NCBI GenBank assembly: GCA_964020085.1
Contig: OZ026596.1
Coordinates: 41,306,343-41,370,342 of the forward strand
Direction: 5' to 3'
Source: Micromussa lordhowensis
Taxonomy: Eukaryota; Cnidaria; Anthozoa; Scleractinia; Lobophylliidae
DNA: 64,000 bases
This document shows, piece after piece, positions 1-64,000 of this stretch. The position numbers and the translations under genes are program-made. Position 1 is the first letter of the stretch; each line of letters starts with the position of its first letter. The notes beneath the pieces were generated by a model that saw only the letters and a list, made by a program, of their open reading frames with translations, had not been told where the DNA came from and ran no database searches.

Positions 1-770
1 GAAACGAACATGGAACTTGAACAGTGACAACAAGATTGAGAGTATCTGATGTTTGTTCGGGAATACCAAGCGATTGGAAAAAATATTTGGATTCTTAGCA
101 GAGAAATTCTCGTGAAAGATCCGAGCTTTTTGATTGCCAGGCATTTTGTGTACTGGAGACCGTGACCGGCAGTGTGATCACGCAAAACTCGAGAACTTGG
201 CGGCGATTTTGGGATGTACACGCTCGGATAATTTGTCCACTTCACATCCAAAATAACTTTTAGAATCGCTTTTTATTTCCGAACAAACATCAAATACTCT
301 CAAAACGTTTCAACGGGACTTTCTGTGAGAATTTGGTGAACAATTTTGACTGCTGGGCATTTAGTCTATTTGAAACTGTGACTGGCAGTCGGATAAAGAA
401 CCTTGCAAATTTATGGTATGCACAAGCCGTTAAAGAATTCGTCCACTACAGATCAACAATAAATTTTTAGAATTCACTTGGCTATTCCAACGAAACATCG
501 CATCTCCTCATTAGGTTTAAAGACACTTTTTGTCGCAGTTCGATAAATAACTCTATCTGACGATGTAAAGTATCAAGCACATACCGATTTTATAGTGTGC
601 TCGAACTCGGACTCGGACATTTCGTCATCTTGCAAACGAACACAATTTTTGGAATCCTTCTGCATTTCAAACGAAACATCAAATACTATCTAGTAGTTTG
701 AAGAATCTTTCAGTGGAAATTCTGTGAAACTTTCTGACCGTCGGGTATTTAGTTCATTTTAAACCTAAGT
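1..770. repeat. Degenerate tandem repeats
   Basis: Roughly 200-240-bp units recur with strong divergence. Phrases such as gaaacatcaaatact, ctgggcatttagt and tgtgactggcagt return in the same order. No coding potential is seen. The unit boundaries are uncertain. Confidence 0.3.
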
Positions 771-774
771 AGGT

Positions 775-1180
775 AAGTAAAATCCTTTATTTAAACACGA
801 TCAGTATTTAAAGCAAAATACATGCTTGAGGGGTCGTGTATAACCTTATTACATACTTAAGTAAGTTTAAAATATAAAATAGTTTAGATAATAGACACCA
901 AAATAAAAACGTACACTTGACATAAAAATTCAAGAAGTTAACTACGGATTAACATAAAAAAATCAGAAATTTAAAATATAAAATCGCACATCTTCTTCTA
1001 AGGCACCGACTGAACAGATAGACTTTTAAAGTTAAGTTCCCTAAATGCTGGGTCCAGTTTCACTTTTCTGATAAATTGCTTAAAGTTATGAGAATCATTT
1101 AAATAATCCGAAACAAAGTTCCACAGTACGGAGCCTCTAAAACGTATGGAATGTGATGAAATGTGTTGAAAATCTTGGAA
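775..1180 (-). mobile_element. 3' end of a non-LTR retrotransposon (LINE), truncated
   Basis: On the minus strand a short reading frame around 1020-1145 encodes a peptide of the type SIRFRGSVLWNFVSDYL followed by a KLDPAFRELNF-like stretch. This resembles the extreme C-terminus of CR1/L2-like LINE reverse transcriptases. The rest of the element is missing. The class is judged from motif style only. Confidence 0.4.
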
Positions 1181-1744
1181 CGGAAGCCTTGTTATGTCCT
1201 CTTAGGTTGTATTGACTCTCTCTCCACATAGCTAAATGTGCATCGATCATGTACATTTGCATCGATCATGTTTGGAGTAAATATTAGGTCTCGACCATTT
1301 TAAGTAAACTTAAACTCTACTTTAAAAATAGCAGTATCATCGGATCAATTCTTGAAATCTTGGTCTGTGACCAGCTACTTCCAGGTTATGGTAACAAAGC
1401 GCGAGTTGCAGAGCAGTTGACACAACAACAAAACAAAACAATAACAACAAATGTATTTCTCACCCTTGACCTGCCATTCTTGTGCCGGATTCAGTTGCCT
1501 CTGTTCGGTCATCTTTCGTAAGCAGGTGAGTAGTTTGCTTCCTATTCCCTAGTATGGCACATAGATTCGAATAAAACGTTCAAGGGGCCATAATATTCCT
1601 TGAAGTGTTCCAGTGTATTACGTCATTTGCTAGGCGTACACAGGTACACATGAGGACAATCCCCCACAACCAATCCCCTCATGTTAACTTTAATATCAAA
1701 ACAAACTTTCTTACTTTCCAAGGGGTGATATCAGCGATTTAAGC

Positions 1745-2700
1745 CCTATGGAAAAGCAAAGAAGAAAATCTACACAATATCACCACCAACTATGAAAATT
1801 TCATTGATACTTTTTTAAAAGCAAGACAACCAAACAGACTAACATATAAAATTCTTGTTGGCAAAAAGCAGACAAAACCGGTCGAAGCTCAAAGAAAATG
1901 GATCGCGAATTGCAGAGTCGAAACCCAAGAGAACGTTGATTGGGACACAGTTTACCGATCACCCTTTCTCTGCACAAAGATCTCAAAACTAATTGTCTTC
2001 CAATTTAAGCTACTACGTAGGAGATTAGCGACCGACAGTTTTTTAACAAAAATAAACCTAAAATATAATGAGCAGTGCACTTTCTGCCAAAATGATATGG
2101 AGACTCTCATTCACCTCTTCTGGAATTGTAACGTATCTACTCTCTTTTGGCAAGATTTTAAGCAATGGGCAGTTAATCATGGAGAACTTTCAATTTTTAT
2201 TTACTTAACAGCATATCTAGTACTGGGATTGAATCCAAGTAAGAACAAGAGACTAGATTTCTACTTTCTGATCGCCAGACTTTTTCTCTGGGTATGCAAA
2301 ACACGCAATACTTTGCCGAAAATAGAAATTTCCCTCTCTTCCTCTCACATTACGATACACCGAGAACCAACACCTAATTAGCATCTTATTGGCAAAGCCA
2401 TTCCAAGTAGAATAATTGTCGCAACTGCAAGATACAGCACAGTAAGTAATGTAAGTGTAAGTTTTAATGTATCGTAGCCTTTCAAAAATGTAATGTAATG
2501 GAGATGTAATGTAATGTAATTTGGAAATGTAATAGCTTATACTGTAATGTAATAATTTTTTTCCTTGTTATGTACTGTAACTTTGTTCATTGTACTGTTG
2601 TAGACATTATGTTATTATTGTAAGTAATGTTACTATTGTTAAGTATTGCGGATAAATAAATAAAAAGTTTATTTAACAAAAAAAACAAAAACAAAAACAA
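1745..2700 (+). mobile_element. 5'-truncated L1/Tx1-like LINE ORF2 remnant
   Basis: A broken plus-strand frame encodes the C-terminal part of an L1/Tx1-type ORF2 protein: a KWIANCRVE-like stretch, then FQFKLLRRRLATDSFLTK, then a zinc-knuckle-like CTFCQNDMETLIHLFWNC (about 2060-2140). The coding part ends near 2381. It is followed by TAATG-type short repeats (2430-2560) and an A-rich tail near 2680-2710, as expected for a LINE 3' end. The intact LINE at 61.1 kb to the right edge is probably of the same broad class. The copy is dead: the endonuclease and RT palm are absent. Confidence 0.55.
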
Positions 2701-2794
2701 AACAAAAAAACTCTGAAAGGGACTTTCCTGGGGACTTCTCCCTAGCGGCGAATTCTGTAAGAATTTTACCAAAAAAGGTTGTCCGATCAATCGC

Positions 2795-3379
2795 ACCAAG
2801 AGATACTATGCAGTGCAGATTCCAATAACACGAGGAGCAGTGTGACCAGTGTCAGTCTATCAACGCGGTCTTGAAAGACATCGGCCAAGCTAAGCGGCAC
2901 AAGACACGGCGTTTCGATCCGAAGAAGAAAGAGACGAGACGCTGTACCTTTATGAAAGAAGAGCGATTCAGGGGTGGAAGAGTCACCAATTGCGGTCAGT
3001 GAGACAGGATCAGTCACGGATCGATGTCGTAGACCTGCTCAGTCCAGAAACCATGTTGATAGTTAATGACTGGGCCATGAAATTCCTCCCGCAGCTATAT
3101 CGAGAGTCCCAACAAGACTGGTTCGGAAAAAGAGGAATTTCATGGCATGTCGCTGTGGTTTTTCGCCGAACTGATGGGGAACTTCAATCGAAGGCTTTTG
3201 TTCACATCATTCAATCCTACAGTCAGGAAAACTTAGCTGTAGTTTTGATGATGCAGCATGTGATGAAGTCCCAGCACCCGGAGGTAACAACTGCATATTT
3301 CCGTCAGGACAATGCCGGTTGCTATCACTGTGCCAGCACCGCCCTTTCCTGTGCTTCCATCGAAAAGTCCACAGGCATT
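2795..3379 (+). pseudogene. Fragment of a dispersed cnidarian transposon-like gene
   Basis: Two frames together encode a recognisable but broken protein. First comes a HEEQCDQCQ-like Cys-rich stretch near 2810. After a frame change, residues such as LLSPETMLIVNDWAMKFLP and AYFRQDNAGCYH follow up to 3379. I know this protein style as a high-copy uncharacterised cnidarian family. A catalytic role for the QDNAGCYH motif is possible but not shown. The frame change and missing ends indicate a pseudogene. Confidence 0.4.
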
Positions 3380-3442
3380 TAAGTGATACTTTGACCCATC
3401 ATGTGAAGAGGAGGCGCACACGTGCCAACTACCAGTTAGCAT

Positions 3443-4618
3443 TTATTTTCGTACCTAATGGTTTTTGTAATTTTACAATAATGTTAATACTTTTTTAAAA
3501 TATGAATGGAAGACGAAATGAACCACTATTTTCCTTTTTTTCAAAGATGTGAACTACAGCTGGCTGTCTGTTCCTTGTTCAAACGGTGATTTTAAGTCTG
3601 TGACCGTAATGCAGCCAAGCTCAAGCAGAGCCCGCATGGCGCTGTTACAAGTCTTGTGTGAGAGCCTGGAGTTGCAAGTACCATCCCCGCAAGTTAGACG
3701 AGAAGCACCTTACGTGGCTCTCCTTCAAAAACACGTTAGCAGTTGCTCCTGTACTGCAATAATAATTTGAACGCACGGAGCGTTTTCATTTACACTATTC
3801 CAAATTTTACTTCTAGTCACCAGTCCCTACTGTACGTTAGTCATGTCACGGCTGTTACGGGCTTGGAATCTGTATTGAACGTTTGCTCACTCGTATATAT
3901 ACTTCTGTGCTCGTCCAGTTTACTTACTGTGAGCTTTATTACCGTGAAATCGTTGCAGTAAGTTATTAGATTTTGTTCACCAGACGAAGTCATTGTAACC
4001 ACGTCAAGGAGAGTCAGAGATTTCTATAAGATAGACGATTTTTTTTCACGCCGCTGTACTGAATTGTTTTCAGTGACCGTTTGTTCCTAAATATTGAACT
4101 GTTTGGCAGGTTTGGCAGCTTGAACATTAAAGTTAAGAAATCAAAAATTGCAATCTGTGTTCCTCATATAGAGCAGTGTTATTCTACGTTGTTTTAAAAC
4201 GCCAGAATATTTTTTGGCATCGACAAATTACTGTATTGTTTGGCCATATGGTCACGCAATGTTTTACCAGCGCGTTTTCAGCAGATTAGTTCTTACGCAA
4301 AAATATATATTTGTTGAACTTTAATAGTAGGTAAAAACACTGGTATTGTCGCATGAGCAGTTGTTAAATTTAATTGTCGTCGAATAACATTAATTTTTGA
4401 CCTTGTCAATGACCTTGGCACGAAATGTTGACCTGCATTAATTATTTCAGTCGCAGGACTGATGGATGCTCCCCATGGTATGTTCCGCAAGAAAGACCAG
4501 CAAGATTCACCAACTGCCTTCAAGATGTGTAATGATGCTGTTAATGTAAAGGGCATACAACCTTATGTTAAAACAAGCATCCAAAATTACGAAAAAGATT
4601 TCCATTCGCCTATTTCCC
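3443..4618. other. No gene recognised
   Basis: AT-rich sequence with short chance reading frames only. I see no convincing coding, RNA or repeat signal. Confidence 0.4.
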
Positions 4619-5353
4619 TTATTGCTCAAGCTCTTCAGTAGCCATCCTAAGTGCTTGCCTCTCTTTCAGGAATACTGCTTTAACTTCTAAGGCGGCAGCC
4701 TTAGCCTTAGCTTCAATTAACTTTGTCTTTGAAGAACATGAGGAAGTGGCAGAATGCTTGGAACGATTAGACAATCGTGATCGTACTGAACCAATTTCTT
4801 CATCATTGTATTGCCTGTTTGCTTGATTTAAGAATTCAATAACACTTTGCTTTAAGGTAAACACATCTTTATCATGAATACCAAACCATTCATGAGCCTC
4901 TTCAATCTCATATTCATCTGTCAAAGCATTTACGTAACGCTCGTGTGCTTCCTGTAGCTTTGTAAATAGCTCATCTAACTTCTGCGATTTTACTTTCACT
5001 AGTTCAACGTTCTTCCAACTGAATAACAGTGGTCGAATTTTGTTCATTTGTTTAGTTACATTAGACAAAGCATTCCTTCGATTATCTTTAAATCTTTGAA
5101 CTTCAAATTCCTTACCTTTTCCAGTGGGAATCCTTTTCCGGGTGTCAGCTCCGATTGCTTCCTTTTCTTCGACTTCGGTATCTTCAATGGTGTGCAGCGG
5201 TGAAATCGCACGTGGTGAACGTTCCGGTGACGTTTCGAGCAACTTGAAACCTGCGAGTTCCTTTTCCATTCCAAATTCGCCCAGAACATTATCCCTCCGT
5301 AGATCATCCACAAATGCAGCACTCTTTCGTTGTAATTCGCCATCCATAACCAA
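4619..5353 (-). pseudogene. BEL/Pao-like retrotransposon gag N-terminal fragment
   Basis: This 244-residue minus-strand frame has an acidic and charged N-terminus, a central helical stretch and a distal block of the type RSKHSATSSCSSKTKLIEAK followed by LEVKAVFLKERQAL. The SRLSxRSKHSATSSxSS...AKAKAAALE style is typical of BEL/Pao gag proteins in cnidarians. In intact elements the frame would continue into the rest of gag. Here it stops at EELEQ, and no protease, RT or integrase follows, so it is a solitary fragment. It could also be an exapted gag. Confidence 0.5.
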
Positions 5354-5794
5354 TGTTTACCATTCGTAAGGTTGTACTGTAACCGTCGATAGCAAATACT
5401 GTTCTGAAGATCAAACACTCGGCTAAACAAAACTGTTTGCACCTTTAATCGCTTCGTAAGTTTCTCTGTTTACAACGCCCTCCGTTTCCGTTAAACCTTT
5501 CCGTGTATAGGACGAGTAAAGACTGTTGACGATAACATCCTTGAGTTAAAGTTCGCATAGATCCGTCGAGGCCGTGGCCGAGATACAACCTTGTCTCGAA
5601 CAGTGAAAACATATACAAGCTTCGAAAAAAAAAAAACATGTTACACTTGTCCGAGCGGAAACCTGGTAACTATAGCGCAAAATACCGCTGAACGAAATCT
5701 AATGCGACAGCATTAACATGAATACTGGCATTTCTGACTGGGAACATGGCTAAAATTGCTACAAAGATTTCACATGAGGTAAATTCTGTCCTAC

Positions 5795-6341
5795 CATGTT
5801 GACAATGTAGCAAGAAAATCCCAGGAAGAAGTGATGGATGTCTACTACTCCTTTTTGTACAAATGTTTGGAGAGATGGCATCAAAGGAATAATCACCACG
5901 ACTTCTCACAACTGGCAATGCAGGGAAGTATTCAAGATCACGAGCCTGGCTTGTATTTTGTGACCCGCCATCTGCCAAGAAATTAACACCAAAAGGTGCC
6001 TTTGCTTTATGCAACAGATCACTAATGAGGGTGCACAAGACGTCTGGCATCTGATCTCCCTCTATGATACTTATTATGTCAAACAATAATGGAGAGCTTT
6101 GTTGAAGGAGAAGCATGTTATGAGGAGACTGTTTCACTGGTTCATTGTTAATTAGTTTCTGATACAGTTCCTCTAAAGTGTCCAACTGAGGGAGAAGTGC
6201 ACATACAGGGGAAGATTTGCCCAATGCAATAAAGAGGGCAGATATAGGTGGTAGAAAAGACACATCGGAACCATAGGAAGATATACACCAACTCAGAAAC
6301 ATATCTAAGGCAGGAGCACAACGCTGAAGTTCAATGTGCAA
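5795..6341 (-). CDS. Probable exon of a KDZ-transposase-like gene
   Basis: A minus-strand exon-like frame contains a patch reading SRHPSLLPGIFLLHCQHG near its 3' end. It resembles the CxC/KDZ (Kyakuja-Dileera-Zisupton) transposase family, where a leucine-proline-G-x-F-x-LHCxHG block is typical. The block ends exactly at a possible splice donor (CATG|GTAGGA, exon end at 5795). Similar minus-strand exon pieces at 8460-8571 and beyond the Polinton at 60322-60675 and 60719-60916 suggest one gene split by insertions. Function today is unknown. The family assignment is from memory of motif style. Confidence 0.4.
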
Positions 6342-6352
6342 ATGATGTCAGT

Positions 6353-6418
6353 GGGCATGATGTCAGTGGAGTCTCAGAGACTCATTGTGGTCTCTGAGAC
6401 TCCACTGACATCATGCCC
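6353..6418. repeat. Perfect 29-bp inverted repeat (hairpin)
   Basis: The arms at 6353-6381 and 6390-6418 are exact reverse complements, starting GGGCATGATGTCAG, around an 8-base loop TCATTGTG. It lies just upstream, on the minus strand, of the KDZ-like exon. Confidence 0.8.
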
Positions 6419-7037
6419 CACTTGATCCACCATCTCTCGAATACATTTTTCGGAAAGGTAAATCCGATCACGGTGTCTAGTATATAGTCAAAAAAAAGAT
6501 TATAGATAAGATCACAAAGCAAATCCACACCATCCTATAAACCTGTGAGAAATTCAAATTACCGGTAATTTCAAATTGGGCTTTGAGACAACCTTCTGGA
6601 AATTTAAAATGAGTTCAAGTATGGTACATGACATTTGTGCCTGCTGGTATCTTAAGGTTGGATAAAACTAGTATGTTAATAAAAATTCAGTCATGTCACC
6701 TTATTACTTATAATCATTGTGAACTGATCTAATTTCCTTTAGTTATCAAAAGGCCTTTCCATTACCTGCTTTCACTGCTACATGTATATACTTGCACTCT
6801 AAAATACTTCTCCTTGTACCATCATAGAAACCAAATAGGATTTAATTAAAAAGTATTCTAGAGGAAAACATAAGAACTAAAAGCAACTTATCTTCCTGCT
6901 CCTCGTGGTTGAGTGGATATGATCGATCGACTAATAATCGATGAGTCATTCATGCTAGGCTTCAGAGATGTACACAGCTCCTGCCTGAATGAGAGTGCAG
7001 TTGCATCGCAAATGACAAAAAGTCAAAAGATGAAGGC

Positions 7038-8204
7038 ATGTCTGTCGGCATTTTATCTACGGACATGTCCAAAGCATTTGACTCGGTTCATCGGCCTCTA
7101 TTGTTAAGTAAACTCAAGTCTTACGGTTTTAACGACAGCTTCGTTAATATGCTTAATAGTTATCTGAGCGATCGCTATAATAGAGTTAGGCTGGGATCTT
7201 CTGTAACTAGTGGTTGGAAAAGTGTTGTTCGTGGCTGTCCTCAAGGTTCTTCTTTAGGTCCACTGATCTGGAACATCTTCCAGAATGATCTTGTTTATAA
7301 CATTGATGCTAACATCTCGATGTATGCTGACGACCATCAAATATATCAAATAGGGACAGGAATCAGCACAGTCCATACCAAGTTAGAAGAAAGTGCCAGT
7401 AGTGCAACTGACTGGTACGAAAACAATCTCTTGGAGGGTAATTTGAAGAAATATCAGACTATGTTCATTCAAAATAAACATGGTCATAAGAAGGAACAGT
7501 TCAGTCGTACAGAACATAACACCAACTTGAACCTAAATGGCAAGATTATTAGGACATCTGACTCATTGAAAATCTTGGGAGTCACAATAGACAATAAGTT
7601 TAATTTCAACGAACACATCAACGATGTATGTAACAAAGCCAGTCAAAGGGTTGCAGTAATTATGAGATTGAGAAACCTAATTCCCACCACGGCAAAGTTA
7701 GTACTTCTCAAATCAGCTATCTTGCCATACTTAACGTACTGCCACCTTGTTTGGCACTTTTGTAGGGCAAGCGATACTCGTAGACTAGAAAGAATCCAGG
7801 AACGAGGACTTAGGGCTGTGTATAAGGACACTAAGTCCAGTTATCACCAGTTATTGAATAGGGCTAACTTGCCAACACTGTTGAATAGACGTCTTCAAGA
7901 CATATGTGTCCTAATGTACAAGGTCAAACACACTAAAATGTGTTCCGAAACCATCAACAACATTTTTAAACCTCGTGATTCATGCTACAGTTTAAGAAAT
8001 TCGGACTTTCTTTTACCCAGGTTTAACACAGTTTCATTTGGTAAGCATTCCCTTCGATACTTAGGTCCCATTTTATGGAGTAAGCTGGACAAAAATGACA
8101 AAACGTGTAAATCATTAAGTGAGTTTAGAAACCGAATGCGTAACAAGGATCTAACATCTCTTATTGACGATGGATGCAAAGGATGTCCTCTGTGTGACAG
8201 TTGA
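7038..8204 (+). CDS. 5'-truncated LINE reverse transcriptase (CR1/L2-like)
   Basis: The 388-residue frame holds the RT palm of a non-LTR retrotransposon. It has STDMSKAFDSV (motif A region), RGCPQGSSLGPLIWNIFQND (motif B), the catalytic MYADDHQIY (motif C) and the thumb region with LKILGVTID and LPYLTYCHLVWH. The C-terminus resembles SLRYLGPILWSKL. No endonuclease domain precedes it, and upstream bases from about 6980 encode a little more RT in a degraded frame. The element ends in the TCTA microsatellite at 8356, a usual 3' end for CR1/L2-type LINEs. It appears inserted between two exons of the KDZ-like gene. The reading frame is open, but the element is not autonomous. Confidence 0.75.
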   Translation: MSVGILSTDMSKAFDSVHRPLLLSKLKSYGFNDSFVNMLNSYLSDRYNRVRLGSSVTSGWKSVVRGCPQGSSLGPLIWNIFQNDLVYNIDANISMYADDHQIYQIGTGISTVHTKLEESASSATDWYENNLLEGNLKKYQTMFIQNKHGHKKEQFSRTEHNTNLNLNGKIIRTSDSLKILGVTIDNKFNFNEHINDVCNKASQRVAVIMRLRNLIPTTAKLVLLKSAILPYLTYCHLVWHFCRASDTRRLERIQERGLRAVYKDTKSSYHQLLNRANLPTLLNRRLQDICVLMYKVKHTKMCSETINNIFKPRDSCYSLRNSDFLLPRFNTVSFGKHSLRYLGPILWSKLDKNDKTCKSLSEFRNRMRNKDLTSLIDDGCKGCPLCDS

Positions 8205-8355
8205 TTTTTTCATTGGAAAAATTTTAGCATTTTTGTATCTAGTTTTAGCATTATAACATTGAGTATTATAGTATTATAATTTTAGCATTTTAGGTGTCCC
8301 CTATTAGTAGAGGGCCTGTCCCTCGGCTAGCTTCCTCCAGACACGTAAATAAAGT

Positions 8356-8571
<216 letters not shown>

Positions 8572-8649
8572 AACGACCTCTTGAAATTCAAGATATTAGC
8601 ATCAGCCATGATCTCTTGCCAGACGCTATAGTATGTAAACAATGTGCAC

Positions 8650-9390
8650 TTACAAACAATTTATGTCAAGTGAGGATTTAAAAGATACCTGAAAGATATA
8701 TACATATACATGTACCACTTTTGCATCATTGTTACGGATACTGCTGAGGTTAAAGTGTACAACCCAATCACCATGTTTCTAGCTCAAATTGGAAGATGGC
8801 ACAACACCTTACAACCTTCAGTTTATCATTTGCCTGATTATTTGGCTCATTAAATTTCAAAATTTTTTTCATTTGTGAACATTGCAGTGTAATAAAATGA
8901 GTCTTGGATGGTTAGCATACTTGTCTAAACTTAATAATATCTGCATGGGTACTGTACATCGTTACTCAGTTTAACTGTAATTGGGTGTGTTCAGTTAATA
9001 TGTCCCCATTATTTACACTTTTCCATTAACCAAATCTACTTTATGACTCAAGAATCACATCTCAGTCTCAGCTCTAATATCATTGTGTACCCTCTTTAGG
9101 TGGTTGTCATTACTGAAAGTACATGTAAAGTTAACATAATGTCATCTTAAGCATGACATGAAAGAAATTTGCAATTATACACTTGAAGCTGCAATTAATC
9201 TGCATTGCAAATTGTGATACAGACTAAAATTATAACTAGGTATACCTATCGATAGAGTGCCAACGAGCGAATAATTTTTGCTATAATAAGGGCTTTATTA
9301 ATACAGCATAACGGATTTTTGGTTCTCTTGTGTTGCAAACATTACCGAGAGAAAATTATAACGCGTTTACCGGCAGGTAACGTTCGTCAC
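8650..9390. other. No gene recognised
   Basis: Likely intronic or intergenic sequence of the host. Only short chance frames are seen. Confidence 0.4.
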
Positions 9391-9399
9391 GCAATCCCT

Positions 9400-9990
9400 G
9401 AATATCAAGAGTATTGGAATGTATCGCTGCTCGGTCGAACTTTCAGTTCAATATGATGGGCAAAGTCAAACTGAAAGTGAACACGCTAGTTTGATTGATG
9501 AACACGACTCGTTTAATTCTGTCGCAAAACAGATCCGATTTGTGTTTTGAACACTGGATTCGACTGTATGTATTCGACTGTACTGTATAAACACGCTCGT
9601 TCAGTTCTCAGTTCGGAAACACTGCCGACTCAACCTTCAGTTCGATATGCTAGATTTCAACACTGGATTTGCTCTAGTGGTTCGACTGGTGAACACAATC
9701 TTTCCAAAAAAGCTGCCCGATGGAACTTTCAGTTCGATATAGGTAAACAGAGAAGGAATACACTGTTTCGATTCATGAACACGCTCGTTCAATTCCGTGG
9801 TGAACACGCTGGTTCGTTTTCATGTCGATTTTGTGTCTTGGATTTGCTCTTGTCTAACAGTTTTCCTGAATATTCGAATTAGAAGAAGAGTTTTGTAAAG
9901 GGTACGCTCCCCAATTGAACTTTCATTTCGATAAAGTGAGAGAGGAAACACGCTGGTTCGATATGTTCTGAGACTATGAAATTGTTCACA
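9400..9990. repeat. Degenerate repeats with gaacacgct / gttcg words
   Basis: The words gaacacgctNgttcg, ctttcagttcgatat and cactggattcgact recur irregularly about every 60-110 bp. This suggests a decayed satellite. No coding meaning is apparent. Confidence 0.4.
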
Positions 9991-11108
9991 GTTGGATAAA
10001 CAGAACAGCAAAAGAAAACAATGATATTCCACGAGACAAGTCTAGATGTAACGCGCCTCCTGATTGGCTAAAAACTACAATAGCTCGAATAGTTCCGTCC
10101 TTGCAATTGGCTCAAACTGAGCCATTGTTACATCTTACACCTTACAGTTACACTTTCAGAGCTCGATCGAGAATTTTTTCGCATACGCCATTCTTCGCGC
10201 GGCACTATTCTCTGCCGCCTCGCCAGCCGAGCGTCTTCGTGGCTCGTTGGCAATAACTACATGTACCTTCCCTTAAGGAAATGAAACATGAAATCCCTCA
10301 AGACCTCATAAGAAATAATGTAGGAGCCCATGTTCAACAGTGTGAGCTCTAAACCATCAAACTCCACGGTTCCATCGCATGCTTCCTCAACACAAGTATA
10401 ATACTAGTAATAACCACAGGTTAGGAAGTGCGGGCGAGGGCTATGCATGATTTGTTTCACGGAGGTTAACGAATTCATTGTAAAACAGTGGCGTTGTGTT
10501 CTTTTTCCATTTTGGGCATTTATATTTGCAGGGCAATAAAGGGTTGCATAGTGTGGGTGATTGTTTTCCCTAAAACGAGACAAAGGGACCTAAGAATAGT
10601 TTTACTGACCTTGTGAAACAGTAACACCAGTTTGATTATACACTAGTTCTATTTTGTGTTGGGTTTGACAAAATGGTTATTTTTTCACGTTGTAAATAAA
10701 AACACTGTTGATTATAAAATGGACATATTGATTTAGTCAAGGTCATTTGATGTAACCCGACAACAACAGACACGGACAGGAAACGTTCCGATCACAAGTT
10801 CACACGCTCGATTTTGATTGGACGGCGCGCCAGCTATGCATGAGCTGCACGTGATTCTTCTACGAAATAGACGTCGTCTACGTGATAAAATTGTGTTGTG
10901 TGCATTCCAATTTATGGACCGCCACTTCTGCATGAACTGCACGTGATTCTTGACATTCTTAGCTTCAAGAAGGCGAAATTTACATATTATTGACCCTTCA
11001 ACTACATTAAAGATCATTGACTATGGAAGGTGAAACAGCTATGCTTTGGTGAGAATTGTCTTCTGCTTGGTGTTGGTTTCTAGCGGTCAGAACGCCTGTG
11101 CTCAAATT
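9991..11108. other. Host flank, no gene recognised
   Basis: It contains scattered ATTGG/CCAAT words and a GC-richer patch near 10190-10250 that could be a host promoter. No coding exon is supported. Confidence 0.3.
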
Positions 11109-11114
11109 ACTGCT
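11109..11114. repeat. Target-site duplication ACTGCT of the outer Polinton (left)
   Basis: ACTGCT directly precedes the terminal repeat beginning AGTAGTTGTATC. The same six bases directly follow the right repeat at 59654-59659. Six-base duplications are standard for Polintons. Confidence 0.93.
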
Positions 11115-11649
11115 AGTAGTTGTATCGGTCAGTTTACCACTCAACTCGCGCTCTGATTGGCTGTTGGGATTTAATTCTTATGCAAATGAACCCTTGTCCT
11201 CAAACCAAGATGGCGGCCCTCAACCCTAATGACGTCACCTTGGTGACGTCATCCCTGAACCCTAGTTCCCCTATGACGTCACCTCTGGAACCGCTCTACC
11301 CTTCTATGACGTCAGCCGTAATTAACATATCCATCATGGCGCCCTAAGAAGGTAGTAACCCTAGTTACTAATCTGGTACGTCAAATGAGTCTTATATTAG
11401 GATGATGTCATGTCTGCTTACCCATGTGGGAGTTGGTACTCTGTCCCCTTGTCCGAAATGGGGCGTGACGCATGCGCACTACCTTCTAAACTGTCCATAC
11501 CAGGTATGAAGGTCATGAAATTGTTCTTGCACTTTTGTAAGACATGGTATTCGGACCCTAAGGGCTAAAACGGGATTGCACGCATGCGCAGTCAGTGAAA
11601 ATTTCAAACACAATGTTTTTCGACTCTATTTTATTAAAATAAACACACA
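11115..11649 (+). repeat. Left terminal inverted repeat of the outer Polinton
   Basis: About 535 bp match the reverse complement of 59079-59653 with only a handful of substitutions visible by eye. The main difference is a 40-bp tandem duplication present only in the right copy. Confidence 0.93.
11150..11600. promoter_or_regulatory. Host-type promoter motif cluster inside the terminal repeat
   Basis: Visible motifs: an inverted CCAAT box (ATTGG, 11156-11160); the octamer ATGCAAAT (11180-11187); a YY1-like AAGATGGCGGC (11207-11217); four palindromic CRE sites TGACGTCA (11230-11237, 11244-11251, 11274-11281, 11307-11314); and two NRF1-like GCATGCGCA words (near 11470 and 11581-11590). All are repeated in the right terminal repeat. 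Such density suggests that both element ends act as promoters for inward (or outward) transcription. Activity is inferred. Confidence 0.6.
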
Positions 11650-11907
11650 GTTCGATTCCCCGCAGGGTCGTTTGTTACACATGCCCTGTAGTAAACAGCA
11701 AATTTTATTACCACGCAATAGTTCAAGATGAAAGATAGAAATAAAGTAAAAAAGACCGATTTCATAAAAAAAAACAAAGCAAAAAGATAGAAATTAATTA
11801 TTCATTGTCACTGCTCTTGCAATTTTATAAAAACTACTAAAAAAGACACCATGTTCAGTTTTAAAATGTCTCTTCTTTTTAACAATGCAATCCGCCGTAA
11901 AGTCTAT
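11650..11907. other. Intergenic, 3' side of PolB
   Basis: AT-rich with no gene seen. It contains TTTATT words on the plus strand (AATAAA on the minus strand) that could serve as poly(A) signals for PolB. Confidence 0.4.
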
Positions 11908-14900
11908 TTACAAATCTAGTAAAGTGTCAATATTGTCCATATCCTGGTCATCAAAGGCGGCTTTGTATCCGTACGGATAGGTCATGAAGGTTTCAGGATC
12001 GATTACCCTCTTGCAGTAGACCAGTTGATATTGTTTGATCTGCTCCTCTGTTTGAATACTGTAATCTTTAGTTTGACGCACAATGTGATAAGGTTTGATG
12101 ACAGCAGTTTGACGAGCTCCTTCGACCAGCGGACTTTTTATGTCATCTAGGACATTTTGTCTGAGGATTGGAAAGTTCAACTGCTTGCTTCCTTCGCTGT
12201 TGAGCGAGATACCACGTACTTTGCATTCTTGTTTTCCTTGGCGAGTCTGGTACCCATAATTTTTAGGTCCCCCTGACGCAAATTCCATTATGGTGTCTCC
12301 TTCCTTCAACTCATTCTTAAAATCGCCAAGGTACTCGCCAAGCACTGGTTTTGTTTGACTCGGTGAGGTTTTGAAAATGACACTGTCTGTATCGAAATAC
12401 AGCACGCGTTCTTTGAGCTTGTTGAGCTGCTCGTAGAGCTTGAGGCGGGCCCAGCAGGTTGTGAAGCAGGCAATAAAGATGTTGAGGTTGGGCGACACGG
12501 GGTCGTCTTGAAGCTGGTGTTTGTAATGAATCTCGACCCGTTGTTCTGTTAGCACGGACACGTACCGGATATCATATTTATCGCTGTCATGAAATGCGTG
12601 AAATTGGATGGGATCGTCAAACTCTTTCACCTGTGTCTTGTTGGGTTTCTGCCCGAACTTTCCCCACATTGAATTCAACATCATCTTCGCCAGGGTACGT
12701 AAACCAGGATTTTTTTCGATGTTGGCGGGGTCAAGTTGGATTTCTTCTTTTTGAAAGTACTTGGTCACATGCTCTTGTTGTTTGACAAGGTCGTTCCCGA
12801 CATGCTCTGGCCAACCGCTCGCTTCTTCTTTAATTTTCAGCCACGTGTTAACGTAGTCAGCAAACAAACCTTCTTTTTGTCGTTCTTCAGGGAAATTCCA
12901 GACTTCATGGATGTGAAGAATCTTATAGCCACGTTTCACCGCTTCCCACAGTTCAGGTGTACACCAGGTCCCTGTAATCTGCCTTTGTTCATCATTGTGG
13001 TTACAAACAAAACTTCTTTCCAACATGGGTTTCTCCATTTCTGTTTCCACGCAGCTGCAACACAGGGGAAACGTGAGCTTGTCGTTCTGACGTAGCGGTA
13101 AAACGGGATGATAGAGCTCATAGGGTGGGAGGACGGTACATTGCGCGATGCCAAAGTACTGTAAAATGTTACCTTCCGGTTCAAAGATGATCTGTGGATG
13201 TCCGATCGGATAAAGTTTGTTTTTATTGACGTAGGGATACAGGGACGTGAAGTCATAGTAATCAATTTCTTCATCATCCTCGGCATCACGAGGGTTGAGT
13301 GGAGCAACAATGTCGAGCTGATTGACAAAGTCATGCACCTCCGGGTCGTTTTGTTTGAGTTGAGCCCACTGACACTCCCACATTTGCTTCACATTGTAAC
13401 CACGACTTGCTAAATCAAAGACTTTGCGTTGCGTACAAATGTAAGCATCTTCCATGCTCCTATCTTCCAGGCGGCGGTGAGTTTCGCTGCGGTTGGGATA
13501 GCAAGCGCGACACCCGTGCCAATAACAACCTTGGAACTCGTAGACGGTCTTGGTGGCTTCATCATAACCATCCACGGTGTAGTTGGAGTTGGGAATTCTA
13601 AATTCTCCCTTGTTTCTAGCATGCTGAATCCTGTGGAGCTTTGAATCTTCCCAGTGAAGCCACTCGAGCGCCACTTTGGAATGATTACTAGTTAGCCGCC
13701 AGCCGTGAAGAGGTTCCGAAGCGATGGTGTTAGGTTTCATGCGGTTTTGACGTAGATCGCGGTTGCACGCGGAGGCGATGGTCATGCAGCTGAAAGGATT
13801 AAACTTTGATTTTGCTTCAAACAGTTGTTTGAACTTCAAGCAGCCTTCTTTGAGTAGCTTGACATTAGATTCACAGTAAGCCACCAACTCTTCAGCAAAA
13901 TCAAATGTGCCCGTCTGCTGAGCATGCCAGATTTCAAAAGCTTTGCGACCGCTCACTGACATCACTTCTGGCATGTAATAATGTTGTGCGGGGATTGGAC
14001 CAACGTACTGTTGATTTTCTGGCGTGTTGAATAGATGAAGGAAATACCCTTTCTTGAGCTCGGTCAGTCCAAAGGTTTTTGGAAACGCAGACAGCGGCAT
14101 TTGAAAGAACGACAGAGAGTCAATAAAACGTATTCTGTCAAAATTCAACTGCATGATTTTTCCCCCGTTTCTGACTTGTTCCACGATCCGATTCTGGCGA
14201 TGGTACTCATCGACTACAAAGTAGCCGTCATATCCCTGGAAGTTATGGGCAATGACTGTCACATCGCGGGTGTCGCCAGCTGTCAACGTATCCAACCATT
14301 CTAGGAAGTCAGTCATGCAACTGTCACCCTTGAAACGAACGGGGCGATTGTCGTCCTCGGTCTCAGCTACGACTAGATTCGCCACATGCGTTTTGGTGTC
14401 TTGCATTGCTTCGATGTCGAAGAACACATGCAGGGGCGGTTTTTCTTCCTCCTCATCAATGTCCATGCCCTCCCCATTCGCAACTAGAGTCGCTAGACCC
14501 GCAGCAGCCCCCCGCTTTTTCTTCTTCTTTTTACGTTTTTCAGCTTTCTCCTCTTCGGGCGATTTGGCTTTTTGAATATAGCATTTATGCTCTCTGACAT
14601 TGACGTACTCTCGACACGAGGGACAGTCGGCGAAACCGCATTGATGTTTTCTTTGCTCTTTAATTCCAACCATCAATTTTTGACAGGTGAGACATTTGCG
14701 TTTGTAAGTACACACGCTGACATTTTCTGCGTCTACTGTTTTTCCCTTGTAGGACTTGCTGAAATGTTGCTGAAGGCAGGTTTCTCCATAGAAGTCGCGT
14801 TTACACCTGTCACATGGGAGTGAGGCTGGACGGCGTTGAGCTTTGGCTTCGCGATAATCGGTGCAGAAGTTTTGCAGACAAGCTGGGCAGTGATCCGGGT

Positions 14901-15885
14901 TATTGCTACAACTGTGCTTTCCCTCGTCGCCATAGGGTTTAAGACACCGTCCGCAGAAATAGCTGGTACCAAAATAGCCGAGGAGACTGGTGACAACATC
15001 ATAATGCTGCTGATTGTACAGAAGCACTAGCTGCTTGTCTTGAGGTGGGCCAAACGTGTCGACGCGATAGCCACGGGTTTCATCAATGACGAGTAGCTGA
15101 TAGCCGTACAGAGAAGGAGCCATAGAGAACTTGGTTAATTCTTCATAGCTGCAAGCGCCAAACGGTACTTGAGCTTCGGTGTGAATATTCCAAGCTTCGG
15201 TTCTTTGGATAGATTTACCATCTCTAAATCCGGCCCAATTTGGGTGGTTGTCTACCTTCGCTTTGGCTGTGACAATAGCGCGAGCACAGCATAACTCGTC
15301 TTTGTTTTTTATCGTGACTATGCAGTGTTTGAACCGTTTGAAGGTTTCGGGATGTGAGTGACCAGGTTTCATCTTTCGTTTCGCGCTACCCATGGGTGCT
15401 GCGCGAACTTGGGTAAATGAAAGCTGGAACGAGTCATCTAGTTCAAAATTTTCATTTGAATTGAGGACCCGCGCCATTTGTTGTAGAATGCCATCCAGGC
15501 GATCACTACCTCTCATCCATTCCTCCGCGGTCAATCGCCGGTAGCCATAAGCGTGGTTTAACCGATTGCTGGCCAAATTGAAGTACACATAATCCCGTCC
15601 AGGGATCTGTTCGTTTTGAATTAAATTTTGTAAGCTTGAATAAATGGCATCACTCAAAGCTTGCGTTAAACGTTGGTGCTGAATAAATTGACCTTCTTGT
15701 CTGAGATTGGCCGTATAATGTCTTTCCGCCACACCCATACGCTCACTGCGCCTGTCCACGTACGGATTTAAAGTGAAGACAAAACGGCCAGGTTCCCTGG
15801 TGAGGGGGTTACCGCCAATTTGCGTTTGATAGGCCAGCTGTCTCTCAAGAGCCTCAACAGCGTTCAGAAGCGACTGATCGTCCAT
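11908..15885 (-). CDS. PolB: Protein-primed DNA polymerase B (outer Polinton)
   Basis: A 1325-residue Polinton-type family B DNA polymerase that would replicate the linear element by protein priming. From the N-terminus it shows a Polinton-specific leader, a Cys/His-rich zinc region (CGRCLKPYG, CPACLQNFC, CDRCKRDF, CPSCREY), a lysine-rich linker with KKKKKK, Exo I (HVFFDIEAMQ) and an Exo II-like block (VIAHNFQGYDGYF). A restriction-endonuclease-like insertion follows (YTVDGYDEATKTVYEFQGC then HGCRACYP). Next are Pol A (DYYDFTSLYPYVNKNKLYP), Pol B (KMMLNSMWGKFGQKPNKTQ) and Pol C (VLYFDTDSVIF). All catalytic motifs look intact. It is transcribed leftward, divergent from the 100-residue gene at 16179. 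The length is within the usual 1000-1400 range. Confidence 0.95.
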   Translation of the reverse strand: MDDQSLLNAVEALERQLAYQTQIGGNPLTREPGRFVFTLNPYVDRRSERMGVAERHYTANLRQEGQFIQHQRLTQALSDAIYSSLQNLIQNEQIPGRDYVYFNLASNRLNHAYGYRRLTAEEWMRGSDRLDGILQQMARVLNSNENFELDDSFQLSFTQVRAAPMGSAKRKMKPGHSHPETFKRFKHCIVTIKNKDELCCARAIVTAKAKVDNHPNWAGFRDGKSIQRTEAWNIHTEAQVPFGACSYEELTKFSMAPSLYGYQLLVIDETRGYRVDTFGPPQDKQLVLLYNQQHYDVVTSLLGYFGTSYFCGRCLKPYGDEGKHSCSNNPDHCPACLQNFCTDYREAKAQRRPASLPCDRCKRDFYGETCLQQHFSKSYKGKTVDAENVSVCTYKRKCLTCQKLMVGIKEQRKHQCGFADCPSCREYVNVREHKCYIQKAKSPEEEKAEKRKKKKKKRGAAAGLATLVANGEGMDIDEEEEKPPLHVFFDIEAMQDTKTHVANLVVAETEDDNRPVRFKGDSCMTDFLEWLDTLTAGDTRDVTVIAHNFQGYDGYFVVDEYHRQNRIVEQVRNGGKIMQLNFDRIRFIDSLSFFQMPLSAFPKTFGLTELKKGYFLHLFNTPENQQYVGPIPAQHYYMPEVMSVSGRKAFEIWHAQQTGTFDFAEELVAYCESNVKLLKEGCLKFKQLFEAKSKFNPFSCMTIASACNRDLRQNRMKPNTIASEPLHGWRLTSNHSKVALEWLHWEDSKLHRIQHARNKGEFRIPNSNYTVDGYDEATKTVYEFQGCYWHGCRACYPNRSETHRRLEDRSMEDAYICTQRKVFDLASRGYNVKQMWECQWAQLKQNDPEVHDFVNQLDIVAPLNPRDAEDDEEIDYYDFTSLYPYVNKNKLYPIGHPQIIFEPEGNILQYFGIAQCTVLPPYELYHPVLPLRQNDKLTFPLCCSCVETEMEKPMLERSFVCNHNDEQRQITGTWCTPELWEAVKRGYKILHIHEVWNFPEERQKEGLFADYVNTWLKIKEEASGWPEHVGNDLVKQQEHVTKYFQKEEIQLDPANIEKNPGLRTLAKMMLNSMWGKFGQKPNKTQVKEFDDPIQFHAFHDSDKYDIRYVSVLTEQRVEIHYKHQLQDDPVSPNLNIFIACFTTCWARLKLYEQLNKLKERVLYFDTDSVIFKTSPSQTKPVLGEYLGDFKNELKEGDTIMEFASGGPKNYGYQTRQGKQECKVRGISLNSEGSKQLNFPILRQNVLDDIKSPLVEGARQTAVIKPYHIVRQTKDYSIQTEEQIKQYQLVYCKRVIDPETFMTYPYGYKAAFDDQDMDNIDTLLDL

Positions 15886-16178
15886 TATGATCTAGAATGA
15901 GGAACGAAGTCAATTCAGCGTTGTTTTATAATATCAACAAACCAATCAGAAAAAAAGCTTAAGCTTGGGTTTAATTTAAACCGGTTAGCGATCAGGTAAG
16001 GCGACAGTTTTAAACCAATAAGAAATAAAATTGAACGAACTTGTCTAAACATGTCGATTTTTCTTAGCCAATCAGAATTTGTAGCTAGCGCTCCTTTTTT
16101 TAATTAACCAAGGTAGTGTTAGGAAAGGCGTCTCATTTACCTATTTAACGCTTATATCTTTCAGGTCAGAACTAGAAG
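15886..16178. promoter_or_regulatory. Divergent promoter region of PolB and the 16179 gene
   Basis: The intergenic gap is AT-rich with several CCAAT-type words (accaatcag, gccaatcag, accaataag) and a TATA-like ttatatc near 16150. A pyrimidine-AG (ctttcag) precedes the plus-strand start and could be a splice acceptor. Confidence 0.4.
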
Positions 16179-16481
16179 ATGGGAGCTGCTCAAACTATCA
16201 AGATGACCGAAGAAAAAGCAACGCAGACAGACAATTTGTTAAATTCATTGGTGGATCATACGACACAAGCAGTCATTGCTACTGAAATGTTTATTTTGGC
16301 GCAAACAATAGACCAGTACTGTCATCGTGTGTCAGATCAGCTGTTGGCTATGGATGACGAAACACTCAGAAACTTTACTAATGTGGACAAATTCGCAGAG
16401 GCATTTATCAAGGGATGGCACGTATGGAAGTTGGGGCAGGAGACAGAAGCATTTGAGACATTTTCTACAGTCATGAAATAA
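16179..16481 (+). CDS. Small acidic protein of unknown function (100 aa)
   Basis: The ATG at 16179 opens a 100-residue, mostly helical, mildly acidic protein rich in Thr, Glu and Gln. It has no recognised motif, signal peptide or membrane segment. It starts about 290 bp from the divergent PolB start. Its stop is followed within a few bases by AATAAA, then TTTATT that can serve the convergent minus-strand gene. The compact start and own poly(A) signal favour a real gene. Confidence 0.55.
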   Translation: MGAAQTIKMTEEKATQTDNLLNSLVDHTTQAVIATEMFILAQTIDQYCHRVSDQLLAMDDETLRNFTNVDKFAEAFIKGWHVWKLGQETEAFETFSTVMK

Positions 16482-16486
16482 AATTT

Positions 16487-16961
16487 ATTTATTGACATAC
16501 ACACAGTGTTCTCTGAGTAATTTTATGGTGCGATCGATTGTTTTTACATTGGATCCTAAATATAACAACACTGCTTTGTTGTTGATCACACATTCTCCAT
16601 GACAACCCGATGAATTCCTTACAAGTCTCCCGTAAGGCCATAAACTGGAGCGGTAGTATTTGGCAAAAGGTAAAATCTCGGCAATGGGTTTATCAATAAG
16701 ACATGCGAGACCCTGACAGAAAAACGAAAATCACCAGACATAAGCTTTATTGGCAATGCAACGTTTTTTAAAAGGAATGGTAACATCACAATGTGTTAGA
16801 CTCCATCCTAAATATTCGCTCTCTTCGTCACCATTGAGTAGGGTATAATTACCATACACGTGTCTATGATAATGATAGTCTGTGCTAACGGGAAAATTAA
16901 AACGTTGGTAACTTTTCTCAAGACAGTACTTGTCATTACATTTCACAAACAAACATTCCAA
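16487..16961 (-). pseudogene. Degraded minus-strand gene, interrupted by an in-frame TGA
   Basis: A minus-strand frame runs from about 16961 to a TAA near 16487. It is broken by one TGA (about 16731) with coding-like sequence on both sides. The proximal part is rich in Tyr, His and Cys (DYHYHRHVYGNYTLL). The distal part has a Cys-containing, structured-looking tail ending REHCVYVNK. No in-frame ATG precedes it. A short ATG-led exon near 17140-17170 ends at a good donor (CTG|GTAAGT), and a pyrimidine-rich acceptor lies near 17000, but simple splicing hits stops. I do not recognise the protein. Confidence 0.35.
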
Positions 16962-17644
16962 GGTTCCTATCCTCCATAATCATTTCATTTCGTAAGCTAG
17001 AAAAGGAGTAACGAAGGAAAATCAGTGATGTTTCGATAAAAGCACATGGAATAAATCGCTTCGATAGAAGCGAACACCACTACAACTAAATGCAATGTTT
17101 TGATAAATGCTTCACGGAATGGTTTAAAACACTTACCAGGGTCTCTTGTCGAGGACGTTTGCTAGCCATGATGTCCTTAAAAAGCACACTAGGTCACGAA
17201 CGCTAGTTTTGCCAATTTTTCGTCTAGTTTTAAAACGTTTGACTTTAAATATTTGTGCGTAGCCTTGAGAAAACATTTAAAACTAACGTTCTATTGGCTT
17301 GTGATCTATTTCCCGCCCCGAGAAAACACACCTATTGTTGGAGTAGCCCGTGCAAGAATTAAAACAATTTTCACATTCTTTTCATTGAGGAACCGTCAAA
17401 TTGTGTCGTGTTATCCTTAGAAACTGTTAAAAACTTACCTTCTCTCAAGTTTCAGGGCGGTAGCTACTTTTACGTCAGTGTTATAAGTTATTTTCCTTCG
17501 CCAACAAACACAGAACTTCGCACAGCTCTAGAGTAAGCACATGGAAACGCGGACGGCATAGAAAACAACCTGACGCTGTATTGTATAAGGTCTCGGAAAA
17601 TTTTTTTCATTCGCGCACAAACACTGATCACGTTCGCATCAAAA
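16962..17644. promoter_or_regulatory. Probable promoter and 5' exon region
   Basis: It holds a possible minus-strand 5' exon (ATG near 17170, reading MASKRPRQETL to a GTAAGT donor) and the upstream region of the RING gene. No other frame is convincing. Confidence 0.3.
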
Positions 17645-18394
17645 ATGGCAGCAAAACGAAGCAGTAGGAGACTCCGAGGTTTAGCACCTGAAGAAGACGG
17701 GTTAGGAGTCTGTTTAATTTGTCAAGGCAACTTCAGCATCGAGGAGTTACAACGCCTTCACAGAGCGGTTTGCTGCGGAACCTTATTTCACCGGCGCTGC
17801 TTTAAAGAAATGAATGCCAGAACTTCGAGTTGCGCCGCCTGCCGAATTGAACAAGAGCCGGACAACCCGAGAGCACTCGAACTGGCCGAGGAGGATTTGG
17901 AGTCCCTGATCGTTGATTTAGACGAGTTACCCCGATTCCAGATCCTTGGTAACACGCGAGGTATGTTTGAGACAAATCGTTTTCAAGCCTTGGTATTAGA
18001 AGAAATCAACGAATACCGTTGCGTTGGCTTGCCTTCCGCGCATCGTCCCGGTTCGCCATTTTGGCAGGTCTTACCATATTTCATTCCTGAACACTGTTTT
18101 TTTACTTTATTGTACGCCATAGAAACGTTTACTCAGTTGTATGTAGGGAGTACAATGTATTTACACGGTTTTGTTTGTTTGCCCGTTCCTGTGACTAGAG
18201 CGGTGCGTCAAAGTTTTTACGAAATTTTTTTAGCAAATATGCCGTGGGCTGTCTATAGATTAGTGGAGAGCGTTCGTTTTCGTTTTTTATTTCACCACAA
18301 TCCTTTTGAAACCAGTATTAGAATGTCACAATTGAATGTGATGCCGTTCGGCGAAGAGACTTGGTACGAGACTGATCTGCCACATTATTTGTAA
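17645..18394 (+). CDS. RING-finger protein with unknown C-terminal domain
   Basis: The ATG at 17645 opens a 249-residue protein with an N-terminal RING-type zinc module. It starts with CLICQGNF, continues through CCGTLFHRRCFKEM and ends with SCAACR, a normal spacing for an E3 ubiquitin-ligase RING. A role in modifying host or viral proteins is inferred from the family. The part after residue 110 is a hydrophobic-aromatic domain of unknown fold. A TAA stop at 18392-18394 ends the frame. The same frame then stays open to 18805 and encodes what looks like a second copy of that domain, so this is either a nonsense mutation or a stop-readthrough gene. Confidence 0.65.
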   Translation: MAAKRSSRRLRGLAPEEDGLGVCLICQGNFSIEELQRLHRAVCCGTLFHRRCFKEMNARTSSCAACRIEQEPDNPRALELAEEDLESLIVDLDELPRFQILGNTRGMFETNRFQALVLEEINEYRCVGLPSAHRPGSPFWQVLPYFIPEHCFFTLLYAIETFTQLYVGSTMYLHGFVCLPVPVTRAVRQSFYEIFLANMPWAVYRLVESVRFRFLFHHNPFETSIRMSQLNVMPFGEETWYETDLPHYL

Positions 18395-18805
18395 TTTTTT
18401 GTAGACGAGGACAATTACACACGTGCGGATGAGGCGCTGTGGTTTTACAGTGATATGGGGAGACCTTTTCACACTCATCACGAATTGGCTTCTTCATGGA
18501 GATATGTACCATTTCCAATTAATCCAGTGACCTGGTTCACTTATTATGTTATGTTAAGAGATTTGATTATGTTTTTACAACGCGAACAATTTTCTGAAAG
18601 ACCTACAGTTTATATCCACGCGAGTGTGGTTTGTCCGTTTTCCGTTATTCATCATGCCATGTTTAGGTACCAGATATATGATTTCTTTCACTTTAACACG
18701 CCGTCCGAGTTGTATTCTTGTATTCGTTGTATTAAGTTTCGTTTATTTTTTATGTCAACGACCGCTGTTCCCAGACAAGAGATTTTTGTAGAACATTTAA
18801 GATAG
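18395..18805 (+). pseudogene. In-frame continuation of the RING gene after TAA (duplicate domain)
   Basis: This stretch is in the same frame as the RING gene and is open until TAG/TAA near 18805. It encodes a domain that parallels the upstream one: an aromatic segment, a YIHASVVCPFSVIHHAMF-like core, then a CIKFRLFF strand matching VRFRFLF in copy 1. It may be translated only by readthrough, from the internal ATG at 18455, or not at all. Confidence 0.45.
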
Positions 18806-18876
18806 GAGACAAATTATTCTAATCCTTTGTACTTCGATTTAATGTGCGAACAATAAGACACATGTAATTTTCAACT

Positions 18877-18888
18877 TTTATTAATAAA
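18877..18888. terminator. Palindromic bidirectional poly(A) signal
   Basis: TTTATTAATAAA reads AATAAA on both strands and lies between the convergent RING gene (ending 18805) and the minus-strand GRF gene (ending 18915). Confidence 0.65.
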
Positions 18889-18914
18889 GTACAGTTTGAA
18901 CTACAACTGGTGTC

Positions 18915-19424
18915 TTATAAGTAATCTTGTGCCATTAGTAATTTAAAGGCGAGCCCCTGGGGTGGTTCGTTGATCCATTGGAATAACTTACATGAACGCT
19001 TAGGACATTTCAAGTACAATCGACCTGGGTTCTTTTCTGACTGAGACATGGCTAAGATCATGGACAGATCACAGGCACACTTGAATTTCTCCGGGGCAAT
19101 CTGGGCATAGACTGGGTGGGTCTGTTCCTCCATGGCTCTTAGATACGCTGCCAAATTCTCCTTACTACTGGTGACGTAACATTTCGTGTTAAAACGGGTC
19201 ATGGGGCAGCGGTAGTATTGGAACTGACTTCCATCTTCATGTTGGATAGAACCAAATGTCATATCCACCAAACAGCGCGGGCACTGGGGCTGAGTCATTC
19301 CAGGTTTAGGAATAGAGGCTAGGAATGCGTCAACGTCAAATACTTCTCCTTCTTCCAGCACTTGCACTTCTGTGATTTCCCTCTTGTTGTCCAGATCTGG
19401 AGGCATTTCTTTAATGACCCTCAT
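18915..19424 (-). CDS. Zinc-ribbon plus GRF-type zinc-finger protein
   Basis: The first in-frame ATG gives about 169 residues. The upstream codon at 19460 is GTG and is preceded by a pyrimidine-AG, so a spliced 5' extension is possible. The middle part has a zinc-ribbon-like pair of CxxC motifs (PQCPRCLVDM, then YYRCPM and a later C). The C-terminus fits a GRF zinc finger: KCACDLSMILAMS, then NPGRLYLKCPKRSCKLFQW. GRF fingers bind single-stranded nucleic acid in topoisomerases and nucleases, so a role in DNA replication or repair is a fair inference. It is transcribed leftward with the lysine-rich gene just upstream. Confidence 0.7.
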   Translation of the reverse strand: MRVIKEMPPDLDNKREITEVQVLEEGEVFDVDAFLASIPKPGMTQPQCPRCLVDMTFGSIQHEDGSQFQYYRCPMTRFNTKCYVTSSKENLAAYLRAMEEQTHPVYAQIAPEKFKCACDLSMILAMSQSEKNPGRLYLKCPKRSCKLFQWINEPPQGLAFKLLMAQDYL

Positions 19425-19475
19425 GACACCACCTTGAATGGTGGGCAAGTCTATTAACACACAAAAAAAACAAAA

Positions 19476-19892
19476 TTATAAATTTACTTTGGCTAACGTA
19501 TCACGCACATGTTGTTGTATTTTCATTCGTTTCGGTGTCAGTTCTCTTTGTTGATGTTTTTGATGCAAACGTAATTTTTGATAGTTCCTTTTCCTAGCAA
19601 AGAGACTGTTGCCAAGTGAATAACCCTTTAGAAGCATCATGGTCTGTCGTTCTCCAACTTTAACTAAAACAATGTCATCAAACCGAACGGTACCTTGTAG
19701 AAATTCTGGCTTAGACAGTTCCAACGTTAAGTTCTTTCTAGCTTTCTTCTTGGATGCTTCGGAAGCCTTTTTTGGCGCTTTACGTTTTCGTTTCTTGTCC
19801 TGTTTCAATTCTACATTTGTCTCTGGAAGAGGTGTAGTTTGTTCTTCTTCTGCATTTGCCACTGAAGGAGAGGTAGTTTGTTCTTCTGCCAT
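19476..19892 (-). CDS. Lysine-rich basic protein (138 aa)
   Basis: It starts at an ATG facing the tandem-repeat promoter. The N-terminus is acidic and repetitive (EEQTTSPSV, EEQTTPLPE). It is followed by a strong nuclear-localisation-like run (KKRKRKAPKKASEASKKKA) and a globular-looking part with VRFDDIVLVKVGERQTMMLL. No family is recognised. Nuclear DNA or RNA binding is plausible. The stop lies 16 bp before the upstream end of the GRF frame, suggesting a shared transcript. Confidence 0.6.
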   Translation of the reverse strand: MAEEQTTSPSVANAEEEQTTPLPETNVELKQDKKRKRKAPKKASEASKKKARKNLTLELSKPEFLQGTVRFDDIVLVKVGERQTMMLLKGYSLGNSLFARKRNYQKLRLHQKHQQRELTPKRMKIQQHVRDTLAKVNL

Positions 19893-19974
19893 TCTTTGAA
19901 AAATTCTTAGCGCTGAGACTAAACTGAACTGATAAACTTTGCAAAGAACCAGCGTTTAAGTAGCTCTTACCCCA

Positions 19975-20262
19975 CGCTCAATCTCGAAGCTGATTGGTTC
20001 ATACAATTAGACAATGATGTCATAAGACGCTCAAACTGAACGCTGATTGGTTCCTAGACGAGACAAGTTTAGACAAGGTCGCTCAATCTCGAAGCTGATT
20101 GGTTCATACAAATAAACAATGATGTCATAAGACGCTCAAACTGAACGCTGATTGGTTCATGAAATGAGACAAGTTTAGACAAGGTCGCTCAATCTCGAAG
20201 CTGATTGGTTCATACAAATAAACAATGATGTCATAAGACGCTCAAATTTGTTTCTGATTGGT
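19975..20262. promoter_or_regulatory. Three ~105-bp tandem repeats forming a bidirectional promoter
   Basis: About 2.7 near-identical copies begin gctcaatctcgaagctgattgg. Each full copy carries two inverted CCAAT boxes (ATTGG) and one CRE/ATF-like TGATGTCAT. The array sits between the divergent starts at 19892 (minus) and 20316 (plus). A TATA-like ATATTTAAAAG at about 20283 lies 30 bp upstream of the plus gene. It looks like an enhancer-style early promoter. Confidence 0.7.
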
Positions 20263-20315
20263 CACTGATAGCTATATGAAACATATTTAAAAGACACAAC
20301 ACATCATTTTTCAAG

Positions 20316-20537
20316 ATGAAACATTGGGAGCTGACTACCTTTTGTGTACCTCACTTGAAAGCTGTCTTGTGCGCTGTGGAAAGAACTCAATTGGAATTTT
20401 ACGGGACTGATCGTAATTTCCTTGAAATTGAAGAGGCGTTGACTGACGTTTTGGAAAAAATCAGAGAAGCCAAACATGGAGGTTTACACCAACTCAAGTC
20501 AAGTCAAGGAACTGATCACAACTCAGACAAACATTGA
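20316..20537 (+). CDS. Small protein of unknown function (73 aa)
   Basis: First plus-strand gene after the tandem-repeat promoter, with a clean ATG in the context CAAGATGA. The product is helical with alternating charges and no recognised domain. Its end overlaps the next frame (ATG at 20476), typical of compact viral coding. Confidence 0.5.
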   Translation: MKHWELTTFCVPHLKAVLCAVERTQLEFYGTDRNFLEIEEALTDVLEKIREAKHGGLHQLKSSQGTDHNSDKH

Positions 20538-20967
20538 AGTTGAACCCTTTGACAATCACGTGTCCGAAAGCAAAGAGGTCGATGTGTTTCTACTGGACGA
20601 CCACCTCTTACAATTACAAGACCGTTACAGGGAGGACAAAGCATGTCTGCACGAAACCACGTTGCTAAGGCGCAGACCGGATTGGGGCGGTATGATACTG
20701 GAAATGATGAAATATAATGAACATGTCCATCTGTTTAACCGACGTTGGTACCGTATCTATTACAATCCTCAGACCTACTATTTCAAGTTCAAACTGTGTG
20801 ACACGCCTAACCTGGTGGCCAGACATAGCTGTATCCTGTCCTATCCTGTCCTGCTAAGATTCATCATTTTAGTACGAGTGTCGATACGAAAGCCAGTGTC
20901 GTCGAACGATTTAATCGGACACTCAAACAGCGTATGTATCGTTATTTTACCACCAACAATACCTTGA
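20476..20967 (+). CDS. Unknown protein running into the integrase deletion junction
   Basis: The frame opens at ATG 20476. The first ~115 residues look like a real acidic-then-basic protein (LLDDHLLQLQDRYRED, then NRRWYRIYYNPQTYYFKFK). Downstream of about 20826 the frame reads out of phase across the integrase remnant, giving an unnatural hydrophobic tail. The original stop was probably lost when the integrase N-terminus was deleted. A 10-bp direct repeat (tatcctgtcc twice) lies at the probable junction. No function is recognised. Confidence 0.45.
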   Translation: MEVYTNSSQVKELITTQTNIEVEPFDNHVSESKEVDVFLLDDHLLQLQDRYREDKACLHETTLLRRRPDWGGMILEMMKYNEHVHLFNRRWYRIYYNPQTYYFKFKLCDTPNLVARHSCILSYPVLLRFIILVRVSIRKPVSSNDLIGHSNSVCIVILPPTIP

Positions 20968-21443
20968 AGTTTGTACCCGTGTTACAATCATTGGTCAAAG
21001 GGTATAATCGTTCTTACCACCGCAGTATTAAAATGGCACCAAATCAAGTGACAGAAGCCAACAGCTCTGAAGTGTACGCTAATTTGTACAAGAATAAAAA
21101 AGTAAAAAAACCCGCCTTGAAAGTGGGCGATCGCGTGCGTTTGAACAAAAAATTCAGATTGTTTAAAAAAGGTTATTTACCTGGATGGACAGAGGAAGTG
21201 TTTGTCATTCGAGAAAGTCGTGTAGGTCCTGTCCCTACTTACAAAGTTCAAGAATTTGACGGCAGCCTTTTAAAAGGGACATTTTATGAACAAGATTTAC
21301 AAAAAGTCAATGTTAAAGACAATGATATTTTTCGCATTGAAAAAATTGTCAAACGAAAGGGCAATAAAGTCTTGGTACAGTGGAAGGGCTGGCCACAAAA
21401 ATATAACAGCTGGATCGAGAAAGGTCAAATAGCAAAACTATGA
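20829..21443 (+). pseudogene. INT: 5'-truncated Polinton integrase with chromodomain
   Basis: The frame becomes homologous to retrovirus-like Polinton integrases at about 20859 (AKIHHFSTSVDTKASVVERF). It retains the catalytic Glu of the DDE triad in VVERFNRTLK. The zinc-binding N-terminus and both catalytic Asp residues are missing. The SH3-like segment (KVGDRVRLNKKF, GWTEEVFVI) and a C-terminal chromodomain (FRIEKIVKRKGNKVLVQWKG, then SWIEKG) are intact. The frame ends in ATGA overlap with the first penton gene. It cannot catalyse integration as it stands. The intact gene at 46.5-47.5 kb in the inner element shows what is missing. Confidence 0.85.
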
Positions 21444-22558
21444 TCGAAGACGAATTTTACTTGACTTTACCCAGTCATAGCAGTTTACAGGAATTTCCAC
21501 AGAATGCCAACAATAATTTCAAAGTTCGACTCCCGAAACTCATTCGACTGTCCGAAGGACATTGGAAAGTGGCACTGGCCAGTATCTCGGTCCCAGATCC
21601 CAAGAATGCGTTACCCACATGGTTACACGACAATTTAACGTTATTCAGCTATACGTCTTATTACGCTGAAAAGAACAATACATCCAATAAAATCGGTTTT
21701 CAGACCGACGTCAAATTACCTCATATTAAAAAACATGTGGATGTATCGTTAATGACAGGACATGGTTTTCTCAAGGGGTTAATTGAACATACACAAAAAC
21801 TTTATCTTCAAGACAATTTGTATCCGGGATGGCTGACTGGTTCTACGACAAAACTTTATCACCCCGAGTTTATTATTAAGGAGGACGAAATTATTTTAGA
21901 CACGTCCAAGATAGCATTGACGGACATGACCGGTTTAATATACCCTGCGATATGGATCAACCTCACGTTAGCTCTGGAACTAGGATGGTTTGAAGAAGAT
22001 GAAGACAAAGACGACCCGCAGTTTGCTTATAAACTAGGACCCAATTTAAGTATTCAACTCAACGGTTATGAAATTCCTTCCACCACAGACATAGTTTCGT
22101 TTTTTACAGCAACTGGGGGCGTGCAGCATGTCGCACATTCCGACAAATATTGGATTAGACCCCGATGGGTCGACGGAAGTTTAATGGATACGATAAAAAT
22201 CAGTTTAGATGTCAGTTGGCGATTTATAAATTTGGACTATGCCTTTGAAAACGTATTTGGACACAGTACGCGCCCCTTGTATGTCTATTCAGATGTAAAT
22301 GCAAGTACTGTATTAGGCGATCAAATTACTGATTTTATTCGCGAAGTAAATTATAAAAGAGAAGGCAATGGAAGCTATTATTTTGAACCGACCCATCTCC
22401 AATATAAACCGCTTCGTAAACAGCTGTTAGACATTATTCAAGTACAGATTGCAGAAGCCACAGGACAGTTAGTCAACTTTGGTCAAGGCATAACAACCGT
22501 GACATTTCATTTCAAGAATGAAAGAAGACTTTTATGTGACCCTCCCCAGCAACAGTAG
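21440..22558 (+). CDS. Penton-like minor capsid protein, copy 1
   Basis: A 372-residue protein starting FYLTLPSHSS. It has NNFKVRLPKLIRL and HWKVALASISVPDPKNALP, the N-terminal pattern of Polinton minor capsid (penton, single-jelly-roll) proteins that fill capsid vertices. The ATG overlaps the integrase stop (ATGA), and the end overlaps the start of copy 2 by about 40 bp. Copies 1 and 2 match closely at the C-terminus (LGDQITDFIREVNYKR, YFEPTHLQY). The frame is intact throughout. Assignment is by sequence style and position next to the major capsid gene. Confidence 0.75.
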   Translation: MIEDEFYLTLPSHSSLQEFPQNANNNFKVRLPKLIRLSEGHWKVALASISVPDPKNALPTWLHDNLTLFSYTSYYAEKNNTSNKIGFQTDVKLPHIKKHVDVSLMTGHGFLKGLIEHTQKLYLQDNLYPGWLTGSTTKLYHPEFIIKEDEIILDTSKIALTDMTGLIYPAIWINLTLALELGWFEEDEDKDDPQFAYKLGPNLSIQLNGYEIPSTTDIVSFFTATGGVQHVAHSDKYWIRPRWVDGSLMDTIKISLDVSWRFINLDYAFENVFGHSTRPLYVYSDVNASTVLGDQITDFIREVNYKREGNGSYYFEPTHLQYKPLRKQLLDIIQVQIAEATGQLVNFGQGITTVTFHFKNERRLLCDPPQQQ

Positions 22559-23623
22559 CTTGACCGATTATCCTAACAACAGCAGTAATAATTTCAAGGT
22601 CAGACTGCCAACACCATTACGATTACAGGGAGATTGGAAGGTTGCCTTGGCCAGTATTTCCGTTCCAGACCCTCAAAACGCTTTACCTAATTGGTTAACG
22701 GACAGTTTGCCTTTGGTGTACATGACATGGTACAACGCAGACACCAATCATTTGAATAAACATTATTTAGAGGCCTCGTTTCTTCTTAGAGATATCAACG
22801 AACATGTCGACATTAACATGTTGACAGGCGCTGAGTTTTTGAAAAACGTGTTTCATTATTTTAAAAAGAAAATATATGTTAAAGATGGTAAAGCCAACAG
22901 ACAATATGGAAATACGGACACAGAAAAGACCTATTATCCAGAAATGAGAGTGGAAGGCGAAGATGTGATACTAGATAGTAGTAAGGTCGAAAAACACGAT
23001 TTTGGTCGTGGACATGATACAACGCCCCTGGGTTGGATGGCTCCCGGCTTTGCAGTCAACAAACAACTGGCGTTTCAAATGGGGTGGTTTGTGGAAAACT
23101 ACAATTCTAATCCCCAAGTAGCTATTCGATTAGGTCCCAACCTAGTAATGGAACCGCACGGTTATCTTAAACCGTTTACAACAGATATTAAAACAAGATG
23201 GAATGGAAACGGTGAAGATGTAAGTTCACCCTACAAATCAGCCTATTGGATCATTCCAAGAGATTCCAACGGTAAATTAACGGATTACATACGGCTGAGT
23301 TTGGATCGGTAAACTGGCGTTTCACGAACCTTAATTATGCATTTGAACACGTGTTTGGGAATACTAGTCGTTCGTTATTTGTGTACTCGGATGTAGGAGG
23401 CAGTGGCGTGTTGGGTGATCAAATTACTGATTTTATTCGCGAAGTAAATTATAAAAGACAAGGCAAAGGGAGCTGCTATTTTGAACCGACCCATCTCCAA
23501 TATATACCGCTTCGTAAACAGCTGTTAGACATTATTCAAATACAGATTGCAGAAGCAACAGGTGCTCTGACTACATTCGGACGAGGTATTACCACAGTCA
23601 CGTTTCATTTCAAGCAAGTATGA
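22518..23623 (+). pseudogene. Penton-like minor capsid protein, copy 2, frameshifted
   Basis: Tandem paralogue of the gene at 21440, starting FYVTLPSNSSLTDYP. The frame is lost near 23308, where the sequence GGATCGGTAAAC replaces the GATGT-type sequence of copy 1. The change equals two extra bases and produces a TAA at 23310-23312. Homology resumes in the other frame (NWRFTNLNYAFEHVFG) and runs to 23623. Both pieces stay well conserved, so the break is recent or a sequencing error. Confidence 0.8.
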
Positions 23624-23916
23624 TCGGAAGTGGCCTTATACGATTTCACCCTTCTGTGGAACGACCTCAAGACGGCCACGGTTTAACCGATACCGCCTGG
23701 AAAACAATCAAAGAAGTGGGCCCCGTGCTTTTGAGAGATGTCATTACAGCTTCAGCTGAAGCCGGTTTGAAAGGTTTAAAAACAGGTGTCAAGGGCAATC
23801 AAGTTAATTGGAGAGGTGGTTTCAAAGCGGCTAAACAAGGCGCTAAACGTAAAGCAACACAAGAACTGACCAAACTTGTCAAGAAAAAAGCCCGCAAAAG
23901 TATTTTTGGTTTCTAA
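23620..23916 (+). CDS. Small basic core/minor capsid-like protein (98 aa)
   Basis: The ATG overlaps the previous stop (ATGA). The N-terminus is polar and the C-terminus strongly basic (AAKQGAKRKATQELTKLVKK ending in KSIFGF). Such small basic proteins sit beside the capsid genes of Polintons and adenoviruses, where they condense DNA or line the shell. No specific family is recognised. Confidence 0.6.
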   Translation: MIGSGLIRFHPSVERPQDGHGLTDTAWKTIKEVGPVLLRDVITASAEAGLKGLKTGVKGNQVNWRGGFKAAKQGAKRKATQELTKLVKKKARKSIFGF

Positions 23917-23918
23917 AA

Positions 23919-24086
23919 ATGATTCCGATTTATTCGCGACGTGTCAAACGGCTCCCCTATTACAAAAGAACGTATAAAGGCGGTACTATATTTAGGACAA
24001 GGTCAAATTTACCTGACTATCGTTGGGTAAAGAGTGCATTTGAAGCTCGCTTACGCCGGCGCAGAAAAAGAAGGAGAAGAAAATGA
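23919..24086 (+). CDS. Arginine-rich 55-residue protein
   Basis: A short frame from ATG 23919 to TGA 24084-24086 encodes 55 residues. It has a Tyr/Arg-rich N-terminus (MIPIYSRRVKRLPYYKR) and a C-terminal run of Arg and Lys. It starts two bases after the preceding stop and overlaps the major capsid start as ATGA, which is strong positional support. It is probably a DNA-condensing core peptide like adenovirus mu/pVII, by analogy only. Confidence 0.6.
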   Translation: MIPIYSRRVKRLPYYKRTYKGGTIFRTRSNLPDYRWVKSAFEARLRRRRKRRRRK

Positions 24087-25459
24087 GTTCGTCAAAATCA
24101 GTGGCTGTGCAAAGTCCTAACTTAAATTTATTTGATGTTCCCCCAACCGATTACAGTCTAGTGGAATCCCGCTATGTACCCATCAACCCTTTCACGACGG
24201 GTATTCACCCTATCGATTTTCAAATCGATCCCCAGGACAGTTTTGTAGATCTGTCCAAAAGTTACTTTGAAGGTGAATTACAATTGAAACTCGACAATGG
24301 TGGTAACATAGCCAATGACACGTTAGTTACTATATGTAACAACTTGATGCACTCGTTGTTCAAACAAATCAATGTACGTCTAAATGGAACACTCATCAGT
24401 CCTCAAACCGATACCTATCACCACAAAGCGTATATGGATGCTGTGATTCATAATGACCGTGACGATGGGGAAACGATACTCAAACCAGAAGGTTGGTTTA
24501 ACGGGTTAACATGTCGGGATGCCAGCGGTACAGCATTAACAGCTAACCAGCTCAACGTGGGGCATGATGATCATAAAGCGTTATCAGAAGACGAGCGAAA
24601 CTGGGTGAAATCGATTAAACCGTTTAACGGCGGTAAAAAAGTGGTGTTGAGGTTCAAACCTTACCTAGAAGTGTTTCAACTGAGCAAACTGCTCGTACCA
24701 GGTGTGCAAATACAAATTCAAATGTACTTGAACAGCCGTGAAATTTGGAGTAAAAAACATGGCGGGGCAAGACATATCAGAGACATTACTGCCGACGACC
24801 TAAAAATGACCTTCTTCCTAAACCAGAAAAAAGTCTTACCTTCTGTGTCCAGAGGGCTACTCAATCAGTTTCAAAAAGGTTCTAAAAAAGCCGTGTACCC
24901 CACCACCAGGAGTGAAATCAGGACTTTCAACCACCCTAATGACAGCGTGTACTTTGAAGCCAATAATGTGTTTCACAATCAGCTCCCTAACAGAGTGATT
25001 GTCGCGTTGCTGGATCAGACAGCGTTCAACGGTAGCGAGGCCAAGTATGCTTTTGGCTACAAGACCTTTAACATTACAAGCATCAAACAGTTAGTGAGAG
25101 GTGAAGAATATCCCTACAGGATACTAGAATTGGATCATCAAAATGCAAGTCAAGATTTGAGAGGGTATCACCAGTTTCTACAAGCCACAGAATGTTTGAC
25201 CAAAAGAAAAGGCAACATGGTAAGAGCAGAAGACTGGGGACGGGACAAGGGTTGCACTCTGTTTGTATTTAACAATGCACCGAGTGAAGCCTTGAGCAGT
25301 TCTGTTCTGAACCCACCCCAGACAGGCGAAGTCAAGATTGTGATTCGTTTTGGAGCTAACCCTGGAGTCAATCTCACTGTGCTTGTGTACGGTGAATTTG
25401 AAAATCTGTTGGAAATTGACGGCAATCGTACTGTGCTGTACGACGTCTACAGAACCTAA
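24083..25459 (+). CDS. MCP: Major capsid protein, double jelly-roll (outer Polinton)
   Basis: A 458-residue protein in the syntenic position of the Polinton major capsid, between penton-like genes and protease. Recognisable stretches are DYSLVESRYVPINPFTTG, DLSKSYFEGELQL and NNLMHSLFKQINVRLNGTLI, a pattern shared by double-jelly-roll capsid proteins of Polintons and adintoviruses. The later part contains LRFKPYLEVFQLSKLLVPGV. Trimers would form pseudo-hexagonal capsomers of an icosahedral particle. The frame is intact. The start overlaps the Arg-rich gene, and the stop is two bases before the protease ATG. Confidence 0.85.
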   Translation: MSSSKSVAVQSPNLNLFDVPPTDYSLVESRYVPINPFTTGIHPIDFQIDPQDSFVDLSKSYFEGELQLKLDNGGNIANDTLVTICNNLMHSLFKQINVRLNGTLISPQTDTYHHKAYMDAVIHNDRDDGETILKPEGWFNGLTCRDASGTALTANQLNVGHDDHKALSEDERNWVKSIKPFNGGKKVVLRFKPYLEVFQLSKLLVPGVQIQIQMYLNSREIWSKKHGGARHIRDITADDLKMTFFLNQKKVLPSVSRGLLNQFQKGSKKAVYPTTRSEIRTFNHPNDSVYFEANNVFHNQLPNRVIVALLDQTAFNGSEAKYAFGYKTFNITSIKQLVRGEEYPYRILELDHQNASQDLRGYHQFLQATECLTKRKGNMVRAEDWGRDKGCTLFVFNNAPSEALSSSVLNPPQTGEVKIVIRFGANPGVNLTVLVYGEFENLLEIDGNRTVLYDVYRT

Positions 25460-25461
25460 GA

Positions 25462-26019
25462 ATGGAAAAAGTAGCTTTGAACAACCATCAATTAGATTAC
25501 TTAGCACTAGCTGACCCGAAACTTTGTCAAATGTTTTACGGAACGGTCGCCTGCGATCGTTTACCAGCGGTTGTCAACCGAGAAGGTGCAACGGCTTACA
25601 TCGTGAACACAGACCCTCACGATGAACCGGGCAAACATTGGATTGCGTTATGGACTCACGACAATGTGTGTGAAGTTTTAGACAGTTACGCCTTACCTTT
25701 ACAAGTTTACAAAACCACAGACCCGTTAACCGAATGGTTACATCGTCATTACAAGTATCAAGTCAACAGCGATAAGACATTGCAGTCTGTGTTTAGTCAA
25801 AATTGCGGCGATTACGCTTTAATGTTTTTAGTCCTCAAAGCCAGAGGAGCTAGCATGCATGATTTTGTAAGTTTATTTTCAAGCAAAGACTTTGTAAGCA
25901 ATGACCGTAAAGTCGGTAATTGGTTAAGAGGTCGCGTTGTCGACGAATTAGGGTGGCAGCAACTTAAACCTGCAGATCAAACGACCACTAAATGCGGTCT
26001 ACGCGATTTGTTGTTATAA
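25462..26019 (+). CDS. PRO: Adenain-like cysteine protease (outer Polinton)
   Basis: A 185-residue protein of the adenovirus-protease/Ulp1-like C5/C48 fold. Candidate catalytic residues are in order: His59 in GKHW, Asp74 in VLDSY, Gln113 in FSQNCGDY and Cys115 in the same block. It would mature capsid and core proteins at Gly-Gly-type sites. It starts two bases after the major capsid stop and is followed by AATAAA at about 26031. The frame is intact and length is normal. Confidence 0.88.
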   Translation: MEKVALNNHQLDYLALADPKLCQMFYGTVACDRLPAVVNREGATAYIVNTDPHDEPGKHWIALWTHDNVCEVLDSYALPLQVYKTTDPLTEWLHRHYKYQVNSDKTLQSVFSQNCGDYALMFLVLKARGASMHDFVSLFSSKDFVSNDRKVGNWLRGRVVDELGWQQLKPADQTTTKCGLRDLLL

Positions 26020-26066
26020 GAGTCAAGTTGAAATAAAAGTTTGTTACTTTGAAACTGTGTGTTGTC

Positions 26067-26720
26067 ATGGAAAGAAGGGAAGCCTTTACATTTAAAACCC
26101 CTACCAGTGTAATGATTTCAGGCCCCACAGGTTGTGGAAAAACTGTGTTCACAACACGACTTTTACTAGACAACCCGGACCTGTTTAGAACTCCTCCCCA
26201 TACCATTCATTACTGTTACGGTTCTTGGCAACAAGGCTTTGAACGGTTGAAGCAATGCGGTGTCCAATTTCACGAAGGTGTGCCCGACAGCAACCTGTTA
26301 CACAAATGGTTTCCTGAAGGCGGCATTTTAGTTCTAGACGATTTAATGAATGAAGGGGGTAGCGATAAAAATGTTTTGGATTTATTTACCAAACATTCTC
26401 ACCATCAGAAAATTACAGTCATCTATCTCTGTCAGGACTTGTTTCCTGCTGGAAAATTTGCCAAAACCATTTCACGCAATGCCCATTACATCATCGCGTT
26501 TAAGAACCCGCGTGACCAGTTGGGTTTACGCAATTTACTGCAACAATCGTTTCCCACTCAATTTAGAGAAGTCTTGGACACATTTCGCAAAGTGACCAAT
26601 GATCGACCGTTTGCCTATATGTTATTAGATCTACATCCTGCTAGTCGAGACGATCAACGTATCCTGAGTCATGTTTTAAAAGATGAAGGCTTTATGCGTT
26701 GTTATCAGTTTCGTCTATAA
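26067..26720 (+). CDS. ATPase: FtsK/HerA-type genome packaging ATPase (outer Polinton)
   Basis: The ATG at 26067 gives 217 residues. The frame opens upstream only from a TTG, so I chose the ATG. Walker A is GPTGCGKT at residues 19-26, and Walker B is ILVLDD at 87-92. It is followed by a TVIYLCQDLF block typical of A32-like packaging ATPases. It would pump element DNA into preformed capsids. The gene follows the protease closely, as in most Polintons. No damage is seen. Confidence 0.9.
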   Translation: MERREAFTFKTPTSVMISGPTGCGKTVFTTRLLLDNPDLFRTPPHTIHYCYGSWQQGFERLKQCGVQFHEGVPDSNLLHKWFPEGGILVLDDLMNEGGSDKNVLDLFTKHSHHQKITVIYLCQDLFPAGKFAKTISRNAHYIIAFKNPRDQLGLRNLLQQSFPTQFREVLDTFRKVTNDRPFAYMLLDLHPASRDDQRILSHVLKDEGFMRCYQFRL

Positions 26721-26753
26721 AAGAACAAGTTTCTTACAAAAATACAAACAAAC

Positions 26754-26993
26754 ATGTATAGAAGAAGGAGAAGAAAACAACGAGGCGGTTCGGGCTACGG
26801 ACCTGCTCTCATGATAAAACAGAGAAATCGGAGAAAACAAAAAGGTGGTGTTGTACCCTTAGCAGCGGCGGTCCCAGCGCTCATTGCGGTCGGAAAAGCA
26901 ATAGGCCTAGGCGCGGCAGGAGGAGCTGCAAGCTACGGCGGTCAAAAAGCCATGCAAGCCCTATTTAAGAAAGCGAAAAAACGTAAACGTTAA
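26754..26993 (+). CDS. Basic-hydrophobic-basic minor core protein (79 aa)
   Basis: MYRRRRRKQRGG at the N-terminus is followed by a hydrophobic Ala/Gly-rich stretch (VPLAAAVPALIAVGKAIGLG) and a KKAKKRKR tail. The layout resembles the adenovirus core peptide pX/mu. Two Gly-Gly sites (QRGGS, QKGGV) look like possible adenain cleavage points. The assignment is by analogy. Confidence 0.55.
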   Translation: MYRRRRRKQRGGSGYGPALMIKQRNRRKQKGGVVPLAAAVPALIAVGKAIGLGAAGGAASYGGQKAMQALFKKAKKRKR

Positions 26994-26999
26994 TTCAAC

Positions 27000-27059
27000 A
27001 TGGTGCGTCGAAAGAGAACAGTCGTGAAACGTAAGAGAAGAAAGAGACTGAGAGGAGGT
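27000..27059 (+). pseudogene. 5' part of a small basic gene split by a transposon
   Basis: ATG at 27000 opens 20 codons of Arg/Lys-rich sequence. The frame is then cut by the transposon at 27060. Its continuation is at 56678-56848. Removing the insert and one AGGT copy restores one open frame of 76 codons, probably another core-like protein. Confidence 0.75.
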
Positions 27060-27093
27060 AACACGTTCTAAAAACAAATGGGATATTCTAAAA
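27060..27093 (+). repeat. Left terminal repeat of the middle element
   Basis: The 34 bp match the reverse complement of 56640-56673 with a single A/C difference. Confidence 0.85.
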
Positions 27094-27609
27094 CGCAATT
27101 TCTGGAACAAATAGAGGAAATCGGCGTAATTTTTTCCAGATGAAATTCACAAATCTGGCATGAAATGTTCTTTTTAGCTATTATTTTGCCAGAGTGGTCA
27201 AAGGTTTGGCACAATTTCGCATTAACTGCTTAAATTGTGCAACGAAAAACAAAAACGTCAGGTGGTAAGAAATGGGTGACTAACTGAAATCTTTATGAGG
27301 ACAGGAGCTTTGAAAACAGCTATGGCGAAAATATCACGAAAAGTTAAGATTTTTGCCAATATCTAGTTGCAAGAATCAACTTAAAACAGGAGTTTTCTGC
27401 AACGAAGGTATCAAACATGGTAAAAAGTAGGACTAAGTGTTCAGTTTTGGTCAAATGGAGTTAAAAGGTAGCTTTCTCCTGGTATGAAACAAGGCTAATT
27501 TTGTTAATTTTGCCAATTTTGAAAACGATTGGCAAATTTATCGGTAATTGGGGTAATCTTTGTCAACTTTGGAACACCGTGGAGGTATAGGCACTTGCAA
27601 CGAGGCATA

Positions 27610-27825
27610 AGGCCAGGTACATGGAAATTTCCATATACCCTGCAATGAAACATATGGCAGAGAACATGGAAATTTCCATGTACCTCTCAAGCAAACATAA
27701 GGCCAGGTACATGGAAATTTCCATGTACCTTGCAATAAAACACATGGCAAGGTACATGGAAATTTCCATGTACCTTGCCATATGGTTCATTTGCAAGGTA
27801 CATGGAAATTTCCATGTACGTTGCT
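27610..27825. repeat. Left subterminal array of a 24-bp palindrome
   Basis: Five copies of a palindrome with half-site GGTACATGGAAA, spaced about 45-60 bp by variable TTGCNATA-type sequence. The array creates spurious repeating frames (ARYMEISMYLA) on both strands. Confidence 0.9.
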
Positions 27826-28198
27826 AAGATACACAGATAACACAAAGTACAACATCGTCTTATGCGCCTTTGAAACATATCGCTTTACTCTTTTTTTAAG
27901 ACAAATTTCGAGTACAAATTTTACTGAAAAGATGAGGGTTCTGCATTTTGGTATGTTTAAAACGTAACGACTGTTGTTTATTAGTGCAGGAGAAAATTTA
28001 ACATCAGAGTGCTTAATTTAACTTGCCGATTTGTACAAAATCAACTTTACATGTTCGTGCAAAAGGCATATAAAAAATTAACTTGCTCTTGATAAGAATA
28101 TATGGTGTTCGTTCTTTCTCCTCCATGCAACTTTATATATACTTTCTACTTTTTTCTCGTATAGAAGCAATACAAAAGGCTCATCGAGATTTATCGTC

Positions 28199-28560
28199 AC
28201 TCAAGTTTCTTTTAGTTTTCCATACGTATCCTTGAGATACTTATACGTCTCATTTGCAAGCTTGTTGTTCTCATTTAAATCGAAATTTACTAGCAGAATA
28301 CACTCTTTTGGCAGTGTGTCTGTCCATACGTTTCCACCTGGCACTTCCCAAGGTTTCCATTCCGTCTTCCAAGAACCTTACCAGTACTCTATTTCAAACG
28401 AAGACTCTCCCACCGCGATTACTTTCCCCAAAACAGGAACTTTCTTGTAGCCATGAATATCAACTGCCACAAAAACACCCGGCCTTAAAGCTTCTAAAGG
28501 ATTAGAAACTCTATTGACGCGAGTAGCCAACGCTCGTGGATTCTGGTATCGACCTGTATA
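28199..28560 (-). pseudogene. C-terminal fragment of a transposon- or host-derived gene
   Basis: The minus strand encodes VNRVSNPLEALRPGVFVAVD, then IGKVIAVGES-like and FEIEYW strands, an in-frame TAA, and a WKTEWKPWEVPGG block ending in KYLKDTYGKL. The strand pattern suggests a small beta-barrel domain found at the end of dispersed cnidarian repeat proteins. The stop codon argues for decay. Confidence 0.35.
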
Positions 28561-30890
28561 TACCTGCGGGAAGAAAGTTTCAAAACATCTTACTCCAATG
28601 ATTGTAGCGAATATCGTTTGTAATTTTGTTGAGGCTACTGAAACATTGCATCCTCAAGTCAAACCATTAAATGAGAACCAAACATGGGATATTCGGGTGA
28701 GTGGTCACATAATAATGAAACTTTTCAAATGAGTCAATGATTTGTAAATTACGTAAACCGAAGCAATAATGAGAACGTGAACTTTACGAGAACAATTTTT
28801 AAAATTTCCTTTTCGAAATTTGACGCTGTCTTATATATTCTGTTTGAGATATTTCTGTCAGTATAGACACACTGAATAAATCTAAGTTCTCGCGAGATTC
28901 GTAGGTTAAGTCGTCTTTTAATCGACGTTGTTGCTGTTGCTGTTGCTGCTTAAACTGCTTTTTGCAACTTGGGCAGCGAGCGTCTACCTGCCCTTTCGAC
29001 CATCTGTTCGGTTGCCTAGCTTGTGTTGGGGCGTTTGTCATTTGTCTACTCATTTCTCTGCCGTTCATTCAGTTGTTATTGTTTGTGCAGGGGACATCCG
29101 TCTCTTATTTAAACTCCTACTAAAGTTTCGAAACGTATTAAAGCATACCGAGAGCCGAAACTCCCTTGCTTGTAATCAAAATATCAAAGAAAACATCCCC
29201 ACAGCATTGGAGGTTTTCCTCTGGCTAAAAACGAAATTTAAACGAAAAGAAACGACATGCCTGTAAACAGATCCATCACGAAAACATCTACGCAACGCGC
29301 AAGTAATATCCGCGGAAGAGCTGGGTACAATTTCTAAAAATAACTTAAGAGGAATTACCTTAGTTAGAGGACCTATATGGGGGATTCACTCTCTTACCTT
29401 GATAATCTCTAGGTTAGCCTAAATATCGCTGATTTGAAGGTGGTTAGCTAAATAATTGTCTGGGTTAACCGTATCCCATATTCTTGGCTTGAACGTGACG
29501 TCATCATTTTTTAAAATCCCAAACTAAAGGGCTACCAGAGATTTTATCCTCAGAAGATATAAGAGGGGGTAAACTTATATCTATTCACAATTTGACAGCT
29601 CAGTAGCTTGCTTCGTCTGGAAACCAGCGCATTTTGGATTTCAGAGTTTATGGCGGTGCGCGACATAAAGCTACGAACGCGTTTGTCCAAAACTAGATAC
29701 TTATCTCGTGATTTTTAGCCCGTTCAGAAGTTAAAGTATTAGGAAAAGTACTTATGTAAATGCTTGTTTGTTCAGTACAGATAATCAGTCGCCTAGATAG
29801 CCAAAGTAAGTTCCAGATGTTTACACTTCCGGCCGCCATGTTGGTTTACCACTGAGGTACACCACAAAAAGCATCGCGATACTGGGCTCTGTAAATTTGT
29901 GCGAAATATTTCGAGGAATATCTGAAGTTTGGGAAAACGCACGGACTTAAAACTTGGAGAAATGTCTACTTTATCAATTTCCTACAACATCACAATTTCT
30001 TGAATTTATCCACTGAATGGTTTTCGAATTATTTTTTTATTGCGTGCGGACAGTGCAAGCCAAGAATTGTTAAGTGCCATATGCATTCCGTCACTTCGCC
30101 ATTTCGTGTTTTAAACACGCCCATCCGACGCTGCATCGCGACAAGACCGCAGGACAAGACCACACAAAACTCATTTGACATGAAACATGTACGGGTCAAA
30201 ATTATCGCGGTGTTCATGACTATGGGTCTGTTTCTCCTCCGCAAAATAAAAACGATCAAACAAAAACTCTATGCTACTTCATTGGGTAGGTTTTTTAAAC
30301 ACTGACCTACCGAAAAAAAAAGGGCACTGGCGTTCGTGCATGTTGAGAGAGAAAAAAGGTAATCAACTGCCAGTTTAAAAAGCTAATTTGAAAATCCGAT
30401 AGATAAGAATAAAGAAAACGACTATGTAGGCGGGAACGGAATGCCGAACAGTGAATTGACCGACCCCGACAATTGCAAACTGGAAGAACTGTTCAAACCA
30501 TAAATTTTATAGAGGTGCTTAGGTAACGCTTAATTTAAACAAAGGACTTTATAATACTTCAGTCTAATATTGACGATAGATTGGTTGCCATTCTCGCCAT
30601 TACAATCAAACTCCCCATTAACTATTCATGATAAAATTCAAATTTTGGTCGGAAAGAGGCAATTAGGTAAAACGTTTGTTACAAAAGAATTACTGAAAAA
30701 TAGTCATAGCGTAGACAATTCTACTCTGCGAACGAAGTATCGCTCGTGCCATAAAAATCGGAGAATTTGAATCCTATAGGACGGTATTCCTTTACCTCGA
30801 GCTACTGCTCTTAAGTAGCGCCTGCACAACTTTAGGCCACAACTAGGTAAAGAAGGCTTTTACTTTTAGCAAGTTTCTCGATAAAATTTA
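28561..30890. other. Middle-element interior, mostly non-coding
   Basis: A possible minus-strand exon at about 28880-29050 encodes MSRQMTNAPTQARQPNRW and a CPSC/poly-Gln stretch. Around 29480-29870 are promoter-like words (gtgacgtcat, cttccggccgccatg). No complete gene is recognised. Confidence 0.3.
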
Positions 30891-30894
30891 GAAC

Positions 30895-31403
30895 TTACCA
30901 CTCAAAGAAGGTTGAGTTTCCTCGTCTGATTCTGGAAGTGGCAAGCATTTCTAGATCGTCACCCTTTTCCGTGTAGAATGAGAAATTTTCGCGAGCAGCG
31001 ACGATTGGTATTCCACTCAATGATTCCGTTCCAGAAAAGGCTTGTTCAGTTCTTCTTTTGCGCGTTTTATACGGACTGATCACAGCGGCTTCGCTCGAAT
31101 TGATCGGGTCACACCGCTTGCTGCAATATGAGTTCCCAGAAGTCGAGATGATAGGGAAATCATGCTCATCAATGTCGCTTTCCGGTTCAAAAAGGTTCAC
31201 TTGTGTTTGGACTTACGAACGTATGTCTCGTCATCGGTTCCAATTTCTTTCGCACTCTCAGCTTCGCTATCAAAGGGTTCGTAGAGATTACTCGAGTTTA
31301 ATCCATCAGATTCGAACTGATCAGTTGTTAGCCCCTCACTTGTAGCGGGGCTATTTGCTAGTCTTTCAAAAGTTCTACGAGCTCTTTTCTCCTTAGTTTC
31401 CAT
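30895..31403 (-). pseudogene. Acidic charged protein, two overlapping frames
   Basis: A minus-strand frame starting METKEKRARRTFERLANS (31403) overlaps, in another frame, a second acidic frame ending at 30895 (NLFEPESDIDEHDFP). Together they look like one broken or spliced low-complexity acidic protein. I do not recognise it. It lies divergent from the plus-strand gene at 31999. Confidence 0.3.
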
Positions 31404-31998
31404 TTCATCTCAAAGTCCATCTCCCTACTCAATTTCTCCTCTTAGTTTGCACAGAGTAAGACAAAAAACCCGTCTCTTTACCGCGCACGTAATTTTCATC
31501 TGTGGACTTTGTTCAGCACCGAATACACGAATATTTCGGCGCTTTTGGTGTGGTTCGTGCTCATTGATTAGTTCATTCCACGGAATCCCTTTTGATGTAC
31601 CGTGTAATGACATGCCGTCTCATCCGTTACTGAGGTCTACTTGACCCCTGTTTACATCTATGGGATTTTCTTTCCAGTTCCTAACCTGAAAGACTAACTT
31701 TATCGTGAAAGGTTCTGTTTTTGATACGTTTAAGGCAAAATGAAACCTTAAGTGCTCACATAAAAAAAAAATTCCCTGGTAAGTGTTAATAGCACTTGAC
31801 TGGCACAATGTTTGATGTTCCGGCATTTTGGCGGACAATTCATTAACCGACGAACCTTTATAACGGCTCGGGAGTCGATTACTGAACCATGAAGTTCTTG
31901 CCTGAGAATACTCGCACATGATCGTAATACGTGGGGGATATTTCCTGTGAAGTACGCTTCAAGGTATTAAAATTTCGAAAACATTACGCTAGAACAAG

Positions 31999-32172
31999 AT
32001 GGTAAGTACAGATGGAGGTGGAGTAAAGTGGTATTTTGCAGAAGAACAAGATGGAAACGGAAAGGTTCGAATTTATACAAAAAAGGGGCCTCTAAAAGAC
32101 AAAGAACAGGAGTATGGAGAAGTGGTGAATATTACAACCTCCAAAAGTGATGCAATGGATGAAAAATTGAAG
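31999..32172 (+). CDS. Exon of an intron-containing gene carried by the middle element
   Basis: ATG 31999 opens 58 codons (GGGVKWYFAEEQDGNGKVR and so on) that end in phase 0 at a donor AAG|GTAATG. The next exon begins at 32669 after TTTTCAAG, also in phase 0. A second possible donor lies at the ATG itself (ATG|GTAAGT), so the true start may differ. No protein family is recognised. Confidence 0.4.
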
Positions 32173-32668
32173 GTAATGTTCCTGCTTTTATCTCTGACTA
32201 TTTACACGATTACAGGTATTTTAACGGCATAGCCTGGGGCCTTCGATTGCAGAGGCAAACGTGAGACAAATTCGAAGTTGCTAGCTTTTTAGACAGATTT
32301 TGAAGCTATTTATAGTAGGCCGCCCCTGACTCAACTTGAAGTCGTGCATGTTTTTAAGCCATAATTTTACTACTTTACAAATGACCCCTCTTTAGACTTG
32401 AATGATATCATGCCGAAGTACTTCAGATGCCCTTACTTTAATTTTGAATTCGAAGTTGCATGCAGCTTGCCTTTAGCTATCTTTCTGCGCTTTAAATTTT
32501 GCATTCCTCTGAGGATATTAGTATCATGTGATGGCCAAGTGTGCCTAGTAGTATGAAAAATTGTTTTTCGTGTTCGAGTAATTCAATATACATTTAAAGC
32601 ATCTTAATTTTAGGATGAAAAGGCCTTGTATTCATTGATATTGTACTGTTTGCTTCAATGTTTTCAAG

Positions 32669-32953
32669 GTTGAGTGTAAAAATGCCGAAAAAGGTAAAGC
32701 CTTGAAGGTGACCCTATTTGATTTTACGGGAAATGATTTTCCTGCCAAGTTCAAGAGCTCCTGCTAAAGCATTTGTCGATCACTGCATGGAGGTTATATG
32801 GGGAAAACACGAGGTACTGGTGCAGAGCGGAAGTCCGTCTGAAAAAACATCCTCGCAAGAGCCCAGAAGAGAAAAGAGGGGTTGTTCACCTAAATCGGCC
32901 TCAACACCGCAACCAAGTGGACAGGAAACAAAGAGGAAAGCCTCTTCAGCTTC
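32669..32953 (+). CDS. Second exon of that gene, cut by the inner Polinton
   Basis: The exon continues in frame (VECKNAEKGKALKVTLFDF) until a TAA at 32765-32767. A -1/+2 frame change would enter the frame reading AKAFVDHCMEVIWGKHEVLV and a Ser-rich tail ending KRKASSAS. The inner Polinton interrupts this tail. The repeat KASSAS...LSESPP resumes at 53233. The frame change suggests a disrupted copy. Confidence 0.4.
32948..32953. repeat. Target-site duplication AGCTTC of the inner Polinton (left)
   Basis: AGCTTC precedes AGTAGTGTAGG. The identical six bases follow the right end at 53233-53238. Confidence 0.95.
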
Positions 32954-33186
32954 AGTAGTGTAGGAAATGGGGGAACTAGGACATTTCTGGATTTTACGCA
33001 TCTCAGCGTAGTTAGTGTAAAAATCTGAGTCTAAAATATATGATATAATACACTGAAACAGCGTGGTTATGCGTAGGTAGTGTAAGTAGCGTAGATATCG
33101 TAAAAATTAGACATACTATTTTACGCACAAAAATGCCTGAAATGCGTAGGATAGTGTAGGATATAGTAAAATTTAGATTGTTCTCA
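32954..33186 (+). repeat. Left terminal inverted repeat of the inner Polinton
   Basis: 233 bp starting AGTAGTGTAGGAAATG, the exact reverse complement of 53000-53232 as far as I can read. It contains repeated gcgtag/tagtgta words. Confidence 0.95.
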
Positions 33187-33195
33187 ATTAGCATT

Positions 33196-33678
33196 TCAGG
33201 ACATTTTAGCGTCATACATCTTTAAATATTTATCAACAATTGGACTATTATCAATCACAAAATTGTCAACACTTGTCATTTGATTAATTAAACTTTCTCG
33301 GTTAAGATCACCTGAGCGCATCGCTTCTCGAATCATTATTAACAAATGCTGGTAACTTTGATAGGCATAGGTACAATTTTGAATTTTTAAGTCTAAACCT
33401 TTGTGTTCCATGTATCCTTTAACTAATAATGCCACTGTACTAATCGCTATTAGACTTATACCACCAGTAGCAATAGCGCTAGCAATCCCACCTGAAGCAG
33501 TTAGGACAGAGAGTGAATTACCAATGAATTTGAGCAATTTGAATCTTTTGTAAGCCCTTTTGAAAGCCCAACATTTCCTATGATAGCTTAGATAATAAGA
33601 CTTTAGTTCATCTACTTCATCAGTCGATAATTTGTCTGAAATATGATTCCAATCGAAAACATTCTTTTTAGCCACCAT
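33196..33678 (-). CDS. Two-helix membrane protein (160 aa), conserved in both Polintons
   Basis: A basic, aromatic N-terminal region (YYLSYHRKCWAFKRAYKRF) is followed by two hydrophobic segments (about residues 51-70 and 74-87). Next come ALLVKGYMEHKGLDLK and a helical tail with YAYQSYQHLLIMI. The outer element's 144-residue protein at 56850 has the same layout and the matching ALVKGWSDFKKYSHK block, so the two are homologous. A role in membrane modification or virion membrane passage is possible. The start has ATATAATG. Confidence 0.7.
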   Translation of the reverse strand: MVAKKNVFDWNHISDKLSTDEVDELKSYYLSYHRKCWAFKRAYKRFKLLKFIGNSLSVLTASGGIASAIATGGISLIAISTVALLVKGYMEHKGLDLKIQNCTYAYQSYQHLLIMIREAMRSGDLNRESLINQMTSVDNFVIDNSPIVDKYLKMYDAKMS

Positions 33679-33696
33679 TATATTATTTTATTATAT

Positions 33697-33957
33697 TTAT
33701 AAATTAAAAACAATTTGATCACTATCATAGCCCATTTGGATTAATTCATCATATATTTTTTCAGTTTGATCACCTTGAAGGTTTACAGTTTCATCTTTAA
33801 TAAAACCGTTACACGCTAACTTTTTCTTCCAATCTTTTAAATTAAAGCCTTCAATCTTTTCAAATGAGGTGATTGATTTTTTTCCCCTCTTTACGAGAGA
33901 AATTTTAATAAACTTTCTACTTTCATCTATCAAAGAAGATAAACTTTTGATATCCAT
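33697..33957 (-). CDS. eIF1/SUI1-like translation initiation factor
   Basis: An 86-residue protein matching the eIF1 (SUI1) fold across most of its length. A basic loop-1-like segment VKRGKKSITSFEKIEGF (22-38) is followed by a KKKLACNGFI block (ACNG at 48-51), LQGDQ (60-64) and a terminal strand DQIVFNL. Cellular eIF1 carries the same order of FACNG, LQGDQ and a final beta strand, and is only slightly longer. eIF1 binds the 40S P-site region and polices start-codon choice. A viral copy could favour messages with very short leaders, which fits this element's start-codon-proximal promoters. It sits in the leftward block 20 bp upstream of the membrane-protein gene. It could be a captured host gene, but the AT-rich codon use matches its neighbours. 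Confidence 0.8.
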   Translation of the reverse strand: MDIKSLSSLIDESRKFIKISLVKRGKKSITSFEKIEGFNLKDWKKKLACNGFIKDETVNLQGDQTEKIYDELIQMGYDSDQIVFNL

Positions 33958-34009
33958 CTATTCTTTGGATAAGATAAATTTTTCTAAAATGCGTGACAAA
34001 AAATGACAA

Positions 34010-34285
34010 AACCCTGGTCGGGGGTGCTCGGTGGCTGTTACTTGCCTAGTCTCGGCTAGGACTTTCGCGCCGCTGACAAGGCGGCTGTCGCTCGCGTGTT
34101 TGAGATCCCGAAAGACCTCTGAGCACCCCCAGTTATCTACTGGGCCGGGACGGGTTCACCCGAGGGTTATCACCGTAGACGGTCTCACCCTACTATCCCT
34201 AACAAGCGCCTGCACGTGCCGTATCAGGATTCAGGGGCGGCCATTCCCCACCTCCAAAAGCACCACCATTTGCTCGCTGTTTCTC
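34010..34285 (-). ncRNA. Candidate structured RNA gene (Pol III type 3-like)
   Basis: A sharply GC-rich island in AT-rich DNA with no supported coding frame. On the minus strand TATAAATA lies at 34311-34304. The octamer ATGCAAAT lies at 34476-34469, about 190 bp before a predicted start near 34280. TTTT and TTTTTT tracts at 34013-34003 could terminate Pol III. The RNA has a long closing stem (GGGGGTGCTC with GAGCACCCCC) and hairpins CCTAG/CTAGG, GCCGC/GCGGC, ACCGT/ACGGT and CGGGT/ACCCG. I find no match to U1, 7SL, 7SK, RNase P or tRNA. A SINE insertion is the main alternative. Confidence 0.45.
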
Positions 34286-34501
34286 TACTCAATTCAATTG
34301 GAATATTTATATTGCACCAACCCGGTTTTCTCGAGCATGTGGTGCACTTTTTTCATCCACCCACGCTTCACATATAAGACACGGTTCATCCACCCATGCG
34401 CATCAGGCAAGCCATTAATTTAGCGTGGGTGGATGAAGCGTTTCAAATATCTGACGTGTCTGAAACTCATTTGCATCAGACACGCTTCATATATTTTCAT
34501 A
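34286..34501. promoter_or_regulatory. Promoter-like inverted repeats upstream of the RNA candidate
   Basis: Contains inverted copies of a TTCATCCACCCACGC word (about 34346-34362, with its complement at 34422-34438) and an octamer-type ATTTGCAT (34469-34476). A second pair of GACGTGTCTGA / TCAGACACG words flanks the octamer. Confidence 0.4.
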
Positions 34502-35266
34502 CTAGACATCAATTTGAATCAATAAGTTTACCATCGCGTGTGTTACAGAAGAATTCGATGTTTTGCTTCGAAAATTGATCCTGTCGCCCGCTCGTATCGT
34601 AATCGGATCGCTGAAAATAGTCATCTTTGACCATTCATCCACAGATTTGACAATTTTTAAATCTTTATCCGTGCCATTAAGAACTAAGCCAACGATCACT
34701 TCGGATGCTTGATGATTGCCAGCACAAACACAAATGCTACCACGAACTATTTTACCGTCTACAGGACTAGGCCAACCATATTGCTTATTTCGCTCACATC
34801 CATTACCGAAACTCCATTGGAGAGAACCTTTAATCAGTGGTCCATTCTCTTCTGCATAGACGGTGATGAACGGGTATGTTTTTTGCGTATTAGCTGCTAA
34901 ATTATTATCTTGCGTCTTAGTCTCTAAATCATTGTAATCGACTTTGCTTTTTAATGCATCATTGAATTCGATTGCTAAAGTTCCTAAATCAGTAATTAAA
35001 GCGTAATCCTTTAAAGCTGATGAGTTAGTCTTTTTAGCTAGTTCATTGTTAACGTATGTAGTTGCTGCTTTTGTCTTTAATAAATCAGATACGAAACGTT
35101 TAGTGGTTGCGTCGTGATCATCCATTGGAGCGGAAATGTTAGTTAATCTCTTGTTTTGTAAATGGAAATGGTTGTCTGGAGTTAATTTTATGCCTATTCC
35201 TTTTTTAACCTTTTCTACTTTTCCTGTCGTTGATGGTTTGTCATGTTGTCCATTAGTAAACCCCAT
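34502..35266 (-). CDS. Short fibre-like protein (254 aa)
   Basis: The N-terminus (MGFTNGQHDKPSTTG, then GIGIKLTPDNHFHL and KRLTNISAPMDDHDATTKRF) parallels that of the 1117-residue fibre next to it. This argues for a shared capsid-anchoring module. A coiled or shaft-like middle follows, then a C-terminal beta-rich domain (GSLQWSFGNG... ITIRAGDRINFRSKTS) that would be the receptor-binding head. The ATxKxxV unit is the repeat style of phage tail fibres. It starts in a run of TATATATATG. Long plus short fibre genes side by side recall two-fibre adenoviruses, by analogy only. Confidence 0.7.
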   Translation of the reverse strand: MGFTNGQHDKPSTTGKVEKVKKGIGIKLTPDNHFHLQNKRLTNISAPMDDHDATTKRFVSDLLKTKAATTYVNNELAKKTNSSALKDYALITDLGTLAIEFNDALKSKVDYNDLETKTQDNNLAANTQKTYPFITVYAEENGPLIKGSLQWSFGNGCERNKQYGWPSPVDGKIVRGSICVCAGNHQASEVIVGLVLNGTDKDLKIVKSVDEWSKMTIFSDPITIRAGDRINFRSKTSNSSVTHAMVNLLIQIDV

Positions 35267-35282
35267 ATATATATATATTTAT

Positions 35283-38200
35283 TTATATAATAGTTCCTTG
35301 ACTGTTTTCAAATTCTTTCACATTTTCAAATGCTGTACTATTATTATCCCAAACATTCTTTGTTACCAATCCTCTCACCTTAGTGAAAGGATTATCATCT
35401 ACATTTATTCTTCTTATAGTTGGCAGTCCACTACTATCAGTAAAAAAATTATTAATAATAATTGGAGCACTAATTCCACTAAAAATTAGTTTCATATGAG
35501 TGTCTTTTACCCAAATCCAAAATAGGACTTGCTTTCCTAAAGCGTTATTTGGAATATTAAATGTTCTTAAAGATGGTTCATCTATTGTAGGATTACGTGA
35601 AATTACGACTTTGCTTTTATCAACATGAATATGTTCAAAGCCAAGTAAGTTCTTATATCTAATACTTATAGTCATTACACTATTTGTAGTTGTGCTATGT
35701 TGAAATACATAATAAAAAGTTAAATCACCTTTGTTATCACCAGTAGTTACAAATGCATATGTATTTGGTGTTTTACCTTCATTACTATCAGAAAAATACA
35801 AATCTTTTATTAAAGAAATCTTTGAATCATTACTTAATATATATTTTACTATTAATTCTACTAAATTTTTATTTTCATTAATAGTAGGATTTTCTTTTGC
35901 TATTTCACTATTTACTTTTACAATTTCACCATCAACATATTTTACAACATTATCTTCTGTTTCATTTAGTTGTTTCACATTAACAGCATCACCGTTTTCA
36001 TTCCCATCAGATAATCCTTTTATCTGACGATTACCCATATCTATAGATGCTTCATAATAGACGATTTTGTTTCTGATGGTATAGAATCTATCCCAAATTT
36101 TCGAGTCAACATCATTCTGATGACCGGTGACACCATAAAGGACTACAAAGATGTCTGTTTCTGCATCATAAGGAGGGTTCTTGTACTTTAAAGTTAAATC
36201 AATATCTAAATCAATAATCCCAATGTTTCCATATTTGTGAAAATTCACTATTGTTCTACTGTGATCGGAAAAAGTATTTGTATTATTACGTGAAACATTC
36301 AAAGTTTCAGATACAGCGTCAACAACCACTTCGTCATGATCTACTTTATCATTGTAATACATTTCAAAAGCTAATGTATACTCACCTAAATCTAACGATT
36401 TTAAATCAATAGTTAATCGGGTGCTATAATAACCGATAGCAGAGTCATACTTAATTTTAAATTGATAAGTAGCTTTGTTGATATCATAGTAATCTTTGTC
36501 GACTTTTCTTACTTTGGTAATATCATCATCATCTTCCTTAAATAAATCATCATCCATGACAAAAGAGAATTCATTATCTTGTCGGTTTGCTTTAATATTC
36601 AGTTCTTCAAATTCACTAACTTTGTATTCAATAAAAGATCTAAGTACTGAGTTATTATCAGTAACTCTCCTATTAACATAGTTAACATTAGTTGCATGTG
36701 TGTTATCTGATGAATTTGGATCTTTCAAGCGGATAATGCTATGATTAGCCATATCAAGATTTCCTTCCATGTCTCTATCTCCTAAAAGTGGTAGATAAGT
36801 AGATTTTGCATCACCAACTGTTAGGGCTGCGTCGTCTACAGAACTACTACTAATTCCAGTGATAGCATGATCACCCATTTGGAGACTTCCTGTCATTGAT
36901 CTGGAACCATTTAAAGGTAAATTCAAATTATCACCATTGTCAACATAAGTTTTATTAACAGCATCATCACCACTAACTGGATTTGGTAAACCATAAAGAT
37001 AACTATTATTCATATTAATTGGACTATTACCATCAGCAACCATGGTTAATCTACCACAATTTGTAATGAGATTATTATTCATGTTTAGATCACCTGTCAT
37101 AGGCCTTGAACCATCCAATTTTAATACATCTGTAGGTAGCTTACTTATTTCTGCTTGGACAAATGCCTTGGAGACTAAATCATTTGTACCAAAAATATTG
37201 ACACCATATGGTTCAGTATTTATTATTCTTTTACCTTTTAAGTCATAGTCATCACCTTTTAATTTTAAAAAGTTTTCATTAACATAAAGTTTATTAACAG
37301 CCATTTTAGAATCTTTTAAAGCATTAGGGTAATCAGTGATTGGGACATCATCTTGAGTCTCTAAATCTGTTATTTTTTTACTACCAATATTGAGATCTCC
37401 TGTCATAGCGCGTGAACCATCTACTTTGAGATAAAGACTTAAATCAGGCTGTGGTATGGAAGCAATTTGACTTTCTAAATAAGTCTTTGTCACAGGTTGC
37501 TGCGCCCCAGTTGGAATAGGTAAGCTAAAAATCCTATTTCCATTCATAGAAAGATTACCAGTCATGTTTTGGCTTCCGTTTAGGAGTAATACTTCTAACC
37601 TATCTGCTTTTCTAGAAGATAAATCATTAATAGCAATATCCTGTTTAGCGTCTTCATCGTCAACATATTCTTTGGTTGTTGCATCTTTAGGGTCAGTAGG
37701 ATTACCAATATTGATTATCTTTTCATTATTCATATTGATCGGTTCAAAATTTAATATTGTTCCTGAAAAATCAGTACTTTTAACATTAAATAATCTATGA
37801 TCAAAACTAGTCCTTTGTATTCCTTTGACACATCTACTAAAAAATAGAAATTTAAAATTAGAGTTACTGGAACCATAATATCGAAATTGTAAACGGATGT
37901 TCACATCTCTTTTCGAACTATTAAATATTATGTAAGCTTTTGCGTAATTGCTAAACCAATCATGACTAAAATCAATTATGTTTGCATTACCAGTGACATT
38001 TGTAAATAATAGCCTATCTGAATCACCATCTGTAACTATATTTGTTCCATCATATCCAAATATTTCAAAAACGATAGAATAATTAGGATCTATTTCTAAA
38101 TTGTTCACTAGTCGAACAGTAGAATAAGCATAACCAGATTGCGCCCCTTCTCGAGGCGCTTCTAATAGTTCAAAATGATCAGTGTGCCCAGGAATAGGTA

Positions 38201-38636
38201 TAGATCCTTTAGTACATTCTGCTTTATCACCAAAATCTTTATAAAAAGTAAAACTAGGTTGCAAATGATAATTTGTCCTATGATCTGTTGTCATCTCCTT
38301 TAATTGTTTTAGAGGTACAGCATCATTATCATTAGTAGCATCTTCTAAATCACTAATTTTATGATTATTCATATTTAAATGACCAGTCATTGAAGTTGTT
38401 CCATCTCTTTTCAGATAAGGTGACAAATCAATAGCTGATAGGTTATTATCAACATACTCCTTTGTAGCTGCATCATTTTTATCGATAGGAGCAGCTACTT
38501 CAGTTAATCGCTTACTATCAATATCAAAATTACCATCATCAGTTAGACTAAATCCAATTCCAGGTAAACCAGGATCACCTTTTTCACCTCTACCACTTGT
38601 TGATGATGATTCAAGTTGCCCATTACTATAACCCAT
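35283..38636 (-). CDS. Long fibre protein with phage-tail-fibre-like repeats (1117 aa)
   Basis: It begins MGYSNGQLESSSTSG, then a short collagen-like tract GRGEKGDPGLPGIGF and the unit APIDKNDAATKEYVDNNL. The shaft holds at least six M(T/E)GxLxM repeats (for example SMTGHLNMNNHKI, NMTGNLSMNGNRI, AMTGDLNIGSKKI, PMTGDLNMNNNLI, SMTGSLQMGDHAI, DMEGNLDMANHSI). They alternate with DAxTKxYVD-like units, the pattern common in tailed-phage fibres. Two or three beta-rich inserts (about residues 150-290, 690-880 and 960-1070) may be lectin-like domains. It probably forms trimeric spikes for host attachment. The frame is intact and the leader is TATATTATATATG. It is far longer than usual Polinton genes other than PolB. 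Confidence 0.75.
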   Translation of the reverse strand: MGYSNGQLESSSTSGRGEKGDPGLPGIGFSLTDDGNFDIDSKRLTEVAAPIDKNDAATKEYVDNNLSAIDLSPYLKRDGTTSMTGHLNMNNHKISDLEDATNDNDAVPLKQLKEMTTDHRTNYHLQPSFTFYKDFGDKAECTKGSIPIPGHTDHFELLEAPREGAQSGYAYSTVRLVNNLEIDPNYSIVFEIFGYDGTNIVTDGDSDRLLFTNVTGNANIIDFSHDWFSNYAKAYIIFNSSKRDVNIRLQFRYYGSSNSNFKFLFFSRCVKGIQRTSFDHRLFNVKSTDFSGTILNFEPINMNNEKIINIGNPTDPKDATTKEYVDDEDAKQDIAINDLSSRKADRLEVLLLNGSQNMTGNLSMNGNRIFSLPIPTGAQQPVTKTYLESQIASIPQPDLSLYLKVDGSRAMTGDLNIGSKKITDLETQDDVPITDYPNALKDSKMAVNKLYVNENFLKLKGDDYDLKGKRIINTEPYGVNIFGTNDLVSKAFVQAEISKLPTDVLKLDGSRPMTGDLNMNNNLITNCGRLTMVADGNSPINMNNSYLYGLPNPVSGDDAVNKTYVDNGDNLNLPLNGSRSMTGSLQMGDHAITGISSSSVDDAALTVGDAKSTYLPLLGDRDMEGNLDMANHSIIRLKDPNSSDNTHATNVNYVNRRVTDNNSVLRSFIEYKVSEFEELNIKANRQDNEFSFVMDDDLFKEDDDDITKVRKVDKDYYDINKATYQFKIKYDSAIGYYSTRLTIDLKSLDLGEYTLAFEMYYNDKVDHDEVVVDAVSETLNVSRNNTNTFSDHSRTIVNFHKYGNIGIIDLDIDLTLKYKNPPYDAETDIFVVLYGVTGHQNDVDSKIWDRFYTIRNKIVYYEASIDMGNRQIKGLSDGNENGDAVNVKQLNETEDNVVKYVDGEIVKVNSEIAKENPTINENKNLVELIVKYILSNDSKISLIKDLYFSDSNEGKTPNTYAFVTTGDNKGDLTFYYVFQHSTTTNSVMTISIRYKNLLGFEHIHVDKSKVVISRNPTIDEPSLRTFNIPNNALGKQVLFWIWVKDTHMKLIFSGISAPIIINNFFTDSSGLPTIRRINVDDNPFTKVRGLVTKNVWDNNSTAFENVKEFENSQGTII

Positions 38637-38657
38637 ATATAATATACTAAATTAAAT

Positions 38658-38999
38658 TTATTCTTCTTCTACTTCCAGACCCTTAAGACGTAACATTTTC
38701 CGATGAATATTAAAATCTTCAGAATCTTCAGATTCAGATGTGTCTCTCAAATAATCGATATGTAAGCTATAAAGACTTTTAGTTAACGACAATATTCTAT
38801 CGTCAATAACTTCGTTGTACTTTTCCTCAATTGATTTTAGTTTTAGTAGCATAGCACTAATATTTTCATAATAAAAATCCATTTCTGACAAATCAACTAT
38901 TATTGAATTTGTTAGTCTCTTACATTCTTCTTTATCATTTACTTTTTCATTAACATTACCATTACCATTGCCATTGTCATTACCATTTCCATTATCCAT
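38658..38999 (-). CDS. Asn/Gly-repeat protein of unknown function (113 aa)
   Basis: The frame extends further upstream but overlaps the ATPase. The ATG at 38999 lies one base after the ATPase stop in AATATATAGGATG, so I chose it. The N-terminus is a GN-rich repeat (MDNGNGNDNGNGNGN). The rest is helical with an acidic SESEDSEDF patch and a basic tail. No family is recognised. It lies between the ATPase and fibre genes in the leftward block. Confidence 0.6.
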   Translation of the reverse strand: MDNGNGNDNGNGNGNVNEKVNDKEECKRLTNSIIVDLSEMDFYYENISAMLLKLKSIEEKYNEVIDDRILSLTKSLYSLHIDYLRDTSESEDSEDFNIHRKMLRLKGLEVEEE

Positions 39000-39000
39000 C

Positions 39001-39636
39001 CTATATATTTTCATTGAAATTTTTTCTGATTGTCTTTTTTGTCTTATCAATGTACGCAAAACTATAAGGCTCACTAGTCGCACTCTCGAATCGCTTCTTA
39101 GGTACATTGACTTCTTTACACATTCTTGCTGTCTCTGCATTACTTGGAGAGTCAAAAATACAAAAATGAGAGCAATTCAACCTGATGTCTTTGGGAGTGA
39201 GATAATAAGATTGACTTAAATAGATTACACTACAATTTTTATGACGACCACCAACAAAATATTCAATGAGTGGTTTTTGGTTTCTTTCACAAGCGTAGTC
39301 ATCAAAGATAACTATTTTTTGGTTATCATTATCTAGGCTTTCTAGAGGAATGACATCACTATTGCTCTCTTCTATAACATCATAACCAGCCTCTTCTGAA
39401 ATGGGTCGAAATGTTTCTAATAGTTGTCTGTACTTCGGTTGCTCGAGATTTTTAGAAAACAAGTAAATCTTATCATAGTAGAGTAGATTATAAAGCATAT
39501 GCATAAGAACGTTAGTTTTACCACAACCGCTTGGTCCACAAATTAACATTCGAAAAGTGTCTGAAGGCATATAAGGTAGCAGTCGTTTGAAATTGCGGTC
39601 ATTATTAGAAGCTGAATCATAATTAGGAATTTTCAT
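39001..39636 (-). CDS. ATPase: FtsK/HerA-type packaging ATPase (inner Polinton)
   Basis: A 211-residue A32-like ATPase. Walker A is GPSGCGKT (residues 34-41), Walker B is IVIFDD (108-113), and the sensor-like CSVIYLSQSYYLTP follows. It would translocate genome DNA into the capsid. It is the first gene of the leftward block, divergent from the PPxY gene at 39707 across a 70-bp AT-rich gap. The start is TATATAGATG. Confidence 0.92.
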   Translation of the reverse strand: MKIPNYDSASNNDRNFKRLLPYMPSDTFRMLICGPSGCGKTNVLMHMLYNLLYYDKIYLFSKNLEQPKYRQLLETFRPISEEAGYDVIEESNSDVIPLESLDNDNQKIVIFDDYACERNQKPLIEYFVGGRHKNCSVIYLSQSYYLTPKDIRLNCSHFCIFDSPSNAETARMCKEVNVPKKRFESATSEPYSFAYIDKTKKTIRKNFNENI

Positions 39637-39706
39637 CTATATAATTAATATTTTTTTAATAAATGTTGCATATTATTTCACATAATATAAAAAATATAAA
39701 TATTAT
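39637..39706. promoter_or_regulatory. Divergent promoter between the two gene blocks
   Basis: A 70-bp, nearly pure AT gap with taattatataG on the minus side and ataaatattatATG on the plus side. Confidence 0.5.
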
Positions 39707-40732
39707 ATGAGTCTCTCAAATTGGAAACGATTAGCTCAGAAGCGGACAGAGACTGGAAAGATGAAGAATCAGCTATATGATGAGATCACTGAAGAGAAGA
39801 TAAAGAGTAAGACCTCTGACGCAAGGATAACAAAATCTTTTAGACTTGATGAAATCATAGAGGGTTTAAGGGCACAAAAGCCTAAGAATAGACCGCAAAT
39901 GAGAATACGTCCTGCCCCCGCAGGTAAACCAGATGAAATTGATTATGCACCTGAAGTAGATCCATATGAAGATATGGATGTGGAAGGATTATTAGATCTC
40001 CAAGATTACGTAGCGCCCCAGGCAGAAAAACAAATAATACCTAAAGGCGCGCCACCAAAATATGAAATGGATCCTAGTTTTTGGAGAGGAGATGAATCTT
40101 TACCACCAGAATATTCTTTTGTGGAAGAAGGACCTTTAGCAATTGAATCACCACCTGATGATGATGAAGATTTAGATAGAGGAGATATTAATAGAATTTT
40201 AGATAGTGCAAATCTTCCTAACTATGATGATGTTGAAATGAGATTATCCCAACCAGAAATGACACCAGTTAAACGTAGTAAATATCTCGAGAGTAACATA
40301 AAAAGAGCAAATTCTGAAATAAGCAGTATTACAAGTAAATTTAAGACAAATACAACTAATAGACTAAAACAAGCCATAAAAAAAGGATTGCCAAAAGATG
40401 TAATAGAAAAGCTAGAGCGAGAAAAGGATATGGCTCATAAATTTGCTGATAGTAGACTAAAACCTATTCAAGAATATAGAGACTATCTAAAAGTACAGAA
40501 AAAGAAAAGTACAAAGGGAAGTGGCGTCAAGAGGGGAAGTGGTGTCTATTTCTATAATGATGCTCAAGAATTACTAAAGAAATTAACACTAATTATTGGC
40601 GAAATGGAAGCAGGCAATACAAGTGTCAAGATGAGAAATATGGGTCAAACTATCTTAGACGCTCTATTAAGAACAAAATCAATAAATAAGTCGCAATATC
40701 AAAAGTTAGTGAAAAAATATTTCGGGGTTTAG
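39707..40732 (+). CDS. PPxY late-domain protein (341 aa)
   Basis: An acidic N-terminal half contains two PPxY motifs, PPKY (116-119) and PPEY (133-136). In many viruses such motifs recruit NEDD4-type ubiquitin ligases for budding or egress. The C-terminal half is basic and helical. It ends in a conserved-looking module (FYNDAQELLKKLTLIIGEME... ILDALLRTKSINKSQYQKLV) that I associate with cnidarian Polinton proteins. It may be a scaffold or tegument-like minor capsid protein. First gene of the rightward block, with a TATTATATG start. Confidence 0.7.
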   Translation: MSLSNWKRLAQKRTETGKMKNQLYDEITEEKIKSKTSDARITKSFRLDEIIEGLRAQKPKNRPQMRIRPAPAGKPDEIDYAPEVDPYEDMDVEGLLDLQDYVAPQAEKQIIPKGAPPKYEMDPSFWRGDESLPPEYSFVEEGPLAIESPPDDDEDLDRGDINRILDSANLPNYDDVEMRLSQPEMTPVKRSKYLESNIKRANSEISSITSKFKTNTTNRLKQAIKKGLPKDVIEKLEREKDMAHKFADSRLKPIQEYRDYLKVQKKKSTKGSGVKRGSGVYFYNDAQELLKKLTLIIGEMEAGNTSVKMRNMGQTILDALLRTKSINKSQYQKLVKKYFGV

Positions 40733-40754
40733 TAAATATTATTTACATTAGTAT

Positions 40755-41522
40755 ATGGAGAGAGAAATCTCATTAAGCAGTTTTGCAGTTAAAGATGAAC
40801 CTGGTAATCGACCTGGTGATTTTACTACAAGGTTTTCTAGAACGCTGGACTATGAACACAGTGATGGGATTTGGTATATTGGTTTTAATAAAATTATTTC
40901 AATGGCTTTTACATGGACAAATATAAATTCTGGTTATAGCAATCAAAAGATAGCTTACAGTAAAGACGGTGGGAAAACATTTACAGATATTGATTTTCCA
41001 AAAGGAGTTTGGGATTACACTGATATTGATAATTACATTAAGGAAAAGACTAAAACAGTCCGCGGTGATGGTGATGAAGAATTTCCAATTACGGTGACTT
41101 TTGATGAACCAACTTTTAGAGTCTTAGTGACTTTAGACGCTAACTATCAGCTTGACCTGCGTAAATCTAATTTTGGTAAACTAATAGGATTCGATAAGGT
41201 GATCTTAAGAGATGAGAGAAACGTTAGTACTAAGATACCTAACCTATCAGAAGATACAGATGTCTTAAATATTCATTGTGATTTAGTCTCTGATTCATTA
41301 GTAGATGGGAGAGAATCAGATATTGTTTTTAGTTTTGGTACAGGAACGCTGAGACCTTCTTACAATTTTACACTTGAACCGCGTCGTGTTATATTTAATC
41401 CTATCAATAAAACAAGAGTTTCAAGCGTTCGAATCTATGTAACTGATGGTTTAAGAAGACCAGTCTATTTAAATCATGCTGACACAGCATTTTCATTAAT
41501 CTTAAAAAAAGTTCCATTCTAA
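40755..41522 (+). CDS. Penton-like minor capsid protein (inner Polinton)
   Basis: A 255-residue protein with a beta-rich pattern starting EISLSSFAVKDEPGNRPGDF, IWYIGFNKIISMAFTW and FPKGVWDYTDIDNYIKEK. This is the typical layout of Polinton single-jelly-roll vertex proteins. It ends in a predicted strand FSLILKKVPF. It lies just before the core-like and major capsid genes. The start motif is weak (TAGTATATG). Confidence 0.7.
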   Translation: MEREISLSSFAVKDEPGNRPGDFTTRFSRTLDYEHSDGIWYIGFNKIISMAFTWTNINSGYSNQKIAYSKDGGKTFTDIDFPKGVWDYTDIDNYIKEKTKTVRGDGDEEFPITVTFDEPTFRVLVTLDANYQLDLRKSNFGKLIGFDKVILRDERNVSTKIPNLSEDTDVLNIHCDLVSDSLVDGRESDIVFSFGTGTLRPSYNFTLEPRRVIFNPINKTRVSSVRIYVTDGLRRPVYLNHADTAFSLILKKVPF

Positions 41523-41547
41523 TTAATTTTATTAATACTAATATATA

Positions 41548-41955
41548 ATGAAGTCAAGAGAGTTCAAAAAGATTTATCACCCAAGAACGGGACGATATGT
41601 CTACAAACACCGCGGCAATGGAATTATAGTAGACAATCTTATGAAACCACTAAAAAAGGTAGCTAGTGCTTTAACTGGACAGGTTTTAAAACCATTTGCT
41701 AAAAAAGCAATACAAGCTGGTGTCGCTCATGCGGGAGAACGAGTTGGTAAAAAGGCAGCTGATAAAGTTATAGAGCGATCAGGTGAGCTTATCCGAAAAA
41801 GGCTATCCTCAGGATCTAAAAAAGCAACAAAGTCAACAAAGTCAACAAAGTCAACAAAGTCAACAAAGTCAACAAAGTCAAAGCCAGGTAGAGCAAAGCC
41901 AAAAACGCAGGAGGAAGTTTATACACTGATTAATAATCTTATAGCGCGATCTTAA
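41548..41955 (+). CDS. Basic core-like protein with Lys-Ser-Thr repeats (135 aa)
   Basis: Very basic, with IIVDNLMKPLKKVASALTGQ in the middle and a tract of six TKS triplets encoded by a 9-bp tandem repeat (acaaagtca, about 41822-41880). It is probably a DNA-condensing virion core protein. The short tandem repeat is likely to vary in copy number. The start is AATATATAATG. Confidence 0.65.
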   Translation: MKSREFKKIYHPRTGRYVYKHRGNGIIVDNLMKPLKKVASALTGQVLKPFAKKAIQAGVAHAGERVGKKAADKVIERSGELIRKRLSSGSKKATKSTKSTKSTKSTKSTKSKPGRAKPKTQEEVYTLINNLIARS

Positions 41956-41984
41956 AGAAAAAAAAATCTGATAAAAAATATATA

Positions 41985-43229
41985 ATGGCATTTAGATCAC
42001 CAGAGAATGTTCAGAGAAACGAACTAGTTCAATTTCGTCTTCAAGACGCTATAAGAGCTCCTGCCAATACTCAAGAGCAAAATAAGAAAGGATACAAATT
42101 TCATGTTACTGATCGTGGTATTATGCTTGATTGGTTTAACGCCTTTTTTGAAGTGCGATTCAAATTAGACCTTCGAGCAAATGGTGGAGACAATGCAGAC
42201 GCCAGAACAACAATTATTAATGGATCGCATTCATTAATTAAGCATATGGTAATAAAGAGTGCAGGAAAAATCGTCTATGACACTGATAATCTTCATCTTG
42301 TAACTTTTGCAAAAAATCTTTTAGAATATTCAGATGATTTTGGGCGTAGTACAGCCAAAAATAGCTTATGGTATTTAGATACAGATGCCACTTCAGATGA
42401 TACAAACACTGGTTTGGAAAGTAGGCGTTTATTAACAGCTAACAGAGCTCATGTTAATACAAGTATACCATTAAATAGGTATTCTTTTTTCGAAGAATTA
42501 GAAGGACGATTGTTACCTCCAATGGATCTCCAATTTGAAATAGAACTGACACCAGACGCTGAAGTCTTATATGGGGCAGTTGATACATTGAGATTAGTAA
42601 TTGATCGTTTTTATCTATGGGTACCACGACTAGAACCAAAAGATGCTCTTATGACTAAATTCATCAGTGAATACCAAAAACCCAGTAAATGGAAATACCT
42701 CAAAGAAATGTACCAAACTTCAGATACTACCAGAAACAGTGGTGATTTCAGAATCTCAGCTAGTATTGATAAAGTACAACATGTTTTCCTCTACTTCCAG
42801 AGACTTAAGACAAATGATATGTCAGCAAATCCTTATATTTTTGATACTTTTAAACTTAATGCTGCTAACAATAATAGTCATCTTAGCACATGTCGTCTTG
42901 AATATGGTAATGGTGTCTTCTATCCAGAACTTGAATATGATACAGAAAGTAAAACAAGAATCTATTATGATTTAATGAATTATTCATGGAAAAAGAATGA
43001 TTATAATACAGGTACTCAGCTCAATATCAGTAATTTTTCGAGTCTTTACCCAATGTTATATTTTGATTTAACTTATCAAACAGAACAGGTAAGCAGAGAT
43101 CCAAAGCAACTTAACATAAGATTTCGCCTCTCACAAGCCGCAGCTGCTGATTTCCGAGTGCATGCAATTGTTCTCTATGAAGAAGATGTTGTTGTTGATA
43201 AGGTGGGAGATCAATTAGTTATTGTATAG
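41985..43229 (+). CDS. MCP: Major capsid protein, double jelly-roll (inner Polinton)
   Basis: A 414-residue protein with DWFNAFFEVRFKLDLRANGG, HSLIKHMVIKSAGKIVYDTD and ELTPDAEVLYG. These fit the Polinton/adintovirus double-jelly-roll capsid family. It ends with HAIVLYEEDVVVDKVGD. It is clearly divergent from the outer element's capsid protein, showing that two separate lineages are nested here. Intact frame, with an AAATATATAATG start. Confidence 0.85.
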   Translation: MAFRSPENVQRNELVQFRLQDAIRAPANTQEQNKKGYKFHVTDRGIMLDWFNAFFEVRFKLDLRANGGDNADARTTIINGSHSLIKHMVIKSAGKIVYDTDNLHLVTFAKNLLEYSDDFGRSTAKNSLWYLDTDATSDDTNTGLESRRLLTANRAHVNTSIPLNRYSFFEELEGRLLPPMDLQFEIELTPDAEVLYGAVDTLRLVIDRFYLWVPRLEPKDALMTKFISEYQKPSKWKYLKEMYQTSDTTRNSGDFRISASIDKVQHVFLYFQRLKTNDMSANPYIFDTFKLNAANNNSHLSTCRLEYGNGVFYPELEYDTESKTRIYYDLMNYSWKKNDYNTGTQLNISNFSSLYPMLYFDLTYQTEQVSRDPKQLNIRFRLSQAAAADFRVHAIVLYEEDVVVDKVGDQLVIV

Positions 43230-43289
43230 TCTAAAAAAAAATAAAAAAAAAAATATATTTAGAAAAAAAAATATTTTAATATAATATAT

Positions 43290-44000
43290 ATGAGAGTTAA
43301 AGAGAGTCAGAATGAAAGAGCAGAAAAAGAACAAATAGTCGATTTTCTTCATATTGACCCTTCAAAGATAACTTTTACAAAACCAAAACCAAATAAGCAT
43401 AATGGAGCACAGATAGGAATATTATACAATCGAAAGCCATTGTTTGTTAAATATGAAGGATTTACACAATTCGGTTCAAGAGAAAAATATGATGAAGATG
43501 GTAAGTACCAAGGTACTAGTATGCAAATTAATTGTGAGGGTGAATATCTAAAAAAAGCTAAAGAATTAGACCAATTCTTCATTGATTATATTCATTCTTT
43601 TAATGATGAAGAAATACCAAGAGAGGTTGTAGAGGGATATGATGAATATGGACAAGGAGGTTCTTGGAAAAGAATTTGTAGAAAACCATATATAATTGTT
43701 AATGAAAAAAGAATGTATACAGATTACCCATCAAAGATGGAGTTTAATTTTTTTTATCGCAATGACAAACTATTTACAACATTTTTTACATGGGATAAAG
43801 AAAAGATTGAAACAGAAGAAATAGGTCCGCGAAATACAGTTAAATTTATTGCTGCCTGGTTTTCTATAACAACTGGAAATTTGGGAGCTACTTTAAAACC
43901 AAAAATAATGCAAGTAACATTTCTAGAGGAAGAAAATATTTTCGATAAGTTTCTCTTAGATGATGATGAAGAAGATGAAGAAGTTGACTATTGGATCTGA
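43290..44000 (+). CDS. Unknown 236-aa protein, possibly DUF5871-like
   Basis: The core reads HNGAQIGILYNRKPLFVKYE, FTQFGSREKY, then SMQINCEGEYLKKAKELDQF, and ends with a very acidic tail (LDDDEEDEEVDYWI). The order resembles DUF5871-type proteins of large DNA viruses and some Polintons, for which a ssDNA-binding role has been suggested. The acidic tail is typical of ssDNA-binding proteins. The assignment is tentative. The start is ATAATATATATG. Confidence 0.45.
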   Translation: MRVKESQNERAEKEQIVDFLHIDPSKITFTKPKPNKHNGAQIGILYNRKPLFVKYEGFTQFGSREKYDEDGKYQGTSMQINCEGEYLKKAKELDQFFIDYIHSFNDEEIPREVVEGYDEYGQGGSWKRICRKPYIIVNEKRMYTDYPSKMEFNFFYRNDKLFTTFFTWDKEKIETEEIGPRNTVKFIAAWFSITTGNLGATLKPKIMQVTFLEEENIFDKFLLDDDEEDEEVDYWI

Positions 44001-44093
44001 TTAATAACAACTATTCCAAAGTCATAGACTATTCCAAAGTCATAGAATAAATATTATTTATGAATTTTAAAAAAAGTCCATAAATAATATATA

Positions 44094-44807
44094 ATGACTG
44101 AACTACATCAAATTTCTATAAAACTTTCTGAAGGCCAAAAACGAAAACTATCTAAGGCTTACAGAAACAGAGAAGAAATAAGTTTACGCTTAAGTAAAAA
44201 TGCGTTAAGTGGTTCCGATGTTCTTATGGTACCAATGAATACTGTTAAGAGACTCGCTAAGGCCAAAACAGCTAATCGAGGAATGGTAATTACTATATCA
44301 AAGTATAATATCAGGCGACAAACTGGGTCTGGTATCTTTAGCTCAATATTGCCAGTATTAAAGAATGTAGCACCAACTATCGGTAAAACACTAGGATTGT
44401 CTGCTCTAGCAGGGTTAGCTTCTGAAGGTGCTAGTCAAATAGTTAAGAAAATTAGTGGCGGACAAATGTATCAAGTACCAAATAATAAACTATTTATGTT
44501 AGCTCAATTAGGCGATCTACTGACTAAAGGACAAATAGGAGATTTAGCACGAGCTCATAAAGGTGGAGAAGACTTACTTTTCCGACTGACACAACGACAA
44601 GTAGGTAATGGAATTGGAACGTTAATAGCTAGTATTGGTATTCCAATGCTTATTGATGCATTAAAAGGAGGAAGTATAAAAGGTGGAGCTCCTAGAATGG
44701 GCAGTCCAAGATCAAATGGAGGAGGAGGTCCTCGTATGGGAATGCCTATGGCTCCACCACCTTTTATTGGTACTTGGGGCAGGGGAAAAAAAAAAAAAAA
44801 AAGGTAA
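44094..44807 (+). CDS. Membrane-active minor capsid protein upstream of protease (237 aa)
   Basis: The N-terminus holds KLSEGQKRKLSKAYRN and SDVLMVPMNTVKRLAKAK. The middle is a hydrophobic Gly/Ala-rich region (LPVLKNVAPTIGKTLGLSAL, LAGLASEGASQIV). The C-terminus is Gly/Pro-rich and runs into a 17-base A tract, giving KKKKKR then stop. The layout is reminiscent of adenovirus pVI/pX-type internal proteins. The protease frame lies -1 downstream across the A tract. The 92-bp leader region has an 18-bp direct repeat (ACTATTCCAAAGTCATAG twice) and an AATATATAATG start. Confidence 0.65.
   Translation: MTELHQISIKLSEGQKRKLSKAYRNREEISLRLSKNALSGSDVLMVPMNTVKRLAKAKTANRGMVITISKYNIRRQTGSGIFSSILPVLKNVAPTIGKTLGLSALAGLASEGASQIVKKISGGQMYQVPNNKLFMLAQLGDLLTKGQIGDLARAHKGGEDLLFRLTQRQVGNGIGTLIASIGIPMLIDALKGGSIKGGAPRMGSPRSNGGGGPRMGMPMAPPPFIGTWGRGKKKKKR
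44786..44802 (+). other. A17 tract, candidate -1 slippage site
   Basis: Seventeen A residues at the end of the 44094 gene. The protease frame is -1 relative to that gene and has no ATG upstream of 44837, and no TATATA-ATG motif. Confidence 0.5.
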
Positions 44808-44836
44808 AAAAGCCTAAATTCCATAAAGATATCCCA

Positions 44837-45268
44837 ATGAGTAATTTTGATCTTTTAGATTGGTGTAAATACTTAGAGATACCTATCAAGAATGTTTTAA
44901 GTAGAGATCAGACTGTACCACATCAGCATAAGTTAGCGCTTTTTATCTATAATTTAGAACCTCATTATATGAGTGGTAGTCATTGGGTTACAACCTATGT
45001 TCGTGATGGAACAATAAATTACTTTGACTCTTTTGGTATGCCACCTTTTCAAGAGTTGGTAAACCATGCAAAAGAGAAAAACTTAAATTTATTACACCAA
45101 AACCATCAAATACAGAATCTCTATACTACAACCTGTGGCTATTTTTGCTTGTATTTCTTGAATGAAATGCATAAAGGAGTAGATTATTTCGATTTATTGC
45201 AAGTTTTTAGCTTTGACACCAAAGAGAATGAAAAATTCATAGAAAACTATTTTGCTAAATTACTTTGA
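44837..45268 (+). CDS. PRO: Adenain-like cysteine protease (inner Polinton)
   Basis: From the internal ATG the protein has 143 residues, with candidate His49 (GSHW), Asp64 (YFDSFG) and Cys100 (TTCGYFC), the C5/C48 fold order. The frame is open upstream through the A17 tract. A -1 frameshift in the preceding gene would therefore produce a fusion, from which the protease could release itself. The ATG at 44837 lacks the promoter motif that precedes its neighbours. Both modes are possible. Confidence 0.85.
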   Translation: MSNFDLLDWCKYLEIPIKNVLSRDQTVPHQHKLALFIYNLEPHYMSGSHWVTTYVRDGTINYFDSFGMPPFQELVNHAKEKNLNLLHQNHQIQNLYTTTCGYFCLYFLNEMHKGVDYFDLLQVFSFDTKENEKFIENYFAKLL

Positions 45269-45435
45269 AGACTTCTCATGTTTTTTAAATCTCGTTTCAA
45301 ACTATTTCTCATATTTCTCACTCTTTTAGCTTCTCCAGAACAACATAAAAAGGCAAGTTTTCTATAAAGAAGTTTGTAATGTTTATACATCGCTTCTATT
45401 CTACGTATTTCTTTTTCAATGACAATTTGTTCCAT
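45247..45435 (-). CDS. Small basic coiled-coil protein (62 aa)
   Basis: A leftward frame overlapping the protease end by 22 bp. It is helical and charged (EKEIRRIEAMYKHYKLLYRK) with a CCSGEAKR turn. It is the only leftward gene in the right-hand block. It has a good TTATATAATG start, which is the main reason to accept it. Confidence 0.5.
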   Translation of the reverse strand: MEQIVIEKEIRRIEAMYKHYKLLYRKLAFLCCSGEAKRVRNMRNSLKRDLKNMRSLQSNLAK

Positions 45436-45485
45436 TATATAATATATTAAAATAAATAAAAAAAATAATAAAAATTATTATATAG

Positions 45486-45722
45486 ATGAAAAGCTATTGT
45501 GTAAAACAACGAAAACAGACAGAGTGCGTTCCTGGTTCAGAAAGGGTTGTACAGGCAAGAAATGGTCGTGCCATGATGAAATGTAAATGCGCAGAATGTG
45601 GGATAACAAAAACTAAATTTGTCCCTTCAGGTACGGTAGGAAGAGGTAGAAAAGGAAAAGGGCTATTACTGGGTAAAAACAGTCCATTTAAGGGAATTCC
45701 CCTCATAGGAGCTATATTATAG
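45486..45722 (+). CDS. Zinc-ribbon (DUF5679-like) peptide with hydrophobic tail (78 aa)
   Basis: The N-terminus MKSYCVKQRKQTECVPGSE, then KCKCAECGITKTKFV, is a zinc-ribbon-like module resembling DUF5679. The C-terminus (GLLLGKNSPFKGIPLIGAIL) is hydrophobic. The same N-terminal module starts the next gene, where it is fused to phospholipase A2. It is probably a small structural protein. The start is TTATATAGATG. Confidence 0.6.
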   Translation: MKSYCVKQRKQTECVPGSERVVQARNGRAMMKCKCAECGITKTKFVPSGTVGRGRKGKGLLLGKNSPFKGIPLIGAIL

Positions 45723-45779
45723 TAAAGTAACTTTGTTAACAATAGATTAACATATATTTATTATAATATTAATTAATAT

Positions 45780-46532
45780 ATGTTATCTTATTGCGTTCGA
45801 CAAAGAAAAAGGACAGAATGTATACCTAATTCTGAAACTTTTGTAATTACAAAAAATGGTAGAAATGCAATGCGATGTATTTGTGCTGAATGTGGAATTA
45901 CAAAATTTCGTTTTATATCTAAAGCGGAAATGCAAGGAAGCGGTTTTGATGAACTAATTGTCAAAGGGTTGGCTGCTGGTGCAAAAGGATTGTACAACCT
46001 AGGTAAAAGGGGAGCTAGTAGAGCAATAAAATCTGACTATGTAAAAGACAAAGTTAAAGGCATTGGTAAAAGGTATTTGAATAGAGCAATTGACTCACTG
46101 GCAGATGATCTTTCTAAAAAAATCAGTGGAAGGGGAAGGGGAAGGGGTCTTGATATTCATAAAGCAATAGGTAAGTTACCTAAACCGAAAGCTGGTTGGA
46201 CTCTTCCAGGTCACAAATATACTGGTCCTTACAATGATTTAGAACGACAAGTAAAATGGGATCGTGATACTGGGCAAATCTATGAAATCTATGATCAGCC
46301 AACAGGTAAGACAGATGCTATAGCCATGCAACACGATGTTGATTACTCAGTATGTGCTGATAAGGGAGGTAATGTAAAATCATGTAAAAATGTTGCTGAC
46401 AAGAAAATGGTCCGAGCTTTAGATGCAATTCCCTGGAATGAGAGACAGTGGGGCCATTGGTTAGCTAGAAACACTATTAATACAAAGCAAAAACTTGGTT
46501 TAGGAGTAAAAAAAAAAACGCTAAAAATTTAG
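45780..46532 (+). CDS. Zinc-ribbon plus parvovirus-type phospholipase A2 protein
   Basis: A 250-residue protein. Residues 1-48 repeat the zinc-ribbon module of the preceding gene (MLSYCVRQRKRTEC, then RCICAECGITKFRFIS). The middle is basic with a GRGRGRG run. The C-terminal domain has a calcium-loop-like GHKYTGPYNDL (144-154) and the catalytic DxxAxxHDxxY pattern (D179, A182, H185, D186, Y189) of the parvovirus VP1 phospholipase A2. Parvoviruses use that enzyme to escape endosomes, so virion entry is the likely role. The frame ends in an A11 tract. The integrase frame continues -1 from it without its own usable start. Confidence 0.8.
   Translation: MLSYCVRQRKRTECIPNSETFVITKNGRNAMRCICAECGITKFRFISKAEMQGSGFDELIVKGLAAGAKGLYNLGKRGASRAIKSDYVKDKVKGIGKRYLNRAIDSLADDLSKKISGRGRGRGLDIHKAIGKLPKPKAGWTLPGHKYTGPYNDLERQVKWDRDTGQIYEIYDQPTGKTDAIAMQHDVDYSVCADKGGNVKSCKNVADKKMVRALDAIPWNERQWGHWLARNTINTKQKLGLGVKKKTLKI
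46508..46518 (+). other. A11 tract, candidate -1 slippage site joining PLA2 and integrase
   Basis: Eleven A residues. In frame they read AAA three times, then ACG CTA AAA ATT TAG. A -1 shift enters the open integrase frame, which is closed upstream by TAA at 46478-46480. Confidence 0.55.
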
Positions 46533-47479
46533 ACACATGGGAAGGTCTGGCTAATGAGTTACACAAACCTATAAAACGAAATTTTACCAAGCGAAGAGTC
46601 ATTTCACATAATGTAGATGATATCTGGTGTTCAGACTTAGTTGATATGCAAAAGCTTAGCAAATGGAACCGAGGTTATAAATATCTACTAATGGTCTTAG
46701 ACCTTTTCAGTAAATATGGTTGGATAGTACCTCTAAAGACAAAAACAGGTTTAGAAGTCTCTAAAGCGTTTGAAAGCTTATTTTTCTCTAATAAGCCTAA
46801 AATGTTATGGGTAGACAAAGGAAAAGAATATTATAACAAAAATGTGTTGGATCTCTTATCTAAGGATAAGATAAAGGTCTATTCCACTGAAAACGAAGAG
46901 AAATCAGCAGTTTGTGAGAGATGGAATAGAACTATCAAAGATAAAATGTATAAGAGATTCACTATGCAAAACAATACAGTCTACGTTGACATCCTTCCGA
47001 AAATACTCGCCTCTTACAACAACAGCCGACATAGATCAATAGGAATGACGCCTATCCAAGCTAGAAAACCTGAAAACTATGGAAAAGTTTATTTTAATTT
47101 ATATGGTGATTTAGCGAGAGAAATCAAAAAAACAAAAACAAATAGAAAACCCGAATTTAGAGTAGGTGATAGAGTCCGAATAAGCAAATACAAAAGGGTG
47201 ACCTTTGATAAAGGCTATACTCCTAATTGGACTGAAGAAGTTTTCATCATAGACGAAATTAGATTCACTAATCCTATTACTTATAAGATAAAAGACTTAA
47301 ATGGTGAAGTGATTAAGGGTACTTTCTACAGAGAAGAGTTACAAAAGACAGATCAAGAGGTCTATAGAATAGAGAAAATTATCAGAAAGTCAAAAGGAAA
47401 AGCATTAGTCAAATGGAAAGGTTACCCAGACGAATTTAACAGTTGGGTGCCAGCTGGAGATTTAAAAAAAATTATTTAA
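46517..47479 (+). CDS. INT: Retrovirus-like integrase with chromodomain (inner Polinton)
   Basis: From the A11 tract the frame encodes an ANELHKPIKRNFTKRRV block, the first catalytic Asp in WCSDLVDM, the second in MLWVDKGKEYY and the Glu in VCERWNRTIKDKM. An SH3-like part (RVGDRVRISKYK, WTEEVFII) and a C-terminal chromodomain (YRIEKIIRKSKGKALVKWKG, SWVPAG) follow. The first ATG in frame (46646) lies just after the catalytic Asp block, so starting there would give a dead enzyme. No TATATA-ATG motif precedes it. Expression as a PLA2-integrase fusion by frameshift is therefore likely, unless a base is missing in the A-run. The HHCC zinc module is not evident. Confidence 0.85.
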   Translation, partial: NAKNLDTWEGLANELHKPIKRNFTKRRVISHNVDDIWCSDLVDMQKLSKWNRGYKYLLMVLDLFSKYGWIVPLKTKTGLEVSKAFESLFFSNKPKMLWVDKGKEYYNKNVLDLLSKDKIKVYSTENEEKSAVCERWNRTIKDKMYKRFTMQNNTVYVDILPKILASYNNSRHRSIGMTPIQARKPENYGKVYFNLYGDLAREIKKTKTNRKPEFRVGDRVRISKYKRVTFDKGYTPNWTEEVFIIDEIRFTNPITYKIKDLNGEVIKGTFYREELQKTDQEVYRIEKIIRKSKGKALVKWKGYPDEFNSWVPAGDLKKII

Positions 47480-47511
47480 AAAAAATTAGAATATTATAAA
47501 TAATTATATAA

Positions 47512-47721
47512 ATGGAAAAAACAGAAGAACAATTGAAACGAGAAAAATGGAACAAAATTACCAATGAAAGACTGAAAAATACTGAATGGTACTGTGATGT
47601 ATGTGGAAATGGAAAAAATTACACTTATAGAGGAAAATATATGCATCTAAAGACAAAGAAACATGAGCGTAACATTCTAAAATACACTAATCCAGTTACT
47701 GGTACACTAATTGATTTATAA
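47512..47721 (+). CDS. Small C2H2 (U1-type) zinc-finger protein (69 aa)
   Basis: It contains WYCDVCGNGKNYTYRGKYMH followed by LKTKKHERN, a CxxC...HxxxxxH finger. The adjacent PolB begins with a homologous finger (HWYCNTCKKKYSKGGKYQH, LKTDFHKL). A PolB-accessory or DNA-binding role is possible. It starts in TTATATAAATG. Confidence 0.65.
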   Translation: MEKTEEQLKREKWNKITNERLKNTEWYCDVCGNGKNYTYRGKYMHLKTKKHERNILKYTNPVTGTLIDL

Positions 47722-47776
47722 TAAATAAAAAATTAAGAATTTAAAAAAAAAATTAGACATATATTATTATATATAG

Positions 47777-50700
47777 ATGGATTTTAAAGTTAAAATTAAA
47801 CCCAAAAAGATATCTGTGGACACATTACCAAAACCATCTCATTGGTATTGTAATACATGCAAGAAAAAATATTCAAAAGGGGGAAAATATCAGCATTTAA
47901 AGACAGATTTTCATAAGCTTAATGAAGCAAAAAAAGGTCCGCAAGGTCAGCCACTACCAGTCCCACCTGTCAACCCACAACCACGAAGATCTAAGAAACA
48001 TGGAGATTATGTTGAAAATCGACTAATCCGATCAATTGCAGAAAGGAGACTAAGAGACTCATACCTTGGAGGTACTTTAATAGATGATCAGATAAGTCCC
48101 TCAGTCAATTTACCAGAACCATTAAGACCTACTGAATATAGACCACCTGCCCCAGTACCAAAACCACGTACAAAACCACCAACCGCTCCAGTGCCTTTAC
48201 CGAGGCTAAAAATAATAAGACCTATAAAACCTGTACCTACAAGACTTCAAAGAAAGGTTAAAAATGTGATTGATCAAATCGCTCCATATTATAGGCCTGA
48301 AACTATAAGAGAATTCAGAAGAAATTTGAAATTTATACCTAAAGACATCACTATTACTGAGCGATCCAATGCATTAAGAGGTAATGTCAAATCTTATGAA
48401 GTGCCAATTATTAATACTTATGACCCAGGGGTACAGTTAAATAGTACTAAACGAGCAATATTTGATCTTTTAATGAAATTATTAACAGTCAAAAGGGGAT
48501 TTAAATACAATACTACACTAAGGGTTCGATTATCAAAGAGTACTGAGGATGGTGTCATTTACAGAGAACCTTATTTTAACGCTGGCCCTTTTACGGTGAC
48601 CAATAGACTAGATATAGAAGAGTCTATCGATAATGGTATTGAAAGAATTTTAGAGTTAATAGCTGTTTGGCTATCTGAAGGTTCTGGTTGGGTATTTGAA
48701 TCAGTAAAATTACATATCATTAATATTGTCTCTTACTTTCCATTAAGAGGATCATCATATATTGAACTACCTGAAGAACTACGTAACCCTATGAAGGGTT
48801 TAATCAATCTCAAAAATACAGACAATAAATGTTTCCTATGGTGTCATAATAGGCATTTAAATCCACTTATAGTTCATCCGGAAAGAATAACCAAGGCAGA
48901 TCGAGAATCTGTCAAACGGTTAGATTACACTGGTATCACTTTTCCAGTCACTGTAAAAGATATTTATAAGATTGAAAAGCAAAATAAGATTAATATCTGT
49001 GTATTTGGTTATGATGGAGAAGCTTATCCTATCAGAATATCAGAAACTAATTTTACAGACCACTTGGAATTACTATGGATTGAAGAAGGAAACAAGAGCC
49101 ACTATGTGCTCATCAAGGATTTCGATCGATTTATGTTTTCATTCAATGATCACAAAGAAAAGAAATATTTTTGTTTGCGTTGTCTACATTGTTGTAGTTC
49201 TGCTAGTGTCCTAGAAGATCACAAGCAAGATTGCCTGCTCCTTAATGGAGCTCAAGCGATAAAGATGCCCGAGGCAGGATCAAAAATTTATTTTAAAAAT
49301 CACAAAAAAATGTTACCTGCACCTTTCGTAATTTACGCTGATTTTGAATCAATCACAGAAAAAATAGACGGTTGCCTACCTAGTGATGATAAATCTTACA
49401 CTAGTACTTATCAAAGTCATAAGGCTTGTAGTTACGGATATAAATTAGTCTGTAGATATGATAATAGTTATTCCAAACCAGTAGAAATATACCGTGGAGA
49501 AGATTGTATCGAAAAATTTATCATGAAAATGTTGAGTGAAGTAAAAGATTGTATAAAAATAGTTATAGAACATTTCCAGAAACCATTAGTTATGACTGAT
49601 AAAAATGAAACACATTTCCAAAATTCTACTATATGTCATATTTGTGAGAGAAAATTTAATGAAGAAAAAGATAAAGATAAACCTTCAAAACAAAAAGTTA
49701 GAGATCACTGCCATATTACAGGTAAATATCGTGGTGCTGCTCATAGTAATTGTAATCTTAAATGGTCTATTAGTGCAGAAAATTTAAAAATTCCAGTAAT
49801 ATTTCATAATCTTAAAGGTTATGACTGCCATTTTATCATGCAAAATATTGGTCATTTAATAAGACAAGATTTTAATATTAATGTTGATGTTATAGCAAGT
49901 AATTTTGAGAAATATATTGGCTTTAGACTAGGTAATTATTTGACTTTCATTGACAGTTTTTCATTTATGAGTCAGAGTTTAGATCGACTAAGCAGTAATT
50001 TAAGTGATAATGCATTCTTTTATTCAAAGAAAGCTTTTCCAAATGATGATCAATTTAGATTAATAAAGCGAAAAGGTGTTTACCCTTATGATTACATGGA
50101 CTCATTCCAGCGATTCAGTGAGAAGTCTTTACCAGCAAGAGAAGATTTTTATAGTATTTTGAATGATACAAATATTTCAGAGAGTGACTACTCACACGCA
50201 AAGGAGGTCTGGAGTACTTTCCAAATCAGAGATATGGGAGAGTATCATGACCTATATTTGCGGACTGATGTTCTACTCTTAGCGGATGTATTTGAAAATT
50301 TCAGAACTATATGTTTGAAGGACTATGGGCTAGATCCTTGTCATTATTATTCAGCGCCTGGGTTATCTTGGGATGCATTACTGAAAATTACTAATGTAAA
50401 TCTGGATTTAATTTCAGATATAGATCAACAACTATTCATTGAAAAGGGTATGAGAGGTGGTATTAGTACTATTACACACAGACATGCTGTACCAAACAAC
50501 AAGTATATGAAGGGTTACAATCCAGAGTTGGAAAGTAGTTATTTAATGTATTTGGATGCAAATAATCTTTATGGATGGGCTATGTCACAGTCACTACCAG
50601 TATCTGATTTCAAATGGATTCCCTCTGAAGATTTCATCTTAGAAAATTACACAAATGATACTAGAAAAGGTGTCATTTTAGAGGTAGATTTAGAATATCC

Positions 50701-51799
50701 GGAAGAGCTACACGATTTGCATAATGATTATCCATTAGCACCAGAAAAGATTTTAATCACTGATGATATGTTGTCAAAGTATTGCAAAGATTTAAAAGCG
50801 AAAGAAAATATTAGCAGTGGTAGAGTTCACAAGTTGGTTCCTAATCTAAGGAATAAAGAAAAGTATGTATTACATTACAGAAATTTGCAGCTTTATTTAT
50901 CTCTTGGTATGAAGTTAAAGAAGATTCATAGAGTATTGGAATTTTCCCAGCGGCCTTGGATGAAAAGATACATCCATTTAAACACTGAAAAGAGAACAAT
51001 GGCTAAGAATAGTTTTGAGAAAGATTTCTTTAAACTTATGAATAATTCTGTGTTTGGTAAAACCATGGAAAACCTAAGAAAAAGATCTAATATCAAATTA
51101 GAAACTGATCCGGATCATTTATTGAAATTGACAAGGCAACCAATGTATGTTTCTAGTAAAATATTTGATGAAAATTTAGTTGGGGTACAAATGAAAAAGG
51201 CTAGACTAGTCTTAGATAAACCCTCTTATGTTGGATTCTCTATTCTAGATCTAAGTAAAACATTAATGTATGACTTCCATTACAACTATATCAGAAAAAA
51301 ATACCCTGATGCAAAGTTACTTTTTACTGATACTGATTCTTTATTTTACCATATAAAAGCAGAAGATCTTTATAGTGATTTATATAAAGATAAAGAAAGG
51401 TTTGACAATAGTGATTATCCCAAATCGTCAGAGTTCTTTTTTGCAGAAAATAAAAAAGTAATTGGTAAATTCAAAGATGAAGCAGCTGGTGATCCAATCA
51501 CTGAATTTGTTGGTCTAAAAAGTAAAATGTATAGTTACAAGACAGAAAACAAGGAAAACAAGACTGCTAAAGGTGTCAAGAAGAATGTCATTAAGAGTGA
51601 ATTATCTCTCTCTGATTATCGTGATACCTTACAAAAATGTAATACTATGAGGCATAAGATGCGAACTATCCGGTCAGAGTATCATCAGATATCTAGTTAC
51701 CAAATTAATAAAGTATCATTATCACCTTTTGATGATAAAAGATATATTTTAGATGATGGTATCAGTAGTTATGCATATGGAAATTTTAATATTTCATAA
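47777..51799 (+). CDS. PolB: Protein-primed DNA polymerase B (inner Polinton)
   Basis: 1340 residues. The N-terminal zinc finger is followed by a Pro-rich linker (PVPPVNPQPRRSKK, KPPTAPVPLPRLK) and a Polinton-type leader. Then come a C2H2-like KKYFCLRCLHCC block and Exo I (FVIYADFES). An HNH/endonuclease-VII-like insertion has CHICERKF and DHCHITGKYRGAAHSNCN. Exo II (HNLKGYDCHF), Pol A (YLMYLDANNLYGWAMSQSLP), Pol B (KLMNNSVFGKTMENLRKR) and Pol C (LLFTDTDSLFYHI) follow. All catalytic motifs are present. The nuclease insertion differs from the one in the outer PolB. The start is TTATATATAGATG. Confidence 0.96.
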   Translation: MDFKVKIKPKKISVDTLPKPSHWYCNTCKKKYSKGGKYQHLKTDFHKLNEAKKGPQGQPLPVPPVNPQPRRSKKHGDYVENRLIRSIAERRLRDSYLGGTLIDDQISPSVNLPEPLRPTEYRPPAPVPKPRTKPPTAPVPLPRLKIIRPIKPVPTRLQRKVKNVIDQIAPYYRPETIREFRRNLKFIPKDITITERSNALRGNVKSYEVPIINTYDPGVQLNSTKRAIFDLLMKLLTVKRGFKYNTTLRVRLSKSTEDGVIYREPYFNAGPFTVTNRLDIEESIDNGIERILELIAVWLSEGSGWVFESVKLHIINIVSYFPLRGSSYIELPEELRNPMKGLINLKNTDNKCFLWCHNRHLNPLIVHPERITKADRESVKRLDYTGITFPVTVKDIYKIEKQNKINICVFGYDGEAYPIRISETNFTDHLELLWIEEGNKSHYVLIKDFDRFMFSFNDHKEKKYFCLRCLHCCSSASVLEDHKQDCLLLNGAQAIKMPEAGSKIYFKNHKKMLPAPFVIYADFESITEKIDGCLPSDDKSYTSTYQSHKACSYGYKLVCRYDNSYSKPVEIYRGEDCIEKFIMKMLSEVKDCIKIVIEHFQKPLVMTDKNETHFQNSTICHICERKFNEEKDKDKPSKQKVRDHCHITGKYRGAAHSNCNLKWSISAENLKIPVIFHNLKGYDCHFIMQNIGHLIRQDFNINVDVIASNFEKYIGFRLGNYLTFIDSFSFMSQSLDRLSSNLSDNAFFYSKKAFPNDDQFRLIKRKGVYPYDYMDSFQRFSEKSLPAREDFYSILNDTNISESDYSHAKEVWSTFQIRDMGEYHDLYLRTDVLLLADVFENFRTICLKDYGLDPCHYYSAPGLSWDALLKITNVNLDLISDIDQQLFIEKGMRGGISTITHRHAVPNNKYMKGYNPELESSYLMYLDANNLYGWAMSQSLPVSDFKWIPSEDFILENYTNDTRKGVILEVDLEYPEELHDLHNDYPLAPEKILITDDMLSKYCKDLKAKENISSGRVHKLVPNLRNKEKYVLHYRNLQLYLSLGMKLKKIHRVLEFSQRPWMKRYIHLNTEKRTMAKNSFEKDFFKLMNNSVFGKTMENLRKRSNIKLETDPDHLLKLTRQPMYVSSKIFDENLVGVQMKKARLVLDKPSYVGFSILDLSKTLMYDFHYNYIRKKYPDAKLLFTDTDSLFYHIKAEDLYSDLYKDKERFDNSDYPKSSEFFFAENKKVIGKFKDEAAGDPITEFVGLKSKMYSYKTENKENKTAKGVKKNVIKSELSLSDYRDTLQKCNTMRHKMRTIRSEYHQISSYQINKVSLSPFDDKRYILDDGISSYAYGNFNIS

Positions 51800-51804
51800 T
51801 ATAT

Positions 51805-51990
51805 ATGCCTGTCCCTAATTTTAAAAAATTTTTAACTGAAGACCCACTTCATGATACTGATAGTAGTGACAGTGATTATAATCCTGATTCAGATGAGGAA
51901 TCGACGAGCAGTGAGGAATCAACGAGCAGTGAGGAATCAACGAGCAGTGAGAGTGAAGATTACTCTACTTTAAAGAATAAAGTATATTAA
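51805..51990 (+). CDS. Acidic Ser-repeat protein (61 aa)
   Basis: It is made largely of Asp, Glu and Ser, with three EESTSS repeats encoded by an 18-bp tandem unit (gaggaatcaacgagcagt). It resembles acidic casein-kinase-substrate tails. The start is ATAATATATATG, four bases after the PolB stop codon. It may partner the following transcription factor. Confidence 0.5.
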   Translation: MPVPNFKKFLTEDPLHDTDSSDSDYNPDSDEESTSSEESTSSEESTSSESEDYSTLKNKVY

Positions 51991-51995
51991 TTATT

Positions 51996-52985
51996 ATGAT
52001 GAACAAAGAGACCATTGGCAATCTACATCGTAAAAAAATTTCAGAAATTGTTCTCAAAGAAAAAAAAATACCAGATTTAAAAAAAAAAATTCTAAATTTA
52101 TCCATCAAAAAAGATTATTCTAGAATTGATCAAATTGAACAAATAAGGTTAGAAAATGAAATAAATGATATCAAAAATCTTCGTACTAGTTATTTATTAA
52201 AGAATGCTATTTTACTTTTTTTACATACAGAAAATAGAGCAAAACATTTTGTTGTTGATAATTCTTATTATAAAAGGTATAAATATAATATCTTCCCTGA
52301 TGAACTACAATACAGTGAAAATAATATAAATGAAGATAACTATTGTTATACATGTGAAAAATTTCGAGTATTGAACGTCGATGAAGGGATAAGTACTTGT
52401 CTAAGTTGTGGAATAAGCATAAATGTCTCAACAAATCCAGAAAAATCATCTATAAAAACCGCAGAAAATGATTACAAAAGATATAATCATTTTTGTGACT
52501 GTTTAGCCAATATCCAAGGCAAAGAAAGTTTTAAAGTCTCAGAAGATGTTATTAATAATATTTTCAAAGAAATCATTCGTGAAAGGATGGAAAATTCTTT
52601 GGAAAAGTTAACTGAATCAGATATCAAAAGACATCTTAAAAAACATCGTAAATTAAATTATTATAATCATACCACCCAAATATTGTATAGAATAACAAAA
52701 ATACCTCCATTACAAATGACTTCTATAATGGAAGAAAAAATGAAAATGAGGTTTTTACAAATTCAGGAGCCATTTGAATTATTTAAAGGTAAAAATAGAA
52801 GAAATTTCTTTTCCTATTCATATATCATTTATAAATTTTGTCAAATACTTGGATATAATGAATTTTTACCAAAGCTAAAATTGTATAAAGATCGTTTAAA
52901 ACTCTATGAACATGATAAAATTTGGAAAAAAATCTGTGAACATCTAGGTGGTGAGAACGCTGGTTGGAAATTTATCAAGTCTTAA
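51996..52985 (+). CDS. VLTF3-like viral late transcription factor
   Basis: A 329-residue protein with the layout of poxvirus/NCLDV VLTF3. A helical N-terminus is followed by a zinc ribbon YCYTC (C117, C120)...STCLSCG (C135, C138), then YKRYNHFCDCLANIQGKES. A long helical region ends in the family-typical RRNFFSYSYIIYKFCQILG, YKDRLKLYEHDKIWKKICEHL and WKFIK. In poxviruses VLTF3 is needed for late gene transcription. Here it is the last gene of the rightward block, 14 bp from the terminal repeat. It would fit with the TATATA-ATG motif at nearly all genes of this element. The start codon is doubled (ATGATG). The match is from memory of the family. Confidence 0.8.
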   Translation: MMNKETIGNLHRKKISEIVLKEKKIPDLKKKILNLSIKKDYSRIDQIEQIRLENEINDIKNLRTSYLLKNAILLFLHTENRAKHFVVDNSYYKRYKYNIFPDELQYSENNINEDNYCYTCEKFRVLNVDEGISTCLSCGISINVSTNPEKSSIKTAENDYKRYNHFCDCLANIQGKESFKVSEDVINNIFKEIIRERMENSLEKLTESDIKRHLKKHRKLNYYNHTTQILYRITKIPPLQMTSIMEEKMKMRFLQIQEPFELFKGKNRRNFFSYSYIIYKFCQILGYNEFLPKLKLYKDRLKLYEHDKIWKKICEHLGGENAGWKFIKS

Positions 52986-52999
52986 AAAATTACGCATCG

Positions 53000-53232
53000 T
53001 GAGAACAATCTAAATTTTACTATATCCTACACTATCCTACGCATTTCAGGCATTTTTGTGCGTAAAATAGTATGTCTAATTTTTACGATATCTACGCTAC
53101 TTACACTACCTACGCATAACCACGCTGTTTCAGTGTATTATATCATATATTTTAGACTCAGATTTTTACACTAACTACGCTGAGATGCGTAAAATCCAGA
53201 AATGTCCTAGTTCCCCCATTTCCTACACTACT
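53000..53232 (-). repeat. Right terminal inverted repeat of the inner Polinton
   Basis: 233 bp ending CATTTCCTACACTACT, the exact complement of the left repeat as far as can be read. Confidence 0.95.
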
Positions 53233-53404
53233 AGCTTCGAACGAGTTGAGCGAAAGTCCTCCTTTGGCAAAAGAATCTAGTAAGCCGGGAACAAGGAGAA
53301 AAGCCTCTTCAGCTTCGTGCCAACTGAGCGAAAGTCCTCCTGTGCCAAAAATATCTAGTGCGGCGGAACAGTTTCAAGAACCAAGAGTCAAAATCCCCTG
53401 ATAT
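53233..53404 (+). pseudogene. Continuation of the interrupted exon, starting with the AGCTTC duplication
   Basis: After the duplication the frame reads NELSESPPLAKESS, then a KASSAS...QLSESPPVPK repeat, and a stop TGA near 53402. It continues the Ser-rich tail cut at 32953. A good splice donor (ACCAG|GTGAGT) lies near 53440. Confidence 0.45.
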
Positions 53405-53449
53405 CGAGTTTCAGCGAGAAGTTAGCAAGTATGCAGTACCAGGTGAGTC

Positions 53450-54850
53450 AACGTTATCGTCCCCCAGAGACAAAGTTCTTGATTTGATAAGCTCTTGTCT
53501 TCGCTTTATTTATTCTATGCGGAAAGTGGGGCCTGCTTCGCAGACGCAACCCACCGCGGGTTAATAGATTGTGACGAGCGGTAAATTTCAGTCTGCGTCG
53601 CAAATAACAAAACATATCTGATACCAACTGTTTTCACTATATTTGACAAAATCTTCCATGTATTTACCGACATTTTGTTATATATATCTCTTAGGTCCGG
53701 GTCCTATTAAATTGGCGGCGGAGGTTCATGATTGTTTATTTGTTTGTTTGTTTTTTACGTTTATCTCGCTTATGATTGTGCGTGCGTCATTAGTCATAAG
53801 TCGCCAGGAATAGTCCAGTGATCTTTGTGGTTAAAAAATGTCAAAACTGTAGCAATAATATTGATGTCATTAGTAGTTCCGTTCTGGTTTCGCGGAATGC
53901 TAACAAAAGCTAATGATCATTGTTCTGTGAGACGATTTCTTTCCGTGTCGGAACAGTACTATGTGGAATTTGAAACATGCACATAGATGATTATACTCAA
54001 GACTCAAACGCTGAGACAAAGTAATTCAATAGAAAATTTGTCGGTCCTCGACAAACACAAAAAAATTGGCGAACTGCAAGAGCTTTTATTGTCGCGGCTT
54101 CTTTGACGTTTGGTAGAGATGGACAAAGTTTTCTCGAGTCGATCTTCGACAAAAAGTTAGAATCCTAGAGGGGCTGCCTTCCCACGAAAAAAGAAGCTTT
54201 TGGCAATTTTTTGGTCACGCACACCAGGCCACTTGGAAGAAATCGCGAGAGCACAGTCACTGTACTATATTCTTGATAGGTGACAAAGTTCCTGCGGCGA
54301 ACGGATAAAGCAGGAACGCAACAGTGGACAGCTGTTTCACCTTCTTGGGACTCACCAGCACTGTGTAGCAAAGATATGTAACGCCGGCCCAATAGCCAAC
54401 GCATATATCAAGCTCCGTACTTTGAACTCACTTGCCGCCCGAAACACACGTTGCTACAGCACATGGCATGCACTGTCTTTTATTTGTTACTTTTGTCGGA
54501 TTTTGTCGTTTAAATATAACGTTTTGGCCACACTAGTTTTGGATACTCTCTTTCCATGTACCTGTTTTACCGTTTGTGAGCCCTGATTAAATTCTAGTAA
54601 AGTGATGCCCCATACATCAATGTGAACTGTACCGTGTCATTGTGTAGTTTGTAAACAAATCGCACTTTTCATGGTTAATTATTCTTATTTGCATTGTAAT
54701 GTAATCCAACAGGCAATTATCTGGCTAAACCTAGCTACAAAATAGCCCGAAATTGCCTCACGTACATGCTAGATTTTAGTGTATGGAAATGAGCAAAGTT
54801 AACCAAGGAAAGGGCTATTGTGATGAAAAACTTACCTTCTTTTCAGTTTA
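53450..54850. other. Middle-element interior, no gene recognised
   Basis: Likely intronic sequence. Only short chance frames are seen. Confidence 0.35.
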
Positions 54851-54852
54851 TT

Positions 54853-55363
54853 AGTCATAGTCATAGCCATTTTTCTTGGACAACTTTGTCCAAGGGGGAA
54901 AGGTACAATGAGGTTAACCCTATGTAAAACACCAACCCATGAGACAAGGCCAGACCACAACACCGGGAACTACGTGCCCTACTCTTTTCGATGTTTCAGC
55001 TGTAACGTTTGCAATTTTACCCGATCAGTACAAAATATTAACAAATTAAATGATTTCTTTATATTTCTATTTTATTTATCACAATTTAATGACAACAAAC
55101 AATACAGAAGTCCCATAAGGTTAGACGTTCAAAGTCTTCTCGGATAAGGACTATAAACCCTAGGCCCCGTCTCCTACATCTTCAGTGTTATATGGCTAGC
55201 AGGGGACGTTAAAGAACCCACACACTTATCGAAAAGAGTAGGGCACGTAGTTCCCGGTGTTGTGGTCTGGTCTTTGTGGTCGGGTTGGTGCTTCACATAG
55301 GGTTAACCTTATTGCACCTTTCCCCCTTGGACAGAATTGTCCAAGAAAATTACTATGACTAAG
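54853..55363. mobile_element. Foldback (MITE-like) element
   Basis: About 130-bp inverted arms: 54853-54988 and 55233-55363, both carrying cccggNNNtNcgtgccctactctttt-type sequence. They surround a ~245-bp core containing ggggacgttaaagaaccc. The outer ends TTAGTCATAG/CTATGACTAA are symmetric. There is no coding capacity. Confidence 0.6.
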
Positions 55364-55495
55364 GAAGGTCTGTAAAATAGTCTATAGTCTCATATTCAGA
55401 TAGACCACCAAAAAGATCTATATATACAGGCTAAAGAGTTAGAATGACAAGAGTTAGTGAAATGATACTATGTCCTTTACCTTGCTTATATTTAG

Positions 55496-55617
55496 GATCA
55501 GCGGCCGCTGCTTGTGCTGAACAAGGACACAACTGCATCATCGCAGAGAAAGATGAACAAAAACTACGAATAATTCGAAGAAGGATAACTGAACGAGAGA
55601 AATCACGTAAACAATAG
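55496..55617 (+). CDS. Possible last exon of the middle-element gene
   Basis: After the acceptor TATATTTAG an open stretch of 40 codons (SAAAACAEQGHNCIIAEKDE, then LRIIRRRITEREKSRKQ) ends in TAG. The phase needs one preceding base. It may be the C-terminus of the gene starting at 31999. Confidence 0.3.
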
Positions 55618-55894
55618 ATTTACGTTGAAGACGCAGACGGAAACTTACCAGATGGCGAAGAAGTCTCAAATGACTGAATTGAATGAAATAAGCAATTTCA
55701 TTTCTTAAACAAGTTTATGCTGTAAAGGTACTGTTTCTTTGCGGCAAGATTAACTGTTATTAACAGATCAATTTCAAATACGTTTGCCAGTCAGCTCTGT
55801 TTCCATTGTCGTAAATTAGACAATATTAAAAAGGGTACTTCACTGTGATATGTACTGTTCATTAAATCTCTTCCATGTACTTTTATACAACTAT

Positions 55895-56345
55895 GCACGT
55901 GAACGGAAATTTCCATGTTTCTTTGGGCAGCACGGATACACTGATACAAGAAAATGTCCCTGTACTTTATCTCAATACCATTGACAGAAAAGGTACATCG
56001 CAATTTCCATGTTCCTTGCCAAATGTTTGTTTGCAAGGTACATGGAAATTTCCATGTACCTTGCAATAAAACTCATGGCAAGGTACATGGAAATTTCCAT
56101 GTACCTTGCGATATGCTTGCTTACGAGGTACACGGAAATTTCCATGTACCTTGCCTTATGTTTAGCTGCAAGGTACATGGAAATTCCCATGTACCTTGCC
56201 ATATGTTACGTAGCAAGGCACATGGAAATTTCCAAGTACCTTGCGATATGTTTGCTTTCGAGGTACATGGAAATTTCCATGTTCTCTGCAATATGTTTCA
56301 TTGCAGGGTACATGGAAATTTCCATGTATCTTGCCTTATGTTTCT
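55895..56345. repeat. Right subterminal array of the 24-bp palindrome
   Basis: Seven good and two degenerate copies of the palindrome with half-site GGTACATGGAAA, spaced about 60 bp. This mirrors the left array at 27610-27825. Confidence 0.9.
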
Positions 56346-56639
56346 TTAAAAGTGCCTATACCTCCACGGTGTTCCAAATTGACAAAGATTACCCCAATTT
56401 GCCAAACGTTTTCAAAATTGGCAAAATTAACTAATTAATTAAGGTATATTGCAAGTTTTGCTTTTCACTACCATTACCTTTGGAAGAAATCATGCTCTTT
56501 GTGGTAAATTTTACCACACGAAGTGTTTTTTTGGTAAAATTTAAGTTCTTCTTTAAAAATCTTACCAGCCTTATATCTCTTTTGACCGGTTTTGGTAAAA
56601 AATTCATTAAAGTTGCTGAATATTGCCAGAAAATCAGCA

Positions 56640-56673
56640 TTTTAGAATATCCCATTTGGTTTTAGAACGTGTT
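56640..56673 (-). repeat. Right terminal repeat of the middle element
   Basis: Reverse complement of 27060-27093 with one mismatch. It is followed by AGGT (56674-56677). Confidence 0.85.
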
Positions 56674-56677
56674 AGGT

Positions 56678-56848
56678 GCATTGTTTCGCAGAAAACCAAG
56701 ACTCGTAGATAAAATCGCCGAAGGGGCTAGCATGGTGTTATCAGGACCCGCACCTACCTTTACGACCTTAGGAGCTAAATTAGCTGGACAAGCACTTAAA
56801 GGAATCACGGATAATGTGAAATACTATAAACGTCGACGTCGCCGATAG
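56678..56848 (+). pseudogene. 3' part of the small basic gene split by the middle element
   Basis: 57 codons including the stop, continuing the frame cut at 27059. The sequence has a hydrophobic middle (EGASMVLSGPAPTFTTLG) and a KRRRRR end. The stop is followed at once by the ATG of the next gene. Confidence 0.75.
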
Positions 56849-56849
56849 A

Positions 56850-57284
56850 ATGTCAGAAAAGATGGAGCAGCTGGAAGGATTACACGCCTGCTATCATAAC
56901 CAGTGGTGGTGTCGCTTAAAAATGTTTCTTTACTTTAAACGTTGTCACACCTTGTGTAACGTGGTCACGCTTGTGATTTTGGCACTAAGTATTGTCGTGG
57001 GCAGCGTGTGGAAAGAAAGTTTTGCCATGGTGGGCTTGACAGCGGCAGCAGCCTTAGTCAAAGGATGGAGCGATTTTAAGAAATATTCACACAAGATGGC
57101 TATGTCTCGATTTGCTTACACAACCTACGAAAAGACTTTAATCGAACTCAACAATTATGCAAGGACCCATGAATTTGATATCAACACCTTCTTGGTTAAA
57201 ATGCAAACACTCGACGACATTATAACTGATTTTGCACCACCGGTCTTTGAACGTTTTACACGTTTGTATTACGACAAGTTTTAA
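56850..57284 (+). CDS. Two-helix membrane protein (144 aa, outer Polinton)
   Basis: An aromatic/basic N-terminus (CYHNQWWCRLKMFLYFKRC) precedes two hydrophobic helices (about residues 37-53 and 58-72). ALVKGWSDFKKYSHK and a helical tail with NTFLVKMQTLDDIITDFAPP follow. It is homologous in layout and in the ALVKG block to the inner element's 33196-33678 protein. AATAAA follows the stop. Confidence 0.7.
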   Translation: MSEKMEQLEGLHACYHNQWWCRLKMFLYFKRCHTLCNVVTLVILALSIVVGSVWKESFAMVGLTAAAALVKGWSDFKKYSHKMAMSRFAYTTYEKTLIELNNYARTHEFDINTFLVKMQTLDDIITDFAPPVFERFTRLYYDKF

Positions 57285-57326
57285 AATAAAAGACAGTTAC
57301 CATCCTTTGTTGTTGTCATTGTCATC

Positions 57327-57644
57327 ATGAGTTTGTTTCAACGTCACCGAGGATTTTTGCAAAGCCTCTTACGGGAAGCCAATGCAAAACGGCGAAATGT
57401 AATGCTCGATCTCGCCAACAAAAACCAATTAAATGCGCTCAGCGAAATGGTGTTGAATGTCATGAAACAAAACGTGCCCGTTCAACCGAAAACCATTCAA
57501 AAATTAAAACGCTATAAGAATGTGTTGCAAGCACTAAGACTTCGTCATACGTCGCTAAAACGAAAGCGAGAACAACTCAAGAAACAAACAGGGCGAGGAT
57601 TCTGGCAAGGTTTAAACGAATGCTACGCAGCATGTTGTGCTTAG
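57327..57644 (+). CDS. Conserved basic Polinton protein (105 aa)
   Basis: Helical, basic protein with NQLNALSEMVLNVMKQNVPV, then KLKRYKNVLQALRLR and SLKRKREQLKKQTG. This matches a widespread but uncharacterised family near Polinton capsid genes in invertebrates, by memory of its style. The end overlaps the next frame. Confidence 0.6.
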   Translation: MSLFQRHRGFLQSLLREANAKRRNVMLDLANKNQLNALSEMVLNVMKQNVPVQPKTIQKLKRYKNVLQALRLRHTSLKRKREQLKKQTGRGFWQGLNECYAACCA

Positions 57645-58012
57645 GAAGAGATGAAAACGGCCATCCGACCGACGGAATCGACATTGTGTCCGAACGTCCT
57701 AAACTGTTAACACTAATGACATTATTGCAAGAAGCAAATCGAAGAGCAGACAAAGAACGCGAAAGTGCTAATTATTGGCATCGAGCGTATCATCGACTCA
57801 ACAAAGACTATATAGCGCTTCAATTCGAAGATCTCTGTTCAGACTGTAAACAAGTTAAAAAGGAAACAGATCCCGGGGAAACCTTCACGTTTTGTCACCA
57901 CTGCACTTATAAGGGATATACAGTCAAGAGACTTGTGGAAATTTTGGAAGCAAAACAAAAGGAAATCCGTTACTGGCAAGACTGTTACGAAACACTTTTG
58001 CATCATGAATGA
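57620..58012 (+). CDS. Coiled-coil protein with a CxxC zinc pair (130 aa)
   Basis: A helical N-terminus (LMTLLQEANRRADKERESAN) leads to a LCSDCKQVKK...FCHHCTYKGY zinc module and a further helix. No family is recognised. The start overlaps the previous gene and the end overlaps the next ATG. Confidence 0.5.
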   Translation: MLRSMLCLGRDENGHPTDGIDIVSERPKLLTLMTLLQEANRRADKERESANYWHRAYHRLNKDYIALQFEDLCSDCKQVKKETDPGETFTFCHHCTYKGYTVKRLVEILEAKQKEIRYWQDCYETLLHHE

Positions 58013-58448
58013 AGTGGTCATGGTCCCGACCGAGGAATTGAATCGGCTTTCGAATTATTATCAAGGCAAAATTACCGAGAGTGCGTTACTCAACAAGGCC
58101 GGCCGAATGGCAGCCGAGCAACAATTAATTTTAGAAGATAAGAGTATTCCCGATAGTTTAGCCGTTCGCATGGTCAAACCCATGGCTTTAGAACAAGGTC
58201 GATTGGTCAAACGAGTTCGAACCGGTACAGCTCAACCTGCAAGCTATGAAGGCATCGAAGAACCGGAAGGGATGGTCGATGCACCAATAGAACGTTTGCT
58301 CAAAGACATTATAAAAAAGCAAACGCCAGAAGTCATTGAAGTCGAATCGGACGCCCCCACAAAGAAGACGTCAGTAAAGAAAAAGTCGCTTAAAAAATTG
58401 ACTGTAAAAAAGCAGCCATATTCTCCCAGACCCGAGAAAAAAACCTAA
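58005..58448 (+). CDS. Conserved Polinton protein, probably frameshifted at an A-run
   Basis: The ATG at 58005 overlaps the preceding stop. The N-terminus (VPTEELNRLSNYYQGKITES, LLNKAGRMAAEQQLILEDK) fits a conserved Polinton family with a basic C-terminus. The frame ends at TAA just after an A7 tract (58437-58443). In the +1 frame coding continues without an ATG to 58698, so this is probably one gene. Confidence 0.6.
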   Translation: MNEVVMVPTEELNRLSNYYQGKITESALLNKAGRMAAEQQLILEDKSIPDSLAVRMVKPMALEQGRLVKRVRTGTAQPASYEGIEEPEGMVDAPIERLLKDIIKKQTPEVIEVESDAPTKKTSVKKKSLKKLTVKKQPYSPRPEKKT

Positions 58449-58698
58449 ACCTTCGACCAGCGGTTATAAAACACCGGCGTCGAGTGTGATACCAAAAGGA
58501 CTTATAATTAGTCCGGCAGCTAAACAGGCTTTAAAAGATCTCGGGTGGAGAGAAGGCAACGACAGTCCTAAAGGCGGTGGTAAAGGGAAAAAGAAAATAA
58601 GGAAAACCGAAGCAGAAAAACTCAAAGAGGGTTGGGAACCTTGGACAAAACCAGCAAAGAGAGGACCCCTTGATTATGGCACAGGCGAGGAAGATTAA
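58449..58698 (+). pseudogene. Downstream part of the 58005 gene in the +1 frame
   Basis: Open from the A7 tract with no ATG start. It reads PSTSGYKTPASSVIPKGLII, then AKQALKDLGWREG and a basic linker. It would join the upstream part if one A were absent or added, or by +1 slippage. Confidence 0.55.
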
Positions 58699-59023
58699 AC
58701 GGCGACGACAGAGGGGGAAAGGTCTCGATATTCAGAAATGGTTGGGAAAGACTGGTATCGAATATCACGTGCCTGGGTACCAATTCTTAGGGCCAGGTAC
58801 CAAGTTAAAGAAACGTCTGGCTAGAGGAGATCAAGGTATTAACCGTCTGGATAAAATCACCAAACAACACGATATCGATTATGCCCGAGCCAAGAATTTA
58901 CAAGACAAGTGGAAAGCCGACACAAAGATGATCGCATCGATTAACAAGTTACCCGGGAAGAAAACCATGACAGAACGCCTTATTCGTAAAATCATGCAAG
59001 CCAAGAAACGCTTCAAGTTGTAA
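58676..59023 (+). CDS. Parvovirus-type phospholipase A2 protein (outer Polinton)
   Basis: The ATG at 58676 gives 115 residues; the frame opens from a TTG two codons earlier. A basic N-terminus precedes the calcium-loop-like GYQFLGPGTKL and the catalytic pattern DKITKQHDIDY (D..T..HD..Y). This places it with the VP1-type enzymes that breach endosomal membranes. It lacks the zinc-ribbon and the integrase fusion seen in the inner element. AATAAA follows near 59049. Confidence 0.78.
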   Translation: MAQARKIKRRRQRGKGLDIQKWLGKTGIEYHVPGYQFLGPGTKLKKRLARGDQGINRLDKITKQHDIDYARAKNLQDKWKADTKMIASINKLPGKKTMTERLIRKIMQAKKRFKL

Positions 59024-59078
59024 TCATGTTTCTTTCATTTATTTCAATAAAACACAGTTAAAAATACAAAGTTTTTGT

Positions 59079-59653
59079 TGTGTGTTTATTTTAATAAAAT
59101 AGAGTCGAAAAACATTGTGTTTGAAATTTTCACTGACTGCGCATGCGTGCAATCCCGTTTTAGCCCTTAGGGTCCGAATACCATGTCTTACAAAAGTGCA
59201 AGAACAATTTCATGACCTTCATACCTGGTATGGACAGTTTAGAAGGTAGTGCGCATGCGTCACGCCCCATTTCGGACAAGGGGACAGAGTACCAACTCAC
59301 ACATGGGTAAGCAGACATGACATCATCCTAATATAAGACTCATTTGACGTACCAGATTAGTAACTAGGGCTACTACCTTCTTAGGGCGCCATGATGGATA
59401 TGTTAATTACGGCTGACGTCATAGAAGGGTAGAGCGGTTCCAGAGGTGACGTCATAGGGGAACTAGGGTTCAGGGATGACGTCACCAAGGTGAATAGGGG
59501 AACTAGGGTTCAGGGATGACGTCACCAAGGTGACGTCATTAGGGTTGAGGGCCGCCATCTTGGTTTGAGGACTAGGGTTCATTTGCATAAGAATTAAATC
59601 CCAACAGCCAATCAGAGCGCGAGTTGAGTGGTAAACTGACTGATACAACTACT
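59079..59653 (-). repeat. Right terminal inverted repeat of the outer Polinton
   Basis: About 575 bp complementary to 11115-11649, with an extra 40-bp tandem copy (aataggggaactagggttca...) near 59454-59540. That copy adds a fifth TGACGTCA. Confidence 0.93.
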
Positions 59654-59659
59654 ACTGCT
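59654..59659. repeat. Target-site duplication ACTGCT (right)
   Basis: Identical to 11109-11114. Confidence 0.93.
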
Positions 59660-60321
59660 GCTTCGTGTTTGTCTCGCGTGGTCAAAGTGCCTGTAAATTA
59701 CGTCCTTTCATTTCATTGGTTCTTAGTGTCCCTAAGGACAAATATTTGGAAGGACGACTTTTTTTGCTAAATTCGAGTCACTGCAAGGCTATATAACTGT
59801 CGCGCATGCGTTTGAAACCAATGTTGAGATTAGGACAAAACATACAAGAATATCACAAACCATTACTGAGTTACTATAAAAAGGATAATAGGAAGAACAT
59901 TTATGACCCAAAATTATCTTAAATTATGGATTAGAATTCATTCAGTTTGCATTATGAATGCAAATAATGATAGCTAGGATAATAAACAACAACTTTCATA
60001 AATTTAGGTGCCAGTCCTGGCCTAAAAGGCTATCAGCACTTTCTACCTGGAACAAACTGGGTTTGTTTGGTTCTAGCCAGTAAGTTAAAAAATCAATCAT
60101 ATCCAGTGGCAACCTGCCATCAAACATGCCGCTTCTGTGAGCATCATTTTTTTAGTGAATTAATTCAAGAATTGGACTCTTAAACAATCAGAACAGGCAT
60201 TTGACTTTTTGAGATCAGGAGCTAATTTAAACCTTCCTCCATCATCCATGGCACAACCGTCGATGTAATCAGACACTTGTATCCCAATCATTGGTGAGTG
60301 AAAGGCACTTTTGCAAAATTC
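59660..60321. other. Host flank, no gene recognised
   Basis: No convincing coding or repeat signal. It is probably intron of the KDZ-like gene. Confidence 0.35.
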
Positions 60322-60675
60322 TCAATACGAAAATACAATGAATTTATTACCTTCACAATGCAACATTTGCTTTTTCAAAAAGCACAAAGCTTTTCTTGGC
60401 TGACTGATGCAATGAGATGAACACTTTGGGCAGTATGGAGGTAAGCTGGGGGTAAGCAGAACAAGATCAGTACAAGACATTTTTTCCCGTAAGACATTAT
60501 CCAAAGTGGAGAATACTTTCTTCTGGGCCGCAGATAGTTGAAATGGAATTTTATTCCAAGATACTGGTCTTAGTTTCCATTCTTTACGAAAGGTGTTTGC
60601 TGAAACTAGAGTGGATTCCCGATAATTTCTCTCAGCAAAAAAATCCACTAGGAAATCAGGCATTTCGTGTTCCAT
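60322..60675 (-). CDS. Probable upstream exon of the KDZ-like gene
   Basis: The minus-strand frame has VSWNKIPFQLSAAQKKVFST and a Cys-rich YCPKCSSHCISQPRKAL stretch. It ends KQMLHCEGNK at a donor AAG|GTAATA (about 60346). Domain order and strand fit the exons at 8460-8571 and 5795-6341. Confidence 0.4.
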   Translation of the reverse strand: MEHEMPDFLVDFFAERNYRESTLVSANTFRKEWKLRPVSWNKIPFQLSAAQKKVFSTLDNVLREKMSCTDLVLLTPSLPPYCPKCSSHCISQPRKALCFLKKQMLHCEGNKFIVFSY

Positions 60676-60718
60676 TCCCTCCTCAGATTCAGTAATTTTT
60701 GTGACATGTTCACTGTGA

Positions 60719-60916
60719 TCACCAGGTAAAGCAAGTGATCAGGGCACCCTGTAGGCCAACCACACCATGTTGTGCGTTTCCATGTACAAAAATGGTAAAA
60801 TTACTGCCATTTAAAGGCAAGAATTCATGACGGTCATCCTGAAATAGCAAATTAAGAAGATAAGAGGATGTCAAATGATGAAACGTAGTGCAAGGGAAGA
60901 AATTATAGAAGATCAT
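60719..60916 (-). CDS. Possible exon of the KDZ-like gene
   Basis: The frame has FLPLNGSNFTIFVHGNAQHG and GLQGALITCFTW, then a GTGATC-like donor region. Same strand as, and immediately upstream of, the exon at 60322-60675. Confidence 0.3.
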   Translation of the reverse strand: MIFYNFFPCTTFHHLTSSYLLNLLFQDDRHEFLPLNGSNFTIFVHGNAQHGVVGLQGALITCFTW

Positions 60917-61112
60917 TAATTAACTGCATGTGGAAATGCTAACGAAGAGGTGAACTTAGCTATGAACTCAGTAAGTACATGATGAAAAATCACATTTGAA
61001 GCAATAATTGTGACAGGAAATAATGTATTCCTGATTAAACAAAGAATACAATAACACTTACATGAAGCATGATCACATAAAAGCAAAACGCCAAGTTAAG
61101 ACCTCCGAGAAC

Positions 61113-61892
61113 ATGGCCGATAGTGACAACCAAGAGAAATCTGAAGTTGAACCCACTTTGTCGGATTTACGCGGCATGTTGGTGGTATTACAGTGCTCTG
61201 TAAACAACATTCTAAGCGACAATCAAAAACTCCACGAAGAAATGTCGGCGCTAAAATTATCAGTGGATACTCAAGGCCGCGAATTTCAAAAGATGAAAGA
61301 ATCAGTCGAACGCATAACAAAGGAGAATGAGTCTCTAAAGAACGAACTCCTACGTGCCAAAGGAAAACTCAATGAACAGAAGGAAGAAATGGAATCTCTC
61401 TGGTCTTCTCTGGACGAAATAGAACAGTATACAAGAAAGAATTCGTTGGAGATATCAGGAGTTCCAGAGAGCTGTTATACGTCGACGGAAGAGGTAGTTC
61501 TAAATGTTGCTAGAGCATTAAATGTCGACATAACACCTAATGACATAGAAATTACACATAAGTTAAGACGCCGAGGAGCTACCGACACAATTATTACTAA
61601 GTTTGTAAGTCACAAAGCAAAAAGTGAACTATATAAAAGACGGACAAAGCTAAAAGACATCAAACTGACTGACATATATCCAAGCTATGCGTCGGCGATT
61701 AATACAAGTCGTCTATTTATAAACGAGAACTTAACGAACTTTAGACGCCATCTGCTAGGGAGAGCAAACGGTATGAAAAGAGATGGTTTGCTCTTGAGTG
61801 CGTGGACAATTGATGGAAAAGTTTTTGTAAAAACCTCCCCAGATGGAGCACCCGTAAGGATCTTCTGTGATGCCGACTTAGATGAACTCTAA
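61113..61892 (+). CDS. ORF1: LINE ORF1 protein (L1/Tx1-like)
   Basis: The frame opens at 61062, but MADSDNQEKSEVEPTLSDL (ATG 61113) is the likely start. A long coiled coil (about residues 25-110 of this start, with heptads such as LKNELLRAKGKLNEQKEEME) precedes an RRM-like domain starting NSLEISGVPE. A basic C-terminal part with FRRHLLGRANGMKRDGLL follows. This is the L1 ORF1p (Transposase_22-like) layout, an RNA chaperone that coats LINE RNA. The frame is intact. Confidence 0.8.
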   Translation: MADSDNQEKSEVEPTLSDLRGMLVVLQCSVNNILSDNQKLHEEMSALKLSVDTQGREFQKMKESVERITKENESLKNELLRAKGKLNEQKEEMESLWSSLDEIEQYTRKNSLEISGVPESCYTSTEEVVLNVARALNVDITPNDIEITHKLRRRGATDTIITKFVSHKAKSELYKRRTKLKDIKLTDIYPSYASAINTSRLFINENLTNFRRHLLGRANGMKRDGLLLSAWTIDGKVFVKTSPDGAPVRIFCDADLDEL

Positions 61893-62183
61893 ATTTGCTG
61901 CTTAGAATAATCTAACTTAAAGTACTGAAACTTCTCTAATCCTGGGTATCATGTACAACGTAGTATATTACACACATTTTTCTCAGTGCCTCTTCACTAT
62001 CTGCCTTGGAAGGGATTGGGATAGGCTTAAATTGGGTTAGGAAGAGGTAAGTTTCCCTATACAGATTACGAATTGTTAAATATTTGTTATTGTTTTTTTT
62101 TTTGTTTTTTTTTTTTCAAATATAAATTCTTTTCTCGCCCTTTTGCCTTTAGAATTTAGTGTGAACGCTGTCTCGTTGTAATA
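61893..62183. other. LINE spacer between ORF1 and ORF2
   Basis: Non-coding. It includes T-rich tracts at 62085-62120. Confidence 0.5.
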
Positions 62184-64000
62184 ATGTCAAAGAAAAATTT
62201 GTGTAAGATTATTTCCTTAAATGTCCGTGGTATTAGAAATCCGATTAAGAGGAGCAGTATTTTTACATATCTTAAAGATCAGAGAGCAGTGTTTTACTTC
62301 CTCCAAGAGACATATTCCGAAACCGGTGATGAGTTATTTTGGAAAAATGAATGGGGAGGTGAAATCTATTTTTCACATGGCACTCGTCACAGTAAAGGTG
62401 TTTGCATACTTTTCGATCCGTCTATTGAGGTAAACAAAGTTAAATATTTCCTAAGTGACAACTCAGGAAGAATTGTGTTAATCAACTTGAATTATAATGG
62501 TATGGAATTATCTCTTTGCAATATTTATGCACCGAATGACCATGCCGATCAGCTGCGGTTTATTACAGAGCTTAACAATTATCTGATTGACAAGTCTGAA
62601 TTAACAGCACTTATTGTAGGAGGTGACTGGAATTGCACACTAACAAAGAAAGACAAAAAAGGTGGTTTACCCTGGAGACCAAGTGGCTTCCGAAATTCAA
62701 TCGTAATAACAATGGATATTTTCGATCTTGTAGACATACAAAGAGTCAAACATCCAAACGTAAACAAATATTCCTATGAATCGAAAGCACTTAAAGTGAG
62801 ATCAAGAATAGACTTCTTTCTAGTAGCCAAAAATTTAACCAAATATGTTCAGAAAGTTGACATCCTCCCTTCGATTGCACCTGATCATTGGACAATTTCT
62901 CTATCTTTGCAATGGACAAAAGAAGTTCCGCGAGGACCTGGCTTTTGGAAGTTCAACAACACGTTACTGTATGATATTAATTACTTACAGCAAATTCGCA
63001 GAACGTATCCTGAAATTCGGGCGAAGTACGAATATATCCAAGATAAAAGAACTCTTTGGGAACTTCTTAAAATGGAACTTAGATCTGTAACTATTTCATA
63101 TGCCAAAGGGAAAGCTAAAGAAACAAGTAAGCGTGAATACACAATCAAAGATGAACTGGAAAAACTAGATCACATAATCTGTAACTCTCGCGATTTAATG
63201 AATATTGACTATGAATTGAAGCAGTATGAGGATCTGAAAAAGGAACTTCAACAATTATACGAAAAAAAGGGTGAAGCGGCAAAATTTAGGTCAAAATGTC
63301 TATGGGTTGAAAAAGGGGAACGGCCAACCAAATATTTCTTCAATCTTGAGAAAAGGAACTATAGTAGGAGGGTAATTTCTGAACTGGAGCTTGAAGAGGG
63401 TGATATAATAACGAACGAAAAACAAATATTGTCAGAGATAGAAAGCTATTTTATGAACTTATACTCATCGAAAACAGATGTGAGTGAGGAACACTTCAGT
63501 AGTTATGTAGAGGAATTAGAATTCCCTCGCCTTTCACATGAAATGAGTTTGAAGGCAGAAGGCCTTTTGACATATGAAGAATGTAAGGAAAGTTTAGATA
63601 CCTTCAGCCCTGGCAAATCCCCTGGAGAAGATGGCTTCACAAGTGAGTTCTATTTAACTTTTTTTGACCTAATTGGAGAGGACTTAGTGAACAGTCTTAA
63701 TTCTGCATACCAAAATGGAGAGTTATCAATCTCACAACGTAGGGGTGTCATAAGTTTGATACCAAAAGAAGACTCTTCTTTACTAAAACTAGAAAATTGG
63801 AGACCAATAACTCTGCTGAATGTTGACTATAAGATTGCTTCTAAAGCTATAGCAAAACGAATTGAACCATTGTTGTCACTCTTGATTCACCCAGATCAAA
63901 CAGGTTTTGTGAAAGATAGATACATCGGTGAAAATATTAGGTTAATTAGTGACATAATGGAGCAAACTAAGAAACTTAATTGCTCTGGTATACTACTATC
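62184..64000 (+). CDS. ORF2: LINE ORF2: endonuclease-reverse transcriptase (partial, open at window end)
   Basis: The ATG at 62184 opens a frame that stays open to the last base. It starts with an APE-type endonuclease: IISLNVRGIRNPIKR, FYFLQETYSE, LCNIYAPND, IVGGDWNCTL, SRIDFFLVAKNL and PDHWTISLSL (His of the active site). It then enters the RT N-terminus (SPGEDGFTSEFY, SLIPKEDSSLLKLENWRPITL, VDYKIASKAIAKRIEPLL and HPDQTGFVKDRYIGENI). With ORF1 this looks like a complete, possibly active L1/Tx1-class LINE. The catalytic YADD-type motif lies beyond the window. Confidence 0.88.
   Translation, partial: MSKKNLCKIISLNVRGIRNPIKRSSIFTYLKDQRAVFYFLQETYSETGDELFWKNEWGGEIYFSHGTRHSKGVCILFDPSIEVNKVKYFLSDNSGRIVLINLNYNGMELSLCNIYAPNDHADQLRFITELNNYLIDKSELTALIVGGDWNCTLTKKDKKGGLPWRPSGFRNSIVITMDIFDLVDIQRVKHPNVNKYSYESKALKVRSRIDFFLVAKNLTKYVQKVDILPSIAPDHWTISLSLQWTKEVPRGPGFWKFNNTLLYDINYLQQIRRTYPEIRAKYEYIQDKRTLWELLKMELRSVTISYAKGKAKETSKREYTIKDELEKLDHIICNSRDLMNIDYELKQYEDLKKELQQLYEKKGEAAKFRSKCLWVEKGERPTKYFFNLEKRNYSRRVISELELEEGDIITNEKQILSEIESYFMNLYSSKTDVSEEHFSSYVEELEFPRLSHEMSLKAEGLLTYEECKESLDTFSPGKSPGEDGFTSEFYLTFFDLIGEDLVNSLNSAYQNGELSISQRRGVISLIPKEDSSLLKLENWRPITLLNVDYKIASKAIAKRIEPLLSLLIHPDQTGFVKDRYIGENIRLISDIMEQTKKLNCSGILL

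Follow-up and report, generated by a model that had tools for sequence, protein, structure and literature searches.

The question raised by this locus is how a Polinton switches on its genes. To our knowledge, the way in which Polintons express their capsid genes is largely an open matter. In the window analysed here (64,000 nucleotides of the scleractinian Micromussa lordhowensis), a sequence-only reading had pointed to a TATATA motif fused to the start codons of about 16 of the 19 genes of an inner Polinton, and had likened it to the late promoters of poxviruses and their relatives.

The motif-bearing element is a Polinton nested in a second, outer Polinton, the bounding repeats of which lie at 11114-11649 and 59079-59654. 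With its 5' AG and 3' CT ends, the inner element spans 32954-53232, i.e. slightly more than the interval 33678-52000 first assigned to the motif, and its GC content is about 0.32 versus about 0.40 across most of the remaining window. It carries terminal inverted repeats (TIRs), a 6-bp target-site duplication and genes for an integrase, a family B DNA polymerase (PolB), a double-jelly-roll (DJR) capsid protein, an A32-like ATPase and a protease, as do members of the Polinton/Maverick group; of these, the ATPase is above the Pfam cut-off, the capsid and integrase (rve) are below it, the protease hit is weak, and the polymerase is assigned only from its catalytic motifs. A GC-rich stretch (34020-34259; 58-63%) inside this 32% GC element is likely an insertion, and blastn revealed no second copy of it within the window. 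Two inverted-repeat clusters (27568-27833 and 55990-56378), built from a palindrome containing ACATGGAAATTTCCATGT, flank the inner element inside the outer one. Rfam and ARAGORN returned no matches over the window.

A Pfam scan of all 21 ORFs of the inner element identified, above the cut-off, A32-like ATPase, PLA2, chromodomain, SUI1, VLTF3 and DUF5679 (the latter in one of two ORFs), as well as T7-fibre and YadA-stalk domains, which sit in the long fibre-like ORF 35283-38636. The DJR capsid (E 3.1e-4), the rve integrase (E 9.7e-7) and the adenain protease (E 0.0086; its frame was scanned twice, from an upstream TTG and from its own ATG) were found below the cut-off. The ORF 47777-51799, which we take to be PolB from the catalytic motifs visible in its sequence, has no PolB match in Pfam, its sole match being an endonuclease VII stretch (PF02945, below cut-off); the same stretch was the sole match of PHROGs searches with eight ORFs. 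Homologues of the capsid protein numbered 2589 at E <=0.001. By eye, the small ORF 47512-47721 has a zinc-finger-like N-terminus in common with the adjoining polymerase ORF. The neighbouring ORFs 45486-45722 and 45780 both begin with a DUF5679-like N-terminus, and the N-termini of the fibre-like ORFs 34502-35266 and 35283-38636 are related.

Table 1. Features of the nested Polintons, in window coordinates
Feature	Position	Strand	Remarks
Outer Polinton polymerase	11908-15885		Pfam PF03175, E 1.5e-42
Target-site duplication AGCTTC, left copy	32948-32953	.	6 bp, read from sequence
Left TIR of inner Polinton	32954-33186	+	233 bp; 100% complementary to 53000-53232
TA tract	33679-33683	-	abuts ATG of ORF 33196-33678 (-)
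SUI1/eIF1-like protein	33697-33957	-	PF01253, E 4.1e-10; aIF1/eIF1 chains in PDB; start without motif
TA tract	35265-35278	-	at ATG of fibre-like ORF 34502-35266 (-)
TA tract	38635-38646	-	at ATG of fibre-like ORF 35283-38636 (-)
TA tract	39002-39008	-	2 nt before ATG 38999 (-); inside 3' end of ATPase ORF
TA tract	39638-39643	-	1 nt before ATG of A32-like packaging ATPase 39001-39636 (-)
TA tract	39704-39708	+	at ATG 39707
Short TA tract	40752-40756	+	at ATG 40755; passes only if AT of ATG counts
TA tract	41541-41547	+	abuts ATG 41548
TA tract	41978-41984	+	abuts ATG 41985, start of major capsid protein ORF
TA-rich tract	43279-43291	+	at ATG 43290
TA tract	44087-44093	+	abuts ATG 44094
A17 run	44786-44802	+	ends ORF 44094-44807; protease frame open through run
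Adenain-like protease frame	44837-45268	+	PF00770, E 0.0086, below cut-off
TA tract	45436-45447	-	abuts ATG 45435 (-)
TA tract	45479-45484	+	1 nt before ATG 45486
TA tract	45776-45781	+	at ATG 45780, PLA2-domain ORF
A11 run	46508-46518	+	ends ORF 45780-46532; integrase frame open through run
rve integrase + chromodomain frame	46646-47479	+	PF00665 29.4 bits (cut-off 32.6); PF00385 above cut-off
TA tract	47505-47510	+	1 nt before ATG 47512
TA tract	47768-47775	+	1 nt before ATG 47777, presumed DNA polymerase B
Presumed family B DNA polymerase with endonuclease VII-like stretch	47777-51799	+	1340 aa
TA tract	51799-51806	+	at ATG 51805; overlaps polymerase ORF's last base
VLTF3-like late transcription factor	51996-52985	+	PF04947, E 2.8e-40; own start without motif
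Right TIR of inner Polinton	53000-53232	-	233 bp; perfect inverted partner of left TIR
Target-site duplication AGCTTC, right copy	53233-53238	.	6 bp, read from sequence

The motif was scored, for all genes alike, as an alternating TA tract of at least 5 nt ending at most 2 nt upstream of the ATG or at most 2 nt within it; this criterion was set after the sequence had been viewed, the hexamer scan and the initial TATATA observation being less tuned. Such a tract occurs at 17 of the 21 ORF starts of the inner element (the exceptions being 33957 on the minus strand, 44837, 46646 and 51996), including all 12 start sites that had been named beforehand. It runs into the ATG in seven genes, abuts it in five and is separated from it by one base in four and by two bases in one. 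Exact TATATA is present between −12 and +2 at 13/21 starts, and it is the hexamer with the greatest excess in this interval (13 genes, versus an average of 0.74 for equally wide windows at more distal upstream positions, of which the final ones still overlap the motif). The start of the presumed DNA polymerase B also bears the motif, which is thus not confined to virion genes, and the late timing ascribed to it is putative. As had been claimed, the genes of the outer Polinton are devoid of it (0/11). In 12 of the 17 cases, the tract is found where same-strand genes are no more than 60 nt apart (down to 1 and 5 nt), one such tract overlapping the final base of the preceding gene and another lying inside the preceding ORF; a separate tract retained at each gene despite such tight spacing suggests that every gene has a promoter of its own. 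Runs of at least five A occur between −50 and −13 at 13/21 inner and 3/11 outer starts (T-runs, 3/21 and 1/11). Within 80 nt of the stops, AATAAA or ATTAAA was found for 5/21 inner and 3/11 outer ORFs, and a T7 run for none of the 21 inner ones.

In an element so poor in GC, with spacers as AT-rich as those used below for training, and with a tract at 7/54 of the ATGs lying outside ORFs, the tract could be a translation-start context or a mere AT-rich spacer, devoid of any promoter role. We regard this explanation as improbable, from the following lines of evidence. First, the tract is found at 28/764 of the remaining ATGs of the inner element (Fisher 1.5e-19 against the gene starts; 4e-8 for the ATGs outside ORFs), and at 13/132 of the ATGs matched for AT content (preceding 20 nt at least 80% AT) versus 17/18 of the gene starts of the same kind (1.8e-13). 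Second, when spacers above 72% AT (mean AT content 94%; both strands; motifs not removed) were used to train Markov models (orders 1-3), the binomial probabilities were 8e-9 to 3e-7 (order 3: 1e-7). Third, when the final 30, 40 or 60 nt were shuffled with dinucleotides preserved, none of 2000 replicates reached 17 genes in any of the six settings; this test used two earlier criteria, one of which scores 44837 and omits 40755, so that its 17 genes differ slightly. Fourth, among ORFs called regardless of the annotation, a tract precedes 12/17 of those of at least 100 aa in the inner element, 0/23 in the outer element and 0/7 in the flanks; at the 60-aa threshold, where many spurious ORFs are included, the values are 16/34, 1/54 and 0/18, respectively. 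Enrichment over composition-matched sequence, on which the initial observation had been made to depend, thus holds, and the motif is real, strong, start-proximal and, within this window, specific to the inner element. Regarding translation, Kozak-type contexts prefer A or G at position −3. The inner starts have the opposite, a T in 12/21, which argues against a Kozak role, and this role was rejected; the outer Polinton starts have A in 9/11, showing that this genome also has starts of conventional context. In addition, the register of the tract shifts by up to 4 nt, which would be more readily expected of an initiator than of a site contacted by the ribosome.

The ORF starts are predicted from the sequence, and one may ask whether they have been misassigned, the tract being the ordinary upstream TATA box of shorter ORFs. 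This we judge highly improbable: the first methionine of the capsid protein, directly preceded by the motif here, is invariant in a 24-row alignment (the window and 23 homologues), and it is implausible that 17 starts should all be shifted inward together.

Concerning the starts without the motif, the protease (44837) and integrase (46646) frames may not be separate units. Each of the two A-runs (A17 and A11) closes a preceding motif-bearing ORF in a frame other than that of the protease or integrase, and these junctions are possibly fusions made by slippage (of the polymerase or the ribosome), or cases of frame decay. If the two frames are not counted as units, then 17/19 genes carry the motif, to be compared with the 16 of 19 first claimed. 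The SUI1/eIF1-like gene starts downstream of the GC-rich stretch, and the 50 nt preceding its ATG are not GC-rich. As for the VLTF3-like gene, a start without the motif fits an activator made ahead of its targets. In a megavirus, a VLTF3-like gene falls in an expression cluster preceding the late one, according to the available text (PMC11464507).

The claim that the element encodes a VLTF3-like factor was confirmed: judging from its sequence and predicted structure, the 51996-52985 product is a genuine VLTF3-like protein. It comprises the C-terminal domain after a zinc ribbon, with four cysteines invariant in 27 rows, and has 92 homologues at E <=0.001. Its predicted structure (pLDDT 81.8, pTM 0.51) gave 37 matches at E <=0.001 in a viral fold library, most of the named ones being annotated as VLTF3 or late transcription factor, with modest whole-chain TM-scores (0.29-0.50). 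The African swine fever virus (ASFV) protein B385R ranked only 18th, behind VLTF3 proteins of several NCLDV groups, so that the VLTF3-like protein provides no special asfarvirus link. No fold match was found in the PDB at E <=0.001, and the only PDB sequence relatives were weak ribosomal L37Ae zinc-ribbon matches; the structure prediction thus speaks to family identity, not mechanism. In a 27-row tree, which included no named references, the protein groups with three ENA homologues (support 100/100). A tblastn search of phage records gave no match, and no locus of a relative was confirmed in viral and genome contigs. A possible further VLTF3, encoded at 57518-58009 in the outer Polinton (E 2.8e-4, filters off), was discarded: the alignment covers just a zinc-ribbon-like segment and not the VLTF3 core domain, and Pfam reports no VLTF3 there. 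The pairing of VLTF3 and motif rests on two elements, the inner one having both and the outer one neither, as far as found.

A VLTF3 in a Polinton is unusual, yet it has a precedent, as seen from the available parts of two papers: one states that VLTF2 and VLTF3 were undetected outside Nucleocytoviricota (PMC11253617), the other reports VLTF3 in adintovirus-like regions of Amoebidium (PMC11244446). The SUI1-like protein has seven homologues at E <=0.001. The homologue lists share one contig for VLTF3 and capsid (771906), one for VLTF3 and SUI1 (318183) and none for capsid and SUI1, with contigs matched on length only (92 VLTF3, 120 of 2589 capsid and 7 SUI1 rows), a weak hint that the three genes travel together. 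Since capsid homologues are far more numerous, many Polintons with a related capsid may lack VLTF3; the searches were word-limited, which bears on this comparison of counts.

Together, these data lead us to propose, with a probability of roughly 60%, that the TATATA tract is an NCLDV-type initiator, i.e. a core promoter placed at the start codon, and that VLTF3 recruits a polymerase from outside the element. Each inner gene would be transcribed separately from its own tract, with initiation inside the tract producing leaders of about 0-10 nt, possibly extended by AU slippage as in ASFV. The VLTF3-like protein would bring to the tracts a multisubunit polymerase supplied either by a co-infecting large DNA virus, in a virophage-like use of a helper, or by the host. 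Initiation in the tract, dependence on VLTF3, timing and the source of the polymerase are what we infer, the latter from the finding that no RNA polymerase subunit, capping enzyme, TBP or TFIIB has a Pfam match at E <=1 in the 21 inner ORFs. On the same finding, the earlier suggestion of a self-contained expression system is not supported.

It is rather unlikely, in our view, that the host RNA polymerase II reads the motif in the nucleus as an unusual initiator, with the VLTF3-like protein as an adaptor and no helper virus. Such a scheme would agree with an element devoid of detectable RNA polymerase genes; with mriyaviruses, which have retained VLTF3 but no RNA polymerase subunits and whose replication is presumed to be nuclear (PMC11253617); and with the VLTF3 of the Amoebidium regions mentioned above. 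However, the outer Polinton uses nothing similar in the same genome, and the tract is not placed like a canonical Pol II TATA promoter: in 17/21 cases it ends within the ATG or at most 2 nt away from it, and since a TATA box precedes the transcription start by about 24 bp (PMC7163114), the starts would come to lie inside the ORFs.

Returning to the proposed NCLDV-type initiator, the sequence-only reading was right about its start-proximal layout, and its likening to poxvirus promoters can be refined. Vaccinia late promoters, TAAAT(G), similarly combine an initiator at the start codon with a VLTF3 homologue, but the core is TATATA in the Polinton; TAAATG occurs at just 1/21 starts, and the poxvirus core was rejected. 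By analogy, the motif most closely resembles the ASFV late initiator TA(+1)TA, which goes with late 5' UTRs of 9 nt (median) and AU and AUAU slippage (PMC7163114). The likeness includes an alternating TA where transcription begins (a putative site in the Polinton), leaders that are AT-rich and very short (predicted here) and a VLTF3-fold protein, B385R, which may have a part in late initiation in ASFV, a role also proposed for A1 and A2 of vaccinia (PMC7163114). Unlike the Polinton, where none of these was found, ASFV encodes a polymerase, a capping enzyme and TBP/TFIIB relatives and uses T7 terminators, according to the parts of that paper drawn on here.

Mobile elements offer further comparisons, again from partial texts. 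TATATA itself is the late motif of pacmanvirus, found in the 100 nt preceding 165 ORFs and also in its transpoviron (PMC11788076), a mobile element that relies on an NCLDV, the late motif of which is ASFV-like. There, however, the region searched was 100 nt long instead of being confined to the start codon; the motif is intergenic, upstream of 6/12 predicted genes, and the transpoviron is not a Polinton. Mavirus and type 4 EMALE virophages likewise use one motif across the genes of an integrating Polinton-related element, but it is the CroV late motif TCTA (reported for type 4 mavirus-like elements; PMC8547959), whereas the inner Polinton encodes its own VLTF3-like factor and has no known helper. 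The Amoebidium adintovirus-like elements have VLTF3 alongside PolB and capsid genes, but the available text mentions no promoter motif (PMC11244446). The yeast pGKL linear elements have a short upstream control element per gene and polymerase slippage at starts, but they encode their own polymerase and the motif lies about 30-100 nt upstream (PMC6831550). The literature on Polintons, promoters, VLTF3 and virophages, to the extent that its text was available, yielded no description of a start-codon TATATA in Polintons, and the main texts of two papers on Polinton-like viruses (PMC4642659, PMC7805220) mention neither promoter nor VLTF.

Tentatively, we extend the proposal to a possible complete module of NCLDV-type late specificity, in which the TATATA initiator on most genes, VLTF3 and the eIF1-like factor would leave only the polymerase to be borrowed; the eIF1-like factor could, as we see it, aid the ribosome to start on almost leaderless mRNAs. 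If so, we would be dealing either with a virophage whose unseen helper has asfarvirus-like late promoters, or with a transposon that redirects the host Pol II. A uniform initiator together with VLTF3 leads to a direct prediction, namely very short, possibly AU-extended, mRNA leaders and dependence on a helper or on Pol II. NCLDV-style transcription control would then sit in an element of about 20 kb, which would inform the common history of Polintons, virophages and giant viruses.
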